Source of the DNA: Euonymus europaeus
Lineage: Eukaryota > Streptophyta > Magnoliopsida > Celastrales > Celastraceae
Reading direction: 5' to 3'
NCBI GenBank assembly: GCA_963580455.1
Contig: OY756971.1
Span: forward strand, 13,539,001 to 13,603,000
Length of the DNA stretch: 64,000 nt
Shown: in pieces, positions 1 through 64,000 of the stretch
How the letters are laid out: every line of letters starts with the position of its first letter
Position numbering within the stretch: position 1 is the first letter of the stretch
Translations under genes and position numbers: made by a program
The notes under the pieces: model-generated
Told to the model about the DNA's origin: nothing
The model's database searches: none
The model's input: only the letters and a program-made list of their open reading frames with translations

Positions 1-269
1 TGTCCATTAGTCATAGAAAGTTAGTGTTTTGCCATCGAAATAATCTAGGAAGCTTATACTCATAAAATTTGACACAGAATAACAATAAAAAGTTTACACC
101 TAGCAACTTTGGTGGTTCAAAGTTGATCAACTCTCTCTGAGGACGAGCTTTTAACGGTTTTGTCCATTTGTCATAGAAATTTGGTATTTTGGCATCGAAA
201 TAATCTTGGAAGCTTATAATCGAAAAATTTGACATAGAAGCACAATAAAAAGTGTACACCGAGGAACTT

Positions 270-623
270 TGATGGTCCGAAGTTGCTCAATTCTCTCTAT
301 GGAGGAGCTTTTAACAATTTTGTCCATTCGTCATAGAAAGTTGGTGTTTTGGCATCGAAATAATCTAGGAAGCTTATACTCATAAAATTTGACATAGAAT
401 AATAATAAAAAGTGTACACCGAGCAACTTTGGTGCTTCGAAGTTGATCAACTCTCTCTATGGAGGAGCTTTTAACGGTTTTGTCCATTTGTCATAGAAAG
501 TTAGTGTTTATTCATCGAAATAATCTAGGAAGCTTAAACTCATAAAATTTGACATAGAAGCACATTAAAAAGTGTACACCAAGCAACTTTGATGGTCTGA
601 ACTTGCTCAACTCTCTCTATGGA
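270..623. repeat. Segmental duplication within satellite, copy 1 (partner 1867-2219)
   Basis: This stretch of a little over two monomers shares diagnostic variants with 1867-2219, 1597 bp downstream, equal to 10 monomers. Shared marks are the GCTCAATTC variant, the AATAATAATAAAAAG stretch (C replaced by T in ACAATAAAAA) and GGTGCTTCG in place of GGTGGTTCG. Outside these limits the two sites fall into different monomer subtypes. Confidence 0.75.
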
Positions 624-1866
624 GGAGCTTTTACCGGCTTTGTCCATTTGTCATAGAAAGTTAGTGTTTATTCATCGAAATAATCTAGGAAGCTTATACT
701 AGTAAAATTTGATATAGAAGAACATTAAAAAGTGTACACCGTGCAACTTTGGTGGTCCGAATTTGCTCAACTCTCTCTACGGAGGAGCTTTTAACGGTTT
801 TGTCCATTTGTCATAAAAAGTTAGTTTTTTTGCTTCGAAATAATCTTGAAGGTTATACTCGTAAAATTTGATATAGAAGAACAATAAAATGTGTACACTG
901 AGCAGCTCTGACAGTCCAAAGTTGCTCAACTATTTCTATGGTGGAGCTTTTAACAATTTTGTGCCTTTTTCATAGAAAGTCGAGGTTTTGTCATTAAAAT
1001 AATCAAGGAAGCTTATACTCATAAAATTTGAAATAGAATAACAATAAAAAGCGTACACCGAGCAACTTTGATGGTCCGAAGTTGCTCAACTCTCTCTATG
1101 AAAGATATTTTAACGGCTTTGTCCATTTGGCATAGAAAGTTAGTGTTTTGCCATCGAAATAATCTAGGAAGCTTATACTCATAAAATTTGACATAGACTA
1201 ACAATAAAAAGTGTACACCGAGCAACTTTGGTGGTTCGAAGTTGATCAACTCTCTCTATGGAGGAGCTTTTAACGGTTTTGTCCATTTGTCAAAGAAAGT
1301 TAGTGTTTATTCATCGAAATAATCTAGGAAGCTTATACTCGTAAAATTTGACATAGAAGCACATTAAAAAGTGTACACCGAGCAACTTTGGCGGTCCGAA
1401 CTTGCTCAACTCTCTCTGTGGAGGAGCTTTTAACGGCTTTGTCCATTTGTCATAGAAAGTTAGTGTTTATTCATTGAAATAATCTAGGAAGCTTATAATC
1501 ATAAAATTTGACAAGAACAACTTTAAAAAGTGTAGACCGTGCAACTTTGATGGTCCGAAGTTGCTCAACTCTCTCTACGGAGGAGCTTTTAAAGGTTTTG
1601 TCCATTTGTCATAGAAAGTTGGTGTTTTTTGTTTCGAAATAATCTTGAAGCTTATACTCGTAAAATTTGACATAGAAGAACAATAAAATGTGTACTCCGA
1701 GTAGCTCTGACAGTCCAAAGTTGCTCAACTCTCTCTATGTCGAGCTTTTAACAATTTTGTGCATTTGTCATAGAAAGTCGGGGTTTTGTCAATCAAATAA
1801 TCTTGGAAGCTTATAGTCATAAAATTTGAAATAGAATAACAATAAAAAGCGTACACCGAGCAACTT

Positions 1867-2219
1867 TGATGGTCCGAAGTTGCTCAATTCTCTCTATGGA
1901 GGAGCTTTTAACAATTTTGTCCATTCGTCATAGAAAGTTGGTGTTTTGGCATCGAAATAATCTAGGAAGCTTATACTCATAAAATTTGACATAGAATAAT
2001 AATAAAAAGTGTACACTGAGCAACTTTGGTGCTTCGAAGTTGATCAACTCTCTCTATGGAGGAGCTTTTAACGGTTTTGTCCATTTGTCATAGAAAGTTA
2101 GTGTTTATTCATCGAAATAATATAGGAAGCTTAAACTCATAAAATTTGACATAGAAGCACATTAAAAAGTGTACACCAAGCAACTTTGATGGTCTGAACT
2201 TGCTCAACTCTCTCTATGG
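1867..2219. repeat. Segmental duplication within satellite, copy 2 (partner 270-623)
   Basis: This is the second copy of the 10-monomer-period duplication. It keeps the same rare variants (AATAATAATAAAAAG, GGTGCTTCG) as its partner. Match quality drops after about 2219, where this copy continues into a GGAAGATATTTT-type monomer while the first continues into a GGAGGAGCTTTTACC type. Confidence 0.75.
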
Positions 2220-2929
2220 AAGATATTTTAACAGCTTTGTCCATTTGTCATAGAAAGTTAGTGTTTTGCCATTGAAATAATCTAGGAAGCTTATACTCAT
2301 AAAATTTGACATAGACTAACAATAAAAAGTGTACACCGAGCAACTTTGGTGGTTCGAAGTTGATCAACTCTCTCTATTGAGGGGCTTTTAACGGTTTTGT
2401 CCATTTGTCATAGAAAGTTGGTATTTTGGCATCAAATAATCTTGAAAGCTTATACTCTTAAAATTTGACATAGAAGCACAATAAAAATTGTACATCGAGG
2501 AACTTTGATTGTCCGAAGTTTCTCAACTCTCTCTACGGAGAAGCTTTTAACAATTTTATCCATTCGTCATAGAAAGTTGGTGTTTTGGCGTCGAAATAAT
2601 CTAGGAAGCTTATACTCATAAAATTTGACATAGAAAAACAATAAAAAGTATACAACGAGCAACTTTGATTGTCCGAACTTGCCCAACAATGTCTACGAAA
2701 AAGCTTTTAATGGTTTTGTCCATTTGTCATAGAAAGTTGGTGTTTTTGCATCGAAATAATCTTGAAAGCTTACTCTCATAAAATTAGACATAGAAGAACA
2801 ATAAAATGTGTACAACGAGCAGCTTTGATGGTCCAAAGTTGCTCAATTCTCTATATGGTGGAGCTTTTAACAATTTTGTGCATTTGTCATTGAAAGTCGG
2901 GGTTTTGTCATTGAAATAATCTAGGAAGC

Positions 2930-3545
2930 TTATACTCATAAAATTTGAAATAGAATAACAATAAAAATCGTACACCGAGCAACTTTGATGGTCGAAGTTG
3001 CTCAACTCTCTCTATGGAAGATATTTTAACGGCTTTGTCCATTTATCATAGAAAGTTAGTGTTTTGCCATCGAAATAATCTAGGAAGCTTATACTCATAA
3101 AATTTGACATAGAATAACAATAAAAAGTGTACATCGAGCAATTTTGGTGGTTCGAAGTTGATCAACTCTCTCTATGGAGGAGCTTTTAACGGTTTTGTCC
3201 ATTTGTCATAGAAATTTAGTGTTTATTCATCGAAATAATCTAGAAAGCTTATACTCGTAAAATTTGACATAGAATGACATTAAAAAGTGTACACTGAGCA
3301 ACTTTGATGGTCCGAACTTGCTCAACTCTCACTACCGAGGAGCTTTTAATGGTTTTGTCCATTGTTTGTAGAAAGTTGGTGTTTTTGCTTCGAAATAATC
3401 TTGAAGCTTATACTCGTAAAATTTGACATAGAAGAACAATAAAATGTGTACACCGAGCAGCTCTGACAGTCCAAAGTTGCTCAGCTCTCTCTATGGTGGA
3501 GCTTTTAACAATTTTGTGCATTTGTCATAGAAAGTCGGGGTTTTG
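2930..3545. repeat. 11-monomer-period duplication, copy 1 (partner 4687-5302)
   Basis: It is shared with sequence 1757 bp downstream (11 monomers). Both carry the one-base-short GATGGTCGAAG near 2988 and 4745, the CCATTTATCATAG variant, the CTCTCACTACCGAGG variant, and the CCATTGTYTGTAG variant, which departs from the standard CCATTTGTCATAG. These four co-occurring rare marks make common descent of the segment secure. Confidence 0.8.
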
Positions 3546-4686
3546 TCATTGAAATAATCTAGGAAGTTATACTCATAAAATTTGAAATAGAATCACAATA
3601 AAAAGCATACACTGAGCAACTTTGATGGTCCGAAATTGCTCAACTTTCTCTATGGAAGATATTTTAACGCCTTTGTCCATTTGTCATAGAAAGTTAGTGT
3701 TTTTCCAAAAAAAAAATCTAGGAAGCTTATACTGATAAAATTTGAAATAGACTAACAATAAAAAGTGTACACCGAGCAACTTTGGTGGTTCGAAGTTGAT
3801 CAACTCTCTCTATGGAGGAGCTTTTAACGATTTTGTCCATTTGTCATAGAAAGTTAGTGTTTATTCATTGAAATAATGTAGGAAGCTTATACTCGTAAAA
3901 TATTACATAGAAGCACATTAAAAAGTGTACACCGAGCAACTTTGATTGTCCGAACTTGCCCAACTCTATCTACGGAGGAGCTTTTGCCGGCTTTGTCCAT
4001 TTGTCATAGAAAGTTAGTGTTTTGCCATCGAAATAATCTTGGAAGCTTATACTCATAAAATTTGACATAGAATAACAATAAAAAGTGTATACCGAGCAAC
4101 TTTGGTGGTTCGAAGTTGATCAACTCTCTCTATGCAGGAGCTTTTAACGGTTTTGTCCATTTTTCATAGAAAGTTAGTGTTTATTCATCGAAATAATCTA
4201 GGAAGCATATACCCGTAAAATTTGACATAGAAGAACTTTAAAAAGTGTACACCGAGCAACTTTGATGGTCTGAAGTTGTTCAACTCTCTCTACGGAGGAG
4301 CTTTTAAAGGTTTTGTCCATTTGTCATAGAAAGTTGGTGTTTTTATCTTCGAAATAATCTTGAAGCTTATACTCGTAAAATTTGACATAGAAGAACAATA
4401 AAATGTGTACACCGAGCAGCTCTGACAGTCCAAAGTTGCGGAACTCTCTCTATGATGGAGCTTTTAACAATTTTGTGCATTTGTCGTAGAAAGTCGGGGT
4501 TTTGTCATACAAATAATCTAGGAAGCTTATACTCATAAAATTTGAAATAGAATAACAATAAAAAGCGTACACCGAGCAACTTTGATGATCCGAAGTTGCT
4601 CAAATCTCTCTATGGAAGATATTTTAACAGCTTTGTCCATTTGTCATAGAAAGTTAGTGTTTTGCCATTGAAATAATCTAGGAAGC

Positions 4687-5573
4687 TTATACTCATAAAA
4701 TTAGAAATAGAATAACAATAAAAATCGTACACCGAGCAACTTTGATGGTCGAAGTTGCTCAACTCTCTCTATGGAAGATATTTTAACGGCTTTGTCCATT
4801 TATCATAGAAAGTTAGTGTTTTGCCATCGAAATAATCTAGGAAGCTTATACTCATAAAATTTGACATAGAATAACAATAAAAAGTGTACAACGAGCAATT
4901 TTGGTGGTTCGAAGTTGATCAACTCTCTCTATGGAGGAGCGTTTAACGGTTTTGTCCATTTGTCATAGAAAGTTAGTGTTTATTCATCGAAATAATCTAG
5001 GAAGCTTATACTCGTAAAATTTGACATAGAATGACATTAAAAAGTGTACACTGAGCAACTTTGATGGTCCGAACTTGCTCAACTCTCACTACCGAGGAGC
5101 TTTTAATGGTTTTGTCCATTGTCTGTAGAAAGTTGGTGTTTTTGCTTCGAAATAATCTTGAAGCTTATACTCGTAAAATTTGACATAGAAGAACAATAAA
5201 ATGTGTACACCGAGCAGCTCTGACAGTCCAAAGTTGCTCAACTCTCTCTATGGTAGAGCTTTTAACAATTTTGTGCATTTTTCATAGAAAGTCGGGGTTT
5301 TGTCATTGAAATAATTTAGGAAGCTTATACTCATAAAATTTGAAATAGAATAACAATAAAAAGCGTACACCGAGAAACTATTATGGTTCGAAGTTGCTTA
5401 AATCTCTCTATGGAAGATATTTTAACGGCTTTGTCCATTTGTCATAGAAAGTTAGTGTTTTGCCATCGAAATAATCTAGGAAGCTTATACTCTTAAAATT
5501 TGACATAGACTAACAATAAAAAGTGTACACCGAGCAACTTTGGTGGTTTGAAGTTGATCAACTCTCTCTATGG
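4687..5573. repeat. 11-monomer-period duplication, copy 2
   Basis: The left part pairs with 2930-3545. The right part (about 4933-5573) pairs with 6690-7330, again at an offset of 1757 bp. The mark shared with the third copy is GAGAAACTATTATGG followed by GCTTAAATCTC (near 5371 and 7128). Together the three sites indicate a degenerate 11-monomer higher-order repeat of about 1757 bp. Confidence 0.78.
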
Positions 5574-6360
5574 AGGAGCTTTTAACGGTTTTGTCCATTT
5601 GTCATACAAAGTTGGTATTTTGGCATCAAATAATCTTGAAAGCTTATACTCATAAAATTTGACATAGAAGCACAATAAAAAGTGTAAACCGAGGAACTTT
5701 GATGGTCCGATGTTGCTCAACTCTCTCTATGGAGAAGCTTTCAACAATTTTGTCCATTCGTCATAGAAAGTTGGTGTTTTGGCATCGAAATAATCTAGGA
5801 AGCTTATACTCATAAAATTTGACATAGAAAAAAAATAAAAAGTATACAACGAGCAACTTTGATGGGCCGAAGTTGCTCAACAATGTCTACGGAAAAGCTT
5901 TTAATGCTTTTGTCCGTTTGTCATAGAAAGTTCGTGTTTTTGCTTCGAAATAATCTTGAAGCTTATACTCGTAAAATTTGACATAGAAGAACAATAAAAT
6001 GTGTACACCGAGCAGCTCTGACAGTCCAAAGTTGCTCAACTCTCTCTATGGTGGAGCTTTTAACAATTTTGTGCATTTGTCGTAGAAAGTCGGGGTTTTG
6101 TCATTGAAATAATCTAGGAAGCTTATACTCATAAAATTTGAAATAGAATAACAATAAAAAGCGTACACTGAGCAACTTTGATGATCCGAAGTTGCTCAAC
6201 TCTCTCTATGGAAGGTATTTTAACGGCTTTGTCCATTTGTCGTAGACAATTAGTGTTTTGCCATCAAAATAATCAAGGAAACTTATACTCTTAAAATTTG
6301 ACATAGACTAACAATAAAAAGTGTACACCGAGCAACTTTGGTGGTTCGAAGTTGATCAAC

Positions 6361-6680
6361 TCTCTCTATGGAGAAGGTTTTAACAATTTTGTCCATTCGT
6401 CATAGAAAGTTGGTGTTTTGGCATTGAAATAATCTAGGAATCTTATACTCATTAAATTTGACATAGAATAACAATAAAAAGTGTATATCGAGCAACTTTG
6501 GTGGTTCGAAGTTGATCAACTCTCTCTATGGAGAAGGTTTTAACAATTTTGTCCATTCGTCATAGAAAGTTGGTGTTTTGGCATTGAAATAATCTAGGAA
6601 TCTTATACTCATAAAATTTGACATAGAATAACAATAAAAAGTGTATATCGAGCAACTTTGGTGGTTCGAAGTTGATCAAC
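6361..6680. repeat. Adjacent duplicated monomer pair
   Basis: The monomers at 6361-6520 and 6521-6680 are almost identical to each other, including the private marks GGAGAAGGTTTT, GGCATTGAAATAATC, GGAATCTTATACTC and GTGTATATCG. The clearest difference is CATTAAATTT versus CATAAAATTT. Neighbouring monomers elsewhere usually belong to different subtypes, so this is a recent single-monomer tandem duplication. Confidence 0.85.
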
Positions 6681-6689
6681 TCTCTCTAT

Positions 6690-7330
6690 GCAGCAGCTTT
6701 TAACGGTTTTGTCCATTTGTCATAGAAAGTTAGTGTTTATTCATCGAAATAATCTAGGAAGCTTATACTCGTAAAATTTGACATAGAATGACATTAAAAA
6801 GTGTACACTGAGCAACTTTGATGGTCCGAACTTGCTCAACTCTCACTACTGAGGAGCTTTTAATGGTTTTGTCCATTGTCTGTAGAAAGTTGGTGTTTTT
6901 GCTTCGAAATAATCTTGAAGCTTATACTCGTAAAATTTGACATAGAAGAAGAATAAAATGTGTACACCGAGCAGCTCTGACAGTCCAAAGTTGCTCAAAT
7001 CTCTCTATGGTGGAGCTTTTAACAATTTTGTGCATTTTTCATAGAAGGTCGGGGTTTTGTCATTGAAATAATTTAGGAAGCTTATACTCATAAAATTTGA
7101 AATAGAATAACAATAAAAAGCGTACACCGAGAAACTATTATGGTTCGAAGTTGCTTAAATCTCTCTATGGAAGATATTTTAACGGCTTTGTCCATTTGTC
7201 ATAGAAAGTTAGTGTTTTGCCATCGAAATAATCTAGGAAGCTTATACTCTTAAAATTTGACATAGACTAACAATAAAAAGTGTACACCGAGCAACTTTGG
7301 TGGTTTGAAGTTGATCAACTCTCTCTATGG
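6690..7330. repeat. 11-monomer-period duplication, copy 3
   Basis: It shares CTCTCACTAC-GAGG, CCATTGTCTGTAG and GAGAAACTATTATGG with the segment 1757 bp upstream. Downstream the offset falls to 1598 bp: the variant CAATGTCTACGGAAAAGC is at 5881 and 7479. This copy has therefore lost exactly one monomer, the GGTATTTTGGCATCAAAT type found near 5600. Confidence 0.75.
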
Positions 7331-7439
7331 AGAAGCTTTTAACAATTTTGTCCATTCGTCATAGAAAGTTGTTGTTTTGGCATCGAAATAATCTAGGAAG
7401 CTTATACTCATAAAATTTGACATAGAAAAAAAATAAAAA

Positions 7440-9110
7440 GTATACAACGAGCAACTTTGATGGGCCGAAGTTGCTCAACAATGTCTACGGAAAAGCTTTT
7501 AATGCTTTTGTCCGTTTGTCATAGAAAGTTCGTGTTTTTGCTTCGAAATAATCTTGAAAGCTTATACTCGTAAAATTTCACATAGAAGAACAATAAAATG
7601 TTTACACCGAGCAGCTTTGACCATCCAAAGTTGCTCAACTCTCTCTATGGTCGAGCTTTTGACAATTTTGTGCATTTGTCATAGAAAGTCGGGGTTTTGT
7701 CATTGAAATAATCTAGGAAGCTTATACTCATAAATTAGAATAACAAAAAAAATCGTACACCGAGCAACTTTGACGGTCTGAAGTTCCTCAACTTCCTCTA
7801 TGGAAGATATTTTAACGGCTTTGTCCATTTGTCATAGAAAGTTAGTGTTTTGCCATCGAAATAATCTAGGAAGCTTATACTCATAAAATTTGACATAGAA
7901 TAACAATAAAAAGTGTATACCGAGCAACTTTGGTGGTTCGAAGTTGATCAACTCTCTCTATGCAGGAGCTTTTAACGGTTTTGTCCATTTGTCATAGAAA
8001 GTTAGTGTTTATTCATCGAAATAATCTAGGAAGCTTATGCTCGTAAAATTTGACATAGAAGAACTTTAAAAAGTGTACACCGAGCAATTTTGATGGTCTG
8101 AAGTTGCTCAACTCTCTCTACGGAGGAGCTTTTAAAGGTTTTGTCCATTTGTCATAGAAAGTTGGTGTTTTTTGCTTCGAAATAATCTTGAAGCTTATAC
8201 TCGTAAAATTTGATGTAGAAGAACAATAAAATGTGTACACCGAACAGCTTTGACAGTCCAAAGTCGCTCAACTCTCTCTATGGTGGAGCTTTTAACAATT
8301 TTGTGCATTTGTCGTAGAAAGTCGGGGTTTTGTCATTGAAATAATCTAGGAAGCTTATACTCATAAAATTTGAAATAGAATAACAATAAAAAGCGTACAC
8401 TGAGCAACTTTGATGATCCGAAGTTGCTCAACTCTCTCTATGGAATATATTTTAACGGCTTTGTCCATTTGTCGTAGAAAATTAGTGTTTTGCATCAAAA
8501 TAATCAAGGAAGCTTCTACTTTTAAAATTTGACATAGACTAACAATAAAAAGTGTACACCGAGCAACTTTGGTGGTTCGAAGTTGATCAACTCTCTCTAT
8601 GGAGAAGCTTTTAACAATTTTGTCCATTCGTCATAGAAAGTTGGTGTTTTGGCATCGAAATAATCTAGGAATCTTATACTCAGAAAATTTGACATAGAAT
8701 AACAATAAAAAGTGTATACCGAGCAACTTTGGTGGTTCGAAGTTGATCAACTCTCTCTATGCGGTAGCTTTTAACGGTTTTGTCCATTTGTCATAGAAAG
8801 TTAGTGTTTATTCATTGAAATAATCTAGGAAGCTTATACTCGTAAAATTTGACATAGAAGCACATTAAAAAGTGTACACCGAGCAACTTTGATGGTCCGA
8901 ACTTGCTCAACTCTCTCTATGGACGAGCTTTTACCGGCTTTATCCATTTGTCATAGAAAGTTAATGTTTATTCATCGAAATAATCTACGAAGCTTATACT
9001 CGTAAAATTTGATATAGAAGAACATTAAAAAGTGTACACCGTGCAACTTTGATGGTCCGAAGTTGATCAACTCTCTCTACGGAGGAGCTTTTAATGGTTT
9101 TGTCCATTTG
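7440..9110. repeat. Degenerate 17/16-monomer unit in left block, copy 1
   Basis: Variants here recur about 2.55-2.71 kb downstream. CAATGTCTACGGAAAAGC is at 7479 and 10188 (offset 2709, 17 monomers), and CATAAATTAGAATAAC recurs at the same offset. GAGCAATTTTGATGG is at 8082 and 10631 (offset 2549), and AATCAAGGAAGC recurs at 8502 and 11052 (offset 2550, 16 monomers). The offset change means one monomer, near 7790-7930, is missing from the downstream copy. The 17-monomer length matches the unit of the homogenised core, suggesting the same ancestral organisation. Confidence 0.7.
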
Positions 9111-10148
9111 TCATAGAAAGTTGTTGTTTTGGCATCAAAATAATCTTGAAGCTTATACTCGTAAAATTTGATATAGAAGAACAATAAAATGTGTACACCG
9201 AGCAGCTCTGACTGTCCAAAGTTGCTCAACTCTCTCTATGGTGGAGCTTTTAACAAATTTGTGCATTTGTCATAGAAAGTCGAGGTTTTGTCATTGAAAT
9301 AATCTAGGAAGTTATGCTCATAAAATTTGAAATAGAATCACAATAAAAAGCATACACCGAGCAACTTTGATGGTCCGAAATTGCTCAACTCTCTCTATGG
9401 AAGATATTTTAACGGCTTTGTCCATTTGTCATAGAAAGTTAGTGTTTTGCCAAAGAAATAATCTAGGAAGCTTATACTGATAAAATTTGAAATAGACTAA
9501 CAATAAAAAGTGTACACCGAGCAACTTTGGTGGTTCGAAGTTGATCAACTCTCTCTATGGAGGAGCTTTTAACGATTTTGTCCATTTGTCATAGAAAGTT
9601 AGTGTTTATTCATTGAAATAATGTAGGAAGCTTATACTCGTAAAATATTACATAGAAGCACATTAAAAAGTGTACACCGAGCAACTTTGATTGTCCGAAC
9701 TTGCTCAACTCTCTCTATGGAGGAGCTTTTGCCGGCTTTGTCCATTTATCATAGAAAGTTAGTGTTTATTCATCAAAATAATCCAGGAAGCTTATACTCG
9801 TAAAATTTGATATAGAAGAACATTAAAAAGTGTACACCGTGCAACTTTGATGGTCGGAAGTTGATCAACTCTCTCTATGGAGGAGCTTTTAACGGTTTTG
9901 TCCATTTGTCATACAAAGTTGGTATTTTGGCATCAAATAATCTTGAAAGCTTATACTCATAAAATTTGACATAGAAGCACAATAAAAGTTGTACACCGAG
10001 GAACTTTGATGGTCCGAAGTTGCTCAACTTTCTCTATGGAGAAGCTTTTAACAATTTTGTCCATTCGTCATAGAAAGTTGGTGTTTTGGCATCGAAATAA
10101 TTTAGGGAGCTTATACTCATAAAATAAGACATAGAAAAAAAATAAAAA

Positions 10149-11660
10149 GTATACAACGAGCAACTTTGATGGGCCGAAGTTGCTCAACAATGTCTACGGA
10201 AAAGCTTTTAATGGTTTTGTCCGTTTGTCACAGAAAGTTGGTGTTTTTGCTTCGAAATAATCTTGAAAGCTTATACTCGTAAAATTTAACATAGAAGAAC
10301 AACAAGATGTTTACACCGAGCAGCTGTGACCGTCAAAAGTTGCTCAACTCTCTCTATGGTAGAGCTTTTAACAATTTTGTGCATTTGTCATAGAAAGTCG
10401 GGGTTTTGTCAGTGAAATAATCTAGGAAGCTTATACTCATAAATTAGAATAACAAAAAAAATCGTACACCGAGCAACTTTGGTGGTTCGAAGTTGATCAA
10501 CTCTCTCTATGCAGGAGCTTTTAACGGTTTTGTCCATTTGTCATAGAAAGTTCGTGTTTATTCATCGAAATAATCTAAGAAGCTTATACTCGTAAAATTT
10601 GACATAGAAGAACTTTAAAAAGAGTACACCGAGCAATTTTGATGGTCTGAAGTTGCTCAACTCTCTCTACGGAGGAGCTTTTAAAAGTTTTGTCCATTTG
10701 TCATAGAAAGTTTGTGTTTTCTGCTTCAAAATAATCTTGAAACTTATACTCGTAAAATTTGACATAGAAGAACAATAAAATGTGTACACCGAGCAGCTCT
10801 GACAGTCCAAAGTTGATCAACTCTCTCTATGGTGGAGCTTTTAACAATTTTGTGCATTTGTCGTAGAAAGTCGGCATTTTGTTATCGAAATAATCTAGGA
10901 AGCTTATACTCATAAAATTTGAAATAGAATAACAATAAAAGGCGTACACTGAGCAACTTTGATGATCCGAAGTTCCTCAACTCTCTCTATGGAAGATATT
11001 TTAACGGCTTTGTCCATTTGTCGTAGAAAATTAGTGTTTTGCCATCAAAATAATCAAGGAAGCTTATACTCTTAAAATTTGACATAGACTAACAATAAAA
11101 AGTGTACACCGAGCAACTTTGGTAGTTCGAAGTTGATCAACTCTCTCTATGGAGAAGCTTTTAACAATTTTGTTCATTCGTCATAGAAAGTTGGTGTTTT
11201 TGCATCGAAATAATCTAGGAATCTTATACTCATAAAATTTGACATAGAATAGCAATAAAAAGTGTATACCGAGCAACTTTGGTGGTTCGAAGTTGATCAA
11301 CTCTCTCTATGCAGGAGCTTTTAACGGTTTTGTCCATTTGTCATAGAAAGTTAGTGTTTATTCATCGAAATAATCTAGGAAGCTTATACTCGTAAAATTT
11401 GACATAGAAGCACATTAAAAAGTGTACACCGAGCAACTTTGATGGTCCGAACTTGCTCAACTCTCTCTATGGAAGAGCTTTTACCGGCTTTGTCCATTTG
11501 TCATAGAAAGTTAGTGTTCATTCATCGAAATAATCTACGAGGCTTATACTCGTAAAATTTGATATAGAAGAACATTAAAGAGTGTACACCGTGCAACTTT
11601 GATTGTCCGAAGTTGATCAACTCTCTCTACGTATGAGCTTTTAACGGTTTTGTCCATTTG
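10149..11660. repeat. Degenerate 17/16-monomer unit in left block, copy 2
   Basis: This is the downstream partner of 7440-9110, sharing the marks GATGGGCCGAAG, CATAAATTAGAATAAC, GAGCAATTTTGATGG, GATGATCCGAAG and AATCAAGGAAGC. Divergence between the two is clearly greater than between copies of the core units. Confidence 0.68.
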
Positions 11661-13036
11661 TCATAGAAAGTTGGTATTTTGGCATCAAAATAATATTGGA
11701 AGCTTATACTCGTAAAATTGCACATAGAAGCAAAATAAAAAGTGTACACCATGGAACTTTGATGGTCCGAAGTTGCTCAACTCTCTTTATGGAGGAGCTT
11801 TTAACAATTTTGTTCATTCGTCATAGAAAGTCGCGGTTTTGTCATTGAAATAATCTAGGAAGCTTATACTCATAAAATTTGAAATAGAATAACAATAAAA
11901 AGTGTATACCGAGCAACTTTGGTGGTTCGAAGTTGATCAACTCTCTCTATGGAGGAGCTTTTAACGATTTTGTCCATTTGTCATAGAAAGTTAGTGTTTA
12001 TTCATTGAAATAATGTAGGAATCTTATACTCGTAAAATATTACATAGAAGCACATTAAAAAGTGTACACCGAGCAACTTTGATTGTCCGAACTTGCTCAA
12101 CTCTCTCTACGGAGGAGCTTTTGCCAGATTTGTCCATTTGTCATAGAAAGTTAGTGTTTATTCATCGAAATAATCTAGGAAGCTTATACTCGTAAAATTT
12201 GATATAGAAGAACATTAAAAAGTGTACACCGTGCAACTTTGATGGTCGGAAGTTGATCAACTCTCTCTATGGAGGAGCTTTTAAAGGTTTTGTCCATTTG
12301 TCATAGAAAGTTGGTGTTTTTTGCTTCGAAATAATCTTGAAGCTTATACTCGTAAAATTTGACATAGAAGAACAATAAAATGTGTACACCGAGCAGCTCT
12401 GACAGTCCAAAGTTGCTCAACTCTCTCTATGATGGAGCTTTTAAAAATTTTGTGCATTTGTCGTAGAAAGTCGAGGTTTTGTCATTGAAATAATCTAGGA
12501 AGCTTATACTCATAAAATTTGATATAGAATAACAATAAAAAGTGTATACCGAGCAACTTTGGTGGTTCGAAGTTGATCAACTCTCTCTATGCAGGAGCTT
12601 TTAATAGTTTTGTCTATTTGTCATAGAAAGTTAGTGTTTATTCATCAAAATAATCTAGGAAGCTTATACTCGTAAAATTTGACATAGAAGAACTTTAAAA
12701 AGTGTACACCGAGCAACTTTGATGGTCTGAAGTTGCTCAACTCTCTCTATGGAGGAGCTTTTAAAGGTTTTGTCCATTTGTCATAGAAAGTTGGTGTTTT
12801 TTGCTTCGTAATAATCTTGAAGCTTATACTCGTAAAATTTGACATAGAAGAACAATAAAATGTGTACACCGAGCAGCTCTGACAGTCTAAAGATGCTCAA
12901 CTCTCTCTATGATGGAGCTTTTAACAATTTTATGCATTTGTCGTAGAGAGTCGGGGTTTTGCATTGAAATAATATAGGAAGCTTATACTCATAAAATTTG
13001 AAATAGAATAACAATAAAAAGCGTACACTGAGCAAC

Positions 13037-15462
13037 TTTCGTGGTTCGAAGTTGATCAACTCTCTCTATGCAGGAGCTTTTAACGGTTTTGTCCATTTGT
13101 CATAGAAAGTTAGTGTTTATTCATCGAAATAATCTAGGAAGCTTATAATCGTAAAATTTGACATAGAAGCACATTAAAAAGTGTACACCGAGCAACTTTG
13201 ATGTTCCGAACTTGCTCAACTCTCTCTATAGAGGAGCTTTTACCGGCTTTGTCCATTTGTCATAGAAAGTTAGTGTTTATTCATCGAAATAATTTACGAA
13301 GCTTATACTCGTAAAATTTGATATAGAAGAACATTAAAAAGTGTACACCGTGCAACTTTGATGGTCCGAAGTTGATCAACTCACTCTACGGAGGAGCTTT
13401 TAATGGTTTTGTCTATTTGTCATAGAAAGTTGGTGTTTTGGCATCAAAATAATCTTGAAGCTTATACTCGTAAAATTTGACATGTAAGAACAATAAAATG
13501 TGTACACCGAGCAGCTCTGACAGTCCAAAGTTGCTCAACTCTCTCTATGGTGGAGCTTTTAACAATTTTATGCGTTTGTCATAGAAAGTCGAGGTTTTGT
13601 CATTGAAATAATCTAGGAAGCTTATACTCATAAAATTTGACATAGAATAACAATAAAAAGTGTATACCGAGCAACTTTGGTGGTTCGAAGTTGATCAACT
13701 CTCTCTATGCAGGAGCTTTTAACGGTTTTGTCCATTTGTAATAGAAAGTTAGTGTTTATTCATCGAAATAATCTAGGAAGCTTATACTCGTAAAATTTGA
13801 CATAGAAGAACTTTAAAAAGTGTACACCGAGCAACTTTGATGGTCTGAAGTTGCTCAACTCTCTCTACGGAGGAGCTTTTAAAGGTTTTGTCCATTCGTC
13901 ATAGAAAGTTGGTGTTTTTTGCTTCGTAATAATCTTGAAGCTTATACTCGTAAAATTTGACATAGAAGAACAATAAAATGTGTACACCGAGCAGCTCTGA
14001 CAGTCCAAAGTTGCTCAACTCTCTCTATGATGGAGCTTTTAACAATTTTATGCATTTGTCGTAGAAAGTCGGGGTTTTGCATTGAAATAATCTAGGAAGC
14101 TTATACTCATAAAATTTGAAATAGAATAACAATAAAAAGCGTACACTGAGCAACTTTGATGGTCCGAAGTTGCTCAACTCTCTCTATGGAAGATATTTTA
14201 ACGGCTTTGTCCATTTGTCGTAGAAAGTTAGTGTTTTGCCATCAAAATAATCTAGGAAGCTTATACTCTTAAAATTTGACATAGACTAACAATAAAAAGT
14301 GTACACTGAGCAACTTTGGTGGTTCGAAATTGATCAACTCTCCCAATGGAGGAGCTTTTAACGGTTTTGTCCATTTGTCATAGAAACTTGGTATTTTGGC
14401 GTGAAATAATCTTGGAATCTTATACTCATAAAATTTGACATAGAAGCACAATAAAAAGTGTACACCGAGGAACTTTGATGGTCCAAAGTTGCTCAACTCT
14501 CTCTATGGGGAAGCTTTTAACAATTTTGTCTATTCGTCATAGAAAGTTGGTGTTTTGGCATCGAAATAATCTAGGAAGTTTATACTCATAAACTTTGACA
14601 TAGAAAAAAAATAAAAAGTATACAACGAGCAACTTTGATGGTCCGAAGTTGCTCAACAATGTCTACGGAAAAGCTTTTAATGGTTTTGTCCATTTGTCAT
14701 AGAAAGTTGGTGTTTTTGCTTCGAAATAATCTTGAAAGCTTATACTCGTAAAATTTAACATAGAAGAACAATAAAATGTGTACACCGAGCAGCTTTGACC
14801 GTCCAAAGTTTCTCAACTCTCTCTATGGTGGAGCTTTTAACAATTTTGTGCATTTGTCATAGAAAGTCGGGGTTTTGTCATTGAAATAATCTAGGAAGCT
14901 TATACTCATAAAATTTGAAATAGAATAACAATAAAAATCGTACACCGAGCAACTTTGATGGTCCGAAGTTGCTCAAATCTCCCAATGGAAGATATTTTAA
15001 CGGCTTTGTCCATTTGTCATAAAAAGTTGGTGTTTTGCCATCGAAATAATCTAGGAAGCTTATACTCATAAAATTTGACATAGAATAACAATAAAAAGTG
15101 TATACCGAGCAACTTTGGTGGTTCGAAGTTGATCAACTCTCTCTATGTAGGAGCTTTTAACGGTTTTGTCCATTTGTCATAGAAAGTTAGTGTTTATTCA
15201 TCGAAATAATCTAGGAAGCTTATACTCGTAAAATTTGACATAGAAGCACATTAAAAAGTGTACACCGAGCAACTTTGATGGTCCGAACTTGCTCAACTCT
15301 CTCTATGGAGGAGCTTTTACCGGCTTGCTCCATTTGTCATAGAAAGTTAGTGTTTATTCATCGAAACAATCTACGAAGCTTATACTCGTAAAATTTGATA
15401 TAGAAGAACATTAAAAAGTGTACACCGTGCAACTTTGATGGTCCGAAAATGATCAACTCTCT
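13037..15462. repeat. Partial 17-mer HOR copy at the left edge of the core (copy 0)
   Basis: The last ~1.86 kb (from about 13600) matches the next unit at an offset of 2716 bp. The first part (13040-13600) matches at about 2080 bp (13 monomers). The difference, about 636 bp, implies loss of four monomers near 13560-13600 relative to the intact unit. This copy is the transition from the irregular left block to the regular array. Confidence 0.65.
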
Positions 15463-18178
15463 CTACGGAGAAGCTTTTAATGGTTTTGTCCATTTGTCAT
15501 AGAAAGTTGGTGTTTTGGCATCAAAATAATCTTGAAGCTTATACTCGTAAAATTTGACATATAAGAACAATAAAATGTGTACACCGAGCAGCTCTGACAG
15601 TCCAAAGTTTCTCAACTCTCTCGATGGTGGAGCTTTTAACAATTTTGTGCGTTTGTCATAGAAAGTCGGGGTTTTGTCATTGAAATAATCTAGGAAGCTT
15701 AAACATATAAAATTTGAAATAGAATCACAATAAAAAGCGTACACCGAGTAACTTTGATGGTCCGAAGTTGCTCAACTCTCTCTATGGAAGATATTTTAAC
15801 GACTTTGTCCATTTGTCATAGAAAGTTAGTGTTTTGCCATCGAAATAATCTAGGAAGCTCATACTCATAAAATTTGACATAGAATAACAATAAAAAGTGT
15901 ATACCGAGCAACTTTGGCGGTTCGAAGTTGATCAACTCTCTCTATCCAGGAGCTTTTAACGGTTTTGTCCATTTGTCATAGAAAGTTAGTGTTTATTCAT
16001 CGAAATAATCTAGGAAGCTTATACTCGTAAAATTTGACATAGAAGAACTTTAAAAAGTGTACACCGAGCAACTTTGATGGTCTGAAGTTGCTCAACTCTC
16101 TCTACGGAGGAGCTTTTAAAGGTTTTGTCCATTTGTCATAGAAAGTTGGTGTTTTTGCTTCGAAATAATCTTGAAGCTTATACTCGTAAAATTTGACATA
16201 GAAGAACAATAAAATGTGTACACCGAGCAGCTCTGACAGTCCAAAGTTGCTGAACTCTCTCTATGATGGAGCTTTTAACAATTTTGTGCATTTGTCGTAG
16301 AAAGTCGAGGTTTTGTCATTGAAATAATCTAGGAAGCTTATACTCATAAAATTTGACATAGAATAACAATAAAAAGTGTATACCGAGCAACTTTGGTGGT
16401 TCGAAGTTGATCAACTCTCTCTATGAAGGAGCTTTTAACGGTTTTGTCCATTTGTCATAGAAAGTTAGTGTTTATTCATCGAAATAATCTAGGAAGCTTA
16501 TACTCGTAAAATTTGACATAGAAGAACTTTAAAAAGTGTACACCGAGCAACTTATATGGTCTGAAGTTGCTCAACTCTCTCTACGGAGGAGCTTTTAAAG
16601 GTTTTGTCCATTTGTCATAGAAAGTTGGTGTTTTTTGCTTCGTAATAATCTTGAAGCTTATACTCGTAAAATTTGACATAGAAGAACAATAAAATGTGTA
16701 CATCGAGCAGCTCTGACAGTCCAAAGTTGCTCAACTCTCTCTATGATGGAGCTTTTAACAATTTTATGCATTTGTCGTACAAAGTCGGGGTTTTGCATTG
16801 AAATAATCTAGGAAGCTTATACTCATAAAATTTGAAATAGAATAACAATAAAAAGCCTACACTGAGCAACTTTGATGGTCCGAAGTTGCTCAACTCTCTC
16901 TATGGAAGATATTTTAACGGCTTTGTCCATTTGTCGTAGAAAGTTAGTGTTTTGCCATCAAAATAATCTAGGAAGCTTATACTCTTAAAATTTGACATAG
17001 ACTAACAATAAAAAGTGTACACTGAGCAACTTTGGTGGTTCGAAATTGATCAACTCTCCCAATGGAGGAGCTTTTAACGGTTTTGTCCATTTGTCATAGA
17101 AACTTGGTATTTTGGCGTGAAATAATCTTGGAATCTTATACTCATAAAATTTGACATAGAAGCACAATAAAAAGTGTACACCGAGGAACTTTGATGGTCC
17201 AAAGTTGCTCAACTCTCTCTATGGGGAAGCTTTTAACAATTTTGTCTATTCGTCATAGAAAGTTGGTGTTTTGGCATCGAAATAATCTAGGAAGTTTATA
17301 CTCATAAACTTTGACATAGAAAAAAAATAAAAAGTATACAACGAGCAACTTTGATGGTCCGAAGTTGCTCAACAATGTCTACGGAAAAGCTTTTAATGGT
17401 TTTGTCCATTTGTCATAGAAAGTTGGTGTTTTTGCTTCGAAATAATCTTGAAAGCTTATACTCGTAAAATTTAACATAGAAGAACAATAAAATGTGTACA
17501 CCGAGCAGCTTTGACCGTCCAAAGTTGCTCAACTCTCTCTATGGTGGAGCTTTTAACAATTTTGTGCATTTGTCATAGAAAGTCGGGGTTTTGTCATTGA
17601 AATAATCTAGGAAGCTTATACTCATAAAATTTGAAATAGAATAACAATAAAAATCGTACACCGAGCAACTTTGATGGTTCGAAGTTGCTCAAATCTCCCA
17701 ATGGAAGATATTTTAACGGCTTTGTCCATTTGTCATAAAAAGTTGGTGTTTTGCCATCGAAATAATCTAGGAAGCTTATACTCATAAAATTTGACATAGA
17801 ATAACAATAAAAAGTGTATACCGAGCAACTTTGGTGGTTCGAAGTTGATCAACTCTCTCTATGTAGGAGCTTTTAACGGTTTTGTCCATTTGTCATAGAA
17901 AGTTAGTGTTTATTCATCGAAATAATCTAGGAAGCTTATACTCGTAAAATTTGACATAGAAGCACATTAAAAAGTGTACACCGAGCAACTTTGATGGTCC
18001 GAACTTGCTCAACTCTCTCTATGGAGGAGCTTTTACCGGCTTGCTCCATTTGTCATAGAAAGTTAGTGTTTATTCATCGAAACAATCTACGAAGCTTATA
18101 CTCGTAAAATTTGATATAGAAGAACATTAAAAAGTGTACACCGTGCAACTTTGATGGTCCGAAAATGATCAACTCTCT
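15463..18178. repeat. 17-monomer HOR unit, copy 1 (2716 bp)
   Basis: The phase is set arbitrarily at the CTACGG variant that precedes an AGCTTTTAATGGTTTTG monomer. The unit holds 17 monomers averaging 159.8 bp. Its marks include CTTGCTCCATTTGTC near the 3' end, GGCGTGAAATAATC, a run of eight A in CATAGAAAAAAAATAAAAAG, and TATATGGTCTG. The next copy begins exactly 2716 bp later with the same monomer order. It carries one copy of the three-monomer block that is doubled in copies 2 and 3. Confidence 0.9.
17843..17854. other. Example of the alternative satellite palindrome AGTTGATCAACT
   Basis: In monomers of the GGTGGTTCG subtype the same position holds a perfect 12-bp palindrome, AGTTGATCAACT, with TTCGAA just upstream. 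The long 9-bp-arm repeat of the other subtype is reduced to CAACTT/AAGTTG here. Every monomer checked keeps some dyad at this site. Confidence 0.85.
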
Positions 18179-18461
18179 CTACGGAGGAGCTTTTAATGGT
18201 TTTGTCCATTTGTCATAGAAAGTTGGTGTTTTGGCATCAAAACAATCTTGAAGCTTATACTCGTAAAATTTGACATATAAGAACAATAAAATGTGTACAC
18301 CGAGCAGCTCTGACAGTCCAAAGTTTCTCAACTCTCTCGATGGTGGAGCTTTTAACAATTTTGTGCGTTTGTCATAGAAAGTCGGGGTTTTGTCATTGAA
18401 ATAATCTAGGAAGCTTATACATATAAAATTTGAAATACAATCACAATAAAAAGCGTACACC

Positions 18462-18489
18462 GAGCAACTTTGATGGTCCGAAGTTGCTC
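18462..18489. other. Example of the conserved satellite inverted repeat (9-bp arms, 10-bp spacer)
   Basis: GAGCAACTT, ten spacer bases, then AAGTTGCTC: the arms are exact reverse complements. The same 28-bp arrangement recurs in many monomers of the GATGGTCCG subtype, for example 1858-1885. On single-stranded DNA or RNA it could fold into a hairpin. The right arm also overlaps a second dyad, AGTTG-CT-CAACT. Confidence 0.85.
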
Positions 18490-19020
18490 AACTCTCTCTA
18501 TGGAAGATATTTTAACGGCTTTGTCCATTTGTCATAGAAAGTTAGTGTTTTGCCATCGAAATAATCTAGGAAGCTCATACTCATAAAATTTGACATAGAA
18601 TAACAATAAAAAGTGTATACCGAGCAACTTTGGCGGTTCGAAGTTGATCAACTCTCTCTATCCAGGAGCTTTTAACGGTTTTGTCCATTTGTCATAGAAA
18701 GTTAGTGTTTATTCATCGAAATAATCTAGGAAGCTTATACTCGTAAAATTTGACATAGAAGAACTTTAAAAAGTGTACACCGAGCAACTTTGATGGTCTG
18801 AAGTTGCTCAACTCTCTCTACGGAGGAGCTTTTAAAGGTTTTGTCCATTTGTCATAGAAAGTTGGTGTTTTTGCTTCGAAATAATCTTGAAGCTTATACT
18901 CGTAAAATTTGACATAGAAGAACAATAAAATGTGTACACCAAGCAGCTCTGACAGTCCAAAGTTGCTGAACTCTCTCTATGATGGAGCTTTTAACAATTT
19001 TGTGCATTTGTCGTAGAAAG

Positions 19021-19978
19021 TCGAGGTTTTGTCATTGAAATAATCTAGGAACCTTATACTCATAAAATTTGACATAGAATAACAATAAAAAGTGTATACC
19101 GAGCAACTTTGGTGGTTCGAAGTTGATCAACTCTCTCTATGCAGGAGCTTTTAACGGTTTTGTCCATTTGTCATAGAAAGTTAGTGTTTATTCATCGAAA
19201 TAATCTAGGAAGCTTATACTCGTAAAATTTGACATAGAAGAACTTTAAAAAGTGTAAACCGAGCAACTTATATGGTCTGAAGTTGCTCAACTCTCTCTAC
19301 GGAGGAGCTTTTAAAGGTTTTGTCCATTTGTCATAGAAAGTTGGTGTTTTTGCTTCGAAATAATCTTGAAGCTTATACTCGTAAAATTTGACATAGAAGA
19401 ACAATAAAATGTGTACACCGAGCAGCTCTGACAGTCCAAAGTTGCTGAACTCTCTCTATGATGGAGCTTTTAACAATTTTGTGCATTTGTCGTAGAAAGT
19501 CGAGGTTTTGTCATTGAAATAATCTAGGAACCTTATACTCATAAAATTTGACATAGAATAACAATAAAAAGTGTATACCGAGCAACTTTGGTGGTTCGAA
19601 GTTGATCAACTCTCTCTATGCAGGAGCTTTTAACGGTTTTGTCCATTTGTCATAGAAAGTTAGTGTTTATTCATCGAAATAATCTAGGAAGCTTATACTC
19701 GTAAAATTTGACATAGAAGAACTTTAAAAAGTGTACACCGAGCAACTTATATGGTCTGAAGTTGCTCAACTCTCTCTACGGAGGAGCTTTTAAAGGTTTT
19801 GTCCATTTGTCATAGAAAGTTGGTGTTTTTTGCTTCGTAATAATCTTGAAGCTTATACTCGTAAAATTTGACATAGAAGAACAATAAAATGTGTACATCG
19901 AGCAGCTCTGACAGTCCAAAGTTGCTCAACTCTCTCTATGATGGAGCTTTTAACAATTTTATGCATTTGTCGTACAAA
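19021..19978. repeat. Tandem three-monomer duplication (2 x 479 bp) inside HOR copy 2
   Basis: The mark TCGAGGTTTTGTCATTGAAA followed by GGAACCTTATACTC occurs at 19021 and 19500, 479 bp apart. The block between also contains TATATGGTCTGAAG and GTTGCTGAACTC twice. Copy 1 has this block once. Confidence 0.88.
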
Positions 19979-21373
19979 GTCGGGGTTTTGCATTGAAATA
20001 ATCTAGGAAGCTTATACTCATAAAATTTGAATTAGAATAACAATAAAAAGCCTACACTGAGCAACTTTGATGGTCCGAAGTTGCTCAACTCTCTCTATGG
20101 AAGATATTTTAACGGCTTTGTCCATTTGTCGTAGAAAGTTCGTGTTTTGCCATCAAAATAATCTAGGAAGCTTATACTCTTAAAATTTGACATAGACTAA
20201 CAATAAAAAGTGTACACTGAGCAACTTTGGTGGTTCGAAATTGATCAACTCTCCCAATGGAGGAGCTTTTAACGGTTTTGTCCATTTGTCATAGAAACTT
20301 GGTATTTTGGCGTGAAATAATCTTGGAATCTTATACTCATAAAATTTGACATAGAAGCACAATAAAAAGTGTACACCGAGGAACTTTGATGGTCCAAAGT
20401 TGCTCAACTCTCTCTATGGGGAAGCTTTTAACAATTTTGTCTATTCGTCATAGAAAGTTGGTGTTTTGGCATCGAAATAATCTAGGAAGTTTATACACAT
20501 AAACTTTGACATAGAAAAAAAATAAAAAGTATACAACGAGCAACTTTGATGGTCCGAAGTTGCTCAACAATGTCTACGGAAAAGCTTTTAATGGTTTTGT
20601 CCATTTGTCATAGAAAGTTGGTGTTTTTGCTTCGAAATAATCTTGAAAGCTTATACTCGTAAAATTTAACATAGAAGAACAATAAAATGTGTACACCGAG
20701 CAGCTTTGACCGTCCAAAGTTGCTCAACTCTCTCTATGGTGGAGCTTTTAACAATTTTGTGCATTTGTCATAGAAAGTCGGGGTTTTGTCATTGAAATAA
20801 TCTAGGAAGCTTATACTCATAAAATTTGAAATAGAATAACAATAAAAATCGTACACCGAGCAACTTTGATGGTCCGAAGTTGCTCAAATCTCCCAATGGA
20901 AGATATTTTAACGGCTTTGTCCATTTGTCATAAAAAGTTGGTGTTTTGCCATCGAAATAATCTAGGAAGCTTATACTCATAAAATTTGACATAGAATAAC
21001 AATAAAAAGTGTATACCGAGCAACTTTGGTGGTTCGAAGTTGATCAACTCTCTCTATGTAGGAGCTTTTAACGGTTTTGTCCATTTGTCATAGAAAGTTA
21101 GTGTTTATTCATCGAAATAATCTAGGAAGCTTATACTCGTAAAATTTGACATAGAAGCACATTAAAAAGTGTACACCGAGCAACTTTGATGGTCCGAACT
21201 TGCTCAACTCTCTCTATGGAGGAGCTTTTACCGGCTTGCTCCATTTGTCATAGAAAGTTAGTGTTTATTCATCGAAACAATCTACGAAGCTTATACTCGT
21301 AAAATTTGATATAGAAGAACATTAAAAAGTGTACACCGTGCAACTTTGATGGTCCGAAAATGATCAACTCTCT

Positions 21374-24300
21374 CTACGGAGGAGCTTTTAATGGTTTTGT
21401 CCATTTGTCATAGAAAGTTGGTGTTTTGGCATCAAAACAATCTTGAAGCTTATACTCGTAAAATTTGACATATAAGAACAATAAAATGTGTACACCGAGC
21501 AGCTCTGACAGTCCAAAGTTTCTCAACTCTCTCGATGGTGGAGCTTTTAACAATTTTGTGCGTTTGTCATAGAAAGTCGGGGTTTTGTCATTGAAATAAT
21601 CTAGGAAGCTTATACATATAAAATTTGAAATACAATCACAATAAAAAGCGTACACCGAGCAACTTTGATGGTCCGAAGTTGCTCAACTCTCTCTATGGAA
21701 GATATTTTAACGGCTTTGTCCATTTGTCATAGAAAGTTAGTGTTTTGCCATCGAAATAATCTAGGAAGCTCATACTCATAAAATTTGACATAGAATAACA
21801 ATAAAAAGTGTATACCGAGCAACTTTGGCGGTTCGAAGTTGATCAACTCTCTCTATCCAGGAGCTTTTAACGGTTTTGTCCATTTGTCATAGAAAGTTAG
21901 TGTTTATTCATCGAAATAATCTAGGAAGCTTATACTCGTAAAATTTGACATAGAAGAACTTTAAAAAGTGTACACCGAGCAACTTTGATGGTCTGAAGTT
22001 GCTCAACTCTCTCTACGGAGGAGCTTTTAAAGGTTTTGTCCATTTGTCATAGAAAGTTGGTGTTTTTGCTTCGAAATAATCTTGAAGCTTATACTCGTAA
22101 AATTTGACATAGAAGAACAATAAAATGTGTACACCAAGCAGCTCTGACAGTCCAAAGTTGCTGAACTCTCTCTATGATGGAGCTTTTAACAATTTTGTGC
22201 ATTTGTCGTAGAAAGTCGAGGTTTTGTCATTGAAATAATCTAGGAACCTTATACTCATAAAATTTGACATAGAATAACAATAAAAAGTGTATACCGAGCA
22301 ACTTTGGTGGTTCGAAGTTGATCAACTCTCTCTATGCAGGAGCTTTTAACGGTTTTGTCCATTTGTCATAGAAAGTTAGTGTTTATTCATCGAAATAATC
22401 TAGGAAGCTTATACTCGTAAAATTTGACATAGAAGAACTTTAAAAAGTGTACACCGAGCAACTTATATGGTCTGAAGTTGCTCAACTCTCTCTACGGAGG
22501 AGCTTTTAAAGGTTTTGTCCATTTGTCATAGAAAGTTGGTGTTTTTGCTTCGAAATAATCTTGAAGCTTATACTCGTAAAATTTGACATAGAAGAACAAT
22601 AAAATGTGTACACCGAGCAGCTCTGACAGTCCAAAGTTGCTGAACTCTCTCTATGATGGAGCTTTTAACAATTTTGTGCATTTGTCGTAGAAAGTCGAGG
22701 TTTTGTCAGTGAAATAATCTAGGAACCTTATACTCATAAAATTTGACATAGAATAACAATAAAAAGTGTATACCGAGCAACTTTGGTGGTTCGAAGTTGA
22801 TCAACTCTCTCTATGCAGGAGCTTTTAACGGTTTTGTCCATTTGTCATAGAAAGTTAGTGTTTATTCATCGAAATAATCTAGGAAGCTTATACTCGTAAA
22901 ATTTGACATAGAAGAACTTTAAAAAGTGTACACCGAGCAACTTATATGGTCTGAAGTTGCTCAACTCTCTCTACGGAGGAGCTTTTAAAGGTTTTGTCCA
23001 TTTGTCATAGAAAGTTGGTGTTTTTTGCTTCGTAATAATCTTGAAGCTTATACTCGTAAAATTTGACATAGAAGAACAATAAAATGTGTACATCGAGCAG
23101 CTCTGACAGTCCAAAGTTGCTCAACTCTCTCTATGATGGAGCTTTTAACAATTTTATGCATTTGTCGTACAAAGTCGGGGTTTTGCATTGAAATAATCTA
23201 GGAAGCTTATACTCATAAAATTTGAAATAGAATAACAATAAAAAGCCTACACTGAGCAACTTTGATGGTCCGAAGTTGCTCAACTCTCTCTATGGAAGAT
23301 ATTTTAACGGCTTTGTCCATTTGTCGTAGAAAGTTCGTGTTTTGCCATCAAAATAATCTAGGAAGCTTATACTCTTAAAATTTGACATAGACTAACAATA
23401 AAAAGTGTACACTGAGCAACTTTGGTGGTTCGAAATTGATCAACTCTCCCAATGGAGGAGCTTTTAACGGTTTTGTCCATTTGTCATAGAAACTTGGTAT
23501 TTTGGCGTGAAATAATCTTGGAATCTTATACTCATAAAATTTGACATAGAAGCACAATAAAAAGTGTACACCGAGGAACTTTGATGGTCCAAAGTTGCTC
23601 AACTCTCTCTATGGGGAAGCTTTTAACAATTTTGTCTATTCGTCATAGAAAGTTGGTGTTTTGGCATCGAAATAATCTAGGAAGTTTATACACATAAACT
23701 TTGACATAGAAAAAAAATAAAAAGTATACAACGAGCAACTTTGATGGTCCGAAGTTGCTCAACAATGTCTACGGAAAAGCTTTTAATGGTTTTGTCCATT
23801 TGTCATAGAAAGTTGGTGTTTTTGCTTCGAAATAATCTTGAAAGCTTATACTCGTAAAATTTAACATAGAAGAACAATAAAATGTGTACACCGAGCAGCT
23901 TTGACCGTCCAAAGTTGCTCAACTCTCTCTATGGTGGAGCTTTTAACAATTTTGTGCATTTGTCATAGAAAGTCGGGGTTTTGTCATTGAAATAATCTAG
24001 GAAGCTTATACTCATAAAATTTGAAATAGAATAACAATAAAAATCGTACACCGAGCAACTTTGATGGTCCGAAGTTGCTCAAATCTCCCAATGGAAGATA
24101 TTTTAACGGCTTTGTCCATTTGTCATAAAAAGTTGGTGTTTTGCCATCGAAATAATCTAGGAAGCTTATACTCATAAAATTTGACATAGAATAACAATAA
24201 AAAGTGTATACCGAGCAACTTTGGTGGTTCGAAGTTGATCAACTCTCTCTATGTAGGAGCTTTTAACGGTTTTGTCCATTTGTCATAGAAAGTTAGTGTT

Positions 24301-24568
24301 TATTCATCGAAATAATCTAGGAAGCTTATACTCGTAAAATTTGACATAGAAGCACATTAAAAAGTGTACACCGAGCAACTTTGATGGTCCGAACTTGCTC
24401 AACTCTCTCTATGGAGGAGCTTTTACCGGCTTGCTCCATTTGTCATAGAAAGTTAGTGTTTATTCATCGAAACAATCTACGAAGCTTATACTCGTAAAAT
24501 TTGATATAGAAGAACATTAAAAAGTGTACACCGTGCAACTTTGATGGTCCGAAAATGATCAACTCTCT
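21374..24568. repeat. 20-monomer HOR unit, copy 3 (3195 bp = 17 + 3)
   Basis: It is nearly identical to copy 2 by eye, including the doubled three-monomer block (the repeated mark lies at about 22215 and 22694). One visible private change is GTCAGTGAAATAATC near 22706, where copy 2 has GTCATTGAAATAATC. The pair is best explained by tandem duplication of a whole 3195-bp unit. Confidence 0.9.
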
Positions 24569-27284
24569 CTACGGAGGAGCTTTTAATGGTTTTGTCCATT
24601 TGTCATAGAAAGTTGGTGTTTTGGCATCAAAATAATCTTGAAGCTTATACTCGTAAAATTTGACATATAAGAACAATAAAATGTGTACACCGAGCAGCTC
24701 TGACAGTCCAAAGTTTCTCAACTCTCTCGATGGTGGAGCTTTTAACAATTTTGTGCGTTTGTCATAGAAAGTCGGGGTTTTGTCATTGAAATAATCTAGG
24801 AAGCTTATACATATAAAATTTGAAATACAATCACAATAAAAAGCGTACACCGAGCAACTTTGATGGTCCGAAGTTGCTCAACTCTCTCTATGGAAGATAT
24901 TTTAACGGCTTTGTCCATTTGTCATAGAAAGTTAGTGTTTTGCCATCGAAATAATCTAGGAAGCTCATACTCATAAAATTTGACATAGAATAACAATAAA
25001 AAGTGTATACCGAGCAACTTTGGCGGTTCGAAGTTGATCAACTCTCTCTATCCAGGAGCTTTTAACGGTTTTGTCCATTTGTCATAGAAAGTTAGTGTTT
25101 ATTCATCGAAATAATCTAGGAAGCTTATACTCGTAAAATTTGACATAGAAGAACTTTAAAAAGTGTACACCGAGCAACTTTGATGGTCTGAAGTTGCTCA
25201 ACTCTCTCTACGGAGGAGCTTTTAAAGGTTTTGTCCATTTGTCATAGAAAGTTGGTGTTTTTGCTTCGAAATAATCTTGAAGCTTATACTCGTAAAATTT
25301 GACATAGAAGAACAATAAAATGTGTACACCGAGCAGCTCTGACAGTCCAAAGTTGCTGAACTCTCTCTATGATGGAGCTTTTAACAATTTTGTGCATTTG
25401 TCGTAGAAAGTCGAGGTTTTGTCATTGAAATAATCTAGGAACCTTATACTCATAAAATTTGACATAGAATAACAATAAAAAGTGTATACCGAGCAACTTT
25501 GGTGGTTCGAAGTTGATCAACTCTCTCTATGCAGGAGCTTTTAACGGTTTTGTCCATTTGTCATAGAAAGTTAGTGTTTATTCATCGAAATAATCTAGGA
25601 AGCTTATACTCGTAAAATTTGACATAGAAGAACTTTAAAAAGTGTACACCGAGCAACTTATATGGTCTGAAGTTGCTCAACTCTCTCTACGGAGGAGCTT
25701 TTAAAGGTTTTGTCCATTTGTCATAGAAAGTTGGTGTTTTTTGCTTCGTAATAATCTTGAAGCTTATACTCGTAAAATTTGACATAGAAGAACAATAAAA
25801 TGTGTACACCGAGCAGCTCTGACAGTCCAAAGTTGCTCAACTCTCTCTATGATGGAGCTTTTAACAATTTTATGCATTTGTCGTAGAAAGTCGGGGTTTT
25901 GCACTGAAATAATCTAGGAAGCTCATACTCATAAAATTTGAAATAGAATAACAATAAAAAGCCTACACTGAGCAACTTTGATGGTCCGAAGTTGCTCAAC
26001 TCTCTCTATGGAAGATATTTTAACGGCTTTGTCCATTTGTCGTAGAAAGTTAGTGTTTTGCCATCAAAATAATCTAGGAAGCTTATACTCTTAAAATTTG
26101 ACATAGACTAACAATAAAAAGTGTACACTGAGCAACTTTGGTGGTTCGAAATTGATCAACTCTCCCAATGGAGGAGCTTTTAACGGTTTTGTCCATTTGT
26201 CATAGAAACTTGGTATTTTGGCGTGAAATAATCTTGGAATCTTATACTCATAAAATTTGACATAGAAGCACAATAAAAAGTGTACACCGAGGAACTTTGA
26301 TGGTCCAAAGTTGCTCAACTCTCTCTATAGGGAAGCTTTTAACAATTTTGTCTATTCGTCATAGAAAGTTGGTGTTTTGGCATCGAAATAATCTAGGAAG
26401 TTTATACTCATAAACTTTGACATAGAAAAAAAATAAAAAGTATACAACGAGCAACTTTGATGGTCCGAAGTTGCTCAACAATGTCTACGGAAAAGCTTTT
26501 AATGGTTTTGTCCATTTGTCATAGAAAGTTGGTGTTTTTGCTTCGAAATAATCTTGAAAGCTTATACTCGTAAAATTTAACATAGAAGAACAATAAAATG
26601 TGTACACCGAGCAGCTTTGACCGTCCAAAGTTGCTCAACTCTCTCTATGGTGGAGCTTTAAACAATTTTGTGCATTTGTCATAGAAAGTCGGGGTTTTGT
26701 CATTGAAATAATCTAGGAAGCTTATACTCATAAAATTTGAAATAGAATAACAATAAAAATCGTACACCGAGCAACTTTGATGGTCCGAAGTTGCTCAAAT
26801 CTCCCAATGGAAGATATTTTAACGGCTTTGTCCATTTGTCATAAAAAGTTGGTGTTTTGCCATCGAAATAATCTAGGAAGCTTATACTCATAAAATTTGA
26901 CATAGAATAACAATAAAAAGTGTATACCGAGCAACTTTGGTGGTTCGAAGTTGATCAACTCTCTCTATGCAGGAGCTTTTAACGGTTTTGTCCATTTGTC
27001 ATAGAAAGTTAGTGTTTATTCATCGAAATAATCTAGGAAGCTTTTACTCGTAAAATTTGACATAGAAGCACATTAAAAAGTGTACACCGAGCAACTTTGA
27101 TGGTCCGAACTTGCTCAACTCTCTCTATGGAGGAGCTTTTACCGGCTTTGTCCATTTGTCATAGAAAGTTAGTGTTTATTCATCGAAATAATCTACGAAG
27201 CTTATACTCGTAACATTTGATATAGAAGAACTTTAAAAAGTGTACACCGTGCAACTTTGATGGTCCGAAGTTGATCAACTCTCT
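24569..27284. repeat. 17-monomer HOR unit, copy 4, type A (2716 bp)
   Basis: This begins the 34-monomer super-repeat. Type A marks are CTCTCTATAGGGAAGC (near 26321), GGAGCTTTAAACAATTTTG (near 26653), GCACTGAAATAATC and GGAAGCTCATACTC. The extra three-monomer block of copies 2-3 is absent. The unit recurs 5428 bp downstream with almost no change. Confidence 0.9.
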
Positions 27285-29996
27285 CTACGGAGGAGCTTTT
27301 AATGGTTTTGTCCATTTGTCATAGAAAGTTGGTGTTTTGGCATCAAAATAATCTTGAAGCTTATACTCGTAAAATTTGACATATAAGAACAATAAAATGT
27401 GTACAACGAGCAGCTCTGACAGTCCAAAGTTTCTCAACTCTCTCGATGCTGGAGCTTTTAACAATTTTGTGCGTTTGTCATAGAAAGTCGGGGTTTTGTC
27501 ATTGAAATAATCTAGGAAGCTTATACTCATAAAATTTGAAATAGAATCACAATAAAAAGCGTACACCGAGCAACTTTGATGGTCCGAAGTTCCTCAACTC
27601 TCTCTATGGAAGATATTTTAACGGCTTTGTCCATTTGTCATAGAAAGTTAGTGTTTTGCCATCGAAATAATCTAGGAAGCTCATACTCATAAAATTTGAC
27701 ATAGAATAACAATAAAAAGTGTATACCGAGCAACTTTGGCGGTTCGAAGTTGATCAACTCTCTCTATCCAGGAGCTTTTAACGGTTTTGTCCATTTGTCA
27801 TAGAAAGTTAGTGTTTATTCATCGAAATAATCTAGGAAGCTTATACTCGTAAAATTTGACATAGAAGAACTTTAAAAAGTGTACACCGAGCAACTTTGAT
27901 GGTCTGAAGTTGCTCAACTATCTCTACGGAGGAGCTTTTAAAGGTTTTGTCCATTTGTTATAGAAAGTTGGTGTTTTTGCTTCGAAATAATCTTGAAGCT
28001 TATACTCGTAAAATTTGACATAGAAGAACAATAAAATGTGTACACCGAGCAGCTCTGACAGTCCAAAGTTGCTGAACTCTCTCTATGATGGAGCTTTTAA
28101 CAATTTTGTGCATTTGTCGTAGAAAGTCGAGGTTTTGTCATTGAAATAATCTAGGAACCTTATACTCATAAAATTTGACATAGAATAACAAAAAGTGTAT
28201 ACCGAGCAACTTTGGTGGTTCGAAGTTGATCAACTCTCTCTATGCAGGAGCTTTTAACGGTTTTGTCCATTTGTCATAGAAAGTTAGTGTTTATTCATCG
28301 AAATAATCTAGGAAGCTTATACTCGTAAAATTTGACATAGAAGAACTTTAAAAAGTGTACACCGAGCAACTTATATGGTCTGAAGTTGCTCAACTCTCTC
28401 TACGGAGGAGCTTTTAAAGGTTTTGTCCATTTGTCATAGAAAGTTGGTGTTTTTTGCTTCGTAATAATCTTGAAGCTTATACTCGTAAAATTTGACATAG
28501 AAGAACAATAAAATGTGTACACCGAGCAGCTCTGACAGTCCAAAGTTGCTCAACTCTCTCTATGATGGAGCTTTTAACAATTTTATGCATTTGTCGTAGA
28601 AGGTCGGGGTTTTGCATTGAAATAATCTAGGAAGCTTATACTCATAAAATTTGAAATAGAATAACAATAAAAAGCCTACACGGAGCAACTTTGATGGCCC
28701 GAAGTTGCTCAACTCTCTCTATGGAAGATATTTTAACGGCTTTGTCCATTTGTCGTAGAAAGTTAGTGTTTTGCCATCAAAATAATCTAGGAAGCTTATA
28801 CTCTTAAAATTTGACATAGTCTAACAATAAAAAGTGTACACCGAGCAACTTTGGTGGTTCGAAATTGATCAACTCTCCCTAAGGAGGAGCTTTTAACGGT
28901 TTTGTCCATTTGTCATAGAAACTTGGTATTTTGGCATCAAATAATCTTGGAAGCTTATACTCATAAAATTTGACATAGAAGCAGAATAAAAAGTGTACAC
29001 CGAGGAACGTTGATGGTCCAAAGTTGCTCAACTCTCTCTATGGGGAAGCTTTTAACAATTTTGTCCATTCGTCATAGAAAGTTGGTGTTTTGGCATAGAA
29101 ATAATCTAGGAAGCTTATACTCATAAACTTTGACATAGAAAAAAATAAAAAGTATACAACGAGCAACTTTGATGGTCCGAAGTTACTCAACAATGTCTAC
29201 GGAAAAGCTTTTAATGGTTTTGTCCATTTGTCACAGAAAGTTGGTGTTTTTGCTTCGAAATAATCTTGAAATCTTATACTCGTAAAATTTAACATAGAAG
29301 AACAATAAAATGTATACACCGAGCAGCTTTGACCGTCCAAAGTTGCTCAACTCTCTCTTTGGTGGAGCTTTTAACAATTTTGTGCATTTGTCATAGAAAG
29401 TCGGGGTTTTGTCATTGAAATAATCTAGGAAGCTTATACTCATAAAATTTGAAATAGAATAACAATAAAAATCGTACACCGAGCAACTTTGATGGTCCGA
29501 AGTTGCTCAAATCTCCCAATGGAAGATATTTTGACGGCTTTGTCCATTTATCATAAAAAGTTGGTGTTTTGCCATCGAAATAATCTAGGAAGCTTATACT
29601 CATAAAATTTGACATAGAATAACAATAAAAAGTGTATACCGAGCAACTTTGGTGGTTCGAAGTTGATCAACTCTCTCTATGTAGGAGCTTTTAACGGTTT
29701 TGTCCATTTGTCATAGAAAGTTAGTGTTTATTCATCGAAATAATCTAGGAAGCTTATACTCGTAAAATTTGACATAGAAGCACATTAAAAAGTGTACACC
29801 GAGCAACTTTGATGGTCCGAACTTGCTCAACTCTCTCTATGGAGGAGCTTTTACCGGCTTGCTCCATTTGTCATAGAAAGTTAGTGTTTATTCATCGAAA
29901 CAATCTACGAAGCTTATACTCGTAAAATTTGATATAGAAGAACATTAAAAAGTGTACACCGTGCAACTTTGATGGTCCGAAAATGATCAACTCTCT
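27285..29996. repeat. 17-monomer HOR unit, copy 5, type B (2712 bp)
   Basis: Type B is 4 bp shorter than type A. It has a 3-bp deletion (GAATAACAAAAAGTG, near 28184) and one A fewer in the run before TAAAAAGTATACAACG (near 29110). Other type B marks are GGCCCGAAG (28697), CATAGTCTAACAATAAAAAG, CTCCCTAAGGAGG and TTTGACGGCTTTG. Sequence is near-identical to copies 7 and 9. Confidence 0.9.
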
Positions 29997-32712
29997 CTAC
30001 GGAGGAGCTTTTAATGGTTTTGTCCATTTGTCATAGAAAGTTGGTGTTTTGGCATCAAAATAATCTTGAAGCTTATACTCGTAAAATTTGACATATAAGA
30101 ACAATAAAATGTGTACACCGAGCAGCTCTGACAGTCCAAAGTTTCTCAACTCTCTCGATGGTGGAGCTTTTAACAATTTTGTGCGTTTGTCATAGAAAGT
30201 CGGGGTTTTGTCATTGAAATAATCTAGGAAGCTTATACATATAAAATTTGAAATACAATCACAATAAAAAGCGTACACCGAGCAACTTTGATGGTCCGAA
30301 GTTGCTCAACTCTCTCTATGGAAGATATTTTAACGGCTTTGTCCATTTGTCATAGAAAGTTAGTGTTTTGCCATCGAAATAATCTAGGAAGCTCATACTC
30401 ATAAAATTTGACATAGAATAACAATAAAAAGTGTATACCGAGCAACTTTGGCGGTTCGAAGTTGATCAACTCTCTCTATCCAGGAGCTTTTAACGGTTTT
30501 GTCCATTTGTCATAGAAAGTTAGTGTTTATTCATCGAAATAATCTAGGAAGCTTATACTCGTAAAATTTGACATAGAAGAACTTTAAAAAGTGTACACCG
30601 AGCAACTTTGATGGTCTGAAGTTGCTCAACTCTCTCTACGGAGGAGCTTTTAAAGGTTTTGTCCATTTGTCATAGAAAGTTGGTGTTTTTGCTTCGAAAT
30701 AATCTTGAAGCTTATACTCGTAAAATTTGACATAGAAGAACAATAAAATGTGTACACCGAGCAGCTCTGACAGTCCAAAGTTGCTGAACTCTCTCTATGA
30801 TGGAGCTTTTAACAATTTTGTGCATTTGTCGTAGAAAGTCGAGGTTTTGTCATTGAAATAATCTAGGAACCTTATACTCATAAAATTTGACATAGAATAA
30901 CAATAAAAAGTGTATACCGAGCAACTTTGGTGGTTCGAAGTTGATCAACTCTCTCTATGCAGGAGCTTTTAACGGTTTTGTCCATTTGTCATAGAAAGTT
31001 AGTGTTTATTCATCGAAATAATCTAGGAAGCTTATACTCGTAAAATTTGACATAGAAGAACTTTAAAAAGTGTACACCGAGCAACTTATATGGTCTGAAG
31101 TTGCTCAACTCTCTCTACGGAGGAGCTTTTAAAGGTTTTGTCCATTTGTCATAGAAAGTTGGTGTTTTTTGCTTCGTAATAATCTTGAAGCTTATACTCG
31201 TAAAATTTGACATAGAAGAACAATAAAATGTGTACACCGAGCAGCTCTGACAGTCCAAAGTTGCTCAACTCTCTCTATGATGGAGCTTTTAACAATTTTA
31301 TGCATTTGTCGTAGAAAGTCGGGGTTTTGCACTGAAATAATCTAGGAAGCTCATACTCATAAAATTTGAAATAGAATAACAATAAAAAGCCTACACTGAG
31401 CAACTTTGATGGTCCGAAGTTGCTCAACTCTCTCTATGGAAGATATTTTAACGGCTTTGTCCATTTGTCGTAGAAAGTTAGTGTTTTGCCATCAAAATAA
31501 TCTAGGAAGCTTATACTCTTAAAATTTGACATAGACTAACAATAAAAAGTGTACACTGAGCAACTTTGGTGGTTCGAAATTGATCAACTCTCCCAATGGA
31601 GGAGCTTTTAACGGTTTTGTCCATTTGTCATAGAAACTTGGTATTTTGGCGTGAAATAATCTTGGAATCTTATACTCATAAAATTTGACATAGAAGCACA
31701 ATAAAAAGTGTACACCGAGGAACTTTGATGGTCCAAAGTTGCTCAACTCTCTCTATAGGGAAGCTTTTAACAATTTTGTCTATTCGTCATAGAAAGTTGG
31801 TGTTTTGGCATCGAAATAATCTAGGAAGTTTATACTCATAAACTTTGACATAGAAAAAAAATAAAAAGTATACAACGAGCAACTTTGATGGTCCGAAGTT
31901 GCTCAACAATGTCTACGGAAAAGCTTTTAATGGTTTTGTCCATTTGTCATAGAAAGTTGGTGTTTTTGCTTCGAAATAATCTTGAAAGCTTATACTCGTA
32001 AAATTTAACATAGAAGAACAATAAAATGTGTACACCGAGCAGCTTTGACCGTCCAAAGTTGCTCAACTCTCTCTATGGTGGAGCTTTAAACAATTTTGTG
32101 CATTTGTCATAGAAAGTCGGGGTTTTGTCATTGAAATAATCTAGGAAGCTTATACTCATAAAATTTGAAATAGAATAACAATAAAAATCGTACACCGAGC
32201 AACTTTGATGGTCCGAAGTTGCTCAAATCTCCCAATGGAAGATATTTTAACGGCTTTGTCCATTTGTCATAAAAAGTTGGTGTTTTGCCATCGAAATAAT
32301 CTAGGAAGCTTATACTCATAAAATTTGACATAGAATAACAATAAAAAGTGTATACCGAGCAACTTTGGTGGTTCGAAGTTGATCAACTCTCTCTATGCAG
32401 GAGCTTTTAACGGTTTTGTCCATTTGTCATAGAAAGTTAGTGTTTATTCATCGAAATAATCTAGGAAGCTTTTACTCGTAAAATTTGACATAGAAGCACA
32501 TTAAAAAGTGTACACCGAGCAACTTTGATGGTCCGAACTTGCTCAACTCTCTCTATGGAGGAGCTTTTACCGGCTTTGTCCATTTGTCATAGAAAGTTAG
32601 TGTTTATTCATCGAAATAATCTACGAAGCTTATACTCGTAACATTTGATATAGAAGAACTTTAAAAAGTGTACACCGTGCAACTTTGATGGTCCGAAGTT
32701 GATCAACTCTCT
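29997..32712. repeat. 17-monomer HOR unit, copy 6, type A (2716 bp)
   Basis: It recurs at exactly 5428 bp from copy 4 and carries the same type A marks (ATAGGGAAGC near 31755, GCTTTAAACAATTTTG near 32083). I saw hardly any differences from copy 4, which indicates very recent amplification of the A+B pair. Confidence 0.9.
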
Positions 32713-35424
32713 CTACGGAGGAGCTTTTAATGGTTTTGTCCATTTGTCATAGAAAGTTGGTGTTTTGGCATCAAAATAATCTTGAAGCTTATACTCGTAA
32801 AATTTGACATATAAGAACAATAAAATGTGTACAACGAGCAGCTCTGACAGTCCAAAGTTTCTCAACTCTCTCGATGCTGGAGCTTTTAACAATTTTGTGC
32901 GTTTGTCATAGAAAGTCGGGGTTTTGTCATTGAAATAATCTAGGAAGCTTATACTCATAAAATTTGAAATAGAATCACAATAAAAAGCGTACACCGAGCA
33001 ACTTTGATGGTCCGAAGTTCCTCAACTCTCTCTATGGAAGATATTTTAACGGCTTTGTCCATTTGTCATAGAAAGTTAGTGTTTTGCCATCGAAATAATC
33101 TAGGAAGCTCATACTCATAAAATTTGACATAGAATAACAATAAAAAGTGTATACCGAGCAACTTTGGCGGTTCGAAGTTGATCAACTCTCTCTATCCAGG
33201 AGCTTTTAACGGTTTTGTCCATTTGTCATAGAAAGTTAGTGTTTATTCATCGAAATAATCTAGGAAGCTTATACTCGTAAAATTTGACATAGAAGAACTT
33301 TAAAAAGTGTACACCGAGCAACTTTGATGGTCTGAAGTTGCTCAACTATCTCTACGGAGGAGCTTTTAAAGGTTTTGTCCATTTGTTATAGAAAGTTGGT
33401 GTTTTTGCTTCGAAATAATCTTGAAGCTTATACTCGTAAAATTTGACATAGAAGAACAATAAAATGTGTACACCGAGCAGCTCTGACAGTCCAAAGTTGC
33501 TGAACTCTCTCTATGATGGAGCTTTTAACAATTTTGTGCATTTGTCGTAGAAAGTCGAGGTTTTGTCATTGAAATAATCTAGGAACCTTATACTCATAAA
33601 ATTTGACATAGAATAACAAAAAGTGTATACCGAGCAACTTTGGTGGTTCGAAGTTGATCAACTCTCTCTATGCAGGAGCTTTTAACGGTTTTGTCCATTT
33701 GTCATAGAAAGTTAGTGTTTATTCATCGAAATAATCTAGGAAGCTTATACTCGTAAAATTTGACATAGAAGAACTTTAAAAAGTGTACACCGAGCAACTT
33801 ATATGGTCTGAAGTTGCTCAACTCTCTCTACGGAGGAGCTTTTAAAGGTTTTGTCCATTTGTCATAGAAAGTTGGTGTTTTTTGCTTCGTAATAATCTTG
33901 AAGCTTATACTCGTAAAATTTGACATAGAAGAACAATAAAATGTGTACACCGAGCAGCTCTGACAGTCCAAAGTTGCTCAACTCTCTCTATGATGGAGCT
34001 TTTAACAATTTTATGCATTTGTCGTAGAAGGTCGGGGTTTTGCATTGAAATAATCTAGGAAGCTTATACTCATAAAATTTGAAATAGAATAACAATAAAA
34101 AGCCTACACGGAGCAACTTTGATGGCCCGAAGTTGCTCAACTCTCTCTATGGAAGATATTTTAACGGCTTTGTCCATTTGTCGTAGAAAGTTAGTGTTTT
34201 GCCATCAAAATAATCTAGGAAGCTTATACTCTTAAAATTTGACATAGTCTAACAATAAAAAGTGTACACCGAGCAACTTTGGTGGTTCGAAATTGATCAA
34301 CTCTCCCTAAGGAGGAGCTTTTAACGGTTTTGTCCATTTGTCATAGAAACTTGGTATTTTGGCATCAAATAATCTTGGAAGCTTATACTCATAAAATTTG
34401 ACATAGAAGCAGAATAAAAAGTGTACACCGAGGAACGTTGATGGTCCAAAGTTGCTCAACTCTCTCTATGGGGAAGCTTTTAACAATTTTGTCCATTCGT
34501 CATAGAAAGTTGGTGTTTTGGCATAGAAATAATCTAGGAAGCTTATACTCATAAACTTTGACATAGAAAAAAATAAAAAGTATACAACGAGCAACTTTGA
34601 TGGTCCGAAGTTACTCAACAATGTCTACGGAAAAGCTTTTAATGGTTTTGTCCATTTGTCACAGAAAGTTGGTGTTTTTGCTTCGAAATAATCTTGAAAT
34701 CTTATACTCGTAAAATTTAACATAGAAGAACAATAAAATGTATACACCGAGCAGCTTTGACCGTCCAAAGTTGCTCAACTCTCTCTTTGGTGGAGCTTTT
34801 AACAATTTTGTGCATTTGTCATAGAAAGTCGGGGTTTTGTCATTGAAATAATCTAGGAAGCTTATACTCATAAAATTTGAAATAGAATAACAATAAAAAT
34901 CGTACACCGAGCAACTTTGATGGTCCGAAGTTGCTCAAATCTCCCAATGGAAGATATTTTGACGGCTTTGTCCATTTATCATAAAAAGTTGGTGTTTTGC
35001 CATCGAAATAATCTAGGAAGCTTATACTCATAAAATTTGACATAGAATAACAATAAAAAGTGTATACCGAGCAACTTTGGTGGTTCGAAGTTGATCAACT
35101 CTCTCTATGTAGGAGCTTTTAACGGTTTTGTCCATTTGTCATAGAAAGTTAGTGTTTATTCATCGAAATAATCTAGGAAGCTTATACTCGTAAAATTTGA
35201 CATAGAAGCACATTAAAAAGTGTACACCGAGCAACTTTGATGGTCCGAACTTGCTCAACTCTCTCTATGGAGGAGCTTTTACCGGCTTGCTCCATTTGTC
35301 ATAGAAAGTTAGTGTTTATTCATCGAAACAATCTACGAAGCTTATACTCGTAAAATTTGATATAGAAGAACATTAAAAAGTGTACACCGTGCAACTTTGA
35401 TGGTCCGAAAATGATCAACTCTCT
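32713..35424. repeat. 17-monomer HOR unit, copy 7, type B (2712 bp)
   Basis: It is the type B partner of copy 6 and 5428 bp downstream of copy 5. With copy 5 it shares CTCTCGATGCTGG (near 32870), where copies 9 and 11 have CTCTCGATGGTGG. That single site groups 5 with 7 and 9 with 11. Confidence 0.9.
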
Positions 35425-38140
35425 CTACGGAGGAGCTTTTAATGGTTTTGTCCATTTGTCATAGAAAGTTGGTGTTTTGGCATCAAAATAATCTTGAAGC
35501 TTATACTCGTAAAATTTGACATATAAGAACAATAAAATGTGTACACCGAGCAGCTCTGACAGTCCAAAGTTTCTCAACTCTCTCGATGGTGGAGCTTTTA
35601 ACAATTTTGTGCGTTTGTCATAGAAAGTCGGGGTTTTGTCATTGAAATAATCTAGGAAGCTTATACATATAAAATTTGAAATACAATCACAATAAAAAGC
35701 GTACACCGAGCAACTTTGATGGTCCGAAGTTGCTCAACTCTCTCTATGGAAGATATTTTAACGGCTTTGTCCATTTGTCATAGAAAGTTAGTGTTTTGCC
35801 ATCGAAATAATCTAGGAAGCTCATACTCATAAAATTTGACATAGAATAACAATAAAAAGTGTATACCGAGCAACTTTGGCGGTTCGAAGTTGATCAACTC
35901 TCTCTATCCAGGAGCTTTTAACGGTTTTGTCCATTTGTCATAGAAAGTTAGTGTTTATTCATCGAAATAATCTAGGAAGCTTATACTCGTAAAATTTGAC
36001 ATAGAAGAACTTTAAAAAGTGTACACCGAGCAACTTTGATGGTCTGAAGTTGCTCAACTCTCTCTACGGAGGAGCTTTTAAAGGTTTTGTCCATTTGTCA
36101 TAGAAAGTTGGTGTTTTTGCTTCGAAATAATCTTGAAGCTTATACTCGTAAAATTTGACATAGAAGAACAATAAAATGTGTACACCGAGCAGCTCTGACA
36201 GTCCAAAGTTGCTGAACTCTCTCTATGATGGAGCTTTTAACAATTTTGTGCATTTGTCGTAGAAAGTCGAGGTTTTGTCATTGAAATAATCTAGGAACCT
36301 TATACTCATAAAATTTGACATAGAATAACAATAAAAAGTGTATACCGAGCAACTTTGGTGGTTCGAAGTTGATCAACTCTCTCTATGCAGGAGCTTTTAA
36401 CGGTTTTGTCCATTTGTCATAGAAAGTTAGTGTTTATTCATCGAAATAATCTAGGAAGCTTATACTCGTAAAATTTGACATAGAAGAACTTTAAAAAGTG
36501 TACACCGAGCAACTTATATGGTCTGAAGTTGCTCAACTCTCTCTACGGAGGAGCTTTTAAAGGTTTTGTCCATTTGTCATAGAAAGTTGGTGTTTTTTGC
36601 TTCGTAATAATCTTGAAGCTTATACTCGTAAAATTTGACATAGAAGAACAATAAAATGTGTACACCGAGCAGCTCTGACAGTCCAAAGTTGCTCAACTCT
36701 CTCTATGATGGAGCTTTTAACAATTTTATGCATTTGTCGTAGAAAGTCGGGGTTTTGCACTGAAATAATCTAGGAAGCTCATACTCATAAAATTTGAAAT
36801 AGAATAACAATAAAAAGCCTACACTGAGCAACTTTGATGGTCCGAAGTTGCTCAACTCTCTCTATGGAAGATATTTTAACGGCTTTGTCCATTTGTCGTA
36901 GAAAGTTAGTGTTTTGCCATCAAAATAATCTAGGAAGCTTATACTCTTAAAATTTGACATAGACTAACAATAAAAAGTGTACACTGAGCAACTTTGGTGG
37001 TTCGAAATTGATCAACTCTCCCAATGGAGGAGCTTTTAACGGTTTTGTCCATTTGTCATAGAAACTTGGTATTTTGGCGTGAAATAATCTTGGAATCTTA
37101 TACTCATAAAATTTGACATAGAAGCACAATAAAAAGTGTACACCGAGGAACTTTGATGGTCCAAAGTTGCTCAACTCTCTCTATAGGGAAGCTTTTAACA
37201 ATTTTGTCTATTCGTCATAGAAAGTTGGTGTTTTGGCATCGAAATAATCTAGGAAGTTTATACTCATAAACTTTGACATAGAAAAAAAATAAAAAGTATA
37301 CAACGAGCAACTTTGATGGTCCGAAGTTGCTCAACAATGTCTACGGAAAAGCTTTTAATGGTTTTGTCCATTTGTCATAGAAAGTTGGTGTTTTTGCTTC
37401 GAAATAATCTTGAAAGCTTATACTCGTAAAATTTAACATAGAAGAACAATAAAATGTGTACACCGAGCAGCTTTGACCGTCCAAAGTTGCTCAACTCTCT
37501 CTATGGTGGAGCTTTAAACAATTTTGTGCATTTGTCATAGAAAGTCGGGGTTTTGTCATTGAAATAATCTAGGAAGCTTATACTCATAAAATTTGAAATA
37601 GAATAACAATAAAAATCGTACACCGAGCAACTTTGATGGTCCGAAGTTGCTCAAATCTCCCAATGGAAGATATTTTAACGGCTTTGTCCATTTGTCATAA
37701 AAAGTTGGTGTTTTGCCATCGAAATAATCTAGGAAGCTTATACTCATAAAATTTGACATAGAATAACAATAAAAAGTGTATACCGAGCAACTTTGGTGGT
37801 TCGAAGTTGATCAACTCTCTCTATGCAGGAGCTTTTAACGGTTTTGTCCATTTGTCATAGAAAGTTAGTGTTTATTCATCGAAATAATCTAGGAAGCTTT
37901 TACTCGTAAAATTTGACATAGAAGCACATTAAAAAGTGTACACCGAGCAACTTTGATGGTCCGAACTTGCTCAACTCTCTCTATGGAGGAGCTTTTACCG
38001 GCTTTGTCCATTTGTCATAGAAAGTTAGTGTTTATTCATCGAAATAATCTACGAAGCTTATACTCGTAACATTTGATATAGAAGAACTTTAAAAAGTGTA
38101 CACCGTGCAACTTTGATGGTCCGAAGTTGATCAACTCTCT
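35425..38140. repeat. 17-monomer HOR unit, copy 8, type A (2716 bp)
   Basis: This is the third type A copy, in register with copies 4 and 6 at multiples of 5428 bp. It keeps CTATAGGGAAGC (near 37181) and GCTTTAAACAATTTTG (near 37511). Confidence 0.9.
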
Positions 38141-40852
38141 CTACGGAGGAGCTTTTAATGGTTTTGTCCATTTGTCATAGAAAGTTGGTGTTTTGGCATC
38201 AAAATAATCTTGAAGCTTATACTCGTAAAATTTGACATATAAGAACAATAAAATGTGTACAACGAGCAGCTCTGACAGTCCAAAGTTTCTCAACTCTCTC
38301 GATGGTGGAGCTTTTAACAATTTTGTGCGTTTGTCATAGAAAGTCGGGGTTTTGTCATTGAAATAATCTAGGAAGCTTATACTCATAAAATTTGAAATAG
38401 AATCACAATAAAAAGCGTACACCGAGCAACTTTGATGGTCCGAAGTTCCTCAACTCTCTCTATGGAAGATATTTTAACGGCTTTGTCCATTTGTCATAGA
38501 AAGTTAGTGTTTTGCCATCGAAATAATCTAGGAAGCTCATACTCATAAAATTTGACATAGAATAACAATAAAAAGTGTATACCGAGCAACTTTGGCGGTT
38601 CGAAGTTGATCAACTCTCTCTATCCAGGAGCTTTTAACGGTTTTGTCCATTTGTCATAGAAAGTTAGTGTTTATTCATCGAAATAATCTAGGAAGCTTAT
38701 ACTCGTAAAATTTGACATAGAAGAACTTTAAAAAGTGTACACCGAGCAACTTTGATGGTCTGAAGTTGCTCAACTATCTCTACGGAGGAGCTTTTAAAGG
38801 TTTTGTCCATTTGTTATAGAAAGTTGGTGTTTTTGCTTCGAAATAATCTTGAAGCTTATACTCGTAAAATTTGACATAGAAGAACAATAAAATGTGTACA
38901 CCGAGCAGCTCTGACAGTCCAAAGTTGCTGAACTCTCTCTATGATGGAGCTTTTAACAATTTTGTGCATTTGTCGTAGAAAGTCGAGGTTTTGTCATTGA
39001 AATAATCTAGGAACCTTATACTCATAAAATTTGACATAGAATAACAAAAAGTGTATACCGAGCAACTTTGGTGGTTCGAAGTTGATCAACTCTCTCTATG
39101 CAGGAGCTTTTAACGGTTTTGTCCATTTGTCATAGAAAGTTAGTGTTTATTCATCGAAATAATCTAGGAAGCTTATACTCGTAAAATTTGACATAGAAGA
39201 ACTTTAAAAAGTGTACACCGAGCAACTTATATGGTCTGAAGTTGCTCAACTCTCTCTACGGAGGAGCTTTTAAAGGTTTTGTCCATTTGTCATAGAAAGT
39301 TGGTGTTTTTTGCTTCGTAATAATCTTGAAGCTTATACTCGTAAAATTTGACATAGAAGAACAATAAAATGTGTACACCGAGCAGCTCTGACAGTCCAAA
39401 GTTGCTCAACTCTCTCTATGATGGAGCTTTTAACAATTTTATGCATTTGTCGTAGAAGGTCGGGGTTTTGCATTGAAATAATCTAGGAAGCTTATACTCA
39501 TAAAATTTGAAATAGAATAACAATAAAAAGCCTACACGGAGCAACTTTGATGGCCCGAAGTTGCTCAACTCTCTCTATGGAAGATATTTTAACGGCTTTG
39601 TCCATTTGTCGTAGAAAGTTAGTGTTTTGCCATCAAAATAATCTAGGAAGCTTATACTCTTAAAATTTGACATAGTCTAACAATAAAAAGTGTACACCGA
39701 GCAACTTTGGTGGTTCGAAATTGATCAACTCTCCCTAAGGAGGAGCTTTTAACGGTTTTGTCCATTTGTCATAGAAACTTGGTATTTTGGCATCAAATAA
39801 TCTTGGAAGCTTATACTCATAAAATTTGACATAGAAGCAGAATAAAAAGTGTACACCGAGGAACGTTGATGGTCCAAAGTTGCTCAACTCTCTCTATGGG
39901 GAAGCTTTTAACAATTTTGTCCATTCGTCATAGAAAGTTGGTGTTTTGGCATAGAAATAATCTAGGAAGCTTATACTCATAAACTTTGACATAGAAAAAA
40001 ATAAAAAGTATACAACGAGCAACTTTGATGGTCCGAAGTTACTCAACAATGTCTACGGAAAAGCTTTTAATGGTTTTGTCCATTTGTCACAGAAAGTTGG
40101 TGTTTTTGCTTCGAAATAATCTTGAAATCTTATACTCGTAAAATTTAACATAGAAGAACAATAAAATGTATACACCGAGCAGCTTTGACCGTCCAAAGTT
40201 GCTCAACTCTCTCTTTGGTGGAGCTTTTAACAATTTTGTGCATTTGTCATAGAAAGTCGGGGTTTTGTCATTGAAATAATCTAGGAAGCTTATACTCATA
40301 AAATTTGAAATAGAATAACAATAAAAATCGTACACCGAGCAACTTTGATGGTCCGAAGTTGCTCAAATCTCCCAATGGAAGATATTTTGACGGCTTTGTC
40401 CATTTATCATAAAAAGTTGGTGTTTTGCCATCGAAATAATCTAGGAAGCTTATACTCATAAAATTTGACATAGAATAACAATAAAAAGTGTATACCGAGC
40501 AACTTTGGTGGTTCGAAGTTGATCAACTCTCTCTATGTAGGAGCTTTTAACGGTTTTGTCCATTTGTCATAGAAAGTTAGTGTTTATTCATCGAAATAAT
40601 CTAGGAAGCTTATACTCGTAAAATTTGACATAGAAGCACATTAAAAAGTGTACACCGAGCAACTTTGATGGTCCGAACTTGCTCAACTCTCTCTATGGAG
40701 GAGCTTTTACCGGCTTGCTCCATTTGTCATAGAAAGTTAGTGTTTATTCATCGAAACAATCTACGAAGCTTATACTCGTAAAATTTGATATAGAAGAACA
40801 TTAAAAAGTGTACACCGTGCAACTTTGATGGTCCGAAAATGATCAACTCTCT
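38141..40852. repeat. 17-monomer HOR unit, copy 9, type B (2712 bp)
   Basis: This is the third type B copy, with the 3-bp deletion form GAATAACAAAAAGTG and the other B marks. It has CTCTCGATGGTGG, as in copy 11, rather than the GATGCTGG of copies 5 and 7. Confidence 0.9.
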
Positions 40853-43568
40853 CTACGGAGGAGCTTTTAATGGTTTTGTCCATTTGTCATAGAAAGTTGG
40901 TGTTTTGGCATCAAAATAATCTTGAAGCTTATACTCGTAAAATTTGACATATAAGAACAATAAAATGTGTACACCGAGCAGCTCTGACAGTCCAAAGTTT
41001 CTCAACTCTCTCGATGGTGGAGCTTTTAACAATTTTGTGCGTTTGTCATAGAAAGTCGGGGTTTTGTCATTGAAATAATCTAGGAAGCTTATACATATAA
41101 AATTTGAAATACAATCACAATAAAAAGCGTACACCGAGCAACTTTGATGGTCCGAAGTTGCTCAACTCTCTCTATGGAAGATATTTTAACGGCTTTGTCC
41201 ATTTGTCATAGAAAGTTAGTGTTTTGCCATCGAAATAATCTAGGAAGCTCATACTCATAAAATTTGACATAGAATAACAATAAAAAGTGTATACCGAGCA
41301 ACTTTGGCGGTTCGAAGTTGATCAACTCTCTCTATCCAGGAGCTTTTAACGGTTTTGTCCATTTGTCATAGAAAGTTAGTGTTTATTCATCGAAATAATC
41401 TAGGAAGCTTATACTCGTAAAATTTGACATAGAAGAACTTTAAAAAGTGTACACCGAGCAACTTTGATGGTCTGAAGTTGCTCAACTCTCTCTACGGAGG
41501 AGCTTTTAAAGGTTTTGTCCATTTGTCATAGAAAGTTGGTGTTTTTGCTTCGAAATAATCTTGAAGCTTATACTCGTAAAATTTGACATAGAAGAACAAT
41601 AAAATGTGTACACCGAGCAGCTCTGACAGTCCAAAGTTGCTGAACTCTCTCTATGATGGAGCTTTTAACAATTTTGTGCATTTGTCGTAGAAAGTCGAGG
41701 TTTTGTCATTGAAATAATCTAGGAACCTTATACTCATAAAATTTGACATAGAATAACAATAAAAAGTGTATACCGAGCAACTTTGGTGGTTCGAAGTTGA
41801 TCAACTCTCTCTATGCAGGAGCTTTTAACGGTTTTGTCCATTTGTCATAGAAAGTTAGTGTTTATTCATCGAAATAATCTAGGAAGCTTATACTCGTAAA
41901 ATTTGACATAGAAGAACTTTAAAAAGTGTACACCGAGCAACTTATATGGTCTGAAGTTGCTCAACTCTCTCTACGGAGGAGCTTTTAAAGGTTTTGTCCA
42001 TTTGTCATAGAAAGTTGGTGTTTTTTGCTTCGTAATAATCTTGAAGCTTATACTCGTAAAATTTGACATAGAAGAACAATAAAATGTGTACACCGAGCAG
42101 CTCTGACAGTCCAAAGTTGCTCAACTCTCTCTATGATGGAGCTTTTAACAATTTTATGCATTTGTCGTAGAAAGTCGGGGTTTTGCACTGAAATAATCTA
42201 GGAAGCTCATACTCATAAAATTTGAAATAGAATAACAATAAAAAGCCTACACTGAGCAACTTTGATGGTCCGAAGTTGCTCAACTCTCTCTATGGAAGAT
42301 ATTTTAACGGCTTTGTCCATTTGTCGTAGAAAGTTAGTGTTTTGCCATCAAAATAATCTAGGAAGCTTATACTCTTAAAATTTGACATAGACTAACAATA
42401 AAAAGTGTACACTGAGCAACTTTGGTGGTTCGAAATTGATCAACTCTCCCAATGGAGGAGCTTTTAACGGTTTTGTCCATTTGTCATAGAGACTTGGTAT
42501 TTTGGCGTGAAATAATCTTGGAATCTTATACTCATAAAATTTGACATAGAAGCACAATAAAAAGTGTACACCGAGGAAATTTGATGGTCCAAAGTTGCTC
42601 AACTCTCTCTATGGGGAAGCTTTTAACAATTTTGTCTATTCGTCATAGAAAGTTGGTGTTTTGGCATCGAAATAATCTAGGAAGTTTATACTCATAAACT
42701 TTGACATAGAAAAAAAATAAAAAGTATACAACGAGCAACTTTGATGGTCCGAAGTTGCTCAACAATGTCTACGGAAAAGCTTTTAATGGTTTTGTCCATT
42801 TGTCATAGAAAGTTGGTGTTTTTGCTTCGAAATAATCTTGAAAGCTTATACTCGTAAAATTTAACATAGAAGAACAATAAAATGTGTACACCGAGCAGCT
42901 TTGACCGTCCAAAGTTGCTCAACTCTCTCTATGGTGGAGCTTTTAACAATTTTGTGCATTTGTCATAGAAAGTCGGGGTTTTGTCATTGAAATAATCTAG
43001 GAAGCTTATACTCATAAAATTTGAAATAGAATAACAATAAAAATCGTACACCGAGCAACTTTGATGGTCCGAAGTTGCTCAAATCTCCCAATGGAAGATA
43101 TTTTAACGGCTTTGTCCATTTGTCATAAAAAGTTGGTGTTTTGCCATCGAAATAATCTAGGAAGCTTATACTCATAAAATTTGACATAGAATAACAATAA
43201 AAAGTGTATACCGAGCAACTTTGGTGGTTTGAAGTTGATCAACTCTCTCTATGCAGGAGCTTTTAACGGTTTTGTCCATTTGTCATAGAAAGTTAGTGTT
43301 TATTCATCGAAATAATCTAGGAAGCTTTTACTCGTAAAATTTGACATAGAAGCACATTAAAAAGTGTACACCGAGCAACTTTGATGGTCCGAACTTGCTC
43401 AACTCTCTCTATGGAGGAGCTTTTACCGGCTTTGTCCATTTGTCATAGAAAGTTAGTGTTTATTCATCGAAATAATCTACGAAGCTTATACTCGTAACAT
43501 TTGATATAGAAGAACTTTAAAAAGTGTACACCGTGCAACTTTGATGGTCCGAAGTTGATCAACTCTCT
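40853..43568. repeat. 17-monomer HOR unit, copy 10, type A mosaic (2716 bp)
   Basis: Length and most marks are type A, but the interval around 42480-42960 differs from A copies 4, 6 and 8. It has CTCTATGGGGAAGC (not ATAGGGAAGC) and GGAGCTTTTAACAATTTTG (not GCTTTAAAC), as in copies 1-3. Private changes are CATAGAGACTTGG (near 42487), GAGGAAATTTGATGG (near 42574) and GGTGGTTTGAAG (near 43224). This is consistent with conversion by an older unit, or with an older A lineage at the array edge. Confidence 0.85.
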
Positions 43569-45484
43569 CTACGGAGGAGCTTTTAATGGTTTTGTCCATT
43601 TGTCATAGAAAGTTGGTGTTTTGGCATCAAAATAATCTTGAAGCTTATACTCGTAAAATTTGACATATAAGAACAATAAAATGTGTACAACGAGCAGCTC
43701 TGACAGTCCAAAGTTTCTCAACTCTCTCGATGGTGGAGCTTTTAACAATTTTATGCATTCGTCGTAGAAAGTCGGGGTTTTGCATTGAAATAATCTAGGA
43801 AGCTTATACTCATAAAATTTGAAATAGAATAACAATAAAAAGCCTACACGGAGCAACTTTGATGGTCCGAAGTTGCTCAACTCTCTCTATGGAAGATATT
43901 TTAACGGCTTTGTCCATTTGTCGTAGAAAGTTAGTGTTTTGCCATCAAAATAATCTAGGAAGCTTATACTCTTAAAATTTGACATAGTCTAACAATAAAA
44001 AGTGTACACCGAGCAACTTTGGTGGTTCGAAATTGATCAACTCTCCCTATGGAGGAGCTTTTAACGGTTTTGTCCATTTGTCATAGAAACTTGGTATTTT
44101 GGCATCAAATAATCTTGGAAGCTTATACTCATAAAATTTGACATAGAAGCACAATAAAAAGTGTACACCGAGGAACGTTGATGGTCCAAAGTTGCTCAAC
44201 TCTCTCTATGGGGAAGCTTTTAACAATTTTGTCCATTCGTCATAGAAAGTTGGTGTTTTGGCATAGAAATAATCTAGGAAGCTTATACTCATAAACTTTG
44301 ACATAGAAAAAAATAAAAAGTATACAACGAGCAACTTTGATGGTCCGAAGTTACTCAACAATGTCTACTGAAAAGCTTTTAATGGTTTTGTCCATTTGTC
44401 ACAGAAAGTTGGTGTTTTTGCTTCGAAATAATCTTGAAATCTTATACTCGTAAAATTTAACATAGAAGAACAATAAAATGTATACACCGAGCAGCTTTGA
44501 CCGTCCAAAGTTGCTCAACTCTCTCTTTGGTGGAGCTTTTAACAATTTTGTGCATTTGTCATAGAAAGTCGGGGTTTTGTCATTGAAATAATCTAGGAAG
44601 CTTATACTCATAAAATTTGAAATAGAATAACAATAAAAATCGTACACCGAGCAACTTTGATGGTCCGAAGTTGCTCAAATCTCTCAATGGAAGATATTTT
44701 AACGGCTTTGTCCATTTGTCATAAAAAGTTGGTCTTTTGCCATCGAAATAATCTAGGAAGCTTATACTCATAAAATTTGACATAGAATAACAATAAAAAG
44801 TGCATACCGAGCAACTTTGGTGGTTCGAAGTTGATCAACTCTCTCTATGCAGGAGCTTTTAACGGTTTTGTCCATTTGTCATAGAAAGTTAGTGTTTATT
44901 CATCGAAATAATTTAGGAAGCTTATACTCGTAAAATTTGACATAGAAGCACATTAAAAAGTGTACACCGAGCAACTTTGATGGTCCGAACTTGCTCAACT
45001 CTCTCTATGGAGGAGCTTTTACCGGCTTTGTCCATTTGTCATAGAAAGTTAGTGTTTATTCATCGAAACAATCTACGAAGCTTATACTCGTAAAATTTGA
45101 TATAGAAGAACATTAAAAAGTGTACACGGTGCAACTTTGATGGTCCGAAGTTGATCAACTCTCTCTATGCAGAAGCTTTTAACGGTTTTGTCCATTTGTC
45201 ATAGAAAGTTAGTGTTTATTCATCGAAATAATTTAGGAAGCTTATACTCGTAAAATTTGACATAGAAGCACATTAAAAAGTGTACACCGAGCAACTTTGA
45301 TGGTCCGAACTTGCTCAACTCTCTCTATGGATGAGCTTTTACCGGCTTTGTCCATTTGTCATAGAAAGTTAGTGTTTATTCACCGAAACAATCTACGAAG
45401 CTTATACTCGTAAAATTTGATATAGAAGAACATTAAAAAGTGTACACCGTGCAACTTTGATGGTCCGAAGTTGATCAACTCTCT
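43569..45484. repeat. HOR copy 11, type B with internal deletion and duplication (1916 bp)
   Basis: It starts as type B, then jumps near 43751 to sequence that lies 1116 bp further on in copy 9 (landmark TGCATTGAAA at 43781 versus 39469). That is a clean loss of seven monomers. It later gains a 320-bp two-monomer duplication (44820-45460). The arithmetic closes exactly: 2712 - 1116 + 320 = 1916 bp. The unit is the right boundary of the highly homogeneous core. Confidence 0.85.
44820..45460. repeat. Tandem two-monomer duplication (2 x 320 bp)
   Basis: The rare variant AAATAATTTAGGAAGC occurs at 44908 and 45228, exactly 320 bp apart, with matching flanks, including GCACATTAAAAAGTG and AAACAATCTACGAAGC in both halves. 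Each half is two monomers. Confidence 0.85.
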
Positions 45485-48400
45485 CTACGGAGGAGCTTTT
45501 AATGGTTTTGTCCATTTGTCATAGAAAGTTGGTGTTTTGGCATCAAAATAATCTTGAAGCTTATACTCGTAAAATTTGACATATAAGAACAATAAAATGT
45601 GTACACCGAGCAGCTCTGACAGTCCAAAGTTGCTCAACTCTCTCTATGGTGGAGCTTTTAACAATTTTGTGTGTTTGTCATTGAAAGTCGGGGTTTTATC
45701 ATTGAAATAATCTAGGAAGCTTATAAACATAAAATTTGAAATAGAATCACAATAAAAAGTGTACACCGAGCAACTTTGATGGTCCGAAGTTGCTCAACTC
45801 TCTCTATGGAAGATATTTTAACGGCTTTGTCCATTTGTCATAGAAAGTTAGTGTTTTGCCATCGAAATAATATAGGAAGCTTATACTCATAAAATTTGAC
45901 ATAGAATAACAATAAAAAGTGTATACCGAGCAACTTTGGTGGTTCGAAGTTGATCAACTCTCTCTATGCAGGAGCTTTTAACGGTTTTGTCCATTTGTCA
46001 TAGAAAGTTAGTGTTTATTCATCGAAATAATCTAGGAAGCTTATACTCGTAAAATTTGACATAGAAGAACTTTAAAAAGTGTACACCGAGCAACTTTGAT
46101 GGTCTGAAGTTGCTCAACTCTCTCTACGGAGGAGCTTTTAAAGGTTTTGTCCATTTGTCATAGAAAGTTGGTGTTTTTTGCTTCGAAATAATCTTGAAGC
46201 TTATACTCGTAAAATTTGACATAGAAGAACAAAAAAATGTGTACACCGAGCAGCTCTGACAGTCCAAAGTTGCTGAACTCTCTCTATGATGGAGCTTTTA
46301 ACAATTTTGTGCATTTGTCGTAGAAAGTCGAGGTTTTGTCATTGAAATAATCTAGGAAGCTTATACTCATAAAATTTGACATAGAATAACAATAAAAAGT
46401 GTATACCGAGCAACTTTGGTGGTTCGAAGTTGATCAACTCTCTCTATGCAGGAGCTTTTAACGGTTTTGTCCATTTGTCATAGAAAGTTAGTGTTTATTC
46501 ATCGAAATAATCTAGAAAGCTTATACTCGTAAAATTTGACATAGAAGAACTTTACAAAGTGTATACCGAGCAACTTTGATGGTCTGAAGTTGCTCAACTC
46601 TCTCTACGGAGGAGCTTTTAAAGGTTTTGTCCATTTGTCATAGAAAGTTGGTGTTTTTTGCTTCGTAATAATCTTGAAGCTTATACTCTTAAAATTTGAC
46701 ATAGAAGAAAAATAAAATGTGTACACCGAGCAGCTCTGACAGTCCAAAGTTGCTCAACTCTCTCTATGATGGAGCTTTTAACAATTTTATGCATTTGTCG
46801 TAGAAAGTCGGGGTTTTGCATTGAAATAATCTAGGAAGCTTATAAACATAAAATTTGAAATAGAATAACAATAAAATGTGTACACCGAGCAGCTCTGACA
46901 GTCCAAAGTTGCTCAACTCTCTCTATGGTGGAGCTTTTAACAATTTTGTGCGTTTGTCATAGAAAGTCGGGGTTTTGTCATTGAAATAATATAGGAAGCT
47001 TATAAACATAAAATTTGAAATAGAATCACAATAAAAAGCGTACACCGAGCAACTTTGATGGTCCGAAGTTGCTCAACTCTCTCTATGGAAGATATTTTAA
47101 CGGCTTTGTCCATTTGTCATAGAAAGTTAGTGTTTTGCCATCGAAATAATATAGGAAGCTTATACTCATAAAATTTGACATAGAATAACAATAAAAAGTG
47201 TATAGCGAGCAACTTTGGTGGTTCGAAGTTGATCAACTCTCTCTATGCAGGAGCTTTTAACGGTTTTGTCCATTTGTCATAGAAAGTTAGTGTTTATTCA
47301 TCGAAATAATCTAGGAAGCTTATACTCGTAAAATTTGACATAGAAGAACTTTAAAAAGTGTACACCGAGCAACTTTGATGGTCTGAAGTTGCTCAACTCT
47401 CTCTACGGAGGAGCTTTTAAAGGTTTTGTCCATTTGTCATAGAAAGTTGGTGTTTTTTGCTTCGAAATAATCTTGAAGCTTATACTCGTAAAATTTGACA
47501 TAGAAGAACAAAAAAATGTGTACACCGAGCAGCTCTGACAGTCCAAAGTTGCTGAACTCTCTCTATGATGGAGCTTTTAACAATTTTGTGCATTTGTCGT
47601 AGAAAGTCGAGGTTTTGTCATTGAAATAATCTAGGAAGCTTATACTCATAAAATTTGACATAGAATAACAATAAAAAGTGTATACCGAGCAACTTTGGTG
47701 GTTCGAAGTTGATCAACTCTCTCTATGCAGGAGCTTTTAACGGTTTTGTCCATTTGTCATAGAAAGTTAGTGTTTATTCATCGAAATAATCTAGAAAGCT
47801 TATACTCGTAAAATTTGACATAGAAGAACTTTACAAAGTGTATACCGAGCAACTTTGATGGTCTGAAGTTGCTCAACTCTCTCTACGGAGGAGCTTTTAA
47901 AGGTTTTGTCCATTTGTCATAGAAAGTTGGTGTTTTTTGCTTCGTAATAATCTTGAAGCTTATACTCGTAAAATTTGACATAGAAGAAAAATAAAATGTG
48001 TACACCGAGCAGCTCTGACAGTCCAAAGTTGCTCAACTCTCTCTATGATGGAGCTTTTAACAATTTTATGCATTTGTCGTAGAAAGTCGGGGTTTTGCAT
48101 TGAAATAATCTAGGAAGCTTATAAACATAAAATTTGAAATAGAATAACAATAAAATGTGTACACCGAGCAGCTCTGACAGTCCAAAGTTGCTCAACTCTC
48201 TCTATGGTGGAGCTTTTAACAATTTTGTGCGTTTGTCATAGAAAGTCGGGGTTTTGTCATTGAAATAATATAGGAAGCTTATAAACATAAAATTTGAAAT
48301 AGAATCACAATAAAAAGCGTACACCGAGCAACTTTGATGGTCCGAAGTTGCTCAACTCTCTCTATGGAAGATATTTTAACGGCTTTGTCCATTTGTCATA

Positions 48401-49321
48401 GAAAGTTAGTGTTTTGCCATCGAAATAATATAGGAAGCTTATACTCATAAAATTTGACATAGAATAACAATAAAAAGTGTGTACCGAGCAACTTTGGTGG
48501 TTCGAAGTTGATCAACTCTCTCTATGCAGGAGCTTTTAACGGTTTTGTCCATTTGTCATAGAAAGTTAGTGTTTATTCATCGAAATAATCTAGGAAGCTT
48601 AAACTCGTAAAATTTGACATAGAAGAACTTTAAAAAGTGTACACCAAGCAACTTTGATGGTCTGAAGTTGCTCAACTCTTTCTACGGAGGAGCTTTTAAA
48701 GGTTTTATTCATTTGTCATAGAAAGTTGGTGTTTTTTGCTTCGAAATAATCTTGAAGCTTATACTCGTAAAATTTGACATAGAAGAACAAAAAAATGTGT
48801 ACACCGAGCAGCTCTGACAGTCCAAAGTTGCTCAACTCTCTCTATGATGGAGCTTTTAACAATTTTGTGCATTTGTCGTAGAAAGTCGAGGTTTTGTCAT
48901 TGAAATAATCTAGGAAGCTTATACTCATAAAATTTGACATAGAATAACAATAAAAAGTGTATACCGAGCAACTTTGGTGGTTCGAAGTTGATCAACTCTC
49001 TCTATGCAGGAGCTTTTAACGGTTTTGTCCATTTGTCATAGAAAGTTAGTGTTTATTCATCGAAATAATCTAGGAAGCTTTTACTCGTAAAATTTGACAT
49101 AGAAGCACATTAAAAAGTGTACACCGAGCAACTTTGATGGTCCGAACTTGGTCAACTCTCTCTATGGAGGAGCTTTTACCGGCTTTGTCCATTTGTCATA
49201 GAAAGTTAGTGTTTATTCATCGAAATAATCTACGAAGCTTATACTCGTAACATTTGATATAGAAGAACTTTAAAAAGTGTACACCGTGCAACTTTGATGG
49301 TCCGAAGTTGATCAACTCTCT
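45485..49321. repeat. HOR copy 12, expanded by an 8-monomer sub-array (3837 bp)
   Basis: It is bounded by two copies of the CTACGG / AGCTTTTAATGGTTTTG phase marker, 3837 bp apart (24 monomers). Most of its length is an internal 8-monomer repeat of 1279 bp, described separately. It no longer resembles the 17-monomer order beyond the first few and last few monomers. Confidence 0.75.
45592..49077. repeat. 8-monomer HOR array, 1279-bp unit, ~2.7 copies
   Basis: TATAAACATAAAATTTG with the following GAATCACAATAAAAAG occurs at 45722, 47001 and 48280, exactly 1279 bp apart. Other unit marks are AGAACAAAAAAATGTG, CTAGAAAGCTTATACTCG with TTTACAAAGTGTATACC, and GTTGCTGAACTC. Units begin at about 45592, 46871 and 48150. 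The third breaks off near 49077, where TTTACTCGTAAAATTTG and GCACATTAAAAAG replace the expected marks. The unit junction near 46850-46875 is a hybrid monomer: its left part is of the GAAATAGAATAACAATAAAA type and its right part of the ATGTGTACACCGAGCAGCTC type. Confidence 0.88.
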
Positions 49322-50849
49322 CTACGGAGGAGCTTTTAATGGTTTTGTCTATTTGTCATAGAAAGTTGGTGTTTTGGCATCAAAATAATCTTGAAGCTTA
49401 TACTCGTAAAATTTGACATATAAGAACAATAAAATGTGTACACCGAGCAGCTCTGACAGTTCAAAGTTGCTCAACTCTCTCTATGGTGGAGCTTTTAACG
49501 ATTTTGTGCATTTGTCATAGAAAGTCGGGGTTTTGTCATTGAAAGAATCTAGGAAGCTTATACTCATAAAATTTGAAATAGAATCACAATAAAAAGCGTA
49601 CACCGAGCAACTTTGATGGTCCGAAGTTGATCAACTCTCTCTATGGAAGATATTTTTACGGCTTTGTCCATTTGTCATAGAAAGTTAGTGTTTTGCCATT
49701 GAAATAATCTAGGAAGCTTATACTCATAAAATTTGACATAGAATAACAATAAAAAGTGTATACCGAGCAACTTTGGTGGTTCGAAGTTGATCAACTCTCT
49801 CTATGCAGGAGCTTTTAACGGTTTTGTCCATTTGTCATAGAAAGTTAGTGTTTATTCATCGAAATAATCTAGGAAGCTTATACTCGTAAAATTTGACATA
49901 GAAGAACTTTAAAAAGTGTACACCGAGCAACTTTGATGGTCTGAAGTTGCTCAACTCTCTCTATGGAGGAGCTTTTAAAGGTCTTGTCCATTTGTCATAG
50001 AAAGTTGGTGTTTTTTTGCTTCGTAATAATCTTGAAGCTTATACTCGTAAAATTTGACATAGAAGAACAATAAAATGTGTATACCGACCAACTTTGATGG
50101 TCCGAAGTTGCTCAACTCTCTCTATGGAAGATATTTTAACGGCTTTGTCCATTTGTCGTAGAAAGTTAGTGTTTTGCCATCAAAATAATCTAGGAAGCTT
50201 GTACTCTTAAAATTTGACATAGACTAACAATAAAAAGTGTACACCGAGCACCTTTGGTGGTTCGAAGTTGATCAACTCTCCCTATGTAGGAGCTTTTAAC
50301 GGTTTTGTCCATTTGTCATAGAAACTTGGTATTTTGGCATCAAATAATCTTGGAAGCTTATACTCATAAAATTTGACATAGAAGCACAATAAAAAGTGTA
50401 CACCGAGGAAGTTTGATGGTCCGAAGTTGCTCAACTCTCTCTATGGAGAAGCTTTTAACAATTTTGTCCATTCGTCATAGAAAGTTGGTGTTTTTGCATC
50501 GAAATAATCTAGGAAGCTTATACTCATAAAATTTGACATAGAAAAAAAACAAAAAGTATACAACGAGCAACTTTGATGGTCCAAAGTTGCTCAATAATGT
50601 CTACGGAAAAGCTTTTAATGGTTTTGTCCATTTGTCATAGAAAGTTGGTGTTTTTGCTTCGAAATAATCTTGAAAGCTTATACTCGTAAAATTTAACATA
50701 GAAGAAAAATAAAATGAGTACACCGAGCAGCTTTGACCGTCCAAAGTTCCTCAACTCTCTCTACGGTGGAGCTTTTAACAATTTTGTGCATTTGTCATAA
50801 AAAGTCGGGGTTTTGTCATTGAAATAATCTAGGAAGCTTATACTCATAA

Positions 50850-51330
50850 AATTTGACATAGAAGCACAAGAAAAAGTGTACACTGAGGAACTTTGATGGT
50901 CCGAAGTTGCCCAACTCTCTCTATGGAGAAGCATTTAACAATTTTGTCCATTGGTCATAGAAAGTTGGTGTTTTGGCATCGAAATAATCTAGGAAGCTTA
51001 TACTCGTAAAATTTGACATATAAGAACAATAAAATGTGTACACTGAGCAGCTTTGACTGTCCAAAGTTGCTCAACTCTCTCTATGGTGGAGCTTTTAACA
51101 ATTTTGTGCATTTTTCATAGAAAGTCGGGGTTTTGTCATTGAAATAATCTAGGAAGCTTATACTCATAAAATTTGAAATAGAATAACAATAAAAATCGTA
51201 CACCGAGCAACTTTGATGGTCCGAAGTTGCTCAACTCTCCCTATGGAAGATATTTTAACGGCTTTGTCCATTGGTCATAGAAAGTTAGTGTTTTTCCATC
51301 GAAATAATCTAGGAAGCTTATACTCATAAA
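50850..51330. repeat. Three-monomer segment duplicated across the LTR (partner 60752-61232)
   Basis: GAAGCACAAGAAAAAGTG, CACTGAGGAAC, CCATTGGTCATAG and GTGCATTTTTCATAG occur together here and again at an offset of 9902 bp. Removing the 3349 bp of LTR plus one target copy leaves 6553 bp, or 41 monomers. The mark GAAGCACAAG is at 50861, 60763 and 63959. Confidence 0.75.
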
Positions 51331-52435
51331 ATTTGACATAGAATAATAATAAAAAGTGTATACCGAGCAACTTTGGTGGTTCGAAGTTGATCAACTCTCT
51401 CTATGCAGGAGCTTTTAACGGTTTTGTCCATTTGTCATAGAAAGTTAGTGTTTATTCATCGAAATAATCTAGGAAGCTTATACTCATAAAATTTGACATA
51501 GAAGAACTTTAAAAAGTGTACACTGAGCAACTTTGATGGTCTGAAGTTGCTCAACTCTGTCTACGGAGGAGCTTTTAAAGGTTTTGTCCATTTGTCATAG
51601 AAAGTTGGTGTTTTTTGCTTCGAAATAATCTTGAAGCTTATACTCGTAAAATTTGACATAGAAGAACAATAAAATGTGTACACCGAGCAGCTCTGACAGT
51701 CCAAAGTTGCTCAACTCTCTCTATGATGGAGCTTTTAACAATTTTGTGCATTTGTCATAGAAAGTCGAGGTTTTGTCATTGAAATAATCTAGGAAGCTTA
51801 TACTCATAAAATTTGACATAAAATAACAATAAAAAGGGTATACCGAGCAACTTTGGTGGTTCGAAGTTGATCAACTCTCTCTATGCAGGAGCTTTTAACG
51901 GTTTTGTCCATTTGTCAAAAAAAGTTAGTGTTTATTCATCGAAATAATCTACGAAGCTTATACTCGTAAAATTTGACAAAGAAGAACTTTAAAAAGTGTA
52001 CACCGAGCAACTTTGATGGTCTGAAGTTGCTCAACTCTCTCTACGGAGGAGCTTTTAAAGGTTTTGTCCATTCGTCATAGAAAGTTGGTGTTTTTTGCTT
52101 CGTAATAATCTTGAAGCTTATACTCGTAAAATTTGACATCGAAGAACAATAAAATGTGTACACCGAGCAGCTCTGACAGTCCAAAGTTGCTCAACTCTCT
52201 CTATGATGGAGCTTTTAACAATTTTATGCATTTGTCGTAGAAAGTCGGGGTTTTGCATTGAAATAATCTAGGAAGCTTATACTCATAAAATTTGAAATAG
52301 AATAACAATAAAAAGCGTACACTGAGCAACTTTGATGGTCCGAAGTTGCTCAACTCTCTCTATGGAAGATATTTTAACGGCTTTGTCCATTTGTCGTAGA
52401 AAGTTAGTGTTTTGCCATCAAAATAATCTAGGAAG

Positions 52436-52440
52436 CTTAT
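52436..52440 (+). repeat. Target-site duplication, left copy (CTTAT)
   Basis: The five bases immediately left of the LTR are repeated at 55785-55789. Removing the insertion and one copy restores an ordinary uninterrupted monomer (AATCTAGGAAGCTTATACTC), identical to 16965-16984. The target lies inside the HindIII-site landmark. Confidence 0.93.
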
Positions 52441-52464
52441 TGTTGTACCCCAATTTTTGTCTAG

Positions 52465-52753
52465 GGCCCAATTGATAAATTTAAGCATATGAGAAATAAA
52501 AATAAGTGAATAATACATGGATTATTTTAGATTAAAATTAAGACCACATTAGAGTCACCATTATATGAGTTTATTAATTTTGATCCAATATACATAATCA
52601 ATAAGCCCAAGCAAACCAACCCAGCCCATTAAAAATTCATAGCCCAATATAGTACAAGATGAAACAGCCCAAGGTTAGTAAGCCCAAATTATGTGGACCG
52701 GATTCCCTCAAATCAAAAGAAGAGGCCCGGTCCATTAACTTGACTAACCCTAA
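52465..52753 (+). promoter_or_regulatory. Cluster of site II-like (RGCCCA) motifs and a telo-box upstream of the LTR TATA box
   Basis: RGCCCA, the complement of the plant site II element TGGGCY, occurs at 52465, 52604, 52623, 52641, 52666 and 52681; five of the six fall within 83 bp. A telo-box-like AACCCTAA follows at 52746-52753. In plants these motifs commonly co-occur in promoters of genes active in dividing cells. The cluster lies 250-540 bp upstream of the TATA box. Whether it drives LTR transcription is inference. Confidence 0.5.
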
Positions 52754-52772
52754 TTGGGATGGAAGATGCAGA

Positions 52773-52822
52773 GGAAAAAGGAAGAGAAGATCACCAGAAA
52801 AAGGAAAGAGAGAGGAGAGGCC
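52773..52822 (+). other. Purine-rich tract in the LTR
   Basis: A strongly purine-biased run (GAGGAAAAAGGAAGAGAAGA, then AGAAAAAGGAAAGAGAGAGG after a short break) lies between the telo-box and the TATA box. Its role is unknown. It is internal to the LTR and so is not the polypurine tract used for plus-strand priming, which lies just outside a 3' LTR. Confidence 0.5.
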
Positions 52823-53002
52823 ATAGGGTTCACATTAAGGGAGCGATTAGGAGCCTAATTTTTAGGGATTTCGTGAGGTATTAGGAAGGATGCTTCGGGT
52901 TAGGTGTTAGAATAGGAAGTAAAGAAATTTGTGAGTGATTAGAGGAGGTGAAAGAATGGAAACGAAATCGTTGGCAGAAGGAAAGATCAGGGTATGCTGA
53001 GT

Positions 53003-53012
53003 TATAAATAGG
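53003..53012 (+). promoter_or_regulatory. LTR TATA box (TATAAATAGG)
   Basis: TATAAATAGG is a near-ideal plant TATA box (consensus TATAAATA). It sits about 560 bp into the LTR, where a U3 promoter would be expected, and is followed by GGACCGAAAAATTGG and a GC-richer stretch. Transcription would be expected to start about 25-35 bp downstream, near 53030-53045, which would mark the U3/R boundary. No experimental start is visible. Confidence 0.65.
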
Positions 53013-53070
53013 GACCGAAAAATTGGTTTCAGGGGGAGGCTCTGTTTTGAATTTCCAGCAGGTTGTTGAA

Positions 53071-53199
53071 ATGGCTTCTTCATCAAACAACTCGATCACC
53101 ATCTCAATATCATTTTACTTTTCTTTTGTGCTTGCCGGACCTTCTTTGTTACCCGAAAGTTTTGAAATCATCCATTGCCTCTCCCCTTCGAGTTACTAA
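53071..53199 (+). other. Short open reading frame in the LTR leader (42 codons), coding status unknown
   Basis: This ATG is the first one after the predicted start site in a good plant context (GAAATGGCTTC). It opens a 42-codon frame ending in TAA, with a serine/asparagine-rich start and a short hydrophobic stretch. A longer overlapping frame (53063-53317) exists in another phase. Short frames are frequent in long LTR leaders, and I know no homologue. It is more likely an upstream ORF or chance than a gene. Confidence 0.2.
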
Positions 53200-53510
53200 A
53201 CCCATAACATCTTCGAGTAACCACCTACTCTTGCGTCTCAATACTCAGAGCCATTATCACCCAAATTCCTTACCATTCAAATTTTTTAGTTCCATTGGTG
53301 TTGATCAAAGAAGTTGAGCCGTGCTTCATAATTAGGGTAGGTGCAGGTATGCTCTTTCACATATGGTACAAATTAACGCAATAATTGGAAAGCTATGAGT
53401 ATTCTGTAATGCCATAATTTTGAAAATTTTGAATGTGTTGTTGACAGTGCAGGCTTACTGTGAAAAGAAGTTGGGTTGCTTGGACACCTATGTTTGTTCT
53501 GGCAAATTTA

Positions 53511-53662
53511 TGATGCAATTTGTTTGAAGTATTGATCTGTGATGTGACCGTAATATTTTGAATTCTTGGATACATGGTTGATGGCTTATGTTTACTATAA
53601 ATGATGACGCTACTATATGGATACTTGAATATAGTCTTGAAAGTCTGTGATGCAATTTGTTT
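53511..53662 (+). repeat. Short direct repeat in the LTR (TGATGCAATTTGTTT)
   Basis: A 15-bp sequence occurs at 53511-53525 and 53648-53662, 137 bp apart. The sequence between is not repeated. It may be a remnant of an older duplication or a microhomology footprint. Confidence 0.6.
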
Positions 53663-54396
53663 AGAGTTACTGCCCTGGATTTTAATAATGAGCTTTCCTG
53701 CTCTTTCAGGCTTTATCATTCTTTGAGGTGGCATTTTTTCGTATTCGATAGCTCGATTGGTGTCGCTCTTTTAGAACCGATAAATCGTTTAATTCAATGT
53801 TTAAAAGAAATTTCCCAGAATGTATATAGCAAGTATCTTTGTTCAGAATTTCATCTCTCGTATATTTGCATCTTGTGTTTTTCCTTGTATCTGAGCTTGA
53901 AAATGCAATTATTAGAGGGGGCGCGTGATTATGAATGATGCTTGCTGTGAGAAGATGTTTTATAGGGCGTAGTCAGGGGAGATATTGTATTGATTTGTTA
54001 ATACGCGTTGATAAGGAGAATTGACAGAATTCCATATTGATATGGGCATGATGGTTAATCAAAGTAAATGTCCTGAATGTGAACTAGTTTGAAAAATAAG
54101 GGTACTGTGCCTCCAGTAAATTCATATTGTGCCATGCATAAAGTGTGTTCGTACATGCTGTTTTTTTAACATGCACTTATACGTGCTCATATGATTCATG
54201 TATCTATGGTACTTGTTGTTGCTATGATTTATGAGAAGACTACCTTGCAAATTAATGAAATTGTTAGCCGGGATTGTGTTTTTAGAATGTGGTAATGTAT
54301 TTTCTAGTTCTGTGCATTTATTTCAAATTAGATTGAGTCAAGTTGGAGATGTGTTGTGCTTGTTCATGAAGGCCCTAATTATTATATTGAATTTTA

Positions 54397-55175
54397 ATCC
54401 GACAACGGAACCAACGAGGAAGCATTGGATGCTCTCCCAAATGGATTCTTGAGGAAATGATTTTATGGAATCCTTACCATTGGATGGAAAAGGGTTTCAC
54501 GAAGTCTAATGTGGAGCCTTCAATATAATAATTTTATTTCCTTAATAAATCATAATTTTTCAATCATACTAATTTAATAGTATGGTTGAGATGATGAGTT
54601 ATCAATATAAAAAAAAAACGGGAACCGAGTCCCTTCAATGTGTAATTTTTATTTGCTATTTGTTATTTGTTGATGATATGTTTTTACTTGAAATGTGTTT
54701 TTCCATGTTATGTGATTATATATATGAATTATATGATTTAGTATGTTAATATGTTTGGTTAGGGGATTTGCGATAATTCAATATCGTATAATCCACAATG
54801 CTCGGTTCCCAACATTTTATTTTTATTTTTATTTTATCCTCGTTTTTATTTATCTATATAATATTTTATTTTATTTTATTTTATTTTCGTTTTATTTATC
54901 TATCTCTATTTATATTTTTATTTTACTTTATTTTTATTCATTATTATGTTATTTGTGGTTTATATTTTATTTTACTTTACTTTAAACCTATGTACTATAT
55001 AAAAATTATATTAAAAGTTTTTACCTACGATGGAATCGATTTGGGGAATGCATTGGATGCACCCTCGAATAAATTCTTGAGGTGAGAGTGTTACTTGGGA
55101 AATTTAGCCATTGGATGGAAAAACCCTATGAACCTCAATATTAAGACTTTTAATATAGTTTTTATACATATTAAA
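54397..55175 (+). repeat. Diverged internal duplication in the LTR (copies ~54397-54560 and ~55027-55175)
   Basis: GCATTGGATG followed by a CTC-rich stretch and ATTCTTGAGG occurs at 54422 and 55050. CCATTGGATGGAAAA follows at 54477 and 55108. Both are trailed by an AATAT-rich stretch. The offset is 628-631 bp. The two copies differ at many positions, so the duplication is older than the insertion into this array. Confidence 0.7.
54798..54985. repeat. TTTTA-rich low-complexity tract in the LTR
   Basis: The stretch is dominated by TTTTA/TTTAT units with occasional C or G. Open frames across it encode only Phe/Tyr/Ile/Leu-rich strings typical of AT-rich noise. It behaves like a degenerate microsatellite. 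Confidence 0.8.
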
Positions 55176-55182
55176 TTTATTT

Positions 55183-55532
55183 TACTTATATATATATATG
55201 TATATTTTATTAACTCATTTTATTCTATTTTAATATAGCCATATATCTACTTAAATTATTTTTCCTATATAGCTATTATATTTATCTTATATAATTTGTT
55301 GTATAATTTATATAATCATTGCACCTTACATATATAGTCTATATATATTATAAAATTATTTTATTATATTCAAATATAATTTATATATATGTATTTTATA
55401 AATTCATTTTATTCTATTTTGATATATCTGTGTACTTATTTAAATTATTTTATCCTATATAGCTATATTTCTCTAAATATTATTTTTATCTTATATAATC
55501 TTTGTATAATTTATATAATTATCACACTTTAC
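55183..55532. repeat. AT-rich tandem duplication of ~200 bp in the LTR
   Basis: Two degenerate copies, about 55183-55330 and 55381-55532, share in order: a TATATATATG run, TTCATTTTATTCTATTTT (first copy CTCATTT...), CTTAAATTATTTT-like sequence, CCTATATAGCTAT, CTTATATAAT and TGTATAATTTATATAAT. The period is roughly 200 bp with several indels. It lies just upstream of the conserved LTR 3' segment. Confidence 0.7.
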
Positions 55533-55604
55533 GTACGCTACACTTAATATTTTTGGTAAAAGTCATTTAATGGGATAATAAAAGTTAAGTTGGCAACTGT
55601 TTTT

Positions 55605-55784
55605 AAAACAGGCGCTGTGGGGTGCCTTACACCTTCCCCATACGCAACAAACTCACTTACCCTTTTTTCTGGATTTTTCGTAGACCAAAATTATATTTTT
55701 CATGGTGACCAATTGCACCTATTCAATTGGTGGCGACTTCTATTATTTTATATAAAAAATTCTTTCGCAAAACCGGTTGCGACA
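55605..55784 (+). other. Conserved-looking 3' end (U5-like) of the LTR
   Basis: After 600 bp of AT-rich sequence, base composition returns to balanced. The segment contains GGCGCTGTGGGGTGCC, TTACACCTTCCCCATACGC, TTTTTCGTAGACC, CATGGTGACC, CAATTGGTGGCGACTTC and the terminal AACCGGTTGCGACA. I recall this kind of series from long LTRs of plant Ty3/gypsy elements. It is the best segment for a database search to name the family. Confidence 0.55.
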
Positions 55785-55789
55785 CTTAT
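55785..55789 (+). repeat. Target-site duplication, right copy (CTTAT)
   Basis: It is identical to 52436-52440. The satellite resumes at once in the correct phase (CTTATACTCTTAAAATTTG), which fixes the 3' end of the LTR at 55784. Confidence 0.93.
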
Positions 55790-56589
55790 ACTCTTAAAAT
55801 TTGACATAGACTAACAATAAAAAGTGTACACCGAGCAACTTTGGTGGTTCGAAATTGATCAACTCTCCCTATGGAGGAGCTTTTAACGGTTTTGTCCATT
55901 TGTCATAGAAACTTGGTATTTTGGCATCAAATAATCTTGGAAGCTTATACTCATAAAATTTGACATAGAAGCACAATAAAAAGTGTACACCGAGGAACTT
56001 TGATGGTCCAAAGTTGCTCAACTCTCTCTATGGAGAAGCTTTTAACAATTTTGTCCATTCGTCATAGAAAGTTGGTGTTTTGGCATCGAAATAATCTAGG
56101 AAGCTTATACTCATAAAATTTGACATAGAAAAAAAATAAAAAGTATACAACGAGCAACTTTGATGGTCCGAAGTTGCTCAACAATGTCTACGGAAAAGCT
56201 TTTAATGGTTTTGTCCATTTGTCATAGAAAGTTGGTGTTTTTGCTTCGAAATAATCTTGAAAGCTTATACTCGTAAAATTTAACATAGAAGAACAATAAA
56301 ATGTGTACACCGAGCAGCTTTGACCGTCCAAAGTTGCTCAACTCTCTCTATGGTGGAGCTTTTAACAATTTTGTGCATTTGTCATAGAAAGTCGGAGTTT
56401 TGTCATTGAAATAATCTAGGAAGCTTATACTCATAAAATTTGAAATAGAATAACAATAAAAATCGTACACCGAGCAACTTTGATGGTCCGAAGTTGCTCA
56501 AATCTCCCTATGGAAGATATTTTAACGGCTTTGTCCATTTGTCATAAAAAGTTAGTGTTTTGCCATCGAAATAATCTAGGAAGCTTATA

Positions 56590-57961
56590 CTGATAAAATT
56601 TGACATAGAATAACAATAAAAAGTGTATACCGAGCAACTTTGGTGGTTCGAAGTTGATCAACTCTCTCTATGTAGGAGCTTTTAACGGTTTTGTCCATTT
56701 GTCATAGAAAGTTAGTGTTTATTCATCGAAATAATCTAGGAAGCTTATACTCGTAAAATTTGACATAGAAGCACATTAAAAAGTGTACACCGAGCAACTT
56801 TGATGGTGCGAACTTGCTCAACTCTCTCTATGAAGGAGCTTTTACCGGCTTTGTCCATTTGTCATAGAAAGTTAGTGTTTATTCATCGAAACAATCTACG
56901 AAGCTTATACTCGTAAAATTTGATATAGAAGAACATTAAAAAGTGTACATCGTGCAACTTTGATGGTCCGAAGTTGATCAACTCTCTCTACGGAGGAGCT
57001 TTTAATGGTTTTGTCCATTTGTCATAGAAAGTTGGTGTTTTGGCATCAAAATAATCTTGAAGCTTATACTCGTAAAATTTAGCATATAAGAACAATAAAA
57101 TGTGTACACCGAGCAGCTCTGACAGTCCAAAGTTGCTCAACTCTCTCTATGGTGGAGCTTTTAACAATTTTGTGCATTTGTCATAGAAAGTCGGGGTTTT
57201 GTCATTGAAATAATCTAGGAGGCTTATACTCATAAAATTTGACATAGAATAACAATAAAAAGTGTATACCGAGCAACTTTGGTGGTTCGAAGTTGATCAA
57301 CTCTCTTTATGCAGGAGCTTTTAACGATTTTGTCCATTTGTCATAGAAAGTTAGTGTTTATTCATCGAAATAATCTAGGAAGCTTATACTCGTAAAATTT
57401 GACATAGAAGCACATTAAAAAGTGTACACCGAGCAACTTTGATGGTCCGAACTTTCTCAACTCTCTCTATGGAGGAGCTTTTACCGGCTTTGTCCATTTG
57501 TCATAGAAAGTTAGTGTTTATTCATCGAAATAATCTACGAAGCTTATACTCGTAAAATTTGATATAGAAGAACATTAAAACGTGTACACCGTGCAACTTT
57601 GATGGTCCGAAGTTGATCAACTCTCTCTACGGAGGAGCTTTTAATGGTTTTGTCCATTTGTCATAGAAAGTTGGTGTTTTGGCATCAAATTAATCTTGAA
57701 GCTTATACTCGTAAAATTTGACATATAAGAACAATAAAATGTGTACACCGAGCAGCTCTGACAGTCCAAAGTTGCTCAACACTCTCTATGGTGGAGCTTT
57801 TAACAATTTTATGCATTTTTCGTAGAAAGTCGGGGTTTTGTCATTGAAATAATCTAGGAAGCTTATACTCATAAAATTTGAAATAGAATCACAATAAAAA
57901 GCGTACACCGAGCAACTTTGATTGTCCGAAGTTGATCAACTCTCTCTATGGAAGATATTTT
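56590..57961. repeat. 12-monomer-period duplication, copy 1 (partner 58508-59879)
   Basis: GATGGTGCGAACTTG with CTCTCTATGAAGG occurs near 56802 and 58719, 1918 bp apart (12 monomers). Each copy contains two tandem four-monomer blocks of about 639 bp (here about 56600-57238 and 57239-57877). The right limit is where this copy continues into a TTTATTCATCG monomer and the partner into a TTTTGCCATCG monomer. Confidence 0.75.
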
Positions 57962-58507
57962 TACGGTTTTGTCCATTTGTCATAGAAAGTTAGTGTTTAT
58001 TCATCGAAATAATCTAGGAAGCTTATACTCGTAAAATTTGACATAGAAGAACTTTAAAAAGTGTACACCGAGCAACTTTGATGGTCTGAAGTTGCTCAAC
58101 TCTCTCTACGGAGGAGCTTTTAAAGGTTTTGTCCATTTGTCATAGATAGTTGGTGTTTTTTACTTCGAAATAATCTTGAAGCTTATACTCGTAAAATTTG
58201 ACATAGAAGAACAATAAAATGTGTACACCGAGCAGCTCTGACAGTCCAAAGTTGCTCAACTCTCTCTATGATGGAGTTTTTAACAATTTTATGCATTTCT
58301 CGTAGAAAGTCGGGGTTTTGTCATTGAAATAATCTACGAAGCTTATACTCATAAAATTTGAAATAGAATAACAATAAAAAGCGTACACCGAGCAACTTCG
58401 ATGGTCCGAAGTTGCTCAACTCTCTCTATGGAAGATATTTTAACGGCTTTGTCCATTTGTCGTAGAAAGTTAGTGTTTTGCCATCAAAATAATCTAGGAA
58501 GCTTATA

Positions 58508-59879
58508 CTCATAAAATTTGACATAGAATAACAATAAAAAGTGTATACCGAGCAACTTTGGTGGTTCGAAGTTGATCAACTCTCTCTATGCAGGAGCTTT
58601 TAACGGTTTTGTCCATTTGTCATAGAAAGTTAGTGTTTATTCATCGAAATAATCTAGGAAGCTTATACTCGTAAAATTTGACATAGAAGCACATTAAAAA
58701 GTGTACACCGAGCAACTTTGATGGTGCGAACTTGCTCAACTCTCTCTATGAAGGAGCTTTTACCGGCTTTGTCCATTTGTCATAGAAAGTTAGTGTTTAT
58801 TCATCGAAACAATCTACGAAGCTTATACTCATAAAATTTGATATAGAAGAACATTAAAAAGTGTACACCGTGCAACTTTGATGGTCCGAAGATTATCAAC
58901 TCTCTCTACGGAGGAGCTTTTAATGGTTTTGTCCATTTGTCATAGAAAGTTGGTGTTTTGGCATCAAAATAATCCTGAAGCTTATACTCGTAAAATTTGG
59001 CATATAAGAACAATAAAATGTGTACACCGAGCAGCTCTGACAGTCCAAAGTTGCTCAACTCTCTCTATGGTGGAGCTTTTAACAATTTTGTGCATTTGTC
59101 ATAGAAAGTCGGGGTTTTGTCATTGAAATAATCTAGGAAGCTTATACTCATAAAATTTGACATAGAATAACAATAAAAAGTGTATACCGAGCAACTTTGG
59201 TGGTTCGAAGTTGATCAACTCTCTCTATGCAGGAGCTTTTAACGGTTTTGTCCATTTGTCATAGAAAGTTAGTGTTTATTCATAAAAATAATCTAGGAAG
59301 CTTATACTCGTAAAATTTGACATAGAAGCACATTAAAAAGTGTACACCGAGCGACTTTGATGGTCCGAACTTGCTCAACTCTCTCTATGGAGGAGCTTTT
59401 ACCGACTTTGTCCATTTGTCATAGAAAGTTAGTGTTTATTCATCGAAATAATCTACGAAGCTTTTACTCGTAAAATTTGATATAGAAGAACATTAAAAAG
59501 TGTATGCCGTGCAACTTTGATGGTCCGAAGTTGATCAACTCTCTCTACATAGGAGCTTTTAATAGTTTTGTCCATTTGTCATAGAAAGTTGGTGTTTTGG
59601 CATCAAAATAATCTTGAAGCTTATACTCGTAAAATTTGACATATAAGAACAATAAAATGTGTACACCGAGCAGCTCTGACAGTCCAAAGTTGCTCAACAC
59701 TCTCTATGGTGGAGCTTTTAACAATTTTATGCATTTGTCTTAGAAAGTCAGGGTTTTGTCATTGAAATAATCTAGGAAGCTTATACTCATAAAATTTGAA
59801 ATAGAATCACAATAAAAAGCGTACACCGAGCAACTTTGATGGTCCGAAGTTGCTCAACTCTCTCTATGGAAGATATTTT
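58508..59879. repeat. 12-monomer-period duplication, copy 2
   Basis: This is the partner of 56590-57961 at 1918 bp. It has the same pair of four-monomer blocks, with private changes such as CATAAAAATAATCTAGG (near 59281), GTGTATGCCGTGC (near 59501) and CTACATAGGAGC (near 59547). Confidence 0.75.
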
Positions 59880-60762
59880 AACGGCTTTGTCCATTTGTCA
59901 TAGAATGTTAGTGTTTTGCCATCGAAATAATCTAGGAAGCTTATACTCATAAAATTTGACATAGAATAATAATAAAAAGTGTATACCGAGCAACTTTGGT
60001 GGTTCGAAGTTGATCAACTCTCTCTATGCAGGAGCTTTTAACGGTTTTGTCCATTTGTCATAGAAAGTTAGTGTTTATTCATCGAAATAATCTAGGAAGC
60101 TTATACTCGTAAAATTTCACATAGAAGAACTTTAAAAAGTGTACACCGAGCAACTTTGATGGTCTGAAGTTGCTCAACTCTCTCTACGGAGGAGCTTTTA
60201 AAGGTTTTGTCCATTTGTCATAGAAAGTTGGTGTTTTTTGATTCAAAATAATCTTGAAGCTTATACTCGTAAAATTTGACATATAAGAACAATAAAATGT
60301 GTACACCGAGCAGCTCTGACAGTCCAAAGTTGCTCAACTCTCTCTATGATGGAGCTTTTAACAATTTTATGCATTTGTCGTAGAAAGTCGGGGTTTTGTC
60401 ATTGAAATAATCTAGGAAGCTTATACTCATAAAATTTGAAATAGAATAACAATAAAAAGCGTACACCGAGCAACTTTGATGGTCCGAAGTTGCTCAACTC
60501 TCTCTATGGAAGATATTTTAACGGCTTTCTCCATTTGTCGTAGAAAGTTAGTGTTTTTCCATCAAAATAATCTTGGAAGCGTATACTCTTAAAATTTGAC
60601 ATAGACTAACAATAAAAAGTGTACACCGAGCAACTTTGGTGGTTTGAAGTTGATCAACTCTCCCTATGGAGGAGCTTTTAACGGTTTTGTCCATTTTTCA
60701 TAGAGACTTGGTATTTTTGCATCAAATAATCTTGGAAGCCTATACTCATAAAATTTGACATA

Positions 60763-63700
60763 GAAGCACAAGAAAAAGTGTACACTGAGGAACTTTGATG
60801 GTCCGAAGTTGCTCAACTCTCTCTATGGAGAAGCTTTTAACAATTTTGTCCATTGGTCATAGAAAGTTGGTGTTTTGGCATCGAAATAATCTAGGAAGCT
60901 TATACTCGTAAAATTTGACATATAAGAACAATAAAATGTGTACACTGAGCAGCTTTGACTGTCCAAAGTTGCTCAACTCTCTCTATGGTGGAGCTTTTAA
61001 CAATTTTGTGCATTTTTCATAGAAAGTCGGGGTTTTGTCATTGAAATAATCTAGGAAGCTTATACTCATAAAATTTGAAATAGAATAACAATAAAAATCG
61101 TACACCGAGCAACTTTGATGGTCCGAAGTTGCTCAATTCTCCCTATGGAAGATATTTTAACGGCTTTGTTCATTTGTCATAAAAAGTTTGTGTTTTGCCA
61201 TCGAAATAATCTAGGAAGCTTATACTCATAAAATTTGACATAGAATAACAATAAAAAGTGTATACCGAGAAACTTTGGTGGTTCGAAGTTGATCAACTCT
61301 CTCTATGCAGGAGTTTTTAACGGTTTTGACCATTAGTCATAGAAAGTTAGTGTTTATTCATCGAAATAATCTAGGAAGCTTATACTCGTAAAATTCGACA
61401 TAGAAGCACATTAAAAAGTGTACACCGAGCAACTTTGATGGTCCGAACTTGCTCAACTCTCTCTATGGAGGAGCTTTTACCGGCTTTGTCCATTTGTCAT
61501 TGAAAGTTAGTGTTTATTCATCGAAACAATCTACGAAGCTTATACTCGTAAAATTTGATATAGAAGAACATTAAAAAGTGTACACCGTGCAACTTTGATG
61601 GTCCGAAGTTGATCAACTCTCTCTACGGAGGAACTTTTAATGGTTTTGTCCATTTGTCATAGAAAGTTGTTGTTTTGGCATCAAAATAATCTTGAAGCTT
61701 ATACTCGTAAAATTTGACATATAAGAACAATAAAATGTGTACACCGAGCAGCTCTGACGGTCCAAAGTTGCTCAACTCTCTCTATGGTGGAGCTTTTAAC
61801 AATTTTGTGCATTTGTCATAGAAAGTCGGGGTTTTGTCATTGAAATAATCTTGGAAGCTTATACTCATAAAATTTGAAATAGAATCACAATAAAAAGCGT
61901 ACACCGAGCAACTTTGATGGTCCGAAGTTGCTCAACTCTCTCTATAGAAGATATTTTAACGGCTTTGTCCATTTGTCATAGAAAGTTAGTGTTTTGCCAT
62001 CGAAATAATCTAGGAAGCTTATACTCATAAAATTTGACATAGAATAACAATAAAAAGTGTATACCGAGCAACTTTGGTGGTTCGAAGTTGATCAACTCTC
62101 TCTATGCAGGAGCTTTTAACGGTTTTGTCCATTTGTCATAGAAAGTTAGTGTTTATTCATCGAAATAATCTAGGAAGCTTATAGTCGTAAAATTTGACAT
62201 TGAAAAACTTTAAAAAGTGTACACCGAGCAACTTTGATGGTCTGAAGTTGCTCAACTCTGTCTACGGAGGTGCTTTTAAAGGTTTTGTCCATTTGTCATA
62301 GAAAGTTGGTGTTTTTTGCTTCGAAATAATCTTGAAGCTTATACTCATAAAATTTGACATATAAGAACAATAAAATGTGTACACCGAGCAGCTCTGACAG
62401 TCCAAAGTTGCTCAACTCTCTCTATGGTGGAGCTTTTAACAATTTTATGCATTTGTCGTAGAAAGTCGGGGTTTTGTCACTGAAATAATCTAGGAAGCTT
62501 ATACTCATAAAATTTGAAATAGAATAACAATAAAAAGCGTACACCGAGCAACTTTGATGGTCCGAAGTTGCTCAACTCTCTCTATGGAAGATATTTTAAC
62601 GGCTTTGTCCATTTGTCATAGAAAGTTAGTGTTTTGCCATCGAAATAATCTAGGAAGCTTATACTCATAAAATTTGACATAGAATAACAATAAAAAGTGT
62701 ATACCGAGCAACTTTGGTGGTTCGAAGTTGATCAACTCTCTCTATGCAGGAGTTTTTAACGGTTTTGTCCATTTGTCATAGAAAGTTAGTGTTTATTCAT
62801 CGAAATAATCTAGGAAGCTTATACTCGTAAAATTTGACATAGAAGAACTTTAAAAAGTGTACACCGACAACTTTGATGGTCTGAAGTTGCTCAACTCTCT
62901 CTACGGAGGAGCTTTTACCAGCTTTGTCCATTTGTCATAGAAAGTTAGTGTTTATTCATCGAAACAATCTACGAAGCTTATACTCGTAAAATTTGATATA
63001 GAAGCACATTAAAATGTGTACACCGAGCAGCTCTGACAGTCTAAAGTTACTCAACTCTCTCTATGGTGGAGCTTTTAACAATTTTGTGCATTTGTCATAG
63101 AAAGTCGGGGTTTTGTCATTGAAATAATCTAGGAAGCTTATACTCATAAAATTTGAAATATAATCACAATAAAAAGCGTACACCGAGCAACTTTGATGAT
63201 CCGAAGTTGCTCAACTCTCTCTATGGAAGATATTTTAACGGCTTTGCCCATTTGTCGTAGAAAGTTAGTGTTTTGCCATCAAAATAATCTAGGAAGCTTA
63301 TACTCTTAAAATTTGACTTAGACTAACAATAAAAAGTGTACACCCAGCAACTTTTGTGGTTCGAAGTTGATCAACTCTCCCTATGGAGGAGCTTTTAACG
63401 GTTTTGTCCATTTGTCGTAGAGACTTGGTATTTTGGCATCAAATAATCTTGGAAGCTTATACTCATAAAATTTGACATATAAGAACAATAAAATGTGTAC
63501 ACCGAGCAGCTCTGACAGTACAAAGTTGCTCAACTCTCTCTATGGTGGAGCTTTTAACAATTTTATGCATTTGTCGTAGAAAGTCGGGGTTTTGTCATTG
63601 AAATAATCTAGGAAGCTTATACTCATAAAATTTGAAATAGAATAACAATAAAAAGCGTACACCGAGCAACTTTGATGGTCCGAAGTTGCTCAACTCTCTC

Positions 63701-63958
63701 TATGGAAGATATTTTAACGGCTTTGTCCATTTGTCGTAGAAAGTTAGTGTTTTGCCATCAAAATAATCTAGGAAGCTTATACTCTTAAAATTTGACATAG
63801 ACTAACAATAAAAAGTGTACACCGAGCAACTTTTGTGGTTCGAAGTTGATCAACTCTCCCTATGGAGGAGCTTTTAACGGTTTTGTCCATTTGTCATAGA
63901 GACTTGGTATTTTGGCATCAAATTATCTTGGAAGCTTATACTCATAAAATTTGACATA
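60763..63958. repeat. 20-monomer-period segment at the right edge (3196 bp)
   Basis: GAAGCACAAGAAAAAGTG with CACTGAGGA occurs at 60763 and again at 63959, 3196 bp later. That is 20 monomers, within one base of the 3195-bp units at 18179-24568. The second copy runs off the window, so it cannot be tested whether a regular array of this unit begins here. Confidence 0.6.
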
Positions 63959-63970
63959 GAAGCACAAGAA
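63013..63970. repeat. Tandem three-monomer duplication (2 x 479 bp) at the right edge
   Basis: CTTTTGTGGTTCG is at 63351 and 63830, and GAGACTTGGTATTTTGGC follows in both, at an offset of 479 bp. The block starts at AATGTGTACACCGAGCAGC (63013 and 63492). Its length equals the three-monomer block doubled inside HOR copies 2 and 3, but the subtypes involved are different. Confidence 0.75.
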
Positions 63971-64000
63971 AAAGTGTACACTGAGGATTTTTGATGGTCC

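What the first reader, a model, noticed from the sequence alone, without database searches (positions are those of the whole stretch)
15463..45484. Nested higher-order repeats: 160 bp to 17-mer (2716 bp) to 34-mer (5428 bp)
The core has three levels of periodicity. Monomers of about 160 bp are arranged in a fixed order of 17. From 24569 the 17-mers alternate as types A (2716 bp) and B (2712 bp), forming a 5428-bp unit found three times nearly intact and a fourth time in damaged form. The same landmarks fall at exactly +5428 bp repeatedly (for example 26091, 31519, 36947, 42375). Such long multi-level HORs are the hallmark of human alpha satellite; many plant centromeric satellites show weak or short HORs, so this one merits description.
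Basis: seen in the sequence. Interest (0 to 1): 0.75.

Follow-up and report, generated by a model that had tools for sequence, protein, structure and literature searches.

The report
Nested repeats in a plant satellite
A 64-kb stretch of a plant-like chromosome is made of a 160-base repeat, and in its middle blocks of 17 and then 34 repeats have been copied as whole units; it is a clear example of a known way in which centromere-type DNA grows, not a new kind of element.

Summary
The window is a head-to-tail ~160-bp satellite (379 full monomers cut, all on one strand). From about 13.4 to 45.5 kb it forms a 17-monomer higher-order repeat (HOR). From about 23.7 to 43.8 kb pairs of diverged 17-mers (A and B, 98.4% identical) are amplified as a 34-mer of 5428 bp, about 3.7 times. 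Three copies differ by 0 or 1 substitution; a fourth is diverged and lacks 7 monomers. Corrections: the HOR starts about 2 kb earlier than reported; two of ten full units are 20-mers with an extra triplet; the 17-mer holds 14 monomer types; the A/B lengths depend on phase. The arrangement looks private: one diagnostic 36-mer tested genome-wide occurs 10 times in 443 Mb, all here. It is one of several short local HORs in the same array (21-, 12-, 26-, 8-mers and others); a 10-mer lies on another contig. B, and less clearly A, look like mosaics. Best explanation: repeated in-register duplication of blocks of many monomers (break-induced-replication type) inside a probably centromeric array. Plant HORs up to 24 monomers are in print, so this is a new member of a known kind. 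CENH3 binding and copy number in reads were not testable.

The parts
1..52440 (+). head-to-tail ~160-bp satellite array, all monomers found on + strand
   Evidence: TRF 160-bp period, 328 copies; 381 HMM hits in the window, all +
13415..45484 (+). 17-mer HOR family (whole HOR block)
   Evidence: lag-2716 similarity from 13415; unit calls; A-specific words end at 45465
14049..16764 (+). 17-mer unit U1 (2716 bp)
16765..23154 (+). two 20-mer units V1 and V2 (3195 bp each): 17-mer plus one extra monomer triplet
   Evidence: lag 3195 at 99.5% over start positions 15819-22559
23155..25870 (+). 17-mer unit U2; last ~1.75 kb without a substitution from B units
25871..31298 (+). 34-mer copy 1 (A1 25871-28583, B1 28584-31298)
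31299..36726 (+). 34-mer copy 2 (A2, B2), 0 substitutions from copy 1
36727..42154 (+). 34-mer copy 3 (A3, B3), 1 substitution
42155..43751 (+). A4: short A unit, 10 of 17 monomers, 6 substitutions from A1 in 1597 bp
43752..45021 (+). B4: partial, more diverged B unit (13 substitutions from B1 in the first 1270 bp; end approximate)
45567..49178 (+). separate local 8-mer HOR (1279 bp, about 2.5 copies), 98.7% at lag 1279
52441..55784 (.). ~3.34-kb insertion splitting a monomer: TG...CA ends, CTTAT on both sides, longest open frame 125 aa; reads as a solo LTR
   Evidence: sequence; frames and ends
55785..64000 (+). satellite array resumes and runs out of the window

Best explanation
It is a young, locally confined, nested HOR block in a ~160-bp satellite that is probably part of the centromere of this chromosome. 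Shown: 160-bp monomers are ordered in a 17-mer; two 17-mers that differ by 1.6% (A, B) form a 34-mer present about 3.7 times with 0-1 differences among three copies; unit sizes are whole numbers of monomers; the diagnostic words tested genome-wide occur only here. Inferred mechanism: repeated in-register duplication of adjacent blocks of many monomers (out-of-register repair such as break-induced replication, or unequal sister exchange), first giving 17-mers and a 20-mer variant, then duplicating A+B as one unit. Switching or conversion between diverged copies made B, and perhaps A, mosaic, and an in-register loss of 7 monomers shortened the fourth copy. Centromere role: inferred only.
For: Identity ladder: monomers about 85%, A vs B 98.4%, 34-mer copies 99.98-100%. 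In-frame: of 14 HOR periods tested, 12 (2712, 2716, 5428, 3195, 479, 3356, 1279, 4148, 4156, 1117, 639, 1594 bp) lie within 0.04 of a whole number of 159.76-bp monomers. All 23 B-derived substitutions lie in columns 15-967 of 2716 (KS p 8e-10; 0 of 20000 simulations reach it); 17 of 22 A-derived ones lie in columns 1099-2088 (57 of 20000). Other local HORs in the same array: 489 of 645 monomers in the held right part (window included) and 441 of 689 in the left part lie in HOR runs, 383 and 217 of them in tandem HORs of at least two full units. Diagnostic 36-mer 10 hits genome-wide, B-specific 36-mer 3 hits, all here. Best matches stay local: 597 of 645 right-part, 676 of 689 left-part and 62 of 63 C1 monomers have their best match in their own part. 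Mean best identity to unit U2 falls from 0.992 (core) to 0.95-0.97 (flanks), 0.929, 0.915 (left part) and 0.886 on C1. Arabidopsis lines show in-frame 1-31-monomer indels, insertions more often than deletions (PMC12321929 passage).
Against: No reads: copies identical over 5.4 kb could be miscounted by the assembler. 2 of the 14 periods are not whole monomers (1896 bp = 11.87; 3645 bp = 22.8). The clustering of A-derived sites is weak by KS (p 0.058), and the scan windows were chosen after seeing the data. Mean monomer identity hardly changes with distance in the right part (0.856-0.859 up to 50 kb, 0.846 at 80-120 kb); only the share of near-identical pairs falls. The gradient compares everything with U2, so part of it is built in. 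Of 1030 36-mers shared by all ten units only 99 were confined to them in the held sequence; I tested one of these genome-wide. Unequal crossover, break-induced replication and rolling-circle reinsertion leave similar traces. No CENH3 or methylation data; the satellite also lies in an inverted block 3.7 Mb away.
Confidence: 0.8

Rival explanations
1. The 34-mer level is an assembly duplication: one AB pair (or one AB plus an A) was repeated by the assembler.
For: AB1 and AB2 are identical over 5428 bp and AB3 differs by one base.
Against: The 17-mer level does not depend on it: U1, V1, V2 and U2 differ from each other by 5-18 substitutions. The fourth AB is distinct (6 substitutions in 1597 bp of A4, 13 in 1270 bp of B4, and 7 monomers missing). 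A similar 21-mer block lies about 33 kb away.
Confidence: 0.08
2. Homogenisation rather than amplification: old AB copies were made identical by gene conversion.
For: A and B have patchy divergence; U2 and B share about 1.75 kb without a substitution.
Against: Whole 5.4-kb units are identical at every site, while the neighbouring A4/B4 kept 6 and 13 differences. Arabidopsis conversion tracts are about 125 bp (PMC12321929 passage).
Confidence: 0.1
3. Rolling-circle amplification of an excised 5.4-kb circle, reinserted as a tandem.
For: Would give identical tandem copies in one step; no call bears on it directly.
Against: The block is in register with its neighbours and the fourth copy is more diverged; PMC12321929 argues that reintegration is likely much rarer than excision. 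Nothing here requires it.
Confidence: 0.08
4. The structure is right but the array is not centromeric: a heterochromatic satellite block that forms HORs for the same recombinational reasons.
For: Salicaceae non-centromeric arrays also form HORs without CENH3 peaks (PMC12046899 passage); the satellite lies in more than one block on C15 and in both orientations on C1.
Against: Nucleosome-sized AT-rich monomer, very abundant (18,487 exact copies of one 31-mer, reversed control 0); satellite found inside C15 between 13.17 and 13.65 Mb of 24.0 Mb (13.30-13.529 Mb seen only as single hits), with LTR retrotransposons inserted.
Confidence: 0.25

Closest known systems
Human alpha-satellite HOR arrays, including the 34-mer of the Y (PMC8997354, PMC12321929 passages)
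   Same: diverged nucleosome-length monomers in a fixed order, near-identical multimer copies, locus-private words, less similar sequence around a homogeneous core
   Different: about 30 kb and about a dozen units here against 340 kb-4.8 Mb; no CENP-B box consensus in the window; monomer about 160 rather than about 171 bp; retrotransposons inserted
Cascading HORs of human chromosome 15 (PMC11050224) and local-nested HORs of HiCAT (PMC10053651)
   Same: monomer types recur inside the unit (17 monomers, 14 types at a 4% cut-off) and a triplet is present two or three times
   Different: hundreds of copies in the human arrays (429 and 164); different satellite
Arabidopsis CEN178/CEN180 HORs (PMC12321929, PMC10053651, PMC10199239 passages)
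   Same: local, chromosome-specific HORs, in-register block gains and losses of many monomers
   Different: mostly 2-3 monomers there (8-mer in CEN2); 17, 20, 21, 26 and 34 monomers here
Pennisetum CentP HORs (PMC12933667) and Populus Palv156 HORs (PMC12046899), passages
   Same: plant satellites of ~156 bp, chromosome-specific HORs, similarity higher at short distance; CentP blocks up to 24 monomers
   Different: sequences were not compared with ours; no explicit HOR-of-HOR in the passages seen

Membership tests
Higher-order-repeat satellite | copies of a multimer far more alike than monomers within it | tested here: met
   monomers about 85%; full units 98.4-99.8% between different types, 99.96-100% within A or B; 34-mers 99.98-100%
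Higher-order-repeat satellite | tandem, in-register repetition beyond chance | tested here: met
   run of 91 monomers at lag 34 against a maximum of 5 in 200 shuffles
Human-type active alpha-satellite array | one HOR homogeneous over hundreds of kb | tested here: not met
   17-mer family about 30 kb, 34-mer about 20 kb; neighbouring HORs differ; the diagnostic word is only here
Human-type active alpha-satellite array | CENP-B boxes | tested here: not met
   0 matches in the window to the recalled consensus on either strand, strict or relaxed
Human-type active alpha-satellite array | sequence homology to alpha satellite | not tested
   no alpha-satellite sequence was compared
Cascading / local-nested HOR | a monomer type occurs more than once in the unit | tested here: met
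   14 types in 17 monomers at 4%; the two 20-mer units carry one triplet more
Plant centromeric satellite | AT-rich, nucleosome-length monomer, very abundant | tested here: met
   mean 159.7 bp, GC about 0.35 in satellite bins, 18,487 exact 31-mers in 443 Mb
Plant centromeric satellite | main array at one site on every chromosome | tested here: inconclusive
   seen on C1 and C15 only; the listing stops at 100 places; a further search stayed unanswered
Plant centromeric satellite | CENH3 occupancy | not testable with these tools
   no ChIP data

The most novel reading that the evidence does not exclude
The 34-mer block is the newest, still-growing layer of a plant centromere: an unusually long (34-monomer) nested HOR, built by duplications of tens of monomers and by switches of about 1 kb between diverged units, around which older 17-, 20-, 21- and 8-mer layers lie as in the layered-expansion model of human centromeres, and it is where CENH3 sits.
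Probability: 0.25. Interest if true: 0.55.

Novelty: new member of a known kind. Interest (0 to 1): 0.36.

Why it matters
It is a clean example of HOR growth in a plant-type satellite: triplet, 17-mer, 20-mer and 34-mer levels can be read in 30 kb, with a mosaic signature in B and an in-register loss of monomers. This makes the block-duplication (break-induced replication) model testable at one locus. It also warns that long nested HORs are not a primate hallmark and do not by themselves prove centromere function.

Tried and rejected
Species and satellite name: searches of the held papers for four monomer words (0 papers) and for 160-bp satellite phrases gave no paper that I could tie to this satellite. 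One listed paper, on the Rosa satellite CANR4 (156-160 bp), was checked by passages: it shows no full monomer, and the one primer end visible there does not occur in our consensus monomer (by eye). An Ipomoea lead was a guess that gave nothing.

CENP-B box: none in the window. Hairpin: the consensus monomer carries a 9-bp dyad (all 9 pairs kept in 333 of 1397 monomers), but pairing inside monomers (7.797 of 9) is no better than between shuffled monomers (7.789, sd 0.006, maximum of 200 shuffles 7.807), so there is no sign of compensatory change; the fold of one monomer is ordinary (z -1.22). No tRNA in the window (ARAGORN); no Rfam match in 52000-56500, the only part searched. A consensus-monomer DNA search gave nothing; the tool says it skips very common words, so this shows nothing. 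One BLAST of the 17-mer against the 21-mer was badly set and is not used (part); one search replaces it. Exact words of 60-100 bp cut from a consensus matched nothing held. Reading more than a numerical coincidence into the human Y 34-mer was rejected.
Full report
What is in the window. The window is G000:C15:13539001-13603000 of an unnamed 443.4-Mb genome in 30 contigs. Apart from one insertion it is a single satellite: TRF finds a 160-bp period over 1-52440 and 55785-64000. I found 381 HMM matches, all on the + strand; 379 could be cut as monomers of 150-166 bp. Neighbours are about 84% identical and any two monomers average 86%. GC is about 0.35 outside the insertion. Plant origin is my inference from the satellite type and the retroelements.

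Check of the observation. Inside the reported interval the best lag is 5428 bp, then 160, 639, 10856, 479 and 2716. Across the 379 monomers, lag 17 (0.913) and lag 34 (0.904) are the highest of lags 1-79; the others range from 0.839 to 0.893, with 51, 68 and 20 next. 96 of 362 pairs at lag 17 and 103 of 345 at lag 34 are at 98% or more. Lag 5428 is 99.8% identical over 14.7 kb of start positions. Shuffling the order of 328 monomers 200 times never gave a run above 5, against 91 observed.

Anatomy. Clustering at 4% divergence gives the 17-mer order 24-25-26-17-27-4-11-2-20-23-28-11-12-13-22-12-13, so 14 types in 17 positions with a near-repeated triplet at its end. Ten full units lie between 14049 and 42154: U1 (17), V1 and V2 (20 each, with one triplet more), U2 (17), then A1 B1 A2 B2 A3 B3. 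A4 keeps 10 of 17 monomers and passes in register into a partial B4. Substitutions between units: A-B 42-43, U2-A 23-24, U2-B 25, V2-U2 5, V1-V2 6; A1 = A2, B1 = B2 = B3, A3 one. A4 and B4 are more diverged: 6 substitutions in 1597 bp and 13 in 1270 bp.

Mosaic origin of A and B. Taking the four U/V units as the reference state, all 23 B-derived sites lie in the first 967 of 2716 columns, and the rest of B has no substitution from U2. A-derived sites lie mostly (17 of 22) in columns 1099-2088. For B this is far from uniform (KS p 8e-10; 0 of 20000 simulations); for A it is weaker (KS p 0.058; 57 of 20000 in a scan whose width was chosen afterwards). Either diverged segments were brought in, or the remainder was homogenised with U2; the data do not say which. 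Among the BLAST hits of 700 bp or more that I listed from the held sequence, none matches the B segment better than the B units themselves (B4 99.1%, then 97.5%).

Surroundings. Satellite begins near 13.173 Mb; 13529001-13537604 and several inserts are not satellite. In the two held parts 441 of 689 and 489 of 645 monomers lie in HOR runs (3 or more monomers at 97% or more), 217 and 383 in tandem HORs with at least two full units. Local tandem HORs include a 21-mer (3356 bp, 4.1 copies, 13617462-13631204) and 12-, 13-, 23-, 26-, 8-, 7-, 5-, 4- and 3-mers; the C1 sample holds a 10-mer, 3.6 copies (1594 bp). So the 17/34-mer is the largest of several local blocks in what was seen, not the theme of the whole array. 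Best matches are local: 597 of 645, 676 of 689 and 62 of 63 monomers match best inside their own part. Mean best identity to unit U2 is 0.992 in the core, 0.95-0.97 in the flanks, 0.929 further right, 0.915 in the left part and 0.886 on C1. In the right part pairs at 97% or more make up 2.9% at 0-2 kb, 5.5% at 2-6 kb and 0.8% at 80-120 kb; 0.17% between the two held parts of C15 and 0 between the right part and C1. The mean identity itself is nearly flat (0.856-0.859 up to 50 kb, 0.846 at 80-120 kb), so what falls with distance is the share of recent copies.

Privacy and abundance. Of 1030 36-mers shared by all ten full units, 99 occur in the held sequence only those ten times. One of them was searched in the whole genome: 10 hits, all in this window. 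One B-specific 36-mer gave 3 hits, in B1-B3. Reversed-pattern controls were 0. A 310-bp probe from A1 had all its listed matches on C15, but only 40 of 5129 candidates were scored. A general 31-mer occurs 18,487 times, reversed control 0; it was counted 48 times in the window against 379 monomers, so if that rate is typical the genome holds roughly 146,000 monomers, about 23 Mb. This is a rough extrapolation.

Transposons. 52441-55784 has TG...CA ends, CTTAT on both sides and no open frame above 125 aa: a solo-LTR-like insertion. Just right of the window (66792-76088 in window numbering) sits a 9.3-kb Ty3-type element with two identical 2170-bp ends and a 1591-aa gag-pol frame, GTTTA on both sides. 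Further LTR-retrotransposon frames (gag, reverse transcriptase, RNase H, integrase) lie at 13.23-13.25 Mb and in 13.529-13.5376 Mb. No chromodomain family was reported for the nine frames scanned.

How it most likely works. Shown: order, identities, in-register sizes, local confinement, mosaic B. Inferred: blocks of adjacent monomers are duplicated in register, again and again, by out-of-register repair or exchange; the 34-mer is the latest step here. This fits the Arabidopsis mutation-accumulation result of in-frame 1-31-monomer indels with more insertions than deletions (PMC12321929 citing Dong 2025; passage seen) and the break-induced-replication model (PMC8997354 passages). That the array is the centromere is inferred from type, abundance, position and retroelements; PMC12046899 shows that HOR structure alone does not prove it.

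Comparison and novelty. Similar structures are known: human HORs up to a 34-mer on the Y (PMC8997354), cascading HORs (PMC11050224), local-nested HORs and an 8-mer in Arabidopsis CEN2 (PMC10053651), HOR blocks up to 24 monomers in Pennisetum (PMC12933667). For all papers I saw only search listings and passages. A 34-monomer nested unit is longer than the plant HOR blocks I saw described, but ten paper searches of an open-licence library do not show that longer ones are absent from print. Verdict: real, well formed, a new member of a known kind.

Noticed in passing
G000:C15:9437106-9479571 (not fetched): The same satellite occurs on the opposite strand about 3.7 Mb from the main array, which suggests an inversion or a second, possibly old, satellite block.
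   Followed up: no
G000:C1:11452892-12090998: Among the 100 places listed for C1, the satellite word runs on the - strand at 11.45-11.62 Mb and on the + strand at 11.85-12.09 Mb: opposite orientations within one region.
   Followed up: no
window 52441-55784: Solo-LTR-like 3.34-kb insertion with TG...CA ends and a 5-bp target duplication CTTAT; the ends resemble Tat/Ogre-type LTRs (resemblance recalled, not tested).
   Followed up: partly
window numbering 66792-76088 (L029-L030): Very young Ty3-type LTR element in the array: two ends of 2170 bp without a difference and one uninterrupted 1591-aa frame.
   Followed up: partly
L030-L031, C15:13617462-13631204: A 21-mer HOR of 3356 bp, 4.1 copies, whose monomers match 17-mer monomers at 95-99%.
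   Followed up: partly
C15:13635679-13641845 and C15:13174543-13182630: HOR periods that are not whole monomers (1896 bp = 11.87; 3645 bp = 22.8 monomers), so some units carry a shortened monomer or an out-of-register join.
   Followed up: no
consensus monomer, positions 101-128: A 9-bp dyad (GAGCAACTT...AAGTTGCTC) with a 10-bp loop; arms slightly more conserved than average (0.930 against 0.909), no covariation between arms.
   Followed up: yes
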